Assembly (NCBI GenBank): GCA_905221615.1
Contig: CAJNDT010006002.1
Span: 346,501 to 410,500, forward strand
Source of the DNA: Symbiodinium sp. CCMP2592
Taxonomy: Eukaryota > Sar > Dinophyceae > Suessiales > Symbiodiniaceae
DNA length: 64,000 nucleotides
Direction of reading: 5' to 3'
Part shown: positions 1-64,000 of the stretch, in pieces
Layout: every line of letters starts with the position of its first letter
Numbering within the stretch: the stretch's first letter is position 1
Made by a program: the position numbers and the translations under genes
The notes under the pieces: model-generated
Told to the model about the DNA's origin: nothing
Seen by the model: the letters and a program-made list of their open reading frames with translations, nothing else
Databases searched by the model: none

Positions 1-131
1 CATTGGGTTTCGAGCTCAGTGATGTCGGGTCTGGGTTTAAGCTTGAGGATTTAGGGATTGGGGCGGTTTGGGTTGTGGCGGAGTTTGAGGGGTGTAGCGG
101 AGTAGGCTTGGGTCTAGCATGTTTATTATTA

Positions 132-163
132 TTTTTTTTTTTTTTTGGGGGGGGGGGGGGGGG
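132..163. repeat. poly-T/poly-G tract
   Basis: About 15 T are followed directly by about 17 G. It is a simple homopolymer junction. The reading frames across 1-1000 look like by-products of low complexity; the rest of that interval is G/T-rich telomere-like DNA plus ACAC and TTTA-type microsatellite at about 900-975. I see no gene there. Confidence 0.8.
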
Positions 164-1000
164 TTCTTATATGCGGGCTTGAGTGATATGAAAAAGGGTC
201 TGGGTCTGGAGTATATTATACTACTTATACCTGTACCTTGGAATTTGGGCTTAGGGTCTAAGGCCTGGGGTTTGGATTTCAGTGTTGGGCTCTGGGATTT
301 AGTGGTTGTGGTGGATTTCGGGCTTTGGAGGTCTAACGCAGGATCGTTCGAAACTTGCATAGCCTTCGGGGGTATATATTATACAATATAAGACCATGTA
401 GGGATTGTTAGGAGATAGAGCTTGGGGCGCGTAGGACTTAATTACAGGGTTCAGGATTCAGGACTGTAGGCTTTGGATTTTTTGGTGTGGTTGGATCCTA
501 CCAAGTTTAAAGCTTAACATCCGAATTCTGGCAGTCGGCCGTACATGAGTGCGGGGGTTTTTCTTTCCAAAAGGAAGCCCTCATCCCTTAACCACAAACC
601 AAAAAAACGGACCCGGGTTCTCAAACCTAGACCCACCTTCGAGCAGCATGAGCCCTCGGCTCGGGTTGAATGGGCTTTCAAGTTTTGCGATTTGGGAATT
701 GGGGCCTTGTTTTTTGGTATTTCAGGGTTCGTGGTTCCTTCACCAACATACCTGCGCTTCCCTAAACCGTATAAATCCCAGGCATTGAACCACCACCCAA
801 AACCCTCAAAGCCCTGTCAGCCCTACACGCCCTATAAACCCCATGAGTCCTGCAAACCCTCTATTAAGGACATAAAAAATGTACAAACAAATATAAAAAT
901 ATATACACACACACTTATTTATCTATTTATTTCTTTATTATCTATTTATCTAGCTATCTGTCTATTTATTTGTTTATGTATAAGGAAATCATAATAAGGA

Positions 1001-1147
1001 ACCCTAAAAAGGTAGGTTATTCAGGGGTGAGGTAGAACCTAAGCCCAGAACCCTAAAAAGGTAGGTTATTCAGGGTTGAGGTAGAACCTAAGCCCAGAAC
1101 CCTAAAAAGGTAGGTTATTCAGGGTTGAGGTAGAACCTAAGCCCAGA
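1001..1147. repeat. 49-bp tandem repeat, 3 copies
   Basis: Three consecutive near-identical 49-bp units start at 1001, 1050 and 1099, each beginning ACCCTAAAAAGGTAGG. The first carries one or two differences from the others. The near identity suggests recent tandem expansion. Confidence 0.9.
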
Positions 1148-1235
1148 ATTTCACTTTGGAAGGTCGAGCTCCTCCCAAGTCTGAGGCAAGTAGCCGTAGT
1201 TCCAGTAGATGGGACCTTGCGTGTATAGGGGCCTA

Positions 1236-1343
1236 TATGGGAGTTTGCGAAAATTAGGGGTCCCTGAATTTGGGGTCCTTATAATAAGGATCCTACTATT
1301 TGGGGTATTATATGAGGGTCCCCTATCTTAGTAACCCCCCATA
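1236..1343. mobile_element. Inverted-repeat element, family B
   Basis: A MITE-like element of about 105 bp. Its ends start GGGAGTTT and finish with the reverse complement, and it is flanked by ATAT on both sides, a likely 4-bp target duplication. The same interior (GGGGTCCTTATAATAAGG) recurs at 9,568, 22,173 and 31,270. Confidence 0.7.
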
Positions 1344-2102
1344 TCTTTGGAATAGGGTCTGGGGCCATACTAACGGACTACAGCTGTGAGTTTAACAAAG
1401 AGCCCTAGGGAAAAATGTTGGCAATTACTCAATCCTGAACCACAATCCCTAAACAGGGCTGACGATTCAGTTCCAGCGGGAAGATCGGGAACACCCGATT
1501 ACCCCTTAAGGGACATAGTTTACTCCTTATTCCTAGGTTAAGGACTTGCAAAAGCCCCTACAAACACCACACGAAAACACATAGAACCCTAGAACACCCT
1601 TCACTAAGTGGTATTCGGGTTTCAGGGTTGGGACCCTCCTTCCGGGCTCTGAGTTTCTGGTGCCTGGAGTCATGGCATTGCAATGTTGCGGGCTTTGTGG
1701 ATTCTTGCCAAGGAGCTTCATATAAGATACCAATAAGCAAAGCAAAACCGTATCTACAAAATAACTTTGCGATTATTAATTACTTCAGTTATATAAGATG
1801 GCACAACAGGAAAACAATCATACTCACTGGGTGCCACTGAGAATATTCCGCAAATATCTGTGTGAAGGTAATGACGTAAGCTCGCTTCCTTTCACAAAGG
1901 GCCCCGTTCTGGTGTCCATAATAAAGCTCGAAAGCTCCATCGGCTTTCGAACTGTCAGGGGTTGCAGGGCCACCCGAAGCCCAAAGTACTAACCCCTGCG
2001 CCCTGAACTTTACGCCCTTACAAGTGAGGAAACCCAAACTTCTGACGCCGCCAATGACCCGGAGCGGAAAAGAATGCCTTACAAAAACACGGAGCCTACT
2101 TC

Positions 2103-2161
2103 TTACTTGTTGAATGCCCAAACTTTCTGAACGCTACGCACTTGAGCAAAAAGCAAACAAG
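2103..2161 (-). CDS. Candidate exon with LF motif (weak)
   Basis: On the minus strand an AG acceptor at 2163-2162 is followed by an open frame reading CLLFAQVRSVQKV and ending at a stop. It resembles the x-L-F-x-x-[LV] core seen in the exon family at 16.6-40.6 kb. It is short and isolated, so chance is a real alternative. Confidence 0.2.
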
Positions 2162-2553
2162 CTTCAAGGCTGGATATGCAAGGACACGGACTTAAGAAGC
2201 ACCACGACCTAGGTTCATTGACAACCCTGAGGCAGGAGCCGTGGTACTCGCGGAGCTTGCCCTTCCTAGGATGAGCGGCTGCGAAACAAAATAGGAAAAC
2301 CCGAAAGGATATGGTTCCTTAATAAGACCCGCATGTAGAATCCCATGTCCCGCATCAATAACAGTGGAGTAGCCAAGCTTCATACTGAATGTAGCTCATT
2401 GGCCAAGCTTCTCAGATACAACTACGATCTAGGCAGCTTTTGGGGGTTCAGCACTCACGGATTGAGGTTTTCCGGGTTTAGGGTTCTGGGGCTGGGGCTC
2501 CGGATTTCATGACTTCTGTTTCCTGTCTTCTAATCTGGGGTCTATCCAAGGGT

Positions 2554-2661
2554 AAAAGGAGGCACGCTTAATAAGGACCCCTAGGTATATACCCTTAATA
2601 TAGCTATTCTATATCCATTATATAGCCCATTATAGGGTAGGCATTAAGGGTCCCTCCTTTT
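2554..2661. mobile_element. Inverted-repeat element, single copy
   Basis: The ends AAAAGGAGG...CTTAA and TTAAGGGTCCCTCC TTTT are inverted with a few mismatches around an AT-rich core. No second copy was noticed in the window. Confidence 0.45.
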
Positions 2662-3157
2662 CCGATTTGGGTCTAGGGCCTCTCATGTATAAGCAGCCAC
2701 TAGGGCTTGCTCCCTGTCGAGGTGCACATAATAGGGCCCTCATATAATCCTTATAGTCACTATTACAGGGTGGGGGCCCCTTCTAGAGTAGAATCCTCTT
2801 TTGGGTGGTGTCGGGGCAGCTACTCTACTCTAAACTACAATATGATGCAAGCAATACAGGGAGAATAGGGCTTGGAGCTCGTTGCCGACAAACATATTCA
2901 TCACGAGATCTAAGGAATACTTTGAAGTTACTGGTGGTAGTTGTTCTGTGTTACCACAGAAGAACCCTCCACCTGTAGTGACCGCTCACTCCTCCACTGT
3001 GCACCCGAAGCCTTCGTATAGGTATAAGGGACTTCAAAACCTAAACTTGGACTCTAGGGGTATAATGGTGCCACTACGTCTTCCAACCTTTCCTTTGAGG
3101 TATACAACAGCCCTAAACTCGGAACCCAAGGCCCCAAGATTAGTTGTAACGACTACT

Positions 3158-3264
3158 TGGGTGGTTGCCAAAATTATGGTGCCTTTTTTGGGGTCCCTAA
3201 TCTAGCACGGCACACAATATACAAGGTACCCACAAAGGGACCAAAAGTTTGACAATACCCACAT
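3158..3264. mobile_element. Inverted-repeat element, family D (diverged)
   Basis: The ends match TGGGTGGTTGTCAAAATTA and its inverse with substitutions. Better-preserved copies lie at 16,314-16,422 and 56,359-56,461. Confidence 0.6.
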
Positions 3265-3387
3265 ATACCGACCTTTCCTTTAGGCGAGCCGCTTCGTGTC
3301 TTGGGCAATGGGGTTGGACGACTCCTGGCAACGAGGCGCGGCAGCTCAGGGCTGGGTGAAATGGGAGTCGGGCTAAGGGTTCGCAGT

Positions 3388-3609
3388 CTACTTGGAAGGG
3401 CAGGCGACTTAGTAAGTAGGGCTCCTTAAAGGGATCTATAGGGTTCCTTAAAAGGGATCTATGGGGTTTAAGGTTTAGGGTCTACTTGGAGGGGCAGGGG
3501 ACTAGGCAAGTAGGTTATAAGTAGGCTTATAATTGGGGTAAATCCATTTAGGGTACTTTAATAACTCTACTTATAACCTACTTACTAAGTCCCCTGCCCT
3601 TCCAAGTAG
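3388..3609. mobile_element. Composite inverted-repeat element, family A
   Basis: A 5' end fragment of family A (3388-3420) is joined to an interior with GGATCTATAGGGTTCC and then to a complete 128-bp family A copy (3482-3609). The complete copy has ends CTACTTGGA and TCCAAGTAG. The same composite architecture recurs at 31,527-31,753, so it has moved or duplicated as a unit. Confidence 0.75.
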
Positions 3610-3611
3610 GG

Positions 3612-3691
3612 TTTAGGGTTTAAGGCTTAAGGGTTTAAGGGTTTAAGGGTTTAAGGGTTTAAGGGTTTAAGGGTTTAAGGGTTTAGGGGTT
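3612..3691. repeat. Variant telomere-like array (TTTAAGGG)
   Basis: About eight consecutive 8-bp units of TTTAAGGG follow a GTTTAGGG start. This is an octamer derivative of the 7-bp telomere motif and an interstitial array, not a chromosome end. Confidence 0.8.
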
Positions 3692-4181
3692 TGGCGTTTA
3701 GGCTTTGGGGTTTAGAGTTTGAAGGCTGAGGCTTCGATCTTCAGGATTCCGGTTTGGAGGAGTGTGGCAGGCAGTGCGAATTTGCAGAAGATATGGCACC
3801 TCCAATAGCAAGTTTGCGATTGAAGAGGTTTTAAAATCCTTCCAACCTGAGTACCAGAGCAGAAACAACCATCAAGCCCCAAGGCCCAACACAAAGTACG
3901 ACCGCTGAAAGAACCCACGAAGAGTCTTTTCGAGTACCACCCGTGCCCTCCAAACTCTAAACCCCAGATTAAACGCGGAACTGGCCCGCAATGCTAAACC
4001 CTGATATAGCTAGCAGATACCGTTTCCATTTTCTAACCATGCACCACCCCCTAGCCCCCAAACCATAACAACCTATGCCTCAACCCTAAACCAATCATAC
4101 ATCACCCCATAGAAAAACCCCAACCTCAACTCCATACAACAATACCCCCGTAGAAAAAACATATTCCCCGACCTGAAATCC
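3692..4181. other. Spacer downstream of the RCC1-like gene
   Basis: It holds degenerate CCCTAAA/CCCCAAAC text and short frames. I see no convincing exon. Confidence 0.5.
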
Positions 4182-5602
4182 CTAATCACCACACTGCCAA
4201 CGATACTTGCCTCCAAAGCAGACTAGCTGACCATCCGTCCGAACTGCACAGGTATGACGCTTGCCTGTTGCCACTGCCAGAATTCAGGACTGGTCCCACG
4301 TCTGCTAGCACATCACACTGCCCATATTCGTTGTCACCAAAACAGGCCAGCTGACCATCTGACCCCACTGCGCAGGTGTGATAAAAATCTGCTGAGAGAG
4401 ACATCACTGATCCCAAGCCAGCGGGCTGACCATCTGACCCCACTGCGCAGGTGTGATAAAAATCTGCTGAGAGAGACATCACTGATCCCAAGCCTGCCGG
4501 GCATATCACACTGCCCCCAACGGTTGCATCCAAAGCAGACTAGCTGACCATCTGACCGCACTGCGCAAGTATGATCCCCACCCGCTGTGACTGCCAAAAC
4601 TGGTCCCAGGTCCACTGGCACATCGCACTGCCCATATTTGTTGAACCCAAAGCAAACTAGCTGGCCATCTGAGCGCACTGCGCAAGTATGGCTCAAACCT
4701 GCTGAGAACGCCAGAACAGGCCCCAAGCCTGCTGGCACATCACACTGCTCCTGACCATTGTCTCCAAAGCAGACTAGCTGACCGTCTGCCCGCATAGCGC
4801 AAGTGTGCACAAAGCTGGCTGAGACTTCAAGAACCGGCGCCAAGTCAGCTGGCACTTCACCACAATTCCAACGATACCGATACTTGCCTCCAAAGCAGAC
4901 TAGCTGACCGTCTGACCGAACTGCGCAAGTATGACGCTTGCCTGTTGCCACTGCCAGAACTGGTCCCACGTCTGCTGGCACATCACACTGCCCATATTCG
5001 TTGTCACCAAAACAGGTCAGCTGACCATCTGACCCCACTGCGCAAGTGTGATAAAAATCTGCTGAGAGCGACATCACTGATCCCAAGCCAGCGGGCACAT
5101 CACACTGCCCATATTCGTTATCACCAAAACAGGCCAACTGACCATCTGACCGCACTGCGCAAGTATGATGCTTGCCCGCTGTGACTGCCACAACTGGCCC
5201 CAGGTCCGCTGGCACATCACATTGCCCATGAGCATTGTCTCCGAAGCAGACTAACCGACCGTCTGACCGCACCGCGCAAGTATGATCAAAACCTGCCGCC
5301 AGAACTGGTCGGAAGCACACTGGCCCCTTGACCTGCCATGGCCACGGACAAGCATGCCGGCCAACAGCTTGCCCTCTTTCACAGCTTCCAGCTTGAGATT
5401 TTCTGATGAAGTTAAGTGAGGACGTCGAGCATCCAATCCGTCCATGCATGTTGCTGGAGAAGCAGCGGACAGGTTGAAGCTGCAGCAATCCAAAACACGC
5501 TGAAGAGCGCCCGGAGACAGGAGGAACAGGAAGGCACAACCGCATTGCCCAAGAAAACATGAACATTTTCAGAAGAAAAACTGGCCATGGCTTCAGCAGC
5601 AT
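4182..5602 (-). CDS. RCC1-like repeat protein, 3' end frameshifted
   Basis: The minus-strand frame holds seven in-frame repeats of about 37 residues with the core HTCAVRSDGQLVCFGDN followed by GQCDVPADLGPVLAV. This is an RCC1/BLIP-II-like beta-propeller repeat. RCC1-type propellers usually mediate protein binding or nucleotide exchange; the specific role here is unknown. After repeat 7 one extra C near 4499 shifts the frame. The next repeat is partly duplicated (75 bp, in frame). A 7-bp insertion near 4283 shifts it again. In the compensated frame the last repeat ends at a stop at 4182-4184, giving about ten HTCA units in all. The 5' end is uncertain: one frame starts at 5602, while a GCCATGGCC context at 5588 opens a different frame (MASFSSENVHVFLG) that would need an intron to join the repeats. 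It may be a decaying gene, or an intact gene with assembly indels. Confidence 0.75.
4350..4499. repeat. 75-bp in-frame tandem duplication
   Basis: A 75-bp unit beginning GCTGACCATCTGACCCC is present twice in a row (4350 and 4425) and is nearly identical. It duplicates 25 residues of one RCC1-like repeat, including HTCAVGSDGQ. The phase is kept, so this event alone would not break the gene. Confidence 0.85.
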
Positions 5603-5619
5603 ACAGGCCAGGACGACAG

Positions 5620-6437
5620 CAATCGAGTTTTGGATCTTGGGTCAGAAGTTGATTCGGGGGCAGGCAGGCAGTGGGAGGCAAATAATATGCATATGGGTGC
5701 CTTGATGGAGTGAAGGCAATTGAAAATTGAAATCATCCCTTGGCAATAGATCCTGACTTGCATCAGAACAGAGCTTAACACGAACTGCTGTTGAGCAATA
5801 GACATCTGTCTGTAAAGCGGGACGGCCTTATCCCTGAACCCAAAATCCTAAAACTTAAACCCTGAACGGTAAACCCAAAAACCCAAACCCTCAACCGTAC
5901 ACTCACCTTCGGGATTAGAGGTTGCCTACTATGGCAGCTCCACATGTTAAAGGGTATTGGTCTTAGGATGGCATCGCGTGGTTGGGTTCTTGGTGGGAGG
6001 GGTGGGGTGACGTGAGTTCTTGTGCAAGGGTCTGGGCTTTGGGTGTATGATATGGCCTAGATAAGGTTGTCCAGTTGGTTCTGGTGGGTCTGCTGAAGGT
6101 TTCTGTTGAGGGGCCCGGGTTTGGCTCTATGATATGGCCTAGGGGGTGCGTTATTTTATTACCTTCTTCCTAAACCTAATTTTCATTATCGAAGTTTGAA
6201 TCAATCAGACCCTTAGGGGCTTCGGGTTGGGTATGATGGGATGTCTATGTGCTGGGGCATGCTATGGGGATGAGTATGTTATTTTATATGTGGGTTTTCC
6301 TATGGGTTTTTTGCTGGTTCCATCCTAGGGGTCTTCCTATGGGTCATTCGGTGGGTTGGAGGTAGGGCATAGCTTGTCATGGTTTTGGTGCTAGGTGGTG
6401 GTGCATGGTTAGAACATGGAAATGGTATCTGGTAAAT
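5620..6437. other. Spacer, no gene seen
   Basis: It is G/T-rich with repeated phrases such as TGATATGGCCTAG (about 6050 and 6130) and telomere-like fragments. No coding-like frame or complete inverted-repeat element was recognised. Confidence 0.45.
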
Positions 6438-6503
6438 AGTATAGGGGCCGTAATAGTTAGAATCAGTTAGAATAGTGTTTTGGGACGCATTTTACTATAA
6501 CAT
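6438..6503. mobile_element. Truncated inverted-repeat element, family E
   Basis: The left part matches the complete family E copy at 27,441 (TATAGGGGCCGTAATA). It stops exactly where the retroelement sequence begins, suggesting the retroelement unit replaced or interrupted its right half. Confidence 0.5.
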
Positions 6504-7867
6504 TCCAGCTGGCACTAAACGGATACAGCTCGTGCACTCTCTTTTCCAACATCGCACTCACTGCTGCTTCCAGTTCGATACTTTGGAGGTAACCCGGACA
6601 CTCCGGGATAGTGCGTTGATAAAAACCTCGAGGTTGCGACATGAACAGAAAGGTTCCCACCTTTCGACCATATCAAACCTCGGAAAGGAACACCCATCCG
6701 AACCAGGGTCGCTCCCTCACCTCAAGGTAGTCGCAAACATGCGCAACCCCACAAAGGACTGGGCGACTCCACTGGAGGCCGAGTCCAATCAGGGCGGGTG
6801 GGTGGGCAAAATCAGCTGCCTGCCGTTTTGGATCACACGTGAGCCAGCCAGCGGCAAGCTTAAAATGATGCATGTGCACCCAAGCCTGCCAAACTCTACA
6901 CATGTATACATTCCAGCTTGCACTAGACGGATACAGCTCGTGCACTCTCTTTTCCAACATCGCACTCACTGCTGCTTCCAGTTCGATACTTTGAAGGTAA
7001 CCCGGACACTCCGAGATAGTGCTTTGGTAAAAACCTCGAGGTAGCGACATGAACAGAATGGTTCCCATCTTTCGAACATATCAAACCTCGGAAGGGAACA
7101 CCCAATGCTCTTAACACCCCAAAGCACTCCTTCAAAGAAACTCGAACACCCGCAGCACGGCGAGGAAAGGGAGATCCACGAGCTGACAAGGAAAACAGGC
7201 CACATGGCAAGAGAAGCGACGCTGGTGAAGCCAGGGTTCAGCAAAACCAACGCTACTGACAGCGTCAGCCCAATTGGTCTTGGACGGAATATACTCGAAA
7301 AGAAAGAGGTACCAAACGCGAACATGGCCACATGAATCAACTGGGCAAGCCTTTCCAAGTCCGGAGAACTCGAGCGACCGCGGATCAACGACATGAGCGC
7401 CGCTATATTGTCAATATACCAATAGCCCCGCCTGCCGCGAAAAGACGGAGCTAAGACCATCGCTAGTTCCACTTGGGCTATTTTGTGGTCAACAGGAGTG
7501 AAGCAAGCAGAAACCTCCGGGCCAATTGCAGACACGGAGCTCTCCCGAACCTCTGGCGTATCCAGCCAAACGAGATGGAACCCCCCGGAGCCTTTGCCTG
7601 GAACATCCTCAGCTGCGTCACTGGCAGCAACAAAGAAGGGGGTTAGACCCGCGGGGTGATACCGAACTCGCACTCCGGCTGAACAGCAAGCACGGCCCGG
7701 ATGAGTGCAAAGGCTCTGAACTCCAGGAGCGCGGCCGTATGGAGAAGCTGCTCCTCCGTATGCACTGCCACACGGGAGACAGCATAAAGCATAACGGGTC
7801 AGTCCCTCCAGCGGCAAGCTTAGAATGATGCATGTGCACCCAAGCCTGCCAAACTTTACACATGTAT
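6502..7867 (-). mobile_element. Decayed retroelement, two overlapping partial units
   Basis: Two direct-repeat blocks show that two copies of one element sit in tandem. Block A (about 195 bp) occurs at 6502-6697 and 6910-7103. Block B (about 59 bp, core AATGATGCATGTGCACCCAA) occurs at 6849-6907 and 7809-7867. The second unit keeps the RNase H coding segment between A and B; the first has a short unrelated middle instead. Reading is on the minus strand. No reverse transcriptase or integrase domain was recognised, so this is a 3' fragment. Confidence 0.65.
7250..7640 (-). pseudogene. Retroelement RNase H domain, frameshifted
   Basis: The frame contains an RNase H-like acidic set in the expected order: D in FFVAASDAAED, E in KIAQVELAMVLA and D in YWYIDNIAALMSLIRG. 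After a one-base shift near 7298 a fourth D lies in EYIPSKTNWADAVSS. The spacing fits the RNase H domain of dinoflagellate LTR/DIRS-like retroelements. The frame after WAD continues with AEPWLHQRRFSCHVACF, a tail type I associate with these elements. All four acidic residues are present, but the frameshift and missing upstream domains make it non-autonomous. Confidence 0.65.
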
Positions 7868-7934
7868 ATTACAAAATTATAAGGGTAATTAATATTTAGG
7901 TTAAAGCCCTAAAGCCCTACACCCGGAAACCCAG

Positions 7935-8006
7935 GATGGGGGATCCTTCGTCGCGATCTCCATCTTGCTCTTTGTATTCTTTGGAATCTCGGTGACCATC
8001 CAATAG
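7935..8006 (+). CDS. Candidate C-terminal membrane exon (plus strand)
   Basis: A CAG|G acceptor at 7934 is followed by a 24-codon frame, DGG then SFVAISILLFVFFGISVTIQ and a stop. This looks like a terminal transmembrane helix. No partner exon was identified on the plus strand, so it is tentative. It is one of the few plus-strand coding signals. Confidence 0.3.
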   Translation, partial: DGGSFVAISILLFVFFGISVTIQ

Positions 8007-8689
8007 ACGCCATTCTCCTCTGCGGCTTATCGGGCTCAGGCTCTGGTAACCCGACAGAATAGTAGGCTAAGACCCCTTAATTAGAGGTCTAACCCTTAAG
8101 ACGGTAGATTCTTGGATCTACAGGTAAAGCCTAAACCCTAAACCCGGAGGCTGGTATAGTTTCAGGGTTGAGGGTTCAGGGTTTAGGGCTAGCAGTTAAG
8201 TATTCCGTCGTCTTTCACACCTCCTTGCATAAATCCCCGAAACTCGCAGCAACTTCCCTTCAAGCTCTCCAGATGGGAGTTTCCGAAGTAGGGGCCGTAA
8301 TATAATACCCTAATCCGTAGTGTTTTAGTATCTTTATCAGGGTCCCAAAATACTCCCATATGTCCCGAAGCCGCCAAACGCACGCCCTCTTAGGGGTTTG
8401 GCGGTGCGAAGGTTCGAGATTTAGGGGTGTACAGTATGGTTTAGGATTTAAGAGGCAGGGCATTGTACATCCAATTCCTGAACTGCGATCGCTAAAAGCC
8501 CCTCAAACCCAAAACATGTATGTAATGGTATGAGCCTCACTGATTGGGATAGGGGCTTTGGGGTATGGTATTACACTAAGGAGCCCGAAGGAATGACATT
8601 TGCAATGATTCAATCTTTTATATTAGACACGATAGCGCTAATATTCCCTCAACGCCGCAAGCCCTGTCAACCCCGAACCCTACAACCCT

Positions 8690-9025
8690 AAAGCCTAAGT
8701 TGCCCTATAACCCTAAACCCGAAAACCCTAAACCCTAAGTTGTCTTATAACCCTAAGCCCTAAAACCCTAAACCCTAAACCCTAAGAACCCGATCACCTC
8801 GGTCTCGAGGGGCAGGTCGTGCCAGGGCGATATCTCCTGGCCACGACTGCATGGGATAAATCGAGTTTAGGGCTTAGTTCAGGGCTTTAGAGTTTAGGGG
8901 TTCGGGGTGTGGGGTTTAAGGGTTGAAGGGTTTAGGGCTTAGGGGTTTAGAGTCTAGAGGTTTAGGGTCTAGGGTCTAGGGTTCAGGGTTTAAGGGTTTA
9001 GGGTTCAGGGTTAAGGGTCTGTAAG
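8690..9025. repeat. Telomere-like runs in opposite orientations
   Basis: CCCTAAA-type units (8690-8785) are followed about 90 bp later by degenerate TTTAGGG-type units (8870-9020), so the two runs face each other. Units are imperfect, consistent with old interstitial DNA. Confidence 0.75.
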
Positions 9026-9239
9026 GGCTCCTGCCAGGGTTTCGTAGGGATTTTGGAGTTGCAGGGGCACTTAGAAGTTAGAAGAGGGTCTTGGGGCACT
9101 TTTCAGGTATACTTCCGACAAGGAACTCTAGGGAATGGCATTTTTCCTCCAAAGTGTACGATGTAATTGGTTCCTGAAGGCAAGAGCGTCAGACATGACC
9201 AATATTGCTCCACGCTTTCAGGAACCACGGACTAGTATG

Positions 9240-9327
9240 TTTAGTCATTAAGGCTTCTGAGTTGGCAGGCGTTGGTGGTTTAACTGCGATTGTAGCGATT
9301 CCAAATAAGTGTAGCGGTTTGGGTGGG
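9240..9327 (-). CDS. Candidate exon with LF motif (weak)
   Basis: After a CAG acceptor the minus frame reads PPKPLHLFGIATIAVKPP. The LFGIATIAV core loosely matches the LF-x2-LG pattern. The opposite strand is also open here, so the coding strand is uncertain. Confidence 0.2.
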
Positions 9328-9567
9328 CTGTCTGGCCATACAGTCTTTATACGGGCTTTCTCGGGCTTTACGGAAAACGCCTGGAGGTAACACAATGAGG
9401 ACAAGCTTGTTACTATAAACTTCTGGTTTATGCCCCTATTATCCGCGCTTCAACTAAATTGCTTAACGAGAACACACCTTGGGTTCGGGACAGAGGGTTT
9501 GCAAAACCTTTAGGGTTTACGATCTACAGGCTTTAGGGTTTAGGATTTGGGCTTTGGGGCTTAGGGT

Positions 9568-9676
9568 TATGTGGGAGTTTCCGAAAATAGGGGTACCTTA
9601 TTTGGGGGTCCTTATAATAGGGGTCCTACTATTCAGGGTACTACATTAGGGTCCCCTATTTTCGGAACCCCCATGT
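9568..9676. mobile_element. Inverted-repeat element, family B
   Basis: Ends GGGAGTTTCCGAAAA and TTTTCGGAACCCCC enclose the family interior. The element is flanked by ATGT on both sides, a non-palindromic 4-bp target duplication, which shows true insertion. Confidence 0.8.
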
Positions 9677-9805
9677 GGCACGTGATGCACCACGCAAAAC
9701 CCTGCAAGACCGTTTAAACACCCCAAAACCAAGCCTGAGGCTACACCCAAGAAGGCGCAGTGGCCGTTTGCGGGCTTCAAGATGATCGATGTTCACTACC
9801 CTTTT

Positions 9806-9900
9806 GGTCCATGTACCAAAATAGTAGATGCATTGGCTTTAACGTACTCCCTATATGGGTACATTGGGCCCAAAGTATATACTTTTTGGGTACATGGACC
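9806..9900. mobile_element. Inverted-repeat element, family L
   Basis: The ends GGTCCATGTACCAAAA and TTTTGGGTACATGGACC form an almost perfect inverted repeat around about 60 bp. It is a single copy in the window. Confidence 0.65.
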
Positions 9901-10004
9901 CTTAGGGCTACAGAAGGCATAGTTTGTATGGAAGGATGTTATGTATGTAGATGTATGTGCAACTCCAGCACCGCCTGAGCTGATTATGCTGATTGCTGCA
10001 ACGA

Positions 10005-10081
10005 ACATCCTCGACGCAAAGCCGAAACTCAGTGTCCTGGTCGCCGGTTAGGAAGAACTTCCGATAAGTGGACGTGCCTTC
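10005..10081 (-). CDS. Candidate exon, unknown protein
   Basis: A CCAG|GAA acceptor opens a phase-0 frame reading EGTSTYRKFFLTGDQDTEF then RLCVEDV. Composition is balanced and protein-like and lacks telomere-motif residues. The donor is undefined. It does not carry the LF-x2-LG motif. Confidence 0.35.
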
Positions 10082-10338
10082 CTGGCATCGGTGATCACTC
10101 GGGTGGTTCGGGCCGCTGGGTTGAGGTTTCGGGTTTGGGGTTTGGTCGACGGAAATGATCTCTGAGAGAAACGGCTGAAATCTCTGACCCGACTGCAACT
10201 GCGGGAATATATGTGACAGCGATTTACATAAAAGACAACACAGTGCAATCAATTGAGAATTCTGCAAGGAATCTTGATCAACGGCTTCCACAAGATCTGC
10301 GTGGTGTCAACTTGTAGAAAGACGTCATTTTTGTTGAA

Positions 10339-10420
10339 TTACGACCTGCGCGCCTCGCCACGCACCTCAGTCGTCACATCCTTCACATCCGAGATGGCCA
10401 CTGAGCGCAGCGCCACGCCC
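10339..10420 (-). CDS. Candidate exon, unknown protein
   Basis: GCAG|G acceptor, then GVALRSVAISDVKDVTTE. A GAG|GTGCGT donor is possible right after that; otherwise the frame runs on to a stop at 10,339. The opposite strand is also open (40 codons), so the strand call is moderate. Confidence 0.35.
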
Positions 10421-10465
10421 CTGCAACCACAGGGGCCGGAGAAGGACTGAAGATGCGGGTTCAGG

Positions 10466-10524
10466 GCTTAGGGTTTAGGGTTTAGGGTTTAGGGTTTAGG
10501 GTTTAGGGTTTAGGGTTTAGGGTT
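10466..10524. repeat. TTTAGGG array
   Basis: About eight perfect 7-bp units, among the cleanest telomere-type runs in the window. It lies between two candidate minus-strand exons, so it would be intronic if they belong to one gene. Confidence 0.9.
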
Positions 10525-10530
10525 TTCTTA

Positions 10531-10744
10531 CTAGTCAGGCACGATCTTGTAGTGAGTTTCTGCTGCTGCTGGAAACAGCGAAGATAACTTGATTGCAAGT
10601 GTTTCTAGATCTAGCATGGTGCTGGTACACGGCTGACTGTTCCATGAAGGGCAGCCTGCATGTATTCCTTCATCCACTGCCGACCCACAGCAGCATTTTG
10701 AACAAAACTGGCTCGCCAAGACCCAGATGAGGTTTTCAGAAACC
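10531..10744 (-). CDS. Candidate 70-codon exon, unknown protein
   Basis: TTAG|G acceptor followed by 70 open codons with VLASQFCSKCCCGSAV near the start and LETLAIKLSSLFPAAA near the end, then a stop. It is Cys-rich in the first third. No family was recognised. It could be a terminal exon. Confidence 0.35.
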
Positions 10745-10836
10745 CTAACCAGAGAAACCGGAAACATAAGTGCAAATCCGAAACACTAAATAACCTTGAA
10801 CCGTATATCACACCGAAAACCTAGAAGTTTCGGGCT

Positions 10837-10952
10837 CTACTTAAAGGATCATGGGACTTAGTAACTAGGGTTATAATTAGGGTAACTGTACTTATAACCC
10901 CAAATAGGGTACTTACAACCTTACTTACTAAGTCCCATGATCCTCCAAGTAG
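10837..10952. mobile_element. Inverted-repeat element, family A (diverged subfamily)
   Basis: Ends CTACTTAAAGGATCATGGGA and TCCCATGATCCTCCAAGTAG keep the family A layout (GGGACTTAGTAA and its inverse) but the outer ends differ from the main subfamily. Confidence 0.65.
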
Positions 10953-12386
10953 GCCTTGAGGGTTTTCGTGGCTCCAGGGTTTAAGCTTCAGGGCTGTGAA
11001 AATTTTGGCAGGGTTCTGGCCCGTACGGTGGTAGGCATCGGGGTTTGTAGGGCGTTCGGCTTCAAACTTAATGGTCTACAACGCCGACTTCGTCCAGAAT
11101 CCCTGACAATTTGGCCTTGGCGCGACTGACTGCAAGCCTCCAACAAAGAACCTGATTTAGGGTTCAGGGTTCAAGGTGTGGGGGTTTACTGTTTGGGGTT
11201 TGGGGGTTTAGGGTTTTAGGGTTTAGGTGGCCGAAGGGCTTAAGTAGGGTTTACGGTTCAGTGGTGATGGATTGTGCGGATTAGCACTCAGTGTTTGCTT
11301 GCCAGCCCTGTGGGTGTTTTATGCGTTCGAGGGTGTGGTACATGCAGTCGTTTTGAAAGGGTTTACGTAGGGTTTAGGAGCCGGTTTGAAATGTTGAATG
11401 GGCCGGTGAAGGTCTTTGCCGTGGTCGACCGTTTTGTGAATCAGGATTGCTTTCAAGGTTACTACGGTCCTTCGAAAGGCCCCTTCGTGTTGCGTTGCTG
11501 CATTTTGCATAATTAGATACCTTGACCCAGTTGCAAGGTAATCATGTGATGTTAGCCCCCCGACTTACAGTCACCAACAATGTTCCTATGGAGCCGTATA
11601 TGCACTCACCACACTCCATTAGCATAAACACTACTGCTTCAGGTGCTGGTTTGTCACGACCTTAACACTACTATGAGCACTTATACTACGGAGACTCTAG
11701 CTCCCTTATGGCGTACTTTGCCCTGACATTAATGATCTACGCCTCAACCCTAAACGCCATTCTAATACACCATTAACTTACACTCCCTACCCCTTCACTC
11801 CGACACCCTGAACCTCCAACCCTAGAGCCCTGAAAAGCTTTCTTTGGACAACAAACACGAACAGCTTCCTGGATCCTGGGCCCCTGGCCAGGTGGAAGTC
11901 TGCCAAACGGCTGTAAGCGCAAGCAGACTCAGCACCTCAGAGTCGATCCTATCTGTTTTCTGTTGATGCTTGGGATCACGGGTTCGAGCTAGTTAACTTG
12001 GACCCTAAACCCTAAAGCCTAAACCCTAAAAGGTTCAGGGGTTGGAGGGAACTTGAAGAACCTGTGGGTTCAGAGCTTCGGCTGCTTGTGATCATGCCTG
12101 GATCGGAACCCGAAACCCTGATCATCCTAAACTCCAAAGCAGCTTGCGGATCGCAAGAAAAAAGACTCCTGTCCACACAATACATGGGGACCTGAATATG
12201 GCAGATAATCACACATTCAAGTTCTTTCTGATAGTTTAGGGCTTTGTTAAGTGCAATGTCCAGTTTAGGGTTTTATTGTTTAGGGTTGTCCGACTATCTC
12301 ATGTACTCTGACCAAGAAACCAACTCTGCTTGACTTACTACGGCCCCATAGCCCGCATTGTGCATTCGGGAACTTGTATTCCGTTC

Positions 12387-12387
<1 letters not shown>
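10953..12387. other. Region without a confident gene
   Basis: It holds degenerate telomere-like text on both strands and scattered short frames. An open plus frame at 11,274-11,516 has no recognisable domain. I see no exon that I would defend. Confidence 0.45.
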
Positions 12388-12468
<81 letters not shown>

Positions 12469-12900
12469 CACTACCACTACCACTACTACCACTACTACCA
12501 CTACTACCACAACTACCACAACTACCACAACTACCACAACCACCACAACCACCACAACCACCACAACCACCACAACCACCACAACCACCACAACCACCAC
12601 AACTACCACAACTACCACAACTACCACAACCACAACCACTACCACTACCACCACCACCACCACCACCACCACCACCACCACCACCACCACCACCACCACC
12701 ACCACCACCACCACCACCACCACCACCACCACCACCACCACCACCACCACCACCACCACCACCACCACCACTACCACCCAACCACTACCACTACCACTAC
12801 CACCACTACCACTACCACTACCACTACCACTACACTACACTACACTACTACACTACTTACTACTACTACTACTACTACTATACTACTACTACTACTACTA

Positions 12901-12932
<32 letters not shown>

Positions 12933-12933
12933 G

Positions 12934-13025
<92 letters not shown>

Positions 13026-13070
13026 CTGCTGCTACGACTACTACTACTACTCCTACTGCTGCTGCTGCTG

Positions 13071-13106
<36 letters not shown>

Positions 13107-13304
13107 CCACTTCTACTCCTACTCCTACTCCTACTCCTACTCCAACTCCTACTCCTACTCCTCCTCCTCCTCCTACTCCTACTCCTACTCCTACTCCTAC
13201 TCCTACTCCTACCCCTACTCCTACTCCTACTCCTACTCCTACTCTTACTCCTACTGCTACTCCTCCTCCTACTCCTCCTACTCCTCCTACTCCTCCTACT
13301 GCTC

Positions 13305-13361
<57 letters not shown>

Positions 13362-13362
13362 G

Positions 13363-13438
<76 letters not shown>

Positions 13439-13443
13439 GCTAC
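12388..13443. repeat. Compound trinucleotide microsatellite, about 1.05 kb
   Basis: An uninterrupted field of C/T/A triplets in blocks: CTA (12,390-12,470), CCA/CTA mixtures, pure CCA (about 12,648-12,775), CTA again, CTCCTA hexamers (about 13,110-13,260) and CTA (13,300-13,440). Every frame is open, giving artificial poly-Leu, poly-Thr, poly-His, poly-Val and poly-Ser readings. I treat it as non-coding. Confidence 0.9.
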
Positions 13444-14090
13444 CACCATTACCCGCGACTATCCTAAACCAAAATAGTGAGTCTGTCAGTCCTTTGGACC
13501 CCTGGGGCGAGGGCACGGTAAGGGTTTCGCCCTCCCACAGAGCCCAGAGTTTAGGTAGTCTTCGGGGTTTACTTTGCAAGTGTGCAGGGTTTCGGGTTTA
13601 GGGTTCGTGGGGCTTTAGCGCTGCAAGACTTTGCACTGATCCTCGAGCGCGAACGTCAAGCAACCACAAGCCTCCTGCATATCCCTAAATCCTGATGGAA
13701 CCCTTTTTAGTATCAATTTAAAGGAACCCTGGTAATTATTTAAGCCCCTATAGTAACCCCTTCCTTTGCTCAAGGTCCTGTTTCTGAACCCTAAACCCGT
13801 CGCTCTGAATCGTAAACCGAAGCCCAAAAGATCTCCAGCTACTAGGTCTGGGCATACTCCTCTTTAGTAGGAACCTATGTTCGGAAAGGGTAGTTTGGGG
13901 TTGGGGTTTAGGATCTAGGGTGCTTTGACCGGATAGTTTGCGGTTTAGGATGGTTCAGGGTGTAGGGCCGTTTGGGGTTTAGGGGTATAAGGTGCCGAGA
14001 TTCGTGGTTAAGGCTGCTTTGCGGGAGCCCTCAAGCTGGCAGGGGAGAGCATGTTGTGAGAGTACCGTCAAACAACCCTACAGTAGAAGC
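13444..14090. other. Spacer, no gene seen
   Basis: Telomere-like fragments and G/T-rich text. No confident exon. Confidence 0.4.
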
Positions 14091-14187
14091 CAGAAAGTTG
14101 GAATAGCATTATCGTAACCCCTTTAAGGTAAATTATAGGGGATGCTACCATTAATCCATATTCCAACTTTCTGGAGTTCCCTTTAAA
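14091..14187. mobile_element. Inverted-repeat element, family C
   Basis: Ends CCAGAAAGTTGGAATA and TATTCCAACTTTCTGG, followed by AGTTCCCTTTAAA. The copy at 29,319 has the longer, fully inverted ends. Confidence 0.75.
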
Positions 14188-14218
14188 TGATCAACCCCCT
14201 GAAAGCCTCATCTCAACC

Positions 14219-14340
14219 TTACCCAGAGGGTGCGGGGTCCATATACACTACTATTTATTATGGAATTAGGTCCCCAAAGACCATCCTTACTAGTGGAGAC
14301 CTAAGTCCATATTGGCAGTATATATGGACCCTCTGGGTTA
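14219..14340. mobile_element. Inverted-repeat element, family G
   Basis: Ends CCCAGAGGG...GTCCATATACAC and its inverse, with a TTA direct repeat on each side (14,219-14,221 and 14,338-14,340). The second copy at 46,941 has AAT duplications, so insertion makes 3-bp target duplications. Confidence 0.75.
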
Positions 14341-15093
14341 ATTACTCATGAACCTCTTAGAATCCGGAAGGTCCGCGCAAGTGTCAGTCTTTGAAACCAC
14401 ACGAGGCCTCCCGCGACCTGCTTGAATGCCTTCCGAGGCGCCAAGCCACGCAGACCCCGTGGTCCCGTCATGGCAGCAGATAGTTATAAAATGCCTAAGC
14501 CTGGAACAAACAGAGCTTGTAAAGCCTACTTGGGTGTAGGTAGGGGGATGTAGAGTCTCGGGCGTCCGTCTATGGAGGTGCTGGCATGCATGTTCAGGCT
14601 AGCCCTCAACTGCAACCCTGAGTTCTATATGACAAAAATGAGCTCATATTAGGGCCTCAACGTGCAGCCCCGTTTCGTCTTGAGCGCGTAAAATGACAGC
14701 TCGGATCTGGGAGATGAGTTGCCAGCGTCGAGGAGGACTACTTGAAGGAGCAGGGGGGCATAGCAGCCTTAGCAAAGAGGATATGGTTGAAGTCCGAAAT
14801 TGATATGGGGGGGGCCAATAGAACCAGAACAGACTTGTGAACTTCTACATCATACCTGTAGTATTCTCTTTACAGTACCCTGATTCGATGTTCACTTACA
14901 GCCTACCCTAAACCGTAAACCCCAAGGCCTATAGATCCTAAACCTATACACTAATCAGCAGGCAAGCTAGGCCTAAGCTTGCGGTCCCCATGCCATAAGC
15001 TAGAGCTGCCCCGACCTGGGTTAGGGCTTTTCTGACGTAACTTAGGTCTAAGGTTAAGTCAGGAAAGCCTACCATCTAATTGCTGATTCCATA
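14341..15093. other. Spacer, no confident gene
   Basis: GC-richer patches at 14,380-14,470 and 14,690-14,760 could hide exons, but none has both a good acceptor and a convincing frame. Confidence 0.4.
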
Positions 15094-15252
15094 CTATCCC
15101 GATGATAGTGATTGAGATTGAGTTCTTGATCCTTTCAGCAAGCCCTTATGAAAGTCTATAAGCACGTCCGCATCCGGCTTTCTCCCGCTCGCCGTGAAAA
15201 GGGTCCGGCGCAGCAAGGCGTGCAGCGTCTCGCATCGGAATCGCTGGATTTC
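15094..15252 (-). CDS. Candidate 52-codon exon, unknown protein
   Basis: CCCAG|GAA acceptor with a phase-0 frame reading EIQRFRCETLHALLRRTLF then TASGRKPDADVLIDFHKGLL, ending at a stop at 15,094. It is helix-like and basic. Good codon regularity and the AG|G acceptor support it; family unknown. Confidence 0.4.
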   Translation of the reverse strand, partial: EIQRFRCETLHALLRRTLFTASGRKPDADVLIDFHKGLLKGSRTQSQSLSSG

Positions 15253-15425
15253 CTGGGATGTTAAACCGAGCAGAGGTCTTAGCAAGTACGTAGGATGTAA
15301 TCGGGATTTCAATTACCCTACTGCCGTACTATAGTTACCATGACTGCCATAACTAGGTGCACAGGAAGTCTTAGACCCGATTCGCCTCGACGCCGACCGA
15401 AGCAACCCCTGACGGAGGCCCGCTT

Positions 15426-15532
15426 TATATGGGAGTTTCCGAAAGGACCCTAATCTAGCACCCTAAATAGTAGGATTCTTATTAGAAGAACCTCAAAATA
15501 GGGTACCCCGAATATTCGGAAACTCCCATATA
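15426..15532. mobile_element. Inverted-repeat element, family B
   Basis: Ends TATATGGGAGTTTCCGAAA and TTCGGAAACTCCCATATA with ATAT flanks. The interior is in the opposite orientation to the other copies. Confidence 0.75.
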
Positions 15533-15591
15533 CGGGTCTCAACAATCTGAGAAGGATTGTGGAAGGCTCTCCTGAGATTTGTAGGGTTCTA

Positions 15592-15715
15592 TACTTGGAA
15601 GGGCAGGGGACTTAGTAAGTAGGTTATAAGTAGGGTTAAAATTGGGGTAACTCCATTTAGGGTACTTATAACCCTATTTATAACCTACTTACTAAGTCCC
15701 CTGCCCTTCCAAGTA
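15592..15715. mobile_element. Inverted-repeat element, family A
   Basis: Near-perfect 30-bp ends TACTTGGAAGGGCAGGGGAC and inverse around GGGGTAACTCCATTTAGGG. A well-preserved copy. Confidence 0.85.
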
Positions 15716-16103
15716 GGACCTGTGTGGGTGTTGTAGCGGCTTAACAAATTGGCACAGGGGTCATAGTATTTGACCATATAGGGACCGCAACATGGGGAGG
15801 GGATACCTCGGTGTTCTTGCATTTTAGGCCCCTACACCACATGCACAGTGACATACACGAAGCATGCAAACAACCATTTCTAGCTCCTTGTGCCCATGAA
15901 CATCCGTTCTGGGCACATATGACCTTGGTACTTGCTACCTCCTCCTGCAGACAGTACTGGGTGCCACCTTAAGTTCAGCACCGGCGCTTGCAGGAGCATG
16001 CAACGAAGGTTCCCAGGGCGAACTTCCTGCATCGCACGTGCGAAAGCTGGGTGTCACAGTTTCACTGTTTCACCCTTAACCCTGAAACCTAGACCCAAAC
16101 ACT

Positions 16104-16260
16104 AGACCCTCCCAAACCCTACTTGGAAGGGCAGGGGACTTAGTAAGTAGGTTATAAGTAGAGTTATAAGTACCCTAAATGGAGTTACCCCAATTATAAC
16201 CCTACTTATAACCCTACTTACTAAGTCCCCTGCCCTTCCAAGTAGACCCTCCCAAACCCT
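16104..16260. mobile_element. Family A element between 17-bp direct repeats
   Basis: The element (16,121-16,243) has perfect ACTTGGAAGGGCAGGGGACT ends. It is bracketed by identical 17-bp copies of AGACCCTCCCAAACCCT at 16,104-16,120 and 16,244-16,260. If these are target duplications they are much longer than the 3-8 bp seen for other elements here. Confidence 0.85.
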
Positions 16261-16313
16261 AAACCCTACAACCTACATGCCCTTCGGCCTGCAGGATGCC
16301 AACTAAATTACAC

Positions 16314-16422
16314 AGTTGGGTGGTTCTCAAAACTAGGGTCCCTTTTGGGGTCCCTACTATAATACGACAGCTAATATTTATGGCACCCAAAAAGGGACCC
16401 TAATTTTGACAACCACCCAGTT
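16314..16422. mobile_element. Inverted-repeat element, family D
   Basis: Ends TTGGGTGGTT...AAAACTAGGGTCCC and GGGACCCTAATTTTGACAAC with CACCCAG. A well-preserved family member. Confidence 0.8.
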
Positions 16423-16495
16423 ATCTCCGCCCTTCCGGGGCCTCAAGCCAGGCCTCAGAGCAAGAAGCAGAATACACAGTGCAATCCGGCAAAGG

Positions 16496-16526
16496 GGGGT
16501 TTAGGGTTTAGGGTTTAGGGTTTAGG
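16496..16526. repeat. TTTAGGG run
   Basis: Four consecutive telomere-type units. CCCTAAA-type units in the opposite orientation follow at 16,603-16,650. Confidence 0.8.
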
Positions 16527-16671
16527 GAACTTCCAACCCAAATCCAACACACCGAAAACACGAAACCAACACTTCCCAACCCGTCAAAGCAAAACTGAGC
16601 CCCCCTAAACCCTAAACCCCTAAACCCTAAACCTCTAAACCTCAAACCCTTTGAGCGCCCGGCCCTCCCGT

Positions 16672-16725
16672 CGTGTTCAGAAGTTTTGCTGTAAAGCTGG
16701 TGCCAAGCCCAGAGACCAGTTGAAC
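16672..16725 (-). CDS. LF-LG repeat family exon (candidate)
   Basis: GCGAG|GTT acceptor, phase 0, reads VQLVSGLGTSFTAKLLNT. The core LVSGLGTSFTAKL matches the 12-residue pattern x-L-[FV]-x-x-L-G-x-x-F-x-x. It is the downstream-most member of the dense minus-strand series. Donor not defined. Confidence 0.4.
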
Positions 16726-17289
16726 CTCGCTTTACGCTTTTGGGCTTTTGGGGTTTCAGGGCTTAGGGTTTTAGAATAGGGCTCCTTGAAAAGGGCCCTT
16801 TAAGGGATCTATATTTGGGTTCTGCATTAGAGGGGCCTGGATAATTAGTGTCGGGAGTCGGGGTATATTGTACTATAATCCCCACAATTTTCTTGGTAGT
16901 TATTTCGGCCCCTATATTACTACGGTTTAGTAGTCTAGCGGTGGGATTAAGCAGGTCGTTGACAAACAATCTGAACGGTAAACGGGGCATGGTTGAATTC
17001 TTGAGCAACCAGAACCTGTGCACATCGGAGCAGAAAACTGTGGAGCTTTCAAGGTGTACTGGCTGCTTGGCGCACGAACTCAGGGCTCGAGAGTCTAGCA
17101 ATATACCAATTAATGACATTTGGGGGAGTTCAATTCAAAAAGGACACTCGGACCCCGAAACAAGAGACCACTAGTTTCAGGAAGAAGCTCTCTCAAAACA
17201 TGTTTCGGAGTCTGTACCCTAAAGGCCCTAGATTCTTAGATTTCTTAATACTACAACTACTACGACGACTCGTGGCATCTCCCTTTGTT

Positions 17290-17447
17290 TCACAAATCAG
17301 GACTCCGAGCAGCCGTGTAGGATGTTCCCAGTTGCTTGAAAAGCTCGCCGGCCTCAGCTTTGGTATCCACGGTTTTTTTTAAAAGTGCAATGGCTTCTTT
17401 CTGTGCACGAGCGAGCTCGAGCAGGAAGTTGCCTGCCTCACGAGGGG
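17290..17447 (-). CDS. LF-LG repeat family exon, long (candidate)
   Basis: AAG acceptor, then 51 open codons: REAGNFLLELARAQKEAIAL followed by KAEAGELFKQLGTSYTAARS, and a stop. The GELFKQLGTSYTA segment is a textbook match to the repeat. The preceding charged helix gives it a coding character unlike the surrounding telomere-like DNA. Confidence 0.45.
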
Positions 17448-17524
17448 CTTACACAAAGTGTCCAGACGAAGCACTTACGGCCTCACAGACACATCACACA
17501 ACATTGCTAAGCATCACGACTTCG

Positions 17525-17527
<3 letters not shown>

Positions 17528-17592
<65 letters not shown>
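17528..17592. repeat. (CT)n microsatellite
   Basis: About 32 uninterrupted CT units. Confidence 0.9.
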
Positions 17593-17595
<3 letters not shown>

Positions 17596-17805
17596 CAGAC
17601 TCCAAGGAACTATACGGTTTAGGGTTTAGGGTTTAGGGTTTAAGAACAGTTTGGTTTGGGGGTGTTTAGGGTTTCGGGCTCGGGGGTTTTGAATTTTGGG
17701 CGTCGGGTTCAGCTCTGCAGCTGGGGGTTTACGGGGACCTTGGTGGTCAGGTTCGAGGGCTCGGGGTCTAACTTCCAAGCCCGCACCACCACTTCCATGA
17801 CCACC

Positions 17806-17926
17806 ACTTGGAAGGGCAGGGGACTTAGTAAGTAGGTTGTAAGTAGAGTTATAAGTACCCTAAATGGAGTTACCCCAATGATAACCCTACTTATAACCTA
17901 CTTACTAAGTCCCCTGCCCTTCCAAG
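17806..17926. mobile_element. Inverted-repeat element, family A
   Basis: Ends ACTTGGAAGGGCAGGGGACT and inverse, flanked by CACCAC on both sides. It sits in a CCACCA-rich stretch. Confidence 0.8.
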
Positions 17927-18708
17927 CACCACCCCGGGCAGCAGTAATGGCGTCGCATCCTCAAGACTACAACCACCGGATCCATATCCGAGCAACATCA
18001 TCCTCGGCACCGTCACGCCCATCAGCATCATCCACAATCGTCATCCTCGTCCTCCTGCTCCTCCGCATGATCATCGACCAACCGTCGCTGTCAGTAGCGC
18101 AAGTGAGTTCACGTGTGTCAAAAATCGGCATTGTGCTCTTCGTCATTGCTCAGAGCAACAGGCAATTATCGACAAGGGCTCTTCATCACCACGTTCATCA
18201 TGCATGGTCGTTGACACAGTCAGAACCGCCCTGTCTGATGCCATGACAAAGACAAAGCAATTGCCAGGAAATGATGCAAAGCGTGGAACCCCATCTTAAA
18301 GTTCCAATTACAGGGCACCTTCAACGCCTTTTCAAACACTTGCCATCACAACACCAAAAGGGCCTTGCACCCGACAACCCTAAACCCAAGACCGTTTTAA
18401 TATGCAACGCGTAGATACACAGTCCATAGAAGCCTCAACAAGAAAACTGAACCTCGTTAACCATAGCCCTAAAATTCTCGAACTACAACAAGCAAAACAA
18501 CACATCGCCCAAAAGCAAAACGGAACAACTCCAAAGCAACTCCCAGACCCAACAGAGGAAACCACAACACTGAGTAACACTAAACTGTCCAAGAAATGTG
18601 AAAATAAGACATCTCCGTCTCACCTTCCCTCCTTCCCCAACCCCTAAACCCTAAACTGAGCCAAACCCTCAACCCCAACCCCTAAACCCTAAACCCCCTA
18701 AACAAAGT

Positions 18709-18805
18709 ATACTGAACTTAGAACCCTAGCAAAAATCATAACTTTAGTTGTTTCTTAGGGACTATAATAACCAAAAATCAAAAAATATTTCTAAGTACCC
18801 CTAAG
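18709..18805. repeat. Dispersed 97-bp repeat, family H copy 1
   Basis: Starts TATACTGAACTTAGAACCCT and ends AGTACCCCTAAG. A copy of about 80-85% identity by eye lies at 47,057-47,153. Terminal inversion is not obvious. Confidence 0.7.
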
Positions 18806-18815
18806 AAAGGTTGGC

Positions 18816-18900
18816 CGGGAGGCGAAGTCGCTCCCCAGGCTTTCGAAGAGCCGCGCGGCCCAGCCGTGTCCCAGTCTTTGGAGCAGCTGGGCCTCAAGCG
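18816..18900 (-). CDS. LF-LG repeat family exon (strong candidate)
   Basis: CTGCAG acceptor, then LEAQLLQRLGHGWAA and RLFESLGSDFASRP in one frame: two consecutive 12-residue units (QLLQRLGHGWAA, RLFESLGSDFAS). GC-rich coding-like composition contrasts with flanks. Its 3' side runs into the family H repeat. Confidence 0.5.
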
Positions 18901-19619
18901 CTGCAGGCGTCGTGTTTATATAAAACACTAGGGGGTGGGGGGTTGGGGGTTGGGTTTAGGGCTTAGGGTTTAGGGTTTAAGGTTTAGGGTTTAGTGCTTG
19001 AGGGCTTTAGGGTTTAGAGTCTAAGAGGTTTTGTAAGGTCATTTCGCCTCGGCCATGCTTGGATGCTTGTTTCTAGCTTTTGCGCAGACCGGCTCCGAGT
19101 CGAGACTACCCTCCGACTCATGCCACTATCACACGCACCCGAAAGGCCCTAAAGCCCAAGACCCAAAAACCCTAAGAAGCCCCAATGCCCTGAGCCCCTA
19201 AACCCGAAGCCCTCGAACCCTAAACCCCAGAACCCGACATAGGGTTTCTCGATTCTAGATCATCTTGTTAAACCCGGTGGAATTTCGGGTTTGCTGGGAT
19301 GTTTGGCTTCTAAACGTCGTGAAAGCTCCGCAGGCTGGTCTGGGGAGAGCCAGCGAATTAGGGCCTTGTGTTTCGGGTTTAAGGTTTGGATTTAGGGGTG
19401 TAGGGTCTTGGGGAATAGGGTTTGGAGGTTTATAGGGTTTAGGGGTTTACGGATTTGGGGAGTTGGGGGTTTAGGGGCTTAGGAGTTTCGGAGTTAGGAA
19501 TCTAGGGCTTAGCCTCGACGCGCATATTGGACTCAAAAGCCGAAACAAAAATCTGAGATGTAAGACCCCTGCAGCCCTGAAACCGAAGCCCAAACAGCGA
19601 CAACCCGGAATCCGGGGCT

Positions 19620-19691
19620 TTTGAAAGATTGTGCTGGAGGCACCACGAAGGTAGGCGAAAGCCGGAGAAAGAGCCGGGCGCAAAAGGGAGC
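19620..19691 (-). CDS. LF-LG repeat family exon (candidate)
   Basis: ATCGAG|GCT acceptor, phase 0, reads APFCARLFLRLSPTFVVPPA. RLFLRLSPTFVV matches the repeat with S for G. The N-terminal PF-x-x-x-LFLRL is shared with the exon at 26,985-27,088. Confidence 0.4.
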
Positions 19692-20232
19692 CTCGATCTT
19701 GATGGTACCGAGATCAGGGTGCATCATTGAAGGCTTCAACTCTTCAGGGCGCAGGATTTGGGGTTTAGGGTTTAGGGGTTGGGGTTTAGGGTTTCATAGT
19801 CGTTTGGGGTTGAACTTTCAATGCTGAGGGTTTAGGCGTTGCTTCGGAGTTCCATGCTCAGGGTTGGTTACGTTACATCGCACTATACAATGCAAAATCA
19901 ACAAACCCTGAACCCCAAACCAGCAACCCTGAAACCTCTCCTAAGCCCTAAGCCCTAAACCCTGAAACCTTAAGCGTAACCCTCAAAAAACTGACCCGAA
20001 GAGCTCGCCATTTGACTTGATCGGCTAATTACCCTGTTTGCCCCTTACTTTGGGTTTAGGGTTGAGGGTGTGCCCACACCCTACGACCGCATGTACTAAG
20101 TCACTACAGCATGCAGGAAACCCCCTTCGCCGTGGGGAAAGCCCCTACTGGCCTAATGAAGCCCAAAGCCAAACGCCATAACCCAGGTTCCAGAACCTCA
20201 AGACTGCGTAGCCTTTGTACTACTGCCCGGGA

Positions 20233-20360
20233 TTTAGGAGTGAAGTGTACAGCCTACATGGGAGTTTCCGAAAATTACGGGTACCTTATTTGGGGGGTGC
20301 TTTCTTAGGGTCCCCTATTTTTGGAAACTCCCATTTAGGAGTGAAGTGTGCAGCCTACAT
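20233..20360. mobile_element. Short family B element between 27-bp direct repeats
   Basis: A 74-bp internally deleted family B copy (20,260-20,333; ends TGGGAGTTTCC and inverse). It is bracketed by 27-bp copies of a sequence starting TTTAGGAGTGAAGTGT at 20,233-20,259 and 20,334-20,360, with one mismatch. The flanks are far longer than the 4-bp duplications of other family B copies. Confidence 0.85.
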
Positions 20361-21167
20361 GATCGCTCTTAGCCTCAGACCAAAGGCCTGGTAACTTCAC
20401 TGTAGCTCTGTAACTCGAGCTGTAGGAGACAGGCACGGCAGTGCGAAACCCATGTTCAGGTCTCAATTACTCGCTGTGACCCGGTTGTGAGTAAGGACCA
20501 CTGGAATTGCGGCTTAGTTTCGAGGGCCTGGGGTTTGGGGTTGAAGTGCTGGTATGTTGGGTTTGGGTTTTGGGGTTTAGGGCAGGCTGCGTGCACGGGT
20601 GTTGAAGACCCGAGAGGTCTAGTTGTGTTTTAGTCCAAAGGCAGACACTCTTGCAACGAGCTGGTGTGTAATGTTTATCGCACTTAGCTGGTAGGGCTGG
20701 AAGCAAACAGTAAACAATGGTGGCTACAGTCTACAGTACCAGTATCATTATATAGCGGTAAGAATACAAAACCGAAAATCACAAGAAGCCAAGAAACCCC
20801 AGCACAAAGCATCACAAGATCTTCAGCTATTGACCAGCCTGGTGCTAGCTAGAATCTGTGATCGTACTGCTTCCGGAGTCAAAAGCCCTAATTACTACTA
20901 TGACTATTCAACAGAATATGCCCCCAAATCTGTACCCCAAACAGTAGCTAAGCTATCAGAGAAAACAAGCCTGACATAGCACACAGACACACGTCCAACA
21001 CGGAAAGTGTACGATCCCCTACAGTGCGCCACCCAAACCCTTGAACTCCAAACCCTGAGCCCTGCGGACTTGAAGATTGCAGCCAGCCCTCATAACCAAC
21101 AACCCGAAACAACAATACCCCAACTCCCCGCCCAACAGAATAAAGCAATGCCAAATCCCTAATAACT
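20361..21167. other. Region without a confident gene
   Basis: Short open frames, one with YTPARCKSVC at about 20,640 on the minus strand, and telomere-like text. No defended exon. Confidence 0.4.
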
Positions 21168-21238
21168 TAAGGGTGCAAGTCAAGCCCAGGAGTTCCAGAC
21201 AGGCCGCACCCAGGTCCCTGAACATTGCGTTCACAAAC
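21168..21238 (-). CDS. LF-LG repeat family exon (candidate)
   Basis: GCCGAG|G acceptor, reads FVNAMFRDLGAACLELLGL. The spacing F-x-x-x-[ML]-F-x-x-L-G is the same as in the exon at 25,122 (DFLSKLFRHLG). Confidence 0.4.
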
Positions 21239-21269
21239 CTCGGCCAAGTAGTTTTTGGGATTACCTAGA

Positions 21270-21336
21270 CCCTCAAAAGTAGGTAAAATAATGGCCTAAA
21301 CCCTGTAAAAGGCTATTATTCTACATACTTTTGGGG
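21270..21336. mobile_element. Short inverted-repeat element, family J
   Basis: CTCAAAAGTAGGTAAAATAA and GGCTATTATTCTACATACTT TTGGGG are inverted with a 20-bp loop. A single clear copy. Confidence 0.55.
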
Positions 21337-21448
21337 CCCAGGTAAGGGTTTAGGGCTATAGGGTCCTGGCTTTGAATTGTGGCCGTGGGCGCAAGATTTG
21401 GCATAGGGCTTTGTCTGCGGGAATAGTGGGATCCAGTGCGTAGGGTTC

Positions 21449-21507
21449 AACCAAAACCCTAAACCCTAAACCCTAAACCCCTAAACCCTAAACCCTAAAC
21501 CCTAAAC
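21449..21507. repeat. CCCTAAA array
   Basis: About eight units, two with an extra C. Confidence 0.85.
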
Positions 21508-22102
21508 CGTTCAGGGTTCACGGCTTCACGCCCTCAACCCTGAGACCCGAATCCAAACCCAAAGCCCTAAAAGCAGAGGCTAGAAGCCCCAAACCCAGAA
21601 CTCAAGACCCTATGACCCAAAACCCCCAAAACCCCAAATCCTAAAACCAGCAAATCCTGAAACGTTGGGCTATCCTAGGGTGCTGCACCTGAGCAGTAAG
21701 CTTCTGCTTAGGATAGCTTCAGAAGGTGCCCCCACGGCTCCTCAATTCAATAGGGTTTAGGGTTTACGGTACACATCACCATCCGGCACGCTGAAGCACA
21801 TGGCAGGATTGGGAAGATGACGACGTGGACAAACGAGGAATTCAGGTGATAGTGCTGGTGGTGCTGGTGGCTCGTGGGTGTGCCGAACTTGCTCATGGTC
21901 CATACGGCGGTAGTTACAGGATTGGAGGTCGAAGGGTTTGGGATTGGGGCCGGTAGCCATAATCGCGGCAATCATGGTAGCAACAGCAAAAACATGGTAA
22001 TTAAGACCGACCGAGAGACGGCGTTCCCAAGGACAGGAAGAGGTCTGCTGTGAAGTCGTCACCCAAATGCCCTGGGAGTCGGGCTTCACAAGGCAGATAC
22101 AC

Positions 22103-22410
22103 ATTGTCGAAATTATGCCCCCTTTTTGGCTACCCTAAATTTTCAGTGCCGTTCTCTAATAAGGACTCAAAAGGGAGTTTCCGAGGATTAGGGGTACCTT
22201 AGTTTGGGGTCCTTATAATCAGGATCCTACTATTTGGGGTAGTATATTAGGGTTCCCCATCTCCGGAACCCCAAAATCAAAGGATCCTGCGATTTGGAGT
22301 AGTATATTATGTTGGGGAAACCCTAAACCCTAAACCCTAAACCCTTCCCCATTTCCGGAACCCCCCCCCCCCCCAAAAAAAAAAAGGACCCTAATTTTGA
22401 CAACCACCCA
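22103..22410. mobile_element. Family D element split by family B, with telomere-like insert
   Basis: Left half of family D (22,103-22,172) and its right end (22,381-22,410, TAATTTTGACAACCACCCA) are separated by a family B element (22,173-22,272). That element is flanked by AAAA duplications. It is followed by a second, partial copy of its right half, which carries a perfect 27-bp (CCCTAAA) insert at 22,318-22,344. So family B inserted after family D. Confidence 0.75.
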
Positions 22411-22538
22411 CGACTTGAGCCTTTGGCACTTGAGACCGCCGGGAGGTGCAGGGCGGAGAGGCCACTAAGGTCGATTTCATGCCAAAGCCACTGAAAAACC
22501 TACCTTGTGTGGGTTCCTTATATGGTTTCTATCTCTCT

Positions 22539-22539
22539 T

Positions 22540-22570
<31 letters not shown>

Positions 22571-22584
22571 GAGAGAGAGAGAGT
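22539..22584. repeat. (TA)n(GA)n microsatellite
   Basis: TA dinucleotides pass directly into GA dinucleotides. Confidence 0.85.
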
Positions 22585-22847
22585 CCCTTAAAAAGTGGTA
22601 TGTGCAGAATACTTCCCTAAGAGGTGCTGCGACATACGTGCTGCTAGCTGTCGGTATAGATGCCCTGTCGGAACCTCGCGATATACAGACTGGGTCCCTT
22701 TCGTGTGCCTTCGCAAATACAATAACCTACTCCCAAAGTGTCCATAAATTAAATGGGTCTGCCATTTCCGGGAACTCCCATAACTCCGCAAACCTTAAAC
22801 CCTAAACCCTGCTAAACCCCTAACCCGTAAACCCTACACCTGCGTGT

Positions 22848-22928
22848 TCCGAGCCCACGCCATGCGCAAGTTGAAGACAAGGCACGGAAGAGCTGCGAGA
22901 CGAACCCGGAACCAAGAATGGCGAAGAG
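22848..22928 (-). CDS. LF-LG repeat family exon (strong candidate)
   Basis: GCTCAG acceptor, phase 0, reads LFAILGSGFVSQLFRALSST. Two units in register (xLFAILGSGFVS, QLFRALSSTCAW). One of the clearest members. Confidence 0.5.
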
Positions 22929-23689
22929 CTGAGCACCTCATTGGGGTTTAGGGTTTAGGGTCTTTGTTTAGGGGTTTAGGGTTTAGGGAGGGTTTAGGGC
23001 CTAGGGTTTACGGTTTAGTTTGGGTTTAGGGGGTTTTAGGGCTTAGGGATTCGGGTCGCATGGCGCCGTAATTGTAGGCTCGGACTTCATCACGAGGTCA
23101 CAAATTAGTACTTACTAATTTCTGAAAAGGACAGCCCCAGACAGCGCATCTATACCCACGATGTGTAAGCTACATACTAAGTCGCCTGATCCTAAAACCC
23201 CCATTTATCAACTCATACGCGCCTATCTCCCAAGGTGCTGCACCCAACTCTTCCGTGCGAAACAACGGGTTACAAGCACTACCCGTGGTCTTCCAGCTTT
23301 GGCTTAGGATGCTTCAGGGATTTAAGGCTTTGATCGTCCAAACTCTTCAAACAATCCGGAAACATAACATCCTCTAAAACCAACATTCAACCATGATCCA
23401 GTATGTGTCATCCCCAAACCCTGCGCCGTACTCTTCGCCCCCGGAAGTAGGGGTTTCAGGGTTTATGGTGTCGGGGTTTCAGGTTTGAGGGTTTCAGGGC
23501 TTAGGGATTTCAGGGGTTGGGATTTAGTCCTTCGGGTCTAAAGAATAGGGTTTAGAGCTCAGAAGTTTAGAGTCTTGGTCCAGTTAAAACCTGAAACCCT
23601 CAAAACCCTGCATCTGTAACTCTCGCCCTTTTGCCCCCAAATCATACCCAAGCCGCAAACCACAGATATACTTGCAGCCAACGGCGCAG

Positions 23690-23757
23690 AAAGTCGCTTC
23701 TAATTTGGCAAACAGCTCTGCGGCATAGCCATGACCAAACCCTGTGAAGAGACGGGC
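23690..23757 (-). CDS. LF-LG repeat family exon (strong candidate)
   Basis: ACTCAG|GCC acceptor, phase 0, reads ARLFTGFGHGYAAELFAKLE then ATFCAVG. Units RLFTGFGHGYAA and ELFAKLEATFCA are in exact 12-residue register. Confidence 0.5.
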
Positions 23758-24798
23758 CTGAGTTCGCCCACGACGGCTCAGGCTTTTAGGGTTTAGGGTT
23801 TAGATCTTTGGGGTTTCGGGTATGGGGGGTTCTGAGGTTAGGGTTTAAGGAATATAGATTTTAGGGTCAAGGGCTCAGGGTCTAGAATTTCGGGTTCACC
23901 AATCTCGCGAAGACCGCTAGTATATACTAAGAACAATGCTAGCATTTGGGTCGTCAAGGTCCGGGTTCCGCAGTGGAGGCAACATCGGATGGAATGCTAG
24001 TGAGAGCGACCCTGCGACGACTGACGTGACAAATAGTACCGTGATTTGTGAAACGTATCCATATTGCTGTCAACAATATCCGAACGGTTGTCGACATGCT
24101 TATACTCCTCGAGTTCTTGACATTATTAACCATATTTTCCAAACATGGATAATTAAATGTTAGACCCTACACCCGACACCCCCAAAGCATAAACCCCTAG
24201 ACTCCCAGCCGATGCTGGTGCGATACTATTGCTGGTGCAGGACCTACGTGCAGTTTCAGGGGACTTTAGCGGTCAGGTTCAGGGTTTGGGGTTTGGGAGG
24301 CTGGTTGCGATACAACGCCGGTAAGATCCTGACTGCTCAGACCTCTGATCCTTTCAGTAGCAAGGATGGCTTATGAAACAAGGACTGCTTACGGTCAGCA
24401 GTTCGGCTATTAGGCAATCTGGCAGTCTTTTCTGGTCCGAATATCTGAATCTCCTATGAAAAACTCCAAACACTGTTCGAATGGGACTCTATGCTACTTG
24501 CACACGGGTTTGGAGGGCTTCGTAAGATTAGATTGGATCTAGAGGGATTGAGGACATTGGTCACGGATTTGTGTTTAGAGTTTCATGGTTCAGGGTTTTA
24601 AGGTCAAGTCGGATGCGTCTCTTTCCCCTGCAGCTTCCTTTGAACCTCCTTCTTTGTTCGTCTGGCTCCGAACAGCCCGGACAGTGACTAAGACCTCCAA
24701 ACCCCGAACTATAAGGGTTTATAGTGTTGAGGGTTTAAAGGGTCTTAGTCTTGGGCTTGGGACCAGGGTTTAGGGTTTCGGGGTTCCGGGATCAAGGC

Positions 24799-24884
24799 CT
24801 AGGGCTTCCATTCCCGCATCCGAGAAGCCAAGAATTCCGGCTGCAGCTTGTCGTAAAGTCGCGTGCAATACTCCTGCAGCTGTT
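24799..24884 (-). CDS. LF-LG repeat family exon (candidate)
   Basis: CTGCAG acceptor, reads QLQEYCTRLYDKLQPEFLAS then RMREWKP and a stop. RLYDKLQPEFLA fits the repeat with Y for F and Q for G. Strongly protein-like. Confidence 0.4.
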
Positions 24885-25121
24885 CTGCAGGGGACATGGC
24901 TTTAGGGTTTAGAGTGTTAGGGGTTGTATGTAGAGTACACGGCTTTCCATCATTAACCTCAGCATCCTTCCACTAGCTACTGTAAGAATCAAGACTACTC
25001 GCCACCCCGACATTGCAACACCTTTCGCATTTTTGTAAAACCACCTGGAACTCTTTTCTAGTACCCCAAACCCTGATAAAACCTCCACATAAGCTGACCT
25101 TTTCAGTACCCTAGACCCCGA

Positions 25122-25209
25122 GCCCGATAGAGGGTCCTTGCCCATGAGGTGGTGGACGCTGGCCGTCCAAGCGCTCCCCAGGTGCCGAAAGAGCTTCGAC
25201 AAAAAGTCG
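25122..25209 (-). CDS. LF-LG repeat family exon (strong candidate)
   Basis: GGGCAG acceptor, reads DFLSKLFRHLGSAWTASVHH. It shows the full consensus D-F-x-x-x-L-F-x-x-L-G-x-x-W-x-x and stays open for about 40 further codons. Confidence 0.5.
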
Positions 25210-25633
25210 CTGCCCATCTCCTCTTTGTGCACTTTCGGGGTGACTTGTACTGAAATTTAGACAGGTGGCAGTGTCAGTACGAACATCATAGCAGCTGTCA
25301 GCCACGCAAGAAACGTATGACTACATATGACTACGACAGACTTCGACGTAGCCATTGGGGAAAAGTCACCCTTGATTTCAGAACCCGGAGGACATAGACT
25401 ATCTCGCCCCGGGATACTGTGCTAAGATTCCAAACCCATGAACCTAGTCTTACTCCAGGCCATAGGGGCTCTACAGCTTCAGCAGGGCATCGGGGTACAT
25501 TCTATGTCACAAGCTCCGAAAAAAACTAGGCCGTAAACCATAACACCCGAAAAAGCCCTAAACCCTTACACCCAAAACACATAAACCCTAAACCTGAAAC
25601 CGTAGACCCTAAACCGTAAACCTTTAAATACCT

Positions 25634-25714
25634 TTAAAACCCAAAGCCACGGGCCTTGAAGAGCTCCGAAGAGTAGCTGGCACCAAGTGTCTGAAATAGG
25701 TTGGCCGAGAAGTC
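25634..25714 (-). CDS. LF-LG repeat family exon (strong candidate)
   Basis: CGAAG|GAC acceptor, phase 0, reads DFSANLFQTLGASYSSELFK. Two units NLFQTLGASYSS and ELFK. A GC donor (AAG|GCCCGT) directly after ELFK is possible; otherwise a stop follows seven codons later. LF is written CTA TTT here and CTC TTC elsewhere, so the similarity is at the protein level. Confidence 0.5.
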   Translation of the reverse strand, partial: DFSANLFQTLGASYSSELFKARGFGF

Positions 25715-25919
25715 CTTCGGCGACAACTCCGAGTTTAGTGGGGCGTTTTAAGGGTGTGGGGGTTAGGGCTAGAAATCCTTCTACGATAAGCTTTTGGGGT
25801 TTCGGGTTTTTGCGATGCTTGGGTTAGGGCCTAGGGGTTTAGGGATTCTAGGGTGTAGGGTAGGGCCAGGCATCGTCTCTGGATGTAAATTGCCGCAGCT
25901 TGTGGCAGCGCAACTGAGA

Positions 25920-25962
25920 GCCTCCCTCCCTCCCTCCCTCGCTCTCTCACAGTCTATCTCGT

Positions 25963-26016
<54 letters not shown>
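25920..26016. repeat. CCCT / (CT)n microsatellite
   Basis: CCCT units pass into a (CT)n run of about 25 units. Confidence 0.85.
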
Positions 26017-26449
26017 GCACCCGCAGGCACATTTTCATGATTTGCCCTGACCCGGAGACATTGCGTTTTTTTTGCTTGCTGGGCGTGCTACATACTGGCC
26101 GATTAAGCATCGCCGTCTGAAGGCACTGCGCTCAAAAGAACGCGCCAGTGATGCAACACCTTGGTTGATCAAAACACCAATTCTCCCAAGCATTGACCTG
26201 AAGAAATTGTTACCCTCAATCCTAAATCCTAAGCCGCACCCCTTAACACATAACCGTAATGCAATGCATGCAGCAGCCGAGGGAGCCCCGCAAAGGAGGG
26301 CGGAAGGTTTGGGATGCAGGGCTCCGTTCACAATTCTCTAAACGTTTAACAGGTCCCTGCATTTGGCGGCTTAGGGCCTGAAACCCTTTAAGACCGTAAA
26401 CCGAACTTAAACCCAAGCCCTCAAAAGCCAAGCTCCGAAAACACTGAAA

Positions 26450-26506
26450 CCCCGACACGGCATTGTCGTCCTCCCCAAGCCTTGCGAAGAGTACCTGGAC
26501 GTAGTC
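26450..26506 (-). CDS. LF-LG repeat family exon (candidate)
   Basis: CCACAG|GAC acceptor, phase 0, reads DYVQVLFARLGEDDNAVS. D-[FY]-x-x-x-L-F-x-x-L-G is shared with 25,122, 25,634 and 34,800. Confidence 0.45.
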
Positions 26507-26984
26507 CTGTGGTTAGGGACGGCTTGGGGTTTAGGGCTCCGGGTTTAGAAGTTTAGGGCCTCAGCTTTACTGTAGGGTTTGAAGTTGATAAGGTTTGGGA
26601 GTTTCCCACTGGCCCAAAACCCAAGGAAATAAAAGTTGAAACTTTCAGAATCGACTACCTTATCAGAACACCAAAAGTTGAAAAGTTGAGTTTACAGCCA
26701 ATAAGATTCATGGATTGGGAACCCATTGATCCAAAACCCTAGGGTTGAGGGTGCAAGCGCTTCGGGATGGCTAAGGGTGCTGAATCTGTCAGCAAGGGAA
26801 CCGAATGCCAAATGTAAACCCTAAATAAAAGCATCCTCAACAGAAGAAACGAGGACAGGGATGTCTAGATTTACGGAACCTGCAAAGTCAAAACCGCCAA
26901 AAAAAATTATGGGTAACGATTGAAAACCAACAAGTTCTCTTGAACTCCTTGTGATGTCACAAAGACCTCATTTTCAAGCCCGCC

Positions 26985-27088
26985 TTACTTAAACCACCCT
27001 GGTGCCTGGCCGAGCCCCACCAGCAGGCCGCCAGCAAAGCCGTGGCCAAGGCGAAGGAAAAGGTCGGAGACAAAGGGGACACCCAGGC
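26985..27088 (-). CDS. LF-LG repeat family exon (strong candidate)
   Basis: CCGAG|G acceptor, 33 open codons: GVPFVSDLFLRLGHGFAGGL then LVGLGQAPGWFK and a stop. Units DLFLRLGHGFAG and GLLVGLGQAP are in register. The plus strand is also open across this GC-rich patch; family resemblance decides for minus. Confidence 0.5.
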
Positions 27089-27105
27089 CTCGGCTACAGG
27101 CTGTT

Positions 27106-27150
27106 GGTTAGGGGTTTAGGGGTTTAGGGGTTAGGGTTTAGGGGTTTAGG
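27106..27150. repeat. TTTAGGGG/TTTAGGG run
   Basis: Mixed 7- and 8-bp telomere-like units directly upstream of the exon at 26,985-27,088, i.e. where its upstream intron would be. Confidence 0.8.
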
Positions 27151-27440
27151 GAAGTTCTAGAAGGCCCTTCCAACGATTGCGCCGAACTGGACGTCCCTGC
27201 TGACGCCTACCCTCCCTGAAGCCTGTCGTGGTGAACTGTGCTGCATGGAGGTGCAACCACTCGCAGGTCCACGTTTCTCAGTTAGTGCACTTCTGCATTC
27301 ATTATACGTTCACAACCCTGCTTGAAGGCTCGGTGTTCCATAGAGTCCTCCTTCTGCAATGTATTGAATGTATTGTTTACAGCAGAAACTCGCAACGCAT
27401 TGAGCAAGCCTGCCACTTCTTTCATGCATTTAGGTGATTG

Positions 27441-27540
27441 CTATAGGGGCCGTAGTAATTAGAATAGGGTTTGGGGCCCATTCTACTATAGTTATACTCA
27501 GGAACCTGAAAAATAGTCGTAATTATTCAGGCCCCTATAG
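27441..27540. mobile_element. Inverted-repeat element, family E
   Basis: Ends CTATAGGGGCCGTAGTAATT and AATTATTCAGGCCCCTATAG. Diverged or partial relatives are at 6438, 8291, 16,820 and 36,463. Confidence 0.75.
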
Positions 27541-27841
27541 TAGACAGGCAGACAGCCACGCAAGATGATGGAAGACAGACGGCTTGGTATCTACTTCATG
27601 TAGATGCGAGTAAAACTAATGCAATGAAAGATAGCATATGGTGACATGTGACAGGTATGTACGTCTGCATGCAGAGCAACATGTGCGTTCGAAACATGAA
27701 ATATTCGCGCCTTAGCATACATATGTTGCTGCTTCCGTTGTGTGCACCTGGCTCCTTCGCAACCTGCCTGCGCAGCGCACATGTGTCGCCAAATTTCCCA
27801 CGCATGACTGCATGCATGCGCACATGCAAACTTCTACTGTG

Positions 27842-27936
27842 TACCCATAGGCCCCATAGTAGTTCTTTTTGGGATTACCTTATAGAACTCTGAATATGAA
27901 CCACAAAAAAGGAACTACAATGGGGCCTATGGGTAT
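27842..27936. mobile_element. Inverted-repeat element, family F
   Basis: Ends CATAGGCCCCATAGTAGTTC and inverse around GGGATTACCTTATAGAACTC. Second copy at 39,227-39,306 in the opposite interior orientation. Confidence 0.75.
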
Positions 27937-28214
27937 GCACAATCATACCTGCGTGCACAGCAGGCATGTTCGGGTCCTGTTTCCTGCCTCACCATCTTTG
28001 TGAAGCCTGAGAGCATTACAGCTCAAAACCTAAACCTTAAACACCCAATCCCTAAACCCCTGAAACCTTAAACTCGAAACCCCTACCCTAAACCCCCCTC
28101 AACCCCTAAACCCGAAACCCTTACAGTAACCCAACCCCTAAACCCGAAACCTCAAACCCATGCCCATCAGAGGAAGACGCCCTCATAGTAACCCATGCTC
28201 ATTAGATGAAGACT

Positions 28215-28280
28215 CCCCTGTGATGCTGTGCGACTGGAGTAGAGCACAGCCGTAAACTGAGGCCCAAAGGACCGGTGCAC
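28215..28280 (-). CDS. LF-LG repeat family exon (candidate)
   Basis: CGCAG|GTG acceptor, phase 0, reads VHRSFGPQFTAVLYSSRTAS. G-x-x-F-T-A-x-L-[FY] is shared with 16,672 (LGTSFTAKLL) and 29,052 (LGSSFTAQLF). Confidence 0.4.
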
Positions 28281-28728
28281 CTGCGAGTTGTGAGGGTTTA
28301 GGAATTAGGGTTTGGGGGTTTGGGGGTTTATGGGTTTAGGGGTTTAAGTGTTTGGGTGTTTGGGTGTTTAGGGGTTTGGGGTGTAAAGTAAACCCCGTAG
28401 AGTTGCTGGGATTCCTTATACATTACGCTTAAATTAAGGATTGAGACTACGTGGATTCCAACTTTTGGGCTTCTACTGTAGGCCTGACAGGCTCTTGGGG
28501 TTTCGGGCTTTTGGTCTTTAGTTCGGGGCTTAGGGTTTCAGGGCTTTGGGCTCGGGGTTTGGGGCTTCAGGATTTGAGATTGGGGTTAAGGGTTTAGGGC
28601 TTAGGGTCTGAGGTTTGGGGATTTAGGCCTGTCTGGAGGTTAGGATGTCAAGTTCTATCTGGTGTTCTAGGCGCCTGACAGAGGTTTCGGGTTTTAGGGT
28701 TTTAGGGTTTAGGGTTTATAGGGTTTAG

Positions 28729-28894
28729 GGACAACCCGGACCTGCTGGTTGAGGAGGCTGGTTGTGAGCATTGGGCCTACCCGATTCGGCTTGATGTATC
28801 TGGCTTCGCGTGGGCGAATCACTTCAGCATAGTCGGATGTGAGCTATCCAGGTCGCGGGTTCTGTGGCTTTGTCGTGGACTTGCAGTCGTTTGA
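28729..28894 (+). CDS. Candidate plus-strand exon, unknown protein
   Basis: After TTTAG|G there are 54 open codons (DNPDLLVEEAGCEHWAYPIR then LDVSGFAWANHFSIVG) to a stop. Protein-like and flanked upstream by a telomere-like run. No homology recognised. It runs against the minus-strand trend, so it may be chance. Confidence 0.25.
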
Positions 28895-29051
28895 CGAATG
28901 GCACGAGCATGAGCGGGAACACAAGGGACAATGCTCGTGCTTCAGATGTCAATGGTCAGGGGCAGCATGACCCATATACAGGCACAACAGACTGTCACTC
29001 GTGACATTGGGAAAGCGCAGGAAATGTGCACCTATCACTAACTCCAAGCAG

Positions 29052-29131
29052 TCATGGCCATGGCACTTCGCGGGTAAAGAGCTGCCCAGCCGTGCCGAAG
29101 AGCTGGGCGGTGAAACTAGATCCCAACTGAC
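29052..29131 (-). CDS. LF-LG repeat family exon (candidate)
   Basis: CTGCAG|G acceptor, reads QLGSSFTAQLFGTAGQLFTR then EVPWP and a stop. Close in layout to the exon at 30,061 (MGSSFCIALYGAPKLFRV). Confidence 0.45.
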
Positions 29132-29318
29132 CTGCAGGCGGGCTCAGTGATTCCAATCAACATGGCTTTATTGATCACTGCTATTGCAATAGTTCGAAAT
29201 GTCCATGCCAAATGCTGTCTTACACTTTCTGCGAGTATCGCTATTTGCAATCTTGCGCTCATACTTCCACGAGCACCGCCACTACAATGACCCACTACCC
29301 CTTCTTTCACGAAGACAC

Positions 29319-29428
29319 TTAAAGGAAACTCCAGAAAGTTGGAATATGGTGTCAGGGTAGGATACCCTATAATTTACCATAAAGGGTTTAGGATACTCAT
29401 ATTCCAACTTTCTGGAGTTCCCTTTAAA
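29319..29428. mobile_element. Inverted-repeat element, family C (longest ends)
   Basis: About 30-bp inverted ends: TTAAAGGAAACTCCAGAAAG with TTGGAATAT and the inverse. The best reference copy of the family. Confidence 0.85.
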
Positions 29429-30060
29429 CCATAAGACTAAGCCCCATGTATTCGTTAACTAGGGCACATTCGGCTCACAGGGTGCTGCTCATACTCTACT
29501 TGGCACTAGTTATACGACGGATACTGCCATTCTAGAAGAGTGTTGGGTTCAGAAGTTGGGATTGGGGCTTAGGGCGGTGACGGTGGTGGCTTTTATTCTG
29601 AGGGTGTTGCTATTGCTCCCTTCACTGCTGGCATCATTTTCGCGATTGCTGCTGGGGTTGCTTTATGTCTACTGATCGTGGTGTACCTACTCTACAATTG
29701 GCATGGATAGCTTACTTGCATAACTTCTACCGTGAGAATTACAGCAAACGAACTAGACTTCGGTCATCTGAACCATGAACCTACTTCAAACCTATATAGG
29801 TCACAGGTGCTTTGAGGGAGCATCTACATAATTGACCTTGCTGTTCCTGGGTTTGCAATTTGCCAAGCCCGATCTTCAGATTCTTAGGCCTACACCCCCG
29901 AAAACCCTAAACCCTAAACTCCTGAACCCCAAACCTAAACCCTTAAACCTAACCCCTTAAACCCTAAACCCCATAGATCCCCTTTAAGGAACCCTATAGA
30001 TCCCTTTAAGGAGCCCTTTTAAGGAACCCTTACTAAACCCCCAAACCTGCTTAACCCCCA

Positions 30061-30130
30061 TCACAAGAAGGGGCAAACTCGAAAAAGTTTGGGCGCACCG
30101 TACAGGGCGATACAGAACGACGAACCCATC
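30061..30130 (-). CDS. LF-LG repeat family exon (candidate)
   Basis: CTGAG|G acceptor, reads MGSSFCIALYGAPKLFRVCP and stops after 22 codons. Aligns over 18 residues with the exon at 29,052. Confidence 0.4.
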
Positions 30131-30154
30131 CTCAGGTGCGCAGGAGGAGCGGGT

Positions 30155-30245
30155 TGAGCGTTTAGGGGTTTAGGGATTAGGGGTTTAGGGGTTTAGGGGT
30201 TTTAGGGTTTAGGGGTTTAGGGGTTTATAGGGGTTTAGGCATTTA
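30155..30245. repeat. TTTAGGGG-type array
   Basis: About ten 8-bp variant telomere-like units just upstream (minus sense) of the exon at 30,061. A CCCCTAAA-type array in the opposite orientation follows at 30,772-30,850. Confidence 0.8.
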
Positions 30246-30771
30246 GGGTTGGGGTTGGTTTTGCAGCTCAGGGTTCAGGAAGTGTTTCTGTGGCGTTTGG
30301 TCGCGTTTAGTTTACGGTACCTGAGTTTTTTCCAAGTTATGCTTCAGAGCTTGTTGCGGTCAGAAGTTGAGGATCTGGCTGGTCGGCCCGTCAAGCCCTC
30401 AGGCAAATATTCGAAAAAAGAGGCCCTGCCAGTCTTAACCGGTTTCAACAATACAAAACATTGGTTATAGTCAGGGCTGTTCGTTATTAAACAACATGCA
30501 AGAAAGGAAATGAAAGAATAACCCAAATCGATACCTCGTAAATAGCAGACAGTAGCAAATGTCCCAACAGCTTTCCTAGAAGCGACGCCGACGCCTTCGT
30601 ATATCCGTGACCTCTACCCTCTACCCTCAAGCCAAAAGACGCCGTAATCTCAAACCAAAAGCCCTCAAAGCCCGGATGACACCATAAAACCCACACCCCA
30701 AAACCCACAAGAAGTCCCTGACACTCATACCCTTAACCCAAAGTCCAAAGCTCGAAACCCCAAAGCCCAAA

Positions 30772-30850
30772 CCAAAAACCCCTAAACCCCTAAACTCCTA
30801 AATCCTAAACCCAAATCCCCTAAACCCCTAAACCCCTAAACCCCTAAACC
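30772..30850. repeat. CCCCTAAA-type array
   Basis: About nine units, mostly 8 bp. Confidence 0.8.
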
Positions 30851-30918
30851 AAACTTTTCCGGGTCTCTTCCGGTGCGCGTCGCCAGTCCACTCGCTTCCC
30901 AGGCCCACGAAGAGATCA
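30846..30918 (-). CDS. LF-LG repeat family exon (candidate)
   Basis: CTGCAG acceptor, reads DLFVGLGSEWTGDAHRKRPG. DLFVGLGSEWTG is an exact 12-residue unit. Immediately downstream is a CCCCTAAA array. Confidence 0.45.
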
Positions 30919-30942
30919 CTGCAGAAGCGATGCCTCAAAGGG

Positions 30943-31255
30943 TTTAGGGTTGAATTTAGGGTTTAGGGTTTAAGGGTTTAGGGTTTAGGGTTCCTGTTAA
31001 GGGGTTTTGGCCTCAACTGGGTTCCTGTTAACCCAGACCCCCGGGAGGTTTCTAGATCCTCCCGGGTTCCTGTTAAGGGGTTGAGGCTTTAGGGTTTGCG
31101 GCTTGTGGCTCGGGCTTCGGGTTTGGGTTTAGGAGTTAGGGTTTAGGTTTTAAGGGTTTAGGGTTTAGGGTTTAAGGGTTTAGGGGTTTAGGGATTAGGG
31201 TTTAGGGTTTAGGGTTTGGGTTTAGGATTTAGGGTTTAGGGTTAAGTGGTTTGGG
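30943..31255. repeat. TTTAGGG-rich field with CCCGGGAGG hairpin
   Basis: TTTAGGG runs (30,943-30,990 and 31,130-31,255) flank a 100-bp stretch in which GGGTTCCTGTTAAGGGGTT occurs repeatedly and ACCTCCCGGGTT/CCCGGGAGGTT pairs as an inverted repeat. Confidence 0.7.
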
Positions 31256-31269
31256 GTTTAACCAAGAAA

Positions 31270-31382
31270 CCATATGGGAGTTTCCCAGAATTAGGGGTAC
31301 CTTATCTTGGGGTCCTTATAACCAGGATCCTACTACTTAGGGTACTATATTAGGGTCCCCGATTTTCGGAAACTCCCATATC
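31270..31382. mobile_element. Inverted-repeat element, family B
   Basis: Ends CATATGGGAGTTTCCCAGAA and inverse with ATAT flanks. It is followed within 6 bp by a CCCTAAA array. Confidence 0.8.
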
Positions 31383-31387
31383 ATTTA

Positions 31388-31443
31388 CTAAGGAACCCTA
31401 AACCCTAAACCCTAAACCCTAAACCCTAAACCCTAAACCCTAA
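31388..31443. repeat. CCCTAAA array
   Basis: Eight clean 7-bp units. Confidence 0.9.
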
Positions 31444-31526
31444 CGCACCCTATAACTGGTGGGTGCCTCAGCCGAAGGGACTCTCGGGTTCCTTCATTCA
31501 GGGCTAAGGCTAGGGGCCTTGAAAGG

Positions 31527-31753
31527 CTACTTGGAAGGGCAGGGGACTTAGTAAGGGCTCTTAAAGGGCTCCTTAAAGGGATCTATAGGGTTCCTTAAAG
31601 GGGTCTATGGGGTTTAGGGTTTAGGGTCTACTTGGAGGGGCAGGGGACTTAGTAAGTAGGTTATAAGAAGAGTTATAAGTACCCTAAATGGAGTTACCCC
31701 AATTATAACCCTACATATAACCAACTTACTAAGTCCCCTGCCCTTCCAAGTAG
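31527..31753. mobile_element. Composite inverted-repeat element, family A
   Basis: A family A end fragment, a GGATCTATAGGGTTCC interior with TTTAGGG text, then a complete family A copy (31,628-31,753). Same order as at 3388-3609. Confidence 0.8.
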
Positions 31754-31829
31754 GGGCTTTGGGGTTTAGGGTTCCGGATCAGCCCGAAACCCTGAAACCC
31801 TAAACTCGAACAAAGACTACGAAGAGAGC

Positions 31830-31947
31830 CTAGATGGGAACTACCCAGTAACCTAAGAAAAAAAAGGCCTCTCTTTTTGGTATTGGGTAACTTTATAAGG
31901 AACCTAGGACTACAAAAAAGGAATAAGGGTACTACTGGGCATCCTAG
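31830..31947. mobile_element. Inverted-repeat element, family I
   Basis: CTAG...ACCCAGTAACCTAAG to GGGTACTACTGGGCATCCTAG. About 95% identical by eye to 56,479-56,589; a relative lies at 43,033. Confidence 0.75.
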
Positions 31948-32210
31948 TATTATAGCAAACCCGTAGAGCAGGCTTTGACTGAAAGCAGCCTATGTGCAAG
32001 TATGCAAGAACCCTCGCACAAACTGCGAAAACCCTTAGCCCGAAGATACCTGAAACCCCCAAACCTCAAATCCCTCGTTATAGAAGCCGTAAGGGACCCC
32101 ACTAAAGGCCCTAAACCCCCAAATCCCTCAATAAAGAAACCACGGAGCACTCCCTGTAAGGGAACCCCTACAACCCTCTATAAGCCGTAACCCTGAACCC
32201 CGTTTAAACA

Positions 32211-32410
32211 TCCTTCGAAGGATCCCTTAAAGGATTTCTTGAGGGGAGCCTTTCCCCGATCCCTGAAGAGAGCTCTTAAAGGACCCCTTAAAGGAGGAGC
32301 CCCTAAAGGGAGCCTCAAAGGATCCTTCAAAGGAGGAGCCCTTAACGGATCCCTTAAAGGAGGAGCCCTTAAAGGAGCCCGTAAAGGGACCCTTAAAGGA
32401 TCCCTTTAGG
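32211..32410. repeat. GGATCCCTTAAAGGAG repeat cluster
   Basis: About ten imperfect short units of CCCTTAAAGGA(GGAGCC), related to the interior of composite family A elements. A similar shorter cluster is at 39,455-39,545. Confidence 0.65.
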
Positions 32411-32425
32411 AAACTCCACAACCGT

Positions 32426-32506
32426 CTAAGCCGAAGGTTTGTCGAGCGACCCCAGGGCGAGAAAGAGCTCCTGCACGTAGGTGGCCCCGAGCTTCTGAAA
32501 GAGCTC
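32426..32506 (-). CDS. LF-LG repeat family exon (strong candidate)
   Basis: GACAAG|GAG acceptor, phase 0, reads ELFQKLGATYVQELFLALGS then LDKPSA and a stop. Units ELFQKLGATYVQ and ELFLALGSLDKP are in perfect register, the clearest example of the repeat. Confidence 0.55.
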   Translation of the reverse strand, partial: ELFQKLGATYVQELFLALGSLDKPSA

Positions 32507-33541
32507 CTTGTCAGAAATAGGGGCTTTAGGGTGATATAGCGGTTGTAGGGTTTAGGGCTTATGGGGCTTATGGGGTTTAGGGTGTAGGGCTTGTAGGGTT
32601 TAGCTGCTGAAAGAGCTCCTCCTCCCAAGAGGGCTTAGAGGGTTTTGAAGGCTAACATTTCTTGACCGCTTTGCCCTTTTCAGGGGCATGCAGAAGGAGT
32701 ACTAGGTACCGCAGCTAAATGCTAAAGACTCAACCCTGGACCTTTGCGTTTGTTGCAGGCGTCCCAAGCATCGGGACCCCTGTGCTCAGTGAGGGTTTAA
32801 AGGCAGCATCTCGATTTTGAGATATTGGTGGTTTGGGGTATTGTATGTGACAAGGATTGACAAGGCATACACAGTGGTGGGCTCAAAGATGTGAGTTGAG
32901 TATACCGAATTCTGCGCTGGATTAGAAAGGATGTATAATTTGACTGCTTCTCGCACCTATGTCTCCATTCTCTTGACACTGAAACCCTGTACCTCCGAGC
33001 ATTCCATCCTGAACCGCTTGGAAAAACCCTGAACCCTTCCTTGCAAACCTCTCATTCTCACAGGCTCTGCGAACCTAGAGGACTTAGAAAGCAGGCTTCA
33101 AGCAGACCTAGAGATTGGCTGAGCCCGAGTAGGGTACTTCTTCTGACCAAAGTTGTAAACCTACCAAGTTCCTGATGCTTTGGACAACCCTTCTCGAACC
33201 CTTATGTTTGCCTTTAACCTTTATAATACCACCCTATGTAAAACATGCCTTTGGGGTAGGGGGGTAGTCTTGTATAAGGGTTTCAATATAAAGGTTGCAT
33301 ACGAGTTCATTGAAGGGGCCCTACAAACATGTCCTGCAGGGATTTAATTTAGGTTTAGGGTTCAGGCTTAGCTTCCTGAAAATCCGTTTCAGTCTTTTGG
33401 GTTTGGCTGATGGTTTTGATGATATCGCTAGGTTTAGGCCTTGGGGCTTAATGCTGCTTCGGGTTTGGGCTTGGGTCTATGGTCTAGGATTTAGCGTTTT
33501 AATGCTTTGAGGTGCAGGGTTATGGGTAATAGAGCCGCCAC

Positions 33542-33633
33542 TCAAATTGCTGTTGAAACCAAATCTTCTGATATCGGACGAGGCACCGCGCAAAAGCTGG
33601 TGCCAAGTTTGCCAAACAGCCTTGGCACAAGGG
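33542..33633 (-). CDS. LF-LG repeat family exon (candidate)
   Basis: CTAAG acceptor, reads LVPRLFGKLGTSFCAVPRPI then SEDLVSTAI and a stop. RLFGKLGTSFCA is an exact unit. Confidence 0.45.
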
Positions 33634-33773
33634 CTTAGGAAGTAAATCCTGGGTTGATATAGGGGCCTTCAGAATCAGACGAGGGGGCAGTATAGACGAT
33701 CACTACAATCAGGAACTCCAAGAAAAATAGTCTTCCTAGTTTTTCAGCTTCTATACTAACCCTACCGCGTACC

Positions 33774-33870
33774 CCAGAAAGTTGGAGCATGGGTTTAGGA
33801 TGGTTTGTGCTAGGATCCCTTATACTTCACCTTAAGGCCATGAGGATTCTGATGTTCCAACGTTATGGTT
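33774..33870. mobile_element. Inverted-repeat element, family C (diverged)
   Basis: CCAGAAAGTTGGAGCATG and GATGTTCCAACGTTATGG are weakened inverted ends. Confidence 0.5.
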
Positions 33871-34159
33871 TCTACTATAAACCCTCAGCATTAACTCACA
33901 TCACAAAAAACGTGCAACAACAGCTTCCCACCAAGAAGCTGCGCGGAACTTTCAGCAGACATGGTCGAGAGCATTTCAGAGGCGAAGGCAGGACCTGAAA
34001 CTCTACCAAGATACTAGGGTTTAGGATTTAAAGCTTCGGGCTAATGGTTCTCAAAAGGTTCTATACTAGGGTTTAGGATTTAAAGCTTAGGGTTGAGGGT
34101 TCGGAACGCCAAGGAAAAGAAGTCTGCACGGAAGGATACCAGCATGCCAGCATAATGTC

Positions 34160-34430
34160 ATGAATCATGAACACGAGAACTCGCGATGGCGGTGGCGTTG
34201 GTGGTGTTTGTATTGCTACTGGTGCTGGTGACCGTGATGGCTGTGGCCCTCCTCCGGATTACGATGACGACGATGAGAATGATGATCACGGGGAGTATGG
34301 CGATGACGAAACCTTTGCCTGTGAGAAGGAGGAGGATGTGATGTTGATGTGTCACGATGAAGATGACACGGATGCGGACATACCTGTAGGAAATGTCGGC
34401 ATCGCTGTCGTCATTCCGACTTGAAGTTCA
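34160..34430. other. GAT/GGT-rich cryptic simple DNA
   Basis: An open plus frame here reads as Asp/Glu/Gly-rich text because of cryptic GAT and GGT triplets. No domain; coding status unproven. Confidence 0.4.
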
Positions 34431-34799
34431 GGGTCTGTTCTGCGACCAGTAGCAGGAAGTTGGACAGATGTGTGCTCTTCGCATGGTATTCACAAACTGA
34501 ATATGACAATGCATCTTCAGAACACCACAACCCCGAACACGCCAAATATGTGGGTTCTGGCAAACGTGTGGAAGGCCTTTCCAAACACAGACAAGCGATG
34601 TAAGCACGTCTCTACTCGGGAAAATTGCAGCAATGGAGTCTTGCAAGAGTCTTTATCGGCTTTTCGTGCTGTAAGGTGTATGCCAGCGGCTGATCAATAC
34701 GCCGCACCGCCTCGTGGTTGGATAAATTGCCTAAACCTTGTCAATGAGGGGAATTCAGTTTATGTGGCCCGAACCCTAGACTAGATCCAACAATCTGAA

Positions 34800-34872
34800 G
34801 AAAAGGGGAAGACGAACCGCCAACCTTCCCGGTCGCGCGGCCTATGCTTTCGAAGAAATTCTCGAGAAAGTC
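34800..34872 (-). CDS. LF-LG repeat family exon (candidate)
   Basis: CTCAAG|GAC acceptor, phase 0, reads DFLENFFESIGRATGKVGGS. It matches D-F-x-x-x-[LF]-F-x-x-[LI]-G. Confidence 0.4.
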
Positions 34873-35037
34873 CTTGAGGGGTGTTAGGGTTCAGGTTTTT
34901 TTCACGGATAAGGAGGGTTTTAGGGATTAGGGGGAATAGGGGGGTAGTGTGTAGGGGCTGAGATTTAGAGTTTAGGGCATTGCTTGGTTTAGGGTTTCCG
35001 TTCTCGAAAGGGGTACGTACTGTCGGCCCTTGAGAGT

Positions 35038-35119
35038 TTAGGCTTGAAGGTTTTGGGGTGGCGTCAGCAAGTCGCCCGTGGAGAAGGCTCTAAAGTACAC
35101 CTCTAAACTCCCCTGGACC
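35038..35119 (-). CDS. LF-LG repeat family exon (candidate)
   Basis: CGCAG|G acceptor, reads VQGSLEVYFRAFSTGDLLTP then PQNLQA and a stop. The core is less typical (YFRAFSTGDLL). The plus strand is open too. Confidence 0.3.
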
Positions 35120-35549
35120 CTGCGTGACTTGGAGCACGGGAAAGTCTGAGAGAATGGAGGATGTTGCGACTCCAGATGGTACGATTCGCCTCCCTCAACA
35201 TGCGCTGCCTGAAAAGGATCCCTAGTTGATCGAAACCCTTACACCCTGTATCCTGAGATCCTAAAGCCGAAAACCTTATCCTAAACCCTAAAACCCAAGC
35301 CTGTATCTGACTTACGCGTTTCGTGTTTCGGGTCCCCTATCATCGGCATGCCGGCAGAGAGACCGAGACAGACATCTTAACTCTCTGGCGCAAGCGCGGT
35401 CATAAGCCCCTGGGGCCCCACCCCCTGTGACGGTGCGGGGTTTGCGGGCCCAAGAAAGCTTGAACCCCTGAACCACAAGTCCTGAACCTGAAACCCTTGA
35501 TGCTACACACTCACCAGCTCTATCTCCCTGCAGTAAACGGCCTGCTAAA

Positions 35550-35564
35550 CTCTCTCTCTCTCTC

Positions 35565-35620
<56 letters not shown>
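35550..35620. repeat. (CT)n(AT)n microsatellite
   Basis: CT dinucleotides followed by a long AT run. Confidence 0.85.
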
Positions 35621-35624
<4 letters not shown>

Positions 35625-36089
35625 GTCGATATATCTGTAATATAGGTATCTACGTAATTGCTTTTCTTTAACTACGGAAAACTCCTGCCAAAAAACATGC
35701 TTACACAAAAGCGTTTATGCAACCCCTCGAAAGCGTTCAAAGCCGATGAGGAAATGCCCGTATCCTAAACCCCAAACCCCCAAAATTGATAAATACTCTG
35801 GAACGCGGCGAAAACCTATGTACAACCATTTCCAGAACCCTTACACAACCCTCCGAATAACACCCAACAGAAATATGACAAACCCTTCAAGAACCATATA
35901 ATTATAAGAAGGCTTGCAAAAGCCGAGGAAATCCCCCGCAACCTAAACCCTAAACCCTAAACCCTGAATCCTAAAGTCCTAAAGCCCAGACCCTAAAGCC
36001 TCAACCGCCTTAACCCCTTCGCAAAAAAACCCTAAACCCTGAACCCTTAAACCCCCACCCCCTCTCCAAAACAAATAAAGGAAGCAACG

Positions 36090-36199
36090 CCCTCTACTTG
36101 GAAGGGCAGGGGACTTGTTAGACCCCTTTAAGGAACCCTATAGATCCCTTTAAGGAGCCCTTTAAGAGTCCTTACTAAGTCCCCTGCCCTTCCCTCTAC
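36090..36199. mobile_element. Short family A element with alternative interior
   Basis: Family A ends (TTGGAAGGGCAGGGGACTT and inverse) enclose AAGGAACCCTATAGATCCC instead of the usual core. An 8-bp CCCTCTAC duplication flanks it (36,090-36,097 and 36,192-36,199). It touches the 3' end of the next exon. Confidence 0.8.
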
Positions 36200-36274
36200 G
36201 CGCCGCCAAGCTTCCGTCTGCAGCTGCGTGAAAAGCTGCGCCGCCCAAGCAGCCCCGAGCTCGACCAGGAGCTC
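36200..36274 (-). CDS. LF-LG repeat family exon, 75 bp (strong candidate)
   Basis: CTAAAG|GAG acceptor and an apparent CGC|GTAG donor give exactly 25 codons in phase 0: ELLVELGAAWAAQLFTQLQT then EAWRR. Units ELLVELGAAWAA and QLFTQLQTEAWR. The donor GT lies inside the target duplication of the adjacent family A element. Confidence 0.55.
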
Positions 36275-37699
36275 CTTTAGTGAGGGTTTACATAAAGGTT
36301 TTTTGTTTTTAGCACCTTTTTCCGTCTGCACAGGCTGGTCTCTGCATACGAAAGGCCAGCATAAAGTTTAAGGTTTAGGGTTTATGGGTTTAGGGTTTGG
36401 GGTTTAAGGTTTGATTAGGGTTTAGGAATTAAGGTTGAAGGCTTAGGGTTAAGAGTTTATAATGAGGAACCCCCAAAATCGTGTAGGTAATTGTTGAGGC
36501 CCCCTATAGTAGGGTCTGATCTGAAGTCTAGAACTGTTCCCTACTTTCGGGAAGTGTTCACCTCAACTGCGCCAGAAGCCGAACCGAACCCGGAAAAATC
36601 CAAACCCTACACTGCCCTAAACCCATGACAGAAGAGACAGACAAGCGTCGGCAGCGAAGTTGCTCCCCAGTTGCTGGAAGAGCCTCGGAACCCAATACCC
36701 TAAGCAGATAGATAATAGTGTGTAGGGTTTGGATACTCGAACTCGAAACCATAGCATATGGGCCTTGACAATCAGCACAGTGCTAGAAGGGAACGAAACT
36801 GGAACTAGAGAGGGCTAAAAGGGACTAGCGGTTAAGAACTCATTGATGTCTGTACATCGAAACGTGAAACCACCAACCCATGAACTAGCTGCAAGCCCTA
36901 CCCCGCGCATATCGCCCCTCACTGATATGCTTCTGAACTGGAGCCAACCCTGATTCAAGGATCAGGGCATGTAGTAAGTAGGCTGTAATTTGGTAAAGTC
37001 CCATTACAAACCTGGCCACAATGTCCCCGAAGAATCAAGCCGGCACCTACAATATACACCCACGCAAGGGGAAACTCCCAATGAGCTCAGTATATTCGCG
37101 CCATACCGAATTCCCTACTGTAGTTGTCAAACCCAGGCCTATCTTTCACTTGAGCATGTGTACAAGGAAAGTACAGGGAAAAAACAAAAGAAAACCCAAC
37201 AAACAACATTACAAAGAACAACACTCACACAAAAACATGGTGTTTCAGGGCTCATATACAAGGGGAACAGTGACATGCTTCCTACATGCCGCGAGACCCT
37301 GCCGCACGCCCTGGGCCAAGTTCGACGAACGTGGCCTGCCGGGGAGTTAAAGTCATACAACCGCAAACCCTGAACTTTGAACGCTTTGATGGGGTTTAAG
37401 ATTTACTATTATAAGGATCTTATTGAGCAACTCACGGTGTAGGATGAACGTAGGGCTTGGAAACACCATTTTTGGTGTAGGTTGAATTTGTCTGGAGTTT
37501 GGAAGTTTAGGGTTCATTTGGAGGCCGAGGGTGCAGGATTTCCGGGCTGGTAGCCACCTATCACTAGCCATGGGCATCAATGTGCAGTGGTTCCGCATCT
37601 CGGAGGAGACCATGATAAAATCCCAATACGGAGGATTCCTAAACTCTAAAAATCAGGGTCTAAAGGGGTGCTAGTTTTTGCGCTGTAGTGGCCGGGTCT

Positions 37700-37845
37700 G
37701 ATTTCGGGATCTCTCACTTTCCGAGACGCCCACATGGCAGCGCAAGCAGGAGCAAAAAGCAAACAACTGACCAGATGAACGGACCTAGAAAGATGCCTAA
37801 ACAAATGTGCTGGTGGCCCTTTTCGCAAAGCACCACTCCGAATTC
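37700..37845 (-). CDS. LF-LG repeat family exon (candidate)
   Basis: GCGGAG|G acceptor, reads GPPAHLFRHLSRSVHLVSCL then LFAPACAAMWASRKVRD. HLFRHLSRSVHL fits the repeat, followed by a hydrophobic LLFAPACAA stretch. Two plus-strand frames overlap this region; I prefer minus on motif grounds. Confidence 0.4.
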
Positions 37846-38590
37846 CTCCGCGGACTTCTGCTGCTTTCCTCCACAGGTCGTGGCCCAACCACTTTGTTCG
37901 CCAGGACCTTCCAAGTCGGGAGCGGCATCGGCTGCTTCTGCCGCTGGCTGTGGCTGTGGTGCTGCTGCCTCCCTGCTACTCGGCTGCAAATGGGGAGAGC
38001 AGGGCCTTGCGGTTGTTCAGCTGCTCTGGCCACAACTCTAGCTTGCCTTGCGGCAATCTCCCCTGCCGTCCTTCTACGAGTACCGTCCTGTCAACAGCAA
38101 GCACGGGGTCCCTCCGACGGTCGCCAGTGCCGCCAAAGTGAGAATGGCTGTCAACCGCTCTTGCACACCCGTAGCCCTTGCACATAAACTCAGGAGGACC
38201 GGCCGGAGGGGATAACAGGCAATGTCAATATTTCCCCACAAATCCTGATTGTTCCGACTTCTAAACTCCAAACCCTGATTCACCGCCAAACAGTAGAACC
38301 CAAACCCAAACCTGTCAGACAGGCTTCGGGGCTTATGCTTTGGGCTGCTTGTGCCTGAGAAGAAGTTAGGGACTGAATCTGAATCTGCGCAAGAGCTCTC
38401 AACCTTCATACCTTCGTGCCACAACTCAACCCGGGCCTCTATGTTAGGAATTACTGCTATGATTTGGGGAAGTATCCCCCATAACAGTACCTATAGGACC
38501 CTTTAAGACTTGAAACCCCTAAGACCTACACACCCTAAATCTAAGACCTAAACCCCTACGACCTCAACCTTCAACACCTAAGGTAAGAGC

Positions 38591-38698
38591 CAGAAAGTTG
38601 GAATATGATTATCCTAACCCTTCCATGGTAAATCATAGGGTATCCTACCATGAAACCATATTCCCAACTTTCTGGAGTTCCCTGTAAACCAAAGACCT
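38591..38698. mobile_element. Inverted-repeat element, family C
   Basis: CCAGAAAGTTGGAATATG and CATATTCCCAACTTTCTGG with AGTTCCC beyond. Confidence 0.75.
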
Positions 38699-38769
38699 AC
38701 GCCCCAAACTCCCTGAGTACCCAAGCCCCGAACCCTTAAGCTCCAAAGCTCCAAAGAAATTTAGGGTCC

Positions 38770-38870
38770 TTGGTTTAGGGTTTAGGGTTTAGGGTTTAGG
38801 GGTTTAGGGGTTTAGGGGTTTAGGGTTTAGGGGTTTAGGGGTTTAGGGTTTAGGGGTTTAGGATTTAGAA
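38770..38870. repeat. TTTAGGG/TTTAGGGG array
   Basis: About thirteen mixed 7- and 8-bp units, the longest telomere-like run here. It abuts the exon at 38,876-38,942 on its 3' (minus) side. Confidence 0.9.
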
Positions 38871-38875
38871 TGGGC

Positions 38876-38942
38876 CCGCAAAAGGTGGCTGGCGGCACCT
38901 TAGCCACCTCGAGGCCAAGTTTGTGAAACATGGCAGCCGAGC
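38876..38942 (-). CDS. LF-LG repeat family exon (candidate)
   Basis: CTTCAG|G acceptor, reads SAAMFHKLGLEVAKVPPATF. MFHKLGLEVAKV matches the first half of the repeat. The frame then runs into translated telomere repeat. Confidence 0.4.
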
Positions 38943-39226
38943 CTGAAGGGATCAATCTTTAGGGTTCAGGGCTTTGGGTTTAGGGTCCCGGGCTGGCGAG
39001 AGGAATTCTAGGAGGCTCTGTGAGGGTTTACAGGTTTTAGGGTTCGGCGTTTACGGTTTGCTAAGGTAAGGGATTTCATAGGGTTCGATAAAGCTTTGAC
39101 AGGGATCTATAACGGGTTAGAAGTTTTCGAGCGAGTTTTAGAGGATGCCTCAAACGGTTTAGCCACGTTTATACTGTCGCGGCTACAACTCGACTTGATA
39201 TTGCTCTTGTATTGTACTTTACCCTA

Positions 39227-39306
39227 AGGCCCCGAAGTAGTTCCATTTTGGGGTTCATATATAGAATTCTATAAGGTAATCCCAAAAAGGAACTACTTTG
39301 GGGCCT
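39227..39306. mobile_element. Inverted-repeat element, family F
   Basis: AGGCCCCGAAGTAGTTCC and GGAACTACTTTGGGGCCT around an 80-bp core shared with 27,842. Confidence 0.75.
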
Positions 39307-39328
39307 CTGCGTACTTGCTGCCACGAAC

Positions 39329-39436
39329 TGTTCTAAAGTCCCAGCGACCCGCCGCGCCCAAGGCTTTCAGGGCAGCGGCTGAGATGACGCCATCGCCCGC
39401 AGTAGCTGCGGATGCAGCCGTCGAAGCGAGGCAAGC
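39329..39436 (-). CDS. LF-LG repeat family exon (candidate)
   Basis: CTAAG|GCT acceptor, phase 0, Ala-rich: ACLASTAASAATAGDGVISA then AALKALGAAGRWDFRT. Only ALKALGAAGRW resembles the repeat. The plus strand is open as well. Confidence 0.3.
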
Positions 39437-40526
39437 CTTAGCGTTTAGTGTTGAGGGATCCCTTAAAGGAGCCCTTCAAGGATCCCTCAAATTCAAGGAT
39501 CTCTTAAATTGAAGGATTCCTTTAAATTGAAGGATCCCTTAAAGTCTGAGTGCTTAGGCGTTGGCAGATTTCGGCTGCAGTTCCGTTGTTGCTTCGATTT
39601 CAGGGTTTCGAGGTTTAGGGGTTCAGGATTGCGGTGGGTCGGAGGCGTGTTTGCCACTTGCTGCACTTACTGATTACCACCGCGCGAGCGTTAAACTTCT
39701 ATGCTCTTTCTATGTGTTAGTTCAGGTTGTTACTGAAGCGCTCGTACGCGAGATGGTACGTAATCTTGTTCTGTCCATTACGGAATTCACCGTTCTGCAG
39801 GAAACACAATCTCCGGAAGGGACAGGGACCATTTGAAAGATGAGGGCTCGAAGAACAGGGTTCGGGAAAGCGGAGATGGGCGGTACCAAGGGATCGGAGT
39901 TAGTGATTTAGGGTTCAGATGTTCAAGCCTACCAATTTGCAGAATGGATTCGTCGTATCCTACTCATATTCAAAAATGCTGCTCTCGAAATGCAGGTGGC
40001 TCCATGTTAGGAGGGACACGAATCGGTCCACACAATGTTGCCAGGCCATGAGACCACCGTCACATACCAGCGGTAGATACGCCAAACCGCCTAAACCCTA
40101 AACCGCAAGCCCTGAACCCTAAGCCCTAGAGCCTGAACCCCGAAACCCCTAAATCCCTAAAACCGCAAGCCCTTCCTTGTCATAAACCCTGTTTAGGGTT
40201 TAGGGTTTAGAGCCCCCAACCGAATATCCGAAACCAGAAAGCTTCCGATACCTTGTACGGAATAACAGTCGGGGCACTGTGCTGCTCTGGTCACATTGCT
40301 TCGCCAGTTCCGGGCAGCAGCAGCAAGACATCATGGTTGCCAGTCTTTCTCGAAATCCCAATCCCAAATCCCTAGGTTTGAGCGGAACCATACTTTCCAT
40401 TATTCGATCGGCATTATTTTGATGACGCAGAATGTTCAGACTATCATGTCCCTAAGCACCAGACGGCATCATATGGACTCAAGCACAACACCACCTACGA
40501 TGAAATCATGAAATGCACCTTCGAAG

Positions 40527-40611
40527 TCATACTTCTGAGGCCCTGCCTGTGGGAAAGGATCCTTGGCAGCAAAAACTGCACTTCAGCGCAAAAAGAACAT
40601 GACGAATTAGC
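40527..40611 (-). CDS. LF-LG repeat family exon (candidate)
   Basis: CCTAG|G acceptor, reads LIRHVLFALKCSFCCQGSFP then TGRASEV and a stop. VLFALKCSFCCQ fits the unit with K for G. Confidence 0.4.
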
Positions 40612-43032
40612 CTAGGATCAGCGATCGAGTGTTTTCGGGCCTTTACCCCGAATTTTCGCTGAATCGTTTCATTCGTTGGACTTTCAGGTTTGGGGTGCCT
40701 CGGCCCTGGATCGAAGGCCCTCCGGAAACCTGGCCTCAGCCCTGACCTCATGGCTTTTGCTCCCAGCCTTGGTTTTTGAACTGCCAAAACCTACTTGTTC
40801 TGTAACGATCATATGGCTTCTATAGTAGGGGTTACAATGAGAGCCTACAAAAAAGTAGGCTATGGTAGTTCAAAGTATAAAGTAAGATTGAGGGTTTAGG
40901 TTTAGGAAGTTTAGGGCCTAGCTTGAGGTACCACCTGAATCCCAACACTTTCAACCCTAGAGTAGACACCCAGAAAATGTCCGTAAACTGCCTCCAATGG
41001 TGCTTGGAACGCCTGCAATCCTTACCAAGAGAAGCCCCAGGCCCCCAAAGGCTGCAAAAGCAAGAGCAACCACAAAAAAGAAAGAAGCGGCGCTTGGCTG
41101 TCTTTGATCCGCTGCATTTGCTCGCTGCAATGCATGGCAACCACCAGCCCCGGCGCAATTCCCTCAGGGCGATGCCTAGGGTAGTCCCTAGGCCGGTGAA
41201 TTGGGCATTCCCTTGTGCAAAGGCCTCTCGGTTTCGGATGTGCGGCTGTCGTCTGGTGCTTGCTTTGAGTTGTCCCTGAAGGAATATGAGAACAATGACC
41301 ACTTCTACAAGTAGAACCTACTTCTGCTTCAACTTCTCCTACTTCAACTTCTCCTACCTCGTCTTCCACTTCCGCTTCGACTTCGACTTCCGTCTGCGAC
41401 TACGACTACGACTGCTGCTACTACTGCTACAAAAACCACGACGACGACTACTACTACCACCACTACTGACCACTACGACGACTACCACTGCAACTGGGTT
41501 TCACGGTCAAGGGTTCGGGGTTACTTAGGGATGAGGTTTGAGGGCCCGGATTTAGGGTTTAGGGGTTTAGGCTTGGCTTGGGACCTAGGTCTTGCGGTTG
41601 AAATTGTCTGTTTTTCATGATCCTTACTTATCTGTGGCCGTAGCCTGAAAAGAACGAATCCCTACACTACAAGGGCGCATTAACATAGAAAACCTCATCT
41701 TTGCCAACCCTGAACCCTTAACACTTGCTACCCCAGAAAATCCACACCCTGAACCCTAAACTCTGAACCCCTCACCCCAAAACCCTAACACCGTCAAACC
41801 CCAGCGCTCTGCACTCTAAACCCTAAGCCCCAAACCCGTAAAACCGTAAAATCTCAGAGCCCTAAACCCTTAACCCTAAGCCCCAAACCCTTAAAGCCGT
41901 AAAACCCCAGAGCCCGAAACCCCAAACCCTAAGCCTCAACCCAAACCCCAGAGTCCTAAACCCTGAACCCTAAGGAGTCTTAGGGTTTAGGGTTTACGAT
42001 TTTGGGAGTTCCTAGACCCCCGCAACTACCCTCATCCCAATATCTCGGCCCGCTTGAGGGGGCGATCCGACATCCGAGGGCCCGAAACTCACGCTTTGCC
42101 TTTGCCATCGCTCCCTGGCCAAATTTCTCGGTCCGGGGTTTCGGGTTTAGGATGTACGTAGGGGTTTGGGGGTTCAGGGTTTCGCGATTTGGGGGGTTGG
42201 GGTTTAGGGGTTGAGGTTTGAGGGGTTAGGAGGTTAAGGGGTTTGGGTTTAAGGTTTACGGGCACGAGCTTTGAGTTTGAAGTGAGGCTGTCCCAGCCTC
42301 AGGGATGAGCTTGGGGTGGAGGCGGGGGGTCGGGATTTCGTGAGATTTGGACTAGGCTTGTGCCCAACCGTCAAGTTTAGCGGTTTAGCGGTTTAGCGAT
42401 TCAGAGGATAAGCATTCTTTCGCGATTGGACTGGGCTTTTGGCGTGTGTGTTCGAATCTGGAACTACATGACGGCGTCCAGCGCTTATGGGGTTCTTAGA
42501 TGTGGAGCTTGAGTGCCTTCAGCGTTCAGGGCTCCACCGTTTTGAGACTCTCGATTGTAGCTCCATGCAGCGGAGCATGAGCTCCACAGGAATGCAGAAA
42601 TGGAAGTGCGGTCTCAAAGGTGCCTCCGATTTAGGAATCCGACATGGGAAAAAACACAAGACTAGACCACTATCCTAAACCCTACCTGAAGCAAGCTCAA
42701 CCTGCCTTTTTGCAGGGCCGCTGAAATGAAGTCGTTATTCGGATATGTATTAAGGACACACAGAAACTTGGAAATCCACCCCATCCCGTCCTTCGTCTGG
42801 ATCGGCTCTCAGCTGACCACCACCTCGAAAAGCCAAGATGGCCCAAAATAGGGGCCGGAGTGCCTAGAACCGAATAACTAGATGGGCTTTGGGGGTACAT
42901 TCTAGTGTAGTCATAAGATGAACCCTAAGCAAACCCTAAACCCTAAACCCTAAACGTCTAAACACTAAAATGGGCCTCTAGGGGAGGACGAGATGTGTTC
43001 CAGCACTGAAGGTGGCAGGGTTTCGGTTCGAG
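40612..43032. other. Mostly intron-like region, no confident exon
   Basis: It holds cryptic CTT/CTA/CGA triplet DNA at 41,310-41,500, dense degenerate CCCTAAA/CCCTGAA text at 41,700-42,000 and two open stretches. A minus frame at 41,020-41,120 reads APLLSFLWLLLLLQPLGAWG, a possible membrane helix. The plus frame at 42,490-42,680 is unsupported. Confidence 0.4.
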
Positions 43033-43220
43033 GTTCCCCAGTAGCCCCTCAAGAATAAGGGTACCTTTATTCCTACTGATTGGCTTTTATAAGGGAACCC
43101 CAAAACCCTCCACCCTAAATCCTAAACCCTAAACCCTAAACCCTCTAGACCCTAAACCCTAAACCCTCTAGACCCTGAACCCTAAAAGGAAAAAGGTGCC
43201 AAAGGGTACCACTGGGGAAC
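43033..43220. mobile_element. Family I-like element with telomere-like insert
   Basis: GTTCCCCAGTAGCCC and GGGTACCACTGGGGAAC are inverted ends. Between them, about 95 bp of CCCTAAA-type repeats (43,097-43,190) interrupt the expected core. Confidence 0.65.
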
Positions 43221-43804
43221 CCAGGGTTGATTTGAACCTTCAGAGCCCTCAGCTTCGAGGAACTTGGCCCCAGGTCTGTTGGGATTAGGGACTAAGGTTT
43301 CACGCGAATTTGGGGCTTGGGGTGTAGGGTTCAGAGGTTTAGGGGTTTAGGCTTTAGGGTTCAGGGATGAAGGTTAAGGTGCTTAAACAGGTCAGAGCAA
43401 TGTCATATCATCATATCTCTTGCCTGGCACAGCAGCAGTTACAATGCTACATGACATACAACCTTGAAGTCATATCCTCCGCAAAAAGGTCCAACAACTC
43501 CATTAAGTTAGGGACCTTGAAATCAGCCGAACGAAGCCCTGACATACTCGTGCACTCCTATCATATCACCCCTACACGCTGAAAGCCTACTCTGATCCCT
43601 ATGCACGCAGGCATCATTCAAAAAGCGGAAATCTTTAAGAGCGCCCAAAGCAGTCGTAAAGCCCAGTAATGTAGGCGCCTTCATCAGTAGAATAGGGTAC
43701 ATATGTACATAATATGAATGTGTATGTATATGTACAGACAGGGAGCGGCCTTAGCAACTTTGTCTGGGATTCCTTATTTAAAGGGTTCCTTGCCCCGTTT
43801 CTTG

Positions 43805-43889
43805 TTACTTGTCAATCAATCGAGCTGCCTGACGCGGCGCGGGTGCAGCGACAAGGCCTTCCAGTTGCGTCTGGAAGCCGTCGGCCTTG
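43805..43889 (-). CDS. LF-LG-like exon (candidate)
   Basis: ACAAG acceptor, reads KADGFQTQLEGLVAAPAPRQ then AARLIDK and a stop. F-x-x-x-L-x-x-L spacing is kept, but F and G of the core are missing. Confidence 0.3.
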
Positions 43890-43920
43890 CTTGTGAAGAT
43901 GTAAACCCACATCCCCAAAC

Positions 43921-44150
43921 CCTAAACCCTACATTTCCTAAACCCTACATTTCCTAAACCCTACATTTCCTAAACCCTACATTTCCTAAACCCGAAATCC
44001 AAATCCCGAAATCCTACACCGAACATCCTACACCCTACATCCTAAACCCTACATTTCCTAAACGCGAAATCCTAAACCCGAAATCCTAAACCCGAAATCC
44101 TACACCCTACATCCTAAACCCGAAATCCGAAACCCGAAACCCTATGACTA
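43921..44150. repeat. 16-bp minisatellite built on CCCTAAA
   Basis: Four perfect units of CCTAAACCCTACATTT (43,921, 43,937, 43,953, 43,969) are followed by degenerate CCTAAACCCGAAAT units to 44,150. A higher-order derivative of the telomere-like motif. Confidence 0.85.
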
Positions 44151-44288
44151 CAGTACTGAAAGGATCCGGGGACTGCACCCTGAGTAGAACCCCTAAACAG
44201 AGAAAAAAAAAAGAGCTACTGTATGAGCAACTGGAAACACATCAAGTTACCTTAAACCCCCAAAGGACAAGAAGTTTGGGTTTAGGGT

Positions 44289-45081
44289 TTAGGGTTTAGG
44301 GTTCCCGAAATCCTGAATCTTATACGTCTTCGTAGGACGACAAGGAGCGGTGTACAGCACAGGAGGAGGCCGGCTCACGTTGGATGGCGCGTAGGTGTAG
44401 GTGTATGTCTGCGGTGCCTCTGCCGGGACATACTGGTACACCGGGGATGCTGCAGGGACTGCGTATACTGGGGGTGCAGAGGTGGCAGCCGGGGCAGCAG
44501 CTGGGGCAGCATAGACTGGGGGAACCTCGGGAGCTGCGGCAGGTGCAGCATACACTGGTGGCACGTCTGGCACCGCAGCTGGTGCAGCATAAATGGGAGG
44601 CACCTCTGCAGCTGGGGCCGCATAGATCGGCGGCATCTCGGGTACCGCAGCAGGTGCGGCATAAACCGGTGGTACTTCCGGCACCGCCGCAGGTGCTGCG
44701 TAGATCGGGGGTACCTCAGGCGCAGCGGCGGGCGCGGCGTAGATGGGAGGCATCTCGGGAGCCGCTGCAGGTGCTGCATAGACAGGAGGCACTTCCTGGG
44801 TTCCGAGCAACCACAGACATGGAGCAGAATTAACAAACTAGACCGTAAAACCCTGGCGACTCAATCTGCACCCTAGTTAAAGCCCAAACACTCGACCATG
44901 AATCTAAAACCCTAAACCCTAAACCACTCCTAAACCCTAATAAAACCCTAAACACAAAGTAGGGTACTCCAGACCCAGCTTCGGGCTGTGCGGCCGGCGC
45001 AGCATAGATCGATTGCTGCTTTGGGGCCTTCGGTATCGGTGCTGCGTAGAGCGGCTCGTTTGGGCGCAGCACCGGCGACAC
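44289..45081 (-). CDS. Pro/Ala/Tyr tandem-repeat protein, two exons
   Basis: Exon 44,980-45,081 reads RPNEPLYAAPIPKAPKQQSI then YAAPAAQPE. Exon 44,289-44,795 carries about eight copies of a 13-residue unit, APEVPPIYAAPAA, then a Tyr/Thr-rich tail ending TKTYKIQDFGNPKP. Both exons share the YAAP unit and are in phase 0 with each other. The 184-bp intron (44,796-44,979) has a GC donor (GAA|GCTGGG) and a CCCAG|G acceptor. It contains CCCTAAA repeats, which shows that telomere-like DNA does sit in introns here. Another AG|G acceptor at 45,082-45,083 means more 5' exons exist, beyond the family C element at 45,101. The repeat is low-complexity and structural-looking (cell wall, surface or cytoskeletal proteins have such units). 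No family assigned. Confidence 0.65.
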
Positions 45082-45100
45082 CTAGGCTTCTCAATGGGCC

Positions 45101-45213
45101 TATAAGGTAAAAGCCAGAAAGTTGGAATATGATTATCCTAAACCCTTCTATGGTAAATTACAGGGTATCCTACCCTGAAACCATATTCCAACTTTCTGGA
45201 GTTCCCTATAAAG
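45101..45213. mobile_element. Inverted-repeat element, family C
   Basis: TATAAGGTAAAAGCCAGAAAG to CTTTCTGGAGTTCCCTATA; lies about 20 bp upstream (minus sense) of an exon acceptor. Confidence 0.8.
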
Positions 45214-46169
45214 GGATCTGAAAAGGGCGCTGTGAGGGTTCTACTAGAATGGTTGCTTGTATAAGGGCTTTATGAAGGTCTTCATGAGGTTTTGGGGGGA
45301 ACCGAACTGAAGTTACTAGTAAAGGAAAGCAAGTCGTCTTGTTTCCAGATTATGGTACCTGAAGCATTGAGGTTGTTTAAGCACGTTCTGGCAACTTAAA
45401 CCGAAATTGTATTACCAAAACCATTAAACTAACCGCGGCCCAGAAACAATCGTGATCGGCCGCAGAGCGGAGACCACTGGCTGGGTGAGCGAAGTCGACG
45501 GAACAGGCATCGCTGCCTTTGCAAGGGAACGCTCACTGGAGTTGAGGGTTTGAGTCCCTGAACCCAAACCTGAAAATCCCAAACCCTGAAGGGTTTAGAT
45601 TGAGTGGGGCTTTGGTGGATCTATACTTCTACAATTATACAGGATCCCTTGAGGGATAGTATTCCTGATTTTTCAAGCTCCTATATTACCTTCTGGGGTC
45701 CTTACTGTCGCACTCTTTTGGGAATGCAGAAGGGGACATCATCTTTAGGACCCGACAGGGGTCGGGATAATCAAAATCAACACAGGCTTACAGACCCATA
45801 CAGCCTCTGTATACCATACGGCTTAGGGTTTACTGTAGGGTTTATAGGGTTATAGTACCAGTTTTACGGCTTAGGGTTTAGGGTTATAGTATAAGTATTA
45901 CGGCTCAGGGTTTAGAGTTTTAGTATAGTTTTTCCCAAAATCTAGTTCCAACAACTAGCCTCCTATATCGCCTTTTTGCCGCTACCTAGCTCTCCACCAC
46001 GGATGAAACGAGCATAGCAACATCCTCCCACTACTTCCACACCTGTAGCCCCAAACATACGACATGGCAGGCTATTCGGGTTCGGGGTTTCGGACTAGGA
46101 TTTAGGTAGACTGCAGGGAAGACTGGTATATTTAAACTCGGGACTCGATACTCGGAGTAACCCATACTG
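45214..46169. other. Spacer or intron, no gene seen
   Basis: Degenerate family E-like text at 45,627-45,690 and telomere-like fragments. No exon defended. Confidence 0.4.
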
Positions 46170-46264
46170 TTGATGATATAAATCCTGCATTACCTTAAGG
46201 ACCCTCAACTATGGGAATTAGTGTATATGCCACATTATGGGTAATGCAGGAATTATATCATCAG
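46170..46264. mobile_element. Inverted-repeat element, family K
   Basis: TGATGATATAAATCCTGCAT and ATGCAGGAATTATATCATCA form 24-bp inverted ends with TACCT/GGGTA inside. Single copy. Confidence 0.7.
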
Positions 46265-46505
46265 CCGTATTTCCCTTCATGTTTTGATCCCCGAGAACAG
46301 AGCCCTGCATGCCAAAAAGCGGCCAATGCTGACATCAAATACGTCTAGTTCTAGGGGCAGAGACAAACCCTAAATTTCAATCCCTAAACCCTAGACCCTA
46401 AACCCTAAACCCTAAATTTTAAACCCTGAACGCTGAACCCCTCAACCGTACACCCTAAACCGCTTGGGCAAAGATCTGCATGCCAAGAAACGGCCACTGC
46501 TGCCA

Positions 46506-46556
46506 TCAAATACGCGCTTGCCGGAGGCTACCCTCGTAGATCTTCGAACCCAAGTG
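46506..46556 (-). CDS. LF-LG-like exon (candidate)
   Basis: CTGCAG acceptor, reads HLGSKIYEGSLRQARI then a stop. Codons upstream of the acceptor continue the pattern as RFLQ-HLG, so the true acceptor may be earlier. Confidence 0.3.
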   Translation of the reverse strand, partial: HLGSKIYEGSLRQARI

Positions 46557-46940
46557 CTGCAGGAATCGGTTTAGGGTTTGGGGTTTAGGGTTCAGGGTTT
46601 AGGGTTTAGCTCATGTTGCAAAAAGACGTCCTATCACGGGGTTTGGGGTTTGGGGCTATGGAAGAGTTCGTGCAAAACCCTGCAATCTAGGGCTTAGGAC
46701 CGTTCAGGACCTGTTCAGGAAGAGCTTCTTCCTGAACACAGGGGTCCAACCGCGCCTTTGGGTATGTAGGGCTTCGCTCGTTTAGGGTTTAAAGATTAGG
46801 GTTAATCAGGACGACTAAATCCCTAAACCCTGAAGCCGCGAACTTGTGCACCTTATACCATAAGCAAGCCAGAGATGTGAATGGCGAGGCGCAAGTTACA
46901 TTAGTACCTCAACGCACTAACTGGGCTGCGGAATCCGAAT

Positions 46941-47050
46941 CCCAGAGGGTCCATATACACTACCATTATGAAGCTAGCTCCCCAAAACCATACTAGGCAT
47001 GGTTTTTTGGTACCTAACTCCATAATGGTAGCGTATATGGACCCTCTGGG
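46941..47050. mobile_element. Inverted-repeat element, family G
   Basis: CCCAGAGGGTCCATATACAC and near-perfect inverse, AAT duplicated at both sides. Confidence 0.85.
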
Positions 47051-47056
47051 AATGTC

Positions 47057-47153
47057 TATACTGAACTTAGAACCCTAGCAAAAATTGTAATTTTAGCTGT
47101 CTCTTAGGGATTATAATAACCATAAGTTAAAACTATTCCTACGTACCCCTAAG
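47057..47153. repeat. Dispersed 97-bp repeat, family H copy 2
   Basis: Matches 18,709-18,805; begins TATACTGAACTTAGAACCCT. Confidence 0.7.
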
Positions 47154-47989
47154 ATGTAGAGCCATCGCCTTTCAAGTGTCGCAAAAATTCATGGCAACCT
47201 ACAGCACTGCACTGCAAAGTGCGTCTCAAGCAAAGGCCCCGAGTGACCAACCGTGCTCCCTAAATGGCTTCCTAAACCGGAGACATCGAAAAGTCCGGCC
47301 TTCAAAAAATCCGAACCCTAAGCCCTAAACCCTGAAATCGTTCAATCTCTACCCCCGAAACTCCTGAACCCAAAACCCCGAAACGTTTCAATCTCTAGCC
47401 CCGGCCCGACTTCAACCCAAACCCCAAACGAAGTCCCAGCCCGGTCTTGCACCCACTTACAACCCTGAGCTCTGTGACCTTACGCATAAAGAAAAGAGGA
47501 GACTTACAAAGTCTGTTATAAGCTTAGGGGTTCGTACAAGGCTTGTTCGACAAGGGTTTATTGGTTGTAATGACGGATTAAGAATCCGGGCACTCTCAAA
47601 GTACATTATACATGGTCCAAAGGCAGCTATTTGGCTTATCTACTTACAACTTATAGCCCCAACTCTCTGAAATGCCCCATATGTGGATTCCGCGTAAATT
47701 CACCGATGGCCAGAGTGTTTAGTCAGAAACTTTACATTGGTATAGAAGCCTTCAGGGCTTCAATCTCTTACAAGTGGTACATAGGGACTGAATAAGGGAT
47801 TAAAGGACCGGATTACCCCACATGAGTAAATCTGTGGATGGTGATAAACGAGCTGATGATCCCTCTAGAGCCTTCCAGAGGAGTGTGTGAGGGGAAATAT
47901 TCTCACCAGCCTGGCCGACCTCAACACATTACCAGTTCATCACGAACGTGCAACGCCCCAAATAACTGTACCTAGAGGTTTTGGAATAC
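47154..47989. other. Spacer or intron, no gene seen
   Basis: Degenerate CCCTAAA text to 47,400, then unique-looking DNA without a defended exon. Confidence 0.4.
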
Positions 47990-48065
47990 ACGTGTGCAGC
48001 CTGCGCCCAGACCCAGAAACACAACCATGACCTGACCCTGGCATGGAAGAGCTGTTGATCCATCA
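47990..48065 (-). CDS. LF-LG-like exon (candidate)
   Basis: CGAAG acceptor, reads MDQQLFHARVRSWLCFWVWA then QAAH. QLFHARVRSWLC fits the register with R for G. The frame stays open a further 25 codons upstream. Confidence 0.3.
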
Positions 48066-48512
48066 CTTCGCGAGGTGTGCGCGGCGCTGCACGTAGCTGC
48101 GAATTAAAGCTAAGCGGCTGCCCGTGCAGCTCTTCGCTTCAAGCCACGGTGTGCCATTGACTCGCTCATCGCCAGTATCATCATCATCATCATCACCACC
48201 ATCGTCATCCACATTGAGCACAATGTAGTGTTCACCTTTCATTTCAACACACGTGAGGAGCTACGGCAGGAGCTACGGTAAGTCCAACGAAGGATCGCAT
48301 CACAATTGTCCACTCAGACCACCTGCGCAGAGCCGAAACGACTGGGACTCAGCACAAGTATTGACAATCGGAGAGTGAACCAAGTACTGAGGCCACATGT
48401 GCATAATTTGGTGGCAGTAATCATGATGGTAACCAGTAACCAGCCGCAATACTCAGCATCGTCGTCGTCTTTGTAATGTAAAAAGCAGTTTAAGCAGCAA
48501 AGCGGAAGAAGT

Positions 48513-48549
48513 AGTAGTAGTAGTAGTAGTAGTAGTCGTCGTAGTAGTC

Positions 48550-48630
<81 letters not shown>

Positions 48631-48760
48631 ATACATAGAACCAGTCGTCGTCGTAGTCATAGTCGTAGTCGCTAGTCGTAGTCGTAGTGGTGGTGGTGGT
48701 GGTGGTGGTGGTGGTAGTGGTGATACTAGTAGTAGTACTCGTCGTAGCGGTAGCGGTAGC
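48513..48760. repeat. (GTA)n microsatellite with GTC and GGT blocks
   Basis: GTA triplets (48,513-48,628, interrupted by GTC) then GTC/GTA and a GGT run (48,688-48,718). Open frames here are artefacts. Confidence 0.9.
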
Positions 48761-48864
48761 AATGGCGGTAAAAGCCTTCAATCCTGAACCCTCCAAAGAA
48801 ACCCTTAAACCCCAAACCCGTATAGTAAGGCTTGCAGTACAACCTAAGGGCATCCGAAGCCGTC

Positions 48865-50110
48865 AACAAAGAACTCCGGCGGGGCACAGTGCCGGCTGTG
48901 GACTCGTCAGCCTTCGGCTGCCAAATGCCCCCCGGCTCCAGGTGTTTTGGATCCGCCTGCGGTTTAGGGTTGAACGGTTGGGGTTTGGAGGTTCCGGGTT
49001 TGGGGTCTCGGGTCTATGCTTTATCGTTTTGGATTTGATGGTTAATCCCTCGGGCTCATAAGGCTTGGAGTTTAGAGTTCAGTCAACAAAAGCGCTCTCC
49101 AGATCCGTAGAAACAGGATCCCACTTAGGGGTATGGGGTCTACATAAGGTATACAGTTTAGGGTTTGGGGTCAAGGGCTTAACAGCCTGTAGCATGCTCC
49201 ACCGAGCACAGGCGGTAAATGCGATAACATCCAATTATACGGGGCCTTGATCAATCATACGGGGCTATCACTACATTATATAGGAACTATAAAGCAATAA
49301 ATATACTACATCAGCGATCTGGCGAGACAAGCGAAACCCCGGTGCACGCTATCCGAGTGATCTTTGTTCATCTCATGACACCCGACGCTGACAATGAGTC
49401 ACAGGCTCTTGCTTCAATGTCAAAGGCTTTGGTCCATAGGTGTGGAGTGGGGTAGCGAAGTTCGAGGGAACACCACAGCAAGCTGTCAGAACCTTACAAA
49501 TCATGCCGGGGATGGGGGCAATCAAACACGACGATAACCCTCCAAAGCCAAAAGCCGGAGAGACTTCAGAGAGTCTGATCTCAAGTTAACCTTAAACCCG
49601 CAACCTTGGCTCCCTCCCCCAGCCTTCCACTAAGGATAGACCCTCGGCGGCACTGACATGTTAGAAACTCGCGCTGTTGATCACTCCCCGTAAGTCCTTC
49701 GCCTTGCTTGATCCTTAAAAATATTGGCAATCGCTGCAGCCAATCCGTGAGGGCTGCAGGGAAGTTGGGGGCTTTGACTTCTGCAAAGCGAACGCCTGCC
49801 ACGGCGAGGCTCCTTGCTCCTCGTCTGCAGAACAATAAAATCTGGCTTTGGGACTGGTCCCCAAAGAGCCCAATACTCCTGAATTGAGACATATACGTAC
49901 CACAAACTTGCGCAGGGCTTCATATTATTACTTCAGGTATATATTCCTAGATTTCGATTAAGAGGTACTGGGCTCCCAGCACTTCGGACTGGTACAACGA
50001 AACCCCAACCAAAATTCGAGAAACGAGACACAGGCACCACAGGACGACTTTATGGTTTGTTGATCCGACAGCAAACCCGTTACAGCTGTGACAGTCCTAC
50101 TTCACAAATT
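48865..50110. repeat. Dispersed repeat of about 1.2 kb, copy 1
   Basis: It aligns along its length with 62,861-64,000, starting at GTGCCGGCTGTGGA-type text. A near-identical 150-bp block (49,770-49,920) includes CGCTTTGCAGAAGTC. A minus frame in that block reads RRGARSLAVAGVRFAEV then FPAALTDWLQRL after a CTGCAG acceptor, and is kept open in both copies. Element type unknown. Confidence 0.75.
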
Positions 50111-50289
50111 TGCTTGCAATGCCGTTCCGATGGGCACATCAGGGTTAGCGTTTGTCAGTATAAGGTTTCTGTCAGGATATTGTAAGGATACTGCAGGCAT
50201 TGCATTCACACAGCAGCTCGCGCAATGCTTTTGCTGGCTGGTGAAAAAGCGCCTCCCTGCCTTACTTACATGCAATGTACATAGCATTA

Positions 50290-50982
50290 GCATAATGCAA
50301 AAACATATATACACATACTCATAGACTGCATATACAAATACGTATGCTACATATACACAACATATACAAATGAATCTACATATACAATACCGTACGTGTA
50401 CCTATGCCTATGCCTGCACCTTTAGCTTTACGCACACACAGGCAGTTGCACATACACATGCAGAAGCACACGCACACCCATATACTCGTACACCCACGTG
50501 GACCAGAACACATACGCATGCATGTACACGTACGCATACTCTTACATACAAATACACCCACACACCATTAATTATACACGTACACATACACGTACACATG
50601 CGTATACACATACAGACACAGAGACCTACAAGCACGTACACATACATTTGCCCATATATGCAAATTTACATGTGCACCTACACGTACACGTACACATACC
50701 TACTCATGCGCATACGCAGGCACAAACACACACCCACACACACTTACTTACAAACACACACACACACACACGCGCCCAAACACCCATATACACGTACATA
50801 TACACATGATCGCACATGCACATACGCATATACACATATGCCTACGTTTTCCTGCATGCATACCATACCCATACACATCCACATACACATGCACGTACAC
50901 ATCCACGTACACATACACACAAGCCTACACATACACACACACACACACATACACATACACATATATGTTTTTACATATGTAC

Positions 50983-51015
<33 letters not shown>

Positions 51016-51800
51016 TTTTTATTTATACTATATACATATATATATGTATTATACACCACATACACACATACACGTGCACATACACAAAAACATATACACA
51101 CACAAGCACACATACCCACACAAGCACGCACACACCATATAAACATACACACACACACACACTTGCACATACACTTCACACACACACACACACACCACAT
51201 ACACAGATACACGTACACCAACACGCACACACACACACACACACACACGCACACTCACGCACACACACACACACACATAAACGCACGCATCAACCAATAT
51301 ACACGACACATACACGTACACATGCAGATACACATGCACATACACCTATATACATGTAGACGTACGTACCCAACAAAAACACATACACAATACACCCAGG
51401 CATGGTCACATGTATACATACAGACATATATACAGACATACAGACATATACACACACGTTTGTAGATACAGACATACATATGCATACTACCCACATAGTT
51501 AGATACATAGATACATGCATACGTGCATACATACACACATACATACATACGCATGTACAGACGTTACAGAGCATGCATATACATACACGTACATATGCAT
51601 GTGTATATGCATTGACATAGGTATAAACTAAACACATACAAAATACACACATACACATGAACACAAATACAGAGATACAGGCATACAGGCATACACACAT
51701 ACAGACATATATGCATGCATGCATCTAACTATATACAGACATACATACATACATACATACATACATGCATACATGCATACATACATACATACATTGTACA
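50290..51800. repeat. CA/TA-rich alternating low-complexity block
   Basis: About 1.5 kb of ACAC, ACATAC, ATAT and CATA motifs, ending in perfect CATA units (51,735-51,795). Long open frames such as 50,370-51,359 are by-products (Thr-His or Cys-Val text). Alternating purine-pyrimidine DNA of this kind can adopt Z-form. Confidence 0.9.
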
Positions 51801-51993
51801 TACACACAAGAAAACAACGGAGACTCCTATTGCTTCGTCTTCGGCAAGGGAGTATGGTGCAGTATTGCCGCAATACAGAACTTTGGTTGTGCATCGAGAC
51901 TGATGTCTGTTTGCGGACCTTAGGGCGTACATTTATAGTACATCTAGAGAAGATAAGAGAATGACAATAAGATTGCTATACATGGAACTCTCC

Positions 51994-52089
51994 TCAGCTA
52001 TACCGGCACTGCGACACTATCCGGGCGATGAAGGCACCCACAAACAGGATGCCAAAGACGCCAACGTTCTCCTCGATTTTCGCCTCGAG
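51994..52089 (-). CDS. Candidate C-terminal membrane exon
   Basis: TAGCAG acceptor, then LEAKIEENVGVFGILFVGAF then IARIVSQCRYS and a stop at 51,994. It looks like an amphipathic stretch plus a final transmembrane helix. It lies just downstream (minus sense) of the TPR gene but in a separate exon; the parent gene is unknown. Too short to stand out as an open frame. Confidence 0.4.
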   Translation of the reverse strand, partial: LEAKIEENVGVFGILFVGAFIARIVSQCRYS

Positions 52090-52193
52090 CTGCTACACTG
52101 CACTGAACTGCATCTATCATTCTATCATATTGCTTGACTCGACCAACAGCAGAGCCCAAGTCCACTATTCTATGCTGTGATATAACACGCAGG

Positions 52194-53416
52194 TCATGGG
52201 CCTGTGTTCTTCTCGTCGCCGCTTCCTGGTCCTGGACCGGCTCGGCGATGTCGGTTCAAGAGTGTCGCTGGCTCGGACCCCTCTCGGCATTCCACAAGCT
52301 GAGCAAGTTGGCTTTGGCTGCTCTGCGTCTGGGGATGGCCGGGGCCCAGCACCTCTACTTGGGCATCCAGGACGTACTGGCAAACTCGCAATGCTTCTTC
52401 GGTCCTGCCTAATTCATGCAAGCATTCTGCCATGCTTCCTTGCGTTCTCAGCGTGTCCGGGTGACGTGCTCCAAGAGCTTCCGTCCGAGCAGCCAGGACC
52501 TCTTGGTTCATCTGCAGCGCTTCCTCGAACTTGCCCAGACTCTTGAGAGTCATTGCCATACTTCCTTGCGCTCTGAGCGTGAGCGGGTGGCATGATCCGA
52601 GGGCCTCAGTCCTTGCAGCCAGGACCTCTTGCTCCATTTGCAGCGCCTCCTCGAACCTGCCCAGTTCCTTGAGAGTCATTGCCGTGTTTGCTTGCGTGGA
52701 GAGCGTGTCCGGGTGGCGTGCTCCCAGCGCTTCAGCCCGAGCAGCCAGGACCTCTTGCTCCATCTGCAGCGCCTCGTCGAACCTGCCCAGACTCCAGAGA
52801 CTGCTTGCCATGTTTCCTTGCGCTCTGAGCGTATCCAGGTGGCGTGTTCCCAAAGCCTCAGTCCGAGCAGACAGCACCTCTTGCTCCATCTGCAACGCCT
52901 CCTCGAACCTGCCCAGACTCCTGAGAGTGCTTGCCATGTTTCCTTGCGCTCTGAGCGTGTCCAGGTGGCGTGCTCCCAAAGCCTCAATCCGAGCAGCCAG
53001 GACCTCTTGGTTCATCTGCAGCGCCTCATCAAACCTGCCCAACTCCTGGAGAGTGCTTGCCATGTTTGCTTGCACTTGGAGCGCGTGCGGGTGGCGTGCT
53101 CCCAGCGTTTCAGTCCGAGCAGCCAGGACCTCTTGGTTCATCTGCAACGCTTCCTCGAACCTGCCCAGACTCCTGAGAGTGCTTGCCATGTTTCCTTGCA
53201 CTACGAGCGTGTCGGGTGGCGTGCTCCCAGAGCTTCAGTCCGAGCAGCCAGGACCTCTTGGTGCATCTGAAGCGCTTCTTCAAACCTGCCCATGTCCTGG
53301 AGAGTGCTTGCCATGTTTCCGTGCGCACTGAGCGCCCACGAGTGCTCTGGGCTGAGGATGGTCTGGAAGAGGCAGAGCTTCAGCTTCAGGAAGCGGGCCC
53401 GGGCCTGCACGAGCAC
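52194..53416 (-). CDS. Tetratricopeptide-repeat protein, one frameshift
   Basis: The main frame holds seven tandem 42-residue repeats with the core GRFEEALQMNQEVLAARTEA and LGARHPDTLRTQ. This is the kinesin-light-chain/nephrocystin-type TPR, a helix-turn-helix scaffold for protein binding. An eighth repeat lies upstream in another frame (53,215-53,416, HGNMASTLQDMGRFEEALQM). A missing C near 53,214, where other repeats read GTGTCCGGG and this one GTGTCGGG, joins the two frames. The C-terminus ends NRHRRAGPGPGSGDEKNTGP. No intron is needed within the repeats. The N-terminus beyond 53,416 is not defined. Repeats are 80-90% alike, consistent with recent tandem growth. Pseudogene or single-base assembly error are both possible. 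Confidence 0.8.
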
Positions 53417-53560
53417 CCAGCGAACTCAGCTATAGACTGCATTAATAAGGCTTCGACTTCGATTTTGGTTGCATGCAAGCGACCCCTGTGTTTGATTGTG
53501 TTTGTGGATATAAGATGAAGGAATATGGTTGTCTGGTCAGTGTTGGCTTTTTTCTTTGGA

Positions 53561-53682
53561 CATCGGTGGCATCGCAGCAAACAGCAAATCAAAACTAGCC
53601 ATGTAGACGCTCGATTTTGCAAGCACCAGCTCGCGAAACACATCGGTGTCACCGCAGCAAGTAGCAAATCAAAACTAGCCAT
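53561..53682. repeat. 42-bp direct repeat pair, 80 bp apart
   Basis: CATCGGTGGCATCGCAGCAA... at 53,561-53,602 and CATCGGTGTCACCGCAGCAA... at 53,641-53,682, both ending CAAATCAAAACTAGCCAT. Lies between the TPR and membrane genes, overlapping the tail of the latter's second frame. Confidence 0.8.
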
Positions 53683-55302
53683 TCCGTGCGTACAGCCTTG
53701 GCATTCCACTCTTCCCAACATGTCGCAACACCATGTAGACACTTGTCTAAACGGCCAAGAAGCCAACTCTGCGGCAACATCAGATATGCGCTGAGAACTG
53801 TTTTCCCCCTATATGTTGGACGCCGATCGACGTGCGAATAGACAGCGACGTGAGATAGAGCGACCCCATGGCCCTTGAAGTCAGTGTCAGCGGCTTTCTT
53901 CCCCGGCCCTGCCTCCCACGCCTCTGCGTGGCGCTGCTCGTTCTCCAGCGCGGCTGCTCGAAGACCAAGGCAGGCGATAATTTTTATGCAGCTCACCCCG
54001 ATGAAGAGAAACTGCATCGTGGAGCCGCCATACGCGATCACGAAAACGGACTGCAGCAATGCTTGGGGTAGGTCTTCTGTAAGTGTGCAGGATGGCTTGC
54101 ACCGGGGACAGCTGCTTCAGAAGGTCATTCGCGTGGAAAGCTTGCATGTAGGCACCTGAAATGAAGAGCACCAGCACGCCCAATGCAGCCAAAATGTAGC
54201 CGAAGTACGACTGCGTGGCCACCGCCAGCCCAATGAAGAGCCAGTCCTTGAACACATCGAGGGGCTCCCCGAGGATCGGCAGCACCGCCTGAACGATTGG
54301 GTAGCCCAGCGAGGGCACCTCACAGTCGTTGGGAAGGCAGAGCACAAGGCCAACGGCTTGGAGAACATAGATCAGCAGCATAATCAGCACCCAGAACTCG
54401 TAGACCTCCCAGCATAGGCCGTCATGGGCATCCAGGCGACCTGTGGCTGAAGATAACAATGCCAAGGTGGCGCAGAAGATGTGCAGGGCCAGCTGCCAGA
54501 AGACGCGGTGCCAACAGAAGCCTTGACCAAGTTCGTTTTCTTCGTTTTTGTGCCCATGAACTGGCTGTGGGAGTAAGCCTTGACCATGTTCGTTGTCTTC
54601 GTTTTGGTGCCCATGAACTCGCAGTGGGGTGAAGCTGGGCGGCGGCTCAGACCGCATCCAGGCGGCCAGCCTGCGGCCCTCCCTTCCAAGGCGCGTCAGC
54701 AGCTCCCCAAGCACAAAGAAGGCGAAGATCAGCCAGAAGATCGATGACACATAGTAGTCAAACCTCTGCTCCTGCTCGCTTTTGCTAAGCTGGCTCCCGG
54801 CATGCGAGGGAAGTGCGTGCTCAGGTCGGTCCAACAAGTGCAGGCAGCTTGCCAGCTGTCTCCAGTCCTTCGGCAAAGAAATCCCCATCTTCGCTTCGGC
54901 CCAAACCGATGCGAACACTGCAACTTCCAGAGCTGAGAGCCCACTCAGAACCAGGACGACTTTAACGTATGATTCCGCCCCGCATCGACATCCTGCCGCC
55001 GGCAAACAAAGTAACACAGCCCAGAGAAGGGCGAACAGCGGCGCACTTGCCGTCTCGATGGCGAGAAGAAGCAAAACGTCGATCAGGAAATGCCAAACCA
55101 AAGTCGCCGGCTTGACCAGATTTGGAACAGCTGGGAGGAAGGACGCGGCCCTCTTGGCCTGAGCTAGGGTGCGTTCTGCCAGGCTCTGGGAGTCGAGGAG
55201 CCGCCTCGCAGGCTGGTCCATTGTTCCGGCCGAGAGCAGAACCAGGAGCACACAACATGCCAGCAGGACGAGTACGAGGAGCCGGGACGACGAGATCATC
55301 AT
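53649..55302 (-). CDS. Multi-pass membrane protein, one frameshift; XK-related-like (tentative)
   Basis: The start at 55,302 opens a hydrophobic leader (LLVLVLLACCVLLVLLSAG). About eight further membrane segments follow, among them LVWHFLIDVLLLLAI, VSSIFWLIFAFFVLGELL and YILAALGVLVLFISGAYM. A hydrophilic loop carries a tandem VHGHQNEDNEHGQG / VHGHKNEENELGQG repeat. After QLSPVQAILH the frame becomes hydrophilic and arginine-rich. The alternative frame instead reads LTEDLPQALLQSVFVIAYGG then STMQFLFIGVSCIKIIACL, clearly the continuing membrane protein. A one-base shift near 54,085-54,095 links them. E-x-x-PQ-x-x-LQ followed by a helix recalls XK-related scramblases, but I would not assign function. 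The C-terminal limit in the second frame (stop near 53,649) is uncertain. Confidence 0.7.
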
Positions 55303-56358
55303 GGCTCAGGCGGAGGAAGCAAGTCACAGTCAGTTCGTGTCCTAAGATCCGCGGATGCTCACGGGTGCTACAACATCCACTCATCTGCCCGGGCTCTGGG
55401 TATCATTCTGCAGAGCATCGCATGGCATGCCCAACGCTCTTGATCTGTTTGTGATGCTACGTTGAGCACGTCGGGTCTGCTGGGAGGGCCCTGTGGACAG
55501 CGGCCAAGTCGCAAGAAGTTCACGCATGGCATCTATATGCGCTGTAATTACTGGCCACTATGACATGGTAGGCTATAGTTAATCGACATTCTGCAGGAAA
55601 ACAGTGCTCCAGTATAGAACAAACCTGGAAGGTTACACCCAAGTCCGGAAAACTAACGGAACCGCCAATGATTGTCTGTGGCCACGATGTATGACACGAA
55701 GCTTGCAAGCCATCCCTCCGTCACGTGGTCTTTCCTTGAAGACAGGGTCGGAGCCGCACATTGTAGGATTTCATGTATGTTATTCAAGCTACTCGTCTCA
55801 TTGTACCCGTGATCTTGGCCACAGGATCAAGCAATTTCCTGCTCCTGCTTGCTCGAACAAGTTAACGCCGCAACCCACGGGAGACCCGAAGCAGCTACCG
55901 GAAAACTCCAGCCTTGAAACCGATGGCCTTGCTGCAAAGGTCCTCCTTCGCGCTGTTGGCACTTGAAGGCTTCAACTTAGGGTTCAGCCCAGTTTTGACA
56001 CTCTTTCTCGTGCTCGCGCACTTCTGAAACATAGGCATACCCAGTCTCCCAAAATAAGGCACCACTATTATACTCTATTGCGGGTCCCTCTCTTCTGAGA
56101 CTCCGTTTTTAAATGAGACTCCCAAGTACCAATACCGGGACCTCTCCATCTTGGTGCTCTTCCAGAAATAGCAGCCCACCAGTGTTCCATGATTTAGCAG
56201 ACTTGCCGCCCCCAAGCCGACACCGTCACGACCAACCCCGAAGCCAAGAAGACTTGCACCCTACACACCTCTGCCTCAAAGCCCAACCCAAGCTTCGAAT
56301 GCCCTGGAAAGTCCCGAAGCCGAAAGAGCAGCATCGAGCACTTTTCTTAAATCCCATC
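55303..56358. other. Region upstream of the membrane gene, no confident gene
   Basis: This region should hold the 5' end or promoter of the minus-strand membrane gene. An open plus frame at 55,604-55,966 (120 codons) has no domain or acceptor support. Confidence 0.4.
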
Positions 56359-56461
56359 TGGGTGGTTGTCAAAATTAGGTCCCCTTTTTGGGTACCCTAA
56401 ATATTAGGCGCCGCATCATACTAAGGAGCCAAAAAGGGACCATAATTTTGACAACTACCCA
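56359..56461. mobile_element. Inverted-repeat element, family D
   Basis: TGGGTGGTTGTCAAAATTAG and near-perfect inverse, ATC duplicated at both sides (3 bp). Confidence 0.8.
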
Positions 56462-56478
56462 TCTAACACTGACAAACA

Positions 56479-56589
56479 CTAGGATACCCAGTAACCTAAG
56501 ATAAAAAGGCCTCTCTTTTTGGTATTGGGTAACTTTATAAGGAACCTAGGACTACAAAAAGGGAATAAGGGTACTACTGGGCATCCTAG
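56479..56589. mobile_element. Inverted-repeat element, family I
   Basis: CTAGGATACCCAGTAACC to GGGTACTACTGGGCATCCTAG; nearly identical to 31,830-31,947. Confidence 0.8.
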
Positions 56590-56606
56590 AACAGCGGATA
56601 TGAAAG

Positions 56607-56694
56607 CTACGGCTCGGCCTCTGAGATGGTCATAGGCAGGACTTTCATCGGGATGCCTTCAAGGACCTGCAATGCAAGCTTGGCAAAGGGCTCT
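56607..56694 (-). CDS. Candidate C-terminal exon, unknown protein
   Basis: CCCAAG acceptor, reads EPFAKLALQVLEGIPMKVLP then MTISEAEP and a stop. Strongly protein-like in composition; a family I element follows immediately downstream. Parent gene unknown. Confidence 0.4.
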
Positions 56695-57489
56695 CTTGGG
56701 CGCTATATGGGTTTTATGAGGGGTTAAGATACGGGATCTTAAAGGGCCTCAATAAGAATTTGGGTGCTGGTGTTACGGCTGGGGTTTGAGGCTAGCGGGT
56801 TTCAGGGTTTGGGGCTTTGGGGCTTAGAGTGACGCTTTACATGGGCTTTACAAAAACCTGTATAAATGAACCCCAACCCAAACTTAGAAGGGCTCCAGTG
56901 TGCTGAGGGCGGTGCTTAGGATTTCTGGGTGCGGGTTGTGAGTCTATAAGTGGTGTTGTGTAATTAGGCAGGTTTTACAGTAGAAGCCCCAGAATGCTGT
57001 GCGATCAAGAGGCATGCTACAAGCGGCATCACCCCATCAGCACCGTTTACTAGTATGCCCGGGTCACTTTCTGTGAGGTCTGTTTTCTGAACCGGTGTCC
57101 TGACATCACAGCAGCAGCAGCAGCGGCAGCAGCAGTCGCAGTTGCAATCGCAGTCGCGGTAGTGGCAGTGGCAGTGGCAGTGTCCGCGGAACCAGCAGGG
57201 GCAGCAGTCGACGCATCCCACCCGGTGGACCTAGTTTCTGGTTTGAGGATTTAGAGTTTAAGGTTTTCGGACTGTTGGACTTGCCCTGTTGGGCTTTTAG
57301 GGCTGAGAGCATTGCTGGTTGGAAGCCTACAAGGCTTAGGCTTTCAGGTTTTGCTGAAGTTCAGGTCTTTTCCTTTTAGGACGTTTCTGTAACATATTTT
57401 GGGTGGGTCTAGGTTCGAGGGTGCTATTAAAGGCTCTTTGGTTTAAAATAGACCTCTAGGGACGGGTTTACGCTTTGGGTTTATAGCTT

Positions 57490-57571
57490 TGCACGATGTC
57501 TCTGTCTGGAGCCGGAGTTTCTGATCAAGGTTCAAACCGCGCCACACCCGTTCTTCCAAACGCCGGGAAAC
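57490..57571 (-). CDS. Candidate exon, unknown protein
   Basis: CCTAAG|GTT acceptor, phase 0, reads VSRRLEERVWRGLNLDQKLR then LQTETS. Charged and helix-like. Donor undefined. Confidence 0.35.
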
Positions 57572-57589
57572 CTTAGGCCCTGAACCCCA

Positions 57590-57705
57590 AACCCTACAAC
57601 CCGAAACGCTAAACCCTAAACCTCTAAACCCTAAACCCCTAAACCCTCAAACCCCAAAACCCTAAACCCTAAGCCCTAAACCCCTAAACCCCTAAATCCT
57701 ACAAC
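57590..57705. repeat. CCCTAAA/CCCCTAAA run
   Basis: About twelve imperfect telomere-like units directly upstream (minus sense) of the exon at 57,490-57,571. Confidence 0.75.
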
Positions 57706-58671
57706 TTCAACCCACAGCGTAAGCCCGGTGCAAGCGAAAGCCTAGGAACCCAGAACCTGCTGACGCAACAAAGATCCTAATCCCTGCAGACCCAGGCAAG
57801 GCTGATTGTGAAAATCGCGTAAATTACAAGGGCCTTGCATGTTTTGATGTAAAGTACCTTCCTTGATTAACGGGGCGTTGAGCTCTCTTGGATCTTGCTC
57901 TCGCTCGGATGTCTTTGCTCACGCGTCGAGGCATTGTAATGGTTTAGGGCTTAGGGTTTAGGGTTTCGGGTTCAGGGCTGAAAGCTTGTAATGAAGACTT
58001 TTCATGGTTTTGGAGTTTGGGCTTGCAATAACACCCCTGGATTTGCATGAAAACTCGATGAAGGCTCCTATCGTGATCTCAGGAATAAGCTATTCCTCAT
58101 TCAGGGCGGATGCGGAATTATGCTCATCTAAACCCAGGAGCCCAAATTCCTGACTAAGGAAAGCCCCTACCGTTACATCTATAAGAAACCTAACACGAAC
58201 CGTGGCTTCCCGTAAACCCTTAACCCTAAACCCTATATGACAGTATATGACTCCACCAATGCCTTCGGCCTTCAGGACCCCCGAAACTCCTAACCTTCAA
58301 CTTCTCGTCTCAACCCCACATCCGGAAACGCGTCCCTAAACCCGAAACCCTACCCCTAAACCTTCAGAGCATCGGAACCGAAACCAAGGGTTCAGCCACA
58401 ACCGCCAAAACCCTTCGACCCAAACAGACATCCAGCCCCGATCTACGACCTCAAGCCCTCACGAACCTAACACGCCCCAGTTAACCAAAGGCTCCAAGAC
58501 CCAGAACCTGGAACCACTTCGCTCTACAATACGCTCAAAGTCTAAAACCCAAACCCCCGAGCCTGCAAGCCTCACAGCCCCGAAATCCACCAATTAAGAA
58601 GAACAACAAATGTTTGAAAGCAACGACCCCGCCGCCCCTCCTACACGAAACCTCAAACCCTGCCCCCTCCC
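57706..58671. other. Intron-like region, no confident exon
   Basis: Degenerate telomere-like text on both strands; small GC-rich patches near 57,740 and 57,900 remain unassigned. Confidence 0.4.
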
Positions 58672-58739
58672 TCAAGCAGCTGGGTGCCGCACCCGACCCA
58701 GAGAAACCACCAAGAAGCAGGGGCCTAAGAGCTGGGGGC
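58672..58739 (-). CDS. LF-LG-like exon (candidate)
   Basis: CTAAG|G acceptor, reads PQLLGPCFLVVSLGRVRHPA then a stop. L-L-G-x-x-F-x-x-x-x-L-G resembles the repeat. The plus strand also offers SLKQLGAAPDPEKPP, so strand is uncertain. Confidence 0.25.
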
Positions 58740-59049
58740 CTTAGCGCTCGGAAGGGTTTAGGGCTCGGGGTTCGGGGATTAGCGTTTGGGGCTTGGGGTT
58801 TAATGGCTTAGGGTTTCGGGGCTTAGGGCGTTTTTTTGAGGTGGGGGCGGGGTCGGGTTTCGGCTTAGGCTTTCGGGTGAATTTGGGTGTTGGGTTAGGG
58901 CATACAGTAGGGCTTAGAAAAGTCAGAACCTTGGGTTGTTTGCTTTTGTGCTTTCTTCTTAGATGTTTCTGGGTTGTAGGGTTTTGGGGCTTAGGGCAAT
59001 ACCAAGGTTGAGGGGTTTATGGGGGAGGTTGGGGTTCAGGGTTAGATTG

Positions 59050-59220
59050 GGGTTTAGGCGTAGAAGCAGTAGTAGCCGCAAGAGCAAGAACGGTACTAGT
59101 ATCAGCATCATCATGGTCATCGTCATCATCACCGTCATCATCATCACCATCCCCATAGTCGTCATCACCACCGTCGTTATCATGGCCATCATCATGACCG
59201 TCATCCCCACAATCACCGGC
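59050..59220. repeat. ATC-rich cryptic microsatellite
   Basis: Imperfect ATC/GTC triplets; open frames here (Ile/Met/Val-rich) are artefacts. Confidence 0.75.
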
Positions 59221-59524
59221 GACAATGACAACGTCTCAAAATGGACTTCATCATCGTTGCAGCTGCACCAATCACCATAATCGTAAAAAGGCTGGTATAG
59301 CAACAGGAATACCGACATAGATGGCAATGCAAAGGGGAAAGGCAGTAAATCATGACATGTAGTAGTACTAATGCAGACAGAGACAGCTAGCAGAATGATA
59401 ACAGAATTCTTACAGGATGTTGGCTATTGATTCTGCTTTCTTGCATCAAAGATATCCTACTTGTAGTGCTCGAAATACCTCGAAACCTGCAAACCCTCAA
59501 AACCTACGTGGGCCCTTAAACCCG

Positions 59525-59665
59525 TGATATATGTATGTAATATATTATACTATATACGATATACTTTATATTCTATTTACTACTATAATATAGTATATAT
59601 GATATATGTTATATGATATATCATATTATATATATATATATATATATGCTTCCCCCCCCCCCCCC
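59525..59665. repeat. AT-rich block ending in poly-C
   Basis: About 120 bp of TATA-type DNA followed by about 14 C. Confidence 0.85.
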
Positions 59666-59672
59666 AAAGATC

Positions 59673-59804
59673 CGCGCATTTTGGCTTTATTCGGAAGGAA
59701 CCCCCCCCAATATGAGTCGCAATTTGTTCTTAGTCGGAAGGAACGCCCTCAAATATGATTCGCGCGTTTTGGCCTTATTAGGAAAGAACCCCCTCAAATA
59801 TGAC
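59673..59804. repeat. 44-bp tandem repeat, 3 diverged copies
   Basis: Units start near 59,673, 59,718 and 59,761. Each holds CGCNNTTT, then CGGAAGGAAC and CCTCAAATATGA-like text. Next to it a perfect 24-bp repeat (ATTCCACAGCATTGCCGGA) occurs twice, at 59,830 and 59,854. Confidence 0.75.
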
Positions 59805-59877
59805 TCAATTAATCCGAAACAACCCTTCCATTCCACAGCATTGCCGGAGTACCATTCCACAGCATTGCCGGATTACC

Positions 59878-60819
59878 CTTGGTACCCACATCACTTACAA
59901 CAGCATGTAGCTGCAGTATTTGTAAACCCTTATGCATGTCTCTTTGCATATGGACACGGGTGATGGACATAAAGCGTAAACTTTCCGAGGGAGGAATATG
60001 CGAATACAAACGAACACGACTGCACCTCTGAAATGAAAAGACAACGACAATGTGGACCGGGTGATCGGTGATGGAGACAAACGGTGGCACAATGATCGTG
60101 ACTTTAGGGTCTGTTTAGCTAGTTTTTTATATAGACAATATCAAACGCTTAGCTAAATGCTACATAGCCATATCACGCATTCTACAAACCGAAACCCAGA
60201 AAGTTTCGCACTGATTCAGACATAGAATTAAAAGCACAAATGTCAAATTTCAGGTTCGTCCACGCATCCCGGCACGCTCGCATGCAGGATATTGCTATGC
60301 ACCTGTTTACCTTTGATATCGGTCGTCATCGTGTCTGAAAACAATTATGCCACTGGTTTCAACAACTGTACTATCCCTCGGTGTATGAGCACAAGAAGAT
60401 TCCTGGCATTCGTAGTCTCATGTCAAAGACTGGATATGGCATCCATACATCATCATATGCTGTTCCTCTGTCAATATGATACGCAACAGTTTGCATTCGG
60501 TCCAGGATAATTTTCTATATAAATGTTGCAACACAGAAGGTTGTGATTGCTAGTTTGTACATGTGTACATCAGATATGGTCCTCAGGTATGAAATCTTAC
60601 CTTACCCATAGGCAATGCGTCAAGGACAGGGGTTCTCTGGCTAAACAGCCACCAGGCCAATCCATGAAGCTAATGACACGGTGCACCACAGTTACCACTC
60701 CTCCATAGCATATAACTGCCGGCCTGACATGCATATTGTCTTGCATATGTCAGCCCATGGATATGACACGAAAATGTAATATCTTCATGGCATGTTGGAG
60801 AAAAAACAAGTACGCAAAT
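59878..60819. other. Unique-looking DNA without a recognised gene
   Basis: Lower telomere-like content than elsewhere; only short frames. I see nothing I can assign. Confidence 0.4.
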
Positions 60820-61910
60820 ACTCCGGCATCGACATCGACCACGAAGATCTGGGTTTCTATATAGAGGATCTACAAAGTTTCTATATGGAATCTATAGAAC
60901 TTTCGATATGGGCCCATATGAGGGATCTACAAGGGGTTTCTAATGGGTTTTTTTGCAATGGATGTACAAGGTGTCTATAAGGAATATAAACGGGTTTGCT
61001 ATAAGGGCTCCATATGAGGGATCCATAATGAGTTTCTAGAAACTCTCTCTATAGGGATCTATAGTTTTTCTATATCATGGGTTTCTATAAGGTCTCTACA
61101 TAGAGGATCTATAAGATTTCAAGAAGGAATCTGTAAGGGTTTCTACATGGGCCCAAAATGAGGGATCTATACCGGGCTTCTATGTGGTTTCTAGAGGGGG
61201 GAAAACCACATAGAGGGGAATCTACTAGTTTTCATAAGGAGTATATAAAAGTTGTCTATGAAGGCTCCGTGCAAGGAATCTCTCAAAGTTTTCTATAAAG
61301 AACTCCATTTGTGGATCTATAAGGGGCTTCTGTAACTCTCTATATAAGGGATCTATAAAGTTTCTATAAGAATCTATAAAGGCTGTCTATGAGGGCTCCA
61401 TATCAGGGATCTATAGGGAGCTCCCATAAGGTTCTACGATGGGGCTCTGCAATGCAAGGACTTCTATAATGAATCCATAAGGATTCTCGATAAGGGATCT
61501 ATACGGGATCTCTATAAGGTCTCTATAGGGAATTCATAAGGCTTCTAGAGAGAATCTATAACGGTTATTTGGAACGGCTCCAAAACAGAGCTGTATGAGG
61601 GTTTTCCATAAGGTCGTTATAGATGGGATCTATTCTTCAAGGTGTTCATAAGGCCGCTGTTTTGGGAACCCACACGGTTTCGGAACGGAATCTGTAACAG
61701 AGTTCTATAAGGGATCTATGAGGGGTTTCTCGAAGGTTTCTATACAGGGGATCTATAAGGTTTCTATAAGGAATCTATGGTTTTTCTATACGGGCTCCAT
61801 TTCAGGTCTATAAGGTCTTTATATAAGGAATCTGTAAGGTTTCTATAAAAAAAATCTATAAGGGAATCTGTAAGGTTTCTATAAAGAGTCTATAAGGGTT
61901 TAGGATTCTC
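60820..61910. repeat. Degenerate GGATCTATAAGG/TTTCTATAAGG tandem field
   Basis: About 1.1 kb of alternating GATCTATA and TTTCTATAAGG units with 15-17 bp spacing, strongly diverged, with ATATGGGCTCC interspersed. The GGGATCTATA unit also occurs inside composite family A elements. Confidence 0.8.
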
Positions 61911-62080
61911 GACACGGTCTCTACACAGGGGATAGACAAATTTTCTAATAAGGAATATTTATCAGGGTTGTTGAGAAAGGAGGGGGAAGGTGGGGAGGTG
62001 AAAAGAGAGAAGGGGAGGGAAGGGGAGAGGGATGGGAAGGGCTGTTGCCGGCAACACATCGGGTATTAGATCTCGGATGC

Positions 62081-62388
62081 AGGCCTTAGCCCCGGTACAA
62101 ACCGGTACAACCGGTACAAGTTGTACCGGTCTTCTCCTGGAACCTTGGAAGGGTCCCCCCGGTACAAACCGGTACAACCGGTACAACTTGTACCGGGGGA
62201 ATCCAAGATTCCAAGATTCCAAGATTGCTGCGAACTCTTTCTCGGAATCTTGGATACCGGAGCCCATCCAGTTCCAGGATTCCAAAAAAGACTCCGCAGC
62301 AATCTTGGAATCTTGGAATCTTGGATTCCCCCGGTACAACTTGTACCGGTTGTACCGGTTTGTACCGGGGCTAAGGGGCCAAGGCCTG
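62081..62388. repeat. 308-bp nested palindrome with CCGGTACAA units
   Basis: The outer arms (62,084-62,129 and about 62,330-62,376; CCTTAGCCCCGGTACAAACC) are perfect over about 46 bp. Inner arms of about 50 bp carry CCGGTACAACTTGTACCGGG plus three AATCCAAGATTCC-type units, repeated in inverse. The 9-mer CCGGTACAA and its inverse occur many times. It would fold into a long stepped hairpin. Confidence 0.85.
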
Positions 62389-62557
62389 TACCCACTATCT
62401 TTGGAGCGGAGTTTGCCCAACCATGTGTGTGTGTGTGTCTGCTAAATGTTGTGGTATTCACGTAGGAAGACACACATACAGACGACATGAAGAACAAACA
62501 AACGGGGATGGCACACGAAGAGCTGGAAACAGACAGAAAGCGTGGATCTTTGGGGGG

Positions 62558-62627
62558 GGGGTACCATATATATATATATATATATATATTATGTATCATC
62601 TATGGTATATTATACTATCATAAATAA

Positions 62628-62674
<47 letters not shown>

Positions 62675-62690
62675 CACACACTTCACATAG
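62558..62690. repeat. Poly-G then AT microsatellites
   Basis: A G run, then two AT blocks (62,565-62,590 and 62,630-62,675). Confidence 0.85.
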
Positions 62691-62860
62691 GAACCTCCCA
62701 ACCAAACCGGACGCAACGCAACTTTCCGTTGGCCTAGCGACAAAGGCAAAATACTAAGAACACAACACACATAAACCCTACTAAATCCGAGCAGCCCGAG
62801 GAAAAGAACTCTGACCTCAATCGCAAGACCCAAAAAAAACCGAAAACCTCAACTGTGAAC

Positions 62861-64000
62861 CAAGAACTCCGTCCGGGCTGGGTGCCGGCTGTGGAGTCGT
62901 CAGACTTCCAAAAAGCCCCCGGGCTCCAGATGGGTGGGATCTGCCTGTGGCTTAGGGTTTAAGTTCAGGGCCTAAGGTTAGGGTCTGGGGCTTAGGTTTG
63001 TCGAACAAGGCTTAGTGAGGAGAGCTTAGGGTTTCGGGCTTGGGGGTTTAGAGCTTAAGCACAAAACTGTTCCCGACATCCTTAGAAACACGATCCTACC
63101 ACTTATAGGGTCTATATAAAGGGCGCGGGGTCAACATACGGCTTAAGGTTTCGGGCTATTGGGTATATGAGTGGTCTTTTATAGCATGGTCATATGCGTA
63201 CTTATATGGAGGCTATACTTCAGGGGTAATACGAACCCTTCTCAAGCGGTCTGGCGAGGCAAGAGAAAGCACTGCGCACATCATCCGAGGGATCCTTGTT
63301 ACCTTGTTCATCTCAGGACATCCTGAACCCTAGGCCGTCAGAGGAAGCTGGAGGGAACGGCAAACCGCGCTGCTGGGCATGCTGAGATTGGGGAGGCATC
63401 CCAACAGAAAGTACGAAGATGCCCCCGCGAAGCCTAAAGCCTAACAGGCTAGGGAGTCTGGACTGCAATGAAACCCTGAACGCTCCCTCACAAGCCTTCC
63501 CGATCTCCCCTGTGCTCAGGCTGGGCAGTGACATGCTTGAAACACGTGAAACTCGCTCTGTTTATCATTCGTCGTGAGTTCATGGCCTTGCTTGATCCGT
63601 AAAACCATTAAAAGCGGCTGTAGCCAATCCGTGAGGGCTACAGGGAAGTTTTCGGCTTCGACTTCTGCAAAGCGAACGCCTGCCACGGCGAGGCTCCTTG
63701 CTCCTCGTCTGCAGAACATTAAAATCTGGCTTTGGGACTGGTCCCCAAAGAGCCAAATACTGCTTCATGTCAAAAATACACGTACCTTAAAATTACACAG
63801 AGCCCCATATTTATTGCGTAAGGCATACATTCCTGGATTTCGATTACGTAAGAGGTACCGGGCTCCCAGGGTTTCGGACTGGCAAAACGAAGCCTCCAAC
63901 CCAAAATCGAGAAACGAGACACAGGCACCACAGGACGACTTTCTGGGTTGCTACTCCAACCGCAAGCCCCGTTTCACAGTCCTACTTCTCAAAACTTGCT
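62861..64000. repeat. Dispersed repeat of about 1.2 kb, copy 2 (runs off the window)
   Basis: It matches 48,865-50,110 in order and orientation, best at 63,655-64,000. The same minus frame (RRGARSLAVAGVRFAEV, then FPVALTDWLQPL) is open after CTGCAG. Confidence 0.75.

Follow-up and report, generated by a model that had tools for sequence, protein, structure and literature searches.

A series of short segments on the minus strand of Symbiodinium (tridacnidorum) CCMP2592 DNA (a stretch of 64,000 nucleotides, hereafter the window) probably represents the consecutive micro-exons of a single, unannotated gene. The protein predicted from the joined segments is, as far as can be read from the sequence, likely to be a long alpha-solenoid of the MgtE-N/FliG ARM-like kind, with a signature of its own that consists of a Gly at position 7 and an aromatic residue at position 10 of the 12-residue unit.

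An array of predicted micro-exons

According to our spliced cyclic profile model the array extends on the minus strand from ~36,683 (tentatively 38,008) down to ~16,678, and not from 40,611 as in the original prediction. It is composed of ~24 exons of 29-87 nt (mean ~51 nt; Table 1), against the 60-160 bp proposed before. By the model, the joined exons specify a product of 406-430 aa that forms one uninterrupted repeat run, i.e. 32-34 complete 12-residue units with no residue gained or lost at the joins, where the exact count hinges on one ambiguous join. The consensus of the unit reads [EQRD]-L-F-x-x-L-G-[STA]-x-[FWY]-[AT]-A, with Gly at position 7 in 27 of the 34 units counted and an aromatic residue at position 10 in 32. 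The scores found upstream of 38,020 (21.3 bits, versus 13.8 on the plus strand) and downstream of 16,640 (22.5 versus 13.6) were not accepted as signal for an extension of the array. The seven peptides quoted in the original prediction are indeed encoded on the minus strand, but their coordinates were displaced, the true starts being located 64-80 nt upstream (e.g. ELFQKLGATYVQ at 32506). Scans of the 64-kb window for Rfam families (gathering threshold) and tRNAs yielded none, and no phage records containing the neighbouring open reading frame (ORF) were found. This ORF is 100% identical to its CCMP2592 counterpart.

Table 1. Predicted exons along the minus strand, with the drop in score (bits) on masking each exon
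Translation	Positions	Strand	Bits	Remarks
KALLSPFAA[E]	37980..38008	-	3.3	tentative first exon; acceptor AAG|GCC would put start at 38005
LFQQLGSNFAA	36650..36683	-	17.7	
ELLVELGAAWAAQLFTQLQT	36215..36274	-	29.4	
DFLENFFESI[G]	34842..34872	-	7.1	
PAFASEMLSTMSAESSA[Q]	33940..33994	-	19.3	
LFGKLGTSFCA	33587..33620	-	14.6	
ELFQKLGATYVQELFLAL[G]	32451..32506	-	32.2	
HRFCSDLFVGLGSEWTGDAHR[K]	30868..30933	-	27.4	
MGSSFCIALY[G]	30099..30130	-	14.0	
QLGSSFTAQLFGTAGQLFTRE	29067..29131	-	28.9	
VHRSFGPQFTAVLYS[S]	28235..28280	-	11.1	
LGVPFVSDLFLRLGHGFAGGLLVGLGQ	27006..27088	-	38.6	
DYVQVLFARLGE	26471..26506	-	9.4	
DFSANLFQTLGASYSSELFK	25655..25714	-	30.9	
EMGSDFLSKLFRHLGS	25173..25220	-	29.6	on masking 25220-25137; end ambiguous: 25164 or 25137 (computed models), 25173 (hand-chosen join to next exon)
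EYCTRLYDKLQPEFL	24829..24873	-	0.0 (cost 10)	tentative; absent from computed model unless intron cost is 9
ARLFTGFGHGYAAELFAKLEATF[C]	23688..23757	-	37.1	
AQLFAILGSGFVSQLFRALSSTCAWRGL[G]	22850..22936	-	34.0	final residues match repeat poorly
HLGDDFTADLFLSLGT[P]	22020..22071	-	31.2	
FVNAMFRDLG	21208..21238	-	12.5	
APFCARLFLRLSPTFV	19644..19691	-	15.4	
AQLLQRLGHGWAARLFESLGSDF	18824..18892	-	38.8	
AGELFKQLGTSYT	17314..17352	-	21.2	
VQLVSGLGTSFTAKLL	16678..16725	-	15.0	last recognised exon; possible extension to 16648

The splice signals are of the dinoflagellate type. A G directly follows the acceptor AG in all 23 introns of the chosen model, in 22 of 22 of a retrained model scored without a bonus for G (541 of the 1514 AGs in the region precede a G), and in 15 of 20 in an unbiased run with the untrained seed profile (binomial 4e-4), which agrees with the AG|G acceptors noted earlier. 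The donors of the retrained model (GC 9, GT 8, GA 5) were restricted to these three dinucleotides by the model itself, and thus the G after the AG constitutes the sole open test of the splice signals. A search free of splice rules recovered the same segments with sliding boundaries and was left out of the AG|G evidence. The array thus displays the GT/GC/GA donors and the AG often followed by G of Symbiodinium spliceosomal genes; both donor and acceptor usage match the description of S. minutum (PMC4083563).

The original reading of one large gene, divided by repeat-filled introns, for an amphipathic helical repeat is supported by these splice signals, together with the 12-residue register that is carried across the exon joins. 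Its description as a family of dispersed exons does not hold: the segments follow one another as exons of a single array, and the 23 introns between them interrupt the 36-nt unit at 15 different offsets. Spread of the repeats by copying of one exon is therefore ruled out, and the offsets form the pattern that is expected if the introns were gained after the array existed.

Likeness to MgtE_N and FliG_N

Contrary to the earlier view that no known family is involved, the spliced protein matched Pfam MgtE_N (PF03448) with an E-value of 1.9e-22 (80.1 bits, cut-off 25.9) in four stretches, the best of which aligned residues 5-70 to the 66 columns 27-92 without a gap. Both halves of the protein matched the family above the cut-off as well (2.3e-8 and 2.7e-13), and a stretch in such a half, residues 124-191 to columns 7-74, was again of equal length on either side; the 12-residue register of MgtE_N is thus followed without insertions or deletions. 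The only other family matched was FliG_N (PF14842), and weakly so (1.2e-7, 32.7 bits, cut-off 25, no single stretch passing alone). Reversed, shuffled and 11 column-permuted versions of the spliced protein gave no match to MgtE_N.

When ORF pieces were crudely concatenated (445 aa), neither MgtE_N nor FliG_N was matched, with just EPS8_2nd at 0.03, below its cut-off, in Pfam; the product retrieved nothing below E=0.72 from the PDB and no protein homologue at E<=1. Set against the 1.9e-22 for MgtE_N obtained once the register was respected, this outcome suggests that the splicing-aware cyclic profile is a usable method to recover micro-exon repeat genes where plain translated searches fail. A made-up consensus repeat (115 aa) matched MgtE_N at 8.3e-13 plus 17 other Pfam families, DUF4325 and FliG_N barely passing their cut-offs, and in the PDB it retrieved OspA at 0.037 and MgtE (8gps) at 0.32. 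Perfect repeats evidently inflate such scores, and the consensus was therefore not counted as evidence.

Gene and repeat could be real while the likeness to MgtE_N reflects pattern only, for instance if the protein formed long amphipathic helices that bind the membrane or each other. Among the 11 column permutations, one gave a match to LRR_5 at 1e-12, showing that periodicity alone can suffice for a hit to a repeat profile. Moreover, the hydrophobicity of the repeat follows a period of exactly 4 residues, which would be unusual in a single straight helix; AlphaFold2 predicted continuous helices, with no turn at the Gly, for two short unspliced peptides of the window; and a PDB sequence search returned MgtE only at a non-significant E=0.28. 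Nevertheless, we consider this explanation rather unlikely. None of eight permutations of the half that scored 2.7e-13 matched any family above cut-off, and the two families that the protein does match are described as having an ARM-like superhelix in common (PMC11870540). In addition, two of the listed alignments to a bacterial MgtE are gap-free over 81 and 83 residues, although the best-scoring one has 3 gaps.

The original prediction also implied a homologous dinoflagellate protein. No homologue was found in a protein collection that includes the annotated CCMP2592 and EukProt proteins (query lengths admitting ~245-2166 aa, ~8000 candidates scored each time), and the titles and abstract openings of the literature on dinoflagellate 12-residue or helical repeats, dinoflagellate MgtE and eukaryotic MgtE_N mention no such repeat. 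Elsewhere in the CCMP2592 genome MgtE_N was detected in two places, a complete MgtE within an apparently bacterial gene set (L001) and a low-complexity LNPKPLYKLLEN repeat (L002); this search works exon by exon and does not recover the array itself. The lack of an annotated homologue, like the poor fit of some units (DAHRKM, EMLSTMSAESSA and RGLGHL), would suit a decayed or unexpressed gene of which the array is a relic. We regard this as improbable, considering that the AG|G has been kept at the acceptors and that 23 exons are traversed without a stop or a residue indel, although the search did not permit stops in the first place, nor indels in the run concerned. The shortness of the exons (mean ~51 nt) is the apparent reason why the putative gene escaped annotation.

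MgtE_N being the best family, the array might also belong to a magnesium transporter of the MgtE/SLC41 type, as its N-terminal portion, with the CBS and membrane domains in unrecognised exons nearby. This is very improbable: the array is about four times as long as the domain model, and neither a CBS nor an MgtE membrane domain was found among the ORFs scanned. The equivalog model NCBIfam mgtE (TIGR00400) scored 26.8 bits (2e-6), far from its cut-off of 232.75.

Signal and controls

The splicing-aware search employed a cyclic 12-residue profile, its 12 columns built from 18 seed units (all from the minus strand), and allowed three donor dinucleotides. The spliced scores were 332-488 bits on the minus strand versus 18-28 on the plus strand, and the repeat is more pronounced than was originally claimed. 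The retrained model reached 436 bits, compared to 13-21 for ten order-3 Markov sequences and 14-24 for plus-strand pieces at equal settings. The expression LF..LG matched 19 times on the minus and 5 times on the plus strand, and.LF..[LFM][GE]..[FWY].. 12 times and not at all. The seed profile attained >=10 bits at 28 places on the minus strand, at none on the plus strand and at 1-4 per first-order Markov sequence (n=5), a count that is partly circular with the seeds taken from the minus strand. The register-shift scan and the Markov and plus-strand controls of the retrained model are better in this respect. In the scan, the seed profile scored 331 bits unshifted versus 243-286 bits for the other 11 shifts, and any other register, when forced, cost at least 45 bits, so that the exact 12-residue register proposed earlier is borne out. 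Although the exons are small, the donor may be any of three dinucleotides and the seed profile was drawn from the minus strand, the notion that a flexible splicing model has strung random matches together can practically be dismissed, given that plus-strand, reversed and Markov controls stayed at 13-28 bits (intron cost 11-13) or <=32.7 bits (cost 9) and that the shift scan prefers the true register.

Codon choice in the exons scored +0.153 bits per codon, compared with -0.19 +/- 0.05 for intron segments (500 sets). When read in their other two frames, the exons still exceed the introns (0.09 and 0.03), and base composition therefore accounts for part of this signal.

Proposed fold and related systems

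In the solenoid that we favour, each unit would form one short amphipathic helix that begins at the Ser/Thr following the Gly and ends at the Leu preceding the next Gly, with Leu2, Phe3, Leu6 and the aromatic residue at 10 as its presumed core. Winding on from unit to unit, the helices would build a long right-handed alpha-solenoid of the MgtE N-domain/FliG ARM-like kind, which may, more speculatively, serve for passive scaffolding or offer a surface for peptides to bind. Insect antifreeze proteins likewise have a 12-residue repeat, a beta-helix with a regular Thr-Cys-Thr pattern. A fold of that type was rejected for the array, which has few Cys and no regular Thr-Cys-Thr and of which two 30-31-residue pieces are predicted helical by AlphaFold2.

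If the gene is transcribed, its product would be a eukaryotic example of a repeat that, in this analysis, is represented by magnesium channels and flagellar rotors of bacteria, at about four times the domain-model length. It is conceivable, and we suggest this tentatively, that dinoflagellates harbour very long alpha-solenoids of a class so far overlooked, built of single 12-residue helices that extend the MgtE-N geometry to more than 30 units and have a Gly/aromatic code of their own. Gene finders and homology searches would miss such proteins, as each exon holds no more than 1 to 2.5 units.

With the classical alpha-solenoids (ARM, HEAT, TPR, PPR) the array has in common the tandem amphipathic helices that are expected to stack, but none of these families was matched by the spliced protein, and PPR units measure 31-36 residues (PMC11514114) whereas those of the array measure 12. 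The likeness to the FliG N-terminal/ARM-like domains and FlgY consists of the FliG_N match; the middle and C-terminal families of FliG are absent from the matches of the spliced protein. The N domain of MgtE is described as superhelical (PMC12941325), and a right-handed superhelix of the ARM-like type is attributed to FlgY, FliG and MgtE N alike (PMC11870540). The array differs from MgtE in being a eukaryotic micro-exon gene with no CBS or membrane domain seen in the scanned ORFs, and in its 32-34 units, ~four times the 102 columns of the MgtE_N model. With the MgtE N domain (PF03448) it shares the 12-residue units and the equal spacing of the core positions. The bacterial MgtE from the same assembly (L001) also falls into 12-residue rows, with mostly Glu, Pro, Gly or Ser where the array has its Gly at position 7, and a non-aromatic residue in place of its aromatic one at position 10.

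Strand bias and repeat register

A clear preference of the repeat motif for the minus strand was found. The pattern LF..LG occurs 19 times on the minus strand of the window versus 5 times on the plus strand, and the longer pattern.LF..[LFM][GE]..[FWY].. 12 times versus 0 (both counted by regular expression). The peptides quoted in the original prediction are indeed encoded on the minus strand, but their true places lie 64-80 nt upstream of the positions assigned to them. The seed profile, made from 18 of the 12-mers, all from the minus strand, scored at least 10 bits at 28 places on that strand and at 0 on the plus strand. Since the seeds derive from the minus strand, stronger controls were needed. 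The third position of the Leu, Phe and Gly codons of the units is free, but this carries little weight as a sign of coding, the units having been picked by protein pattern.

A cyclic 12-column profile was aligned to the DNA by dynamic programming, whereby introns were permitted (GT, GC or GA donors, AG acceptors, codons split in any phase) and each exon had to take up the profile at the column at which the one before it had left off. With the seed profile this search yielded 332 bits on the minus strand, whereas the plus strand reached 18.5 bits and the two reversed strands 19.2 and 14.8 bits. The retrained profile yielded 485-488 versus 27-28 bits; the exons that it added outside 38.0-16.6 kb were weak and have been left out of the counts. 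For 38.3-16.3 kb, without indels, the minus strand scored 436, 458 and 480 bits at intron costs of 11, 10 and 9, and the plus strand 24, 25 and 33 bits; ten order-3 Markov sequences scored 13-21 bits at intron cost 11. Moreover, the seed-profile score dropped from 331 to 243-286 bits when joins were forced to skip 1 to 11 repeat residues. Thus, the repeat register is held from exon to exon across the array.

Predicted exons, splice sites and coding character

The 24 exons join to 1224 nt; the 23 introns between them measure 299-1517 nt, on average 874 nt. Masked singly, 22 of the 24 cost at least 7.1 bits. All three alternative joins of exon 25220 preserve the register, and depending on the join the array comprises 32 to 34 complete units in 406, 430 or 418 aa, the figure of 418 aa applying to an end at 16648.

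Weak exons and ambiguous joins of the array, and other features of the window
Feature	Position	Strand	Observation
Weak exon	38008-37980	minus	3.3 bits lost on masking
Weak exon	24873-24829	minus	0.0 bits lost; absent from model at that intron cost
Ambiguous join	exon 25220 ending 25164, joined directly to 23757	minus	computed
Ambiguous join	exon 25220 ending 25137, joined to 24873	minus	computed
Ambiguous join	exon 25220 ending 25173, joined to 24873	minus	chosen by hand
RCC1-type repeat ORF	4334-5641	minus	RCC1_2 E=2.9e-60
CTA-type trinucleotide array	12387-13443		~1 kb; several open frames on both strands
Hairpin elements with GGGCAGGGGACTTAGTAAG	17807-17926 and 31628-31753		inside introns; arms 46-51 nt, 90-96% complementary
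Segment resembling the GGGCAGGGGACTTAGTAAG hairpins	36.1-36.2 kb		judged by eye
RPLFLVLGNFIRNLGLQK.NKGTTGHP segment	31871 and 56513	plus	two copies
182-aa ORF	44289-44837	minus	repeats of APAAAPEVPPVYA type, rich in proline; unmatched in Pfam
TPR ORF	52194-55305	minus	TPR_12 E=2e-74; the range takes in the adjoining KCNB2-annotated ORF
KCNB2-annotated ORF	53887-55305	minus	100% identity to CCMP2592 protein named KCNB2
Hairpin	62157-62370		98 nt per arm, 94% complementarity, 18-nt spacer; surrounded by GGTACAACCGGTACAA-type palindromic units; similar peptides read from both strands

Scored with no bonus for G, the retrained model has a G after the acceptor AG in 22 of 22 cases (23 of 23 once the extra exon is included), against a background of 541 of the 1514 AGs in the searched region, with the caveat that a 1-bit G bonus had been applied during training of this profile. 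The untrained seed profile without bonus gives 15 of 20 (binomial probability 4e-4), the other five acceptors belonging to three filler mini-exons and two alternative starts of listed exons. Donors in the 23-exon model, which permitted these three types alone, are GC (9), GT (8) and GA (5). A report on S. minutum (PMC4083563) describes GC donors as almost as common as GT, mentions GA as well as a frequent G after the acceptor AG, and gives a mean of 19.6 exons per gene, so that the exon number of the array is unremarkable for Symbiodinium. GA donors were also allowed for in the annotation of CCMP2592, according to PMC8045281, where the strain is named S. tridacnidorum.

The synonymous codon choice of the joined exons leans towards that of three neighbouring coding stretches by +0.153 bits per codon; 500 sets of intron segments from the same strand give -0.19 +/- 0.05 (maximum -0.01), and sets from the plus strand -0.14 +/- 0.06. 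Base composition accounts for part of this signal, since scores of 0.09 and 0.03 are also obtained in the other two frames of the exons, and 0.07 at the variable repeat positions by themselves.

A homologous dinoflagellate protein had also been anticipated, but no homologue was found in the protein collection at lengths of ~245-2166 aa among the ~8000 candidates sharing most words that were scored per search. The collection includes CCMP2592 proteins, yet a homologue of the array was not among the scored candidates, which counts against the gene reading. Either the gene was overlooked by annotation, or it was annotated under a shorter, longer or otherwise different model, or it is unexpressed.

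Neighbouring features

The proline-rich 182-aa ORF could be part of the transcription unit of the array or a separate gene. In two relatives of the TPR ORF (P0003 and P0006), named NPHP3 and KLC3, both parts are joined, and therefore the names KCNB2, NPHP3 and KLC3 and the split of the ORF look doubtful. The GGGCAGGGGACTTAGTAAG hairpin elements are MITE-like, and the RPLFLVLGNFIRNLGLQK.NKGTTGHP segment is a dispersed repeat.

Probable relation to the MgtE N domain and FliG

The spliced 418-aa protein falls into 12-residue rows, 33 of them complete and some fitting poorly, with hydrophobicity recurring exactly every 4 residues and, in the autocorrelation, peaks at lags of 12 and 24. Joined in true register, it matched MgtE_N (E=1.9e-22) and FliG_N (1.2e-7), and no other family among the profile matches listed; its halves matched MgtE_N at 2.3e-8 and 2.7e-13, and NCBIfam mgtE matched the whole at 2e-6, well under the cut-off. 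MgtE_N was unmatched by the reversed, shuffled and three column-permuted versions, and matched with exon order shuffled (0.11) or reversed (4e-4) under the cut-off in both cases. Eight permutations of the second half gave no family above its own cut-off. One of the first three column permutations matched LRR_5 at 1e-12, which calls for caution, as periodicity by itself can be enough for a match to a repeat profile. A crude joining of the pieces had EPS8_2nd (0.03) as its sole match. In a PDB sequence search the top entry was MgtE 8gps, but only with E=0.28.

A helix would start at position 8 and extend as far as position 6 of the following unit, with Gly7 terminating it and Ser/Thr8 beginning the next one. 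Leu2, Phe3, Leu6 and the aromatic residue at 10 would face inward and positions 1, 4, 5 and 9 outward, and the helices may form a long solenoid that serves as a scaffold or binding surface. AlphaFold2 predicted continuous helices for two single peptides (30 and 31 residues), a model that supports the helicity but not the turns.

The 1.098 Gb assembly in which the window is G000:C5140:346501-410500 also contains, on another contig, an intact MgtE gene adjoining a prepilin-like ORF (L001, G000:C5051:2188162-2188464); this contig looks bacterial, being either contamination or transferred DNA. BLASTP of the array protein against this MgtE was weak (best 27.3 bits with 3 gaps), with two other alignments of 81 and 83 residues without gaps. 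The array most probably represents a genuine gene of micro-exons that is absent from the annotation, with a repeat of the MgtE-N/FliG ARM-like kind. The MgtE at L001 has 12-residue units with the same pattern as in the array protein. The MgtE N domain is termed superhelical in PMC12941325, and in PMC11870540 the four-membered right-handed superhelix of FlgY is likened to MgtE N and to the ARM-like motifs of FliG. Compared with this kind, the repeat of the array would most likely be much extended, with a signature of its own.
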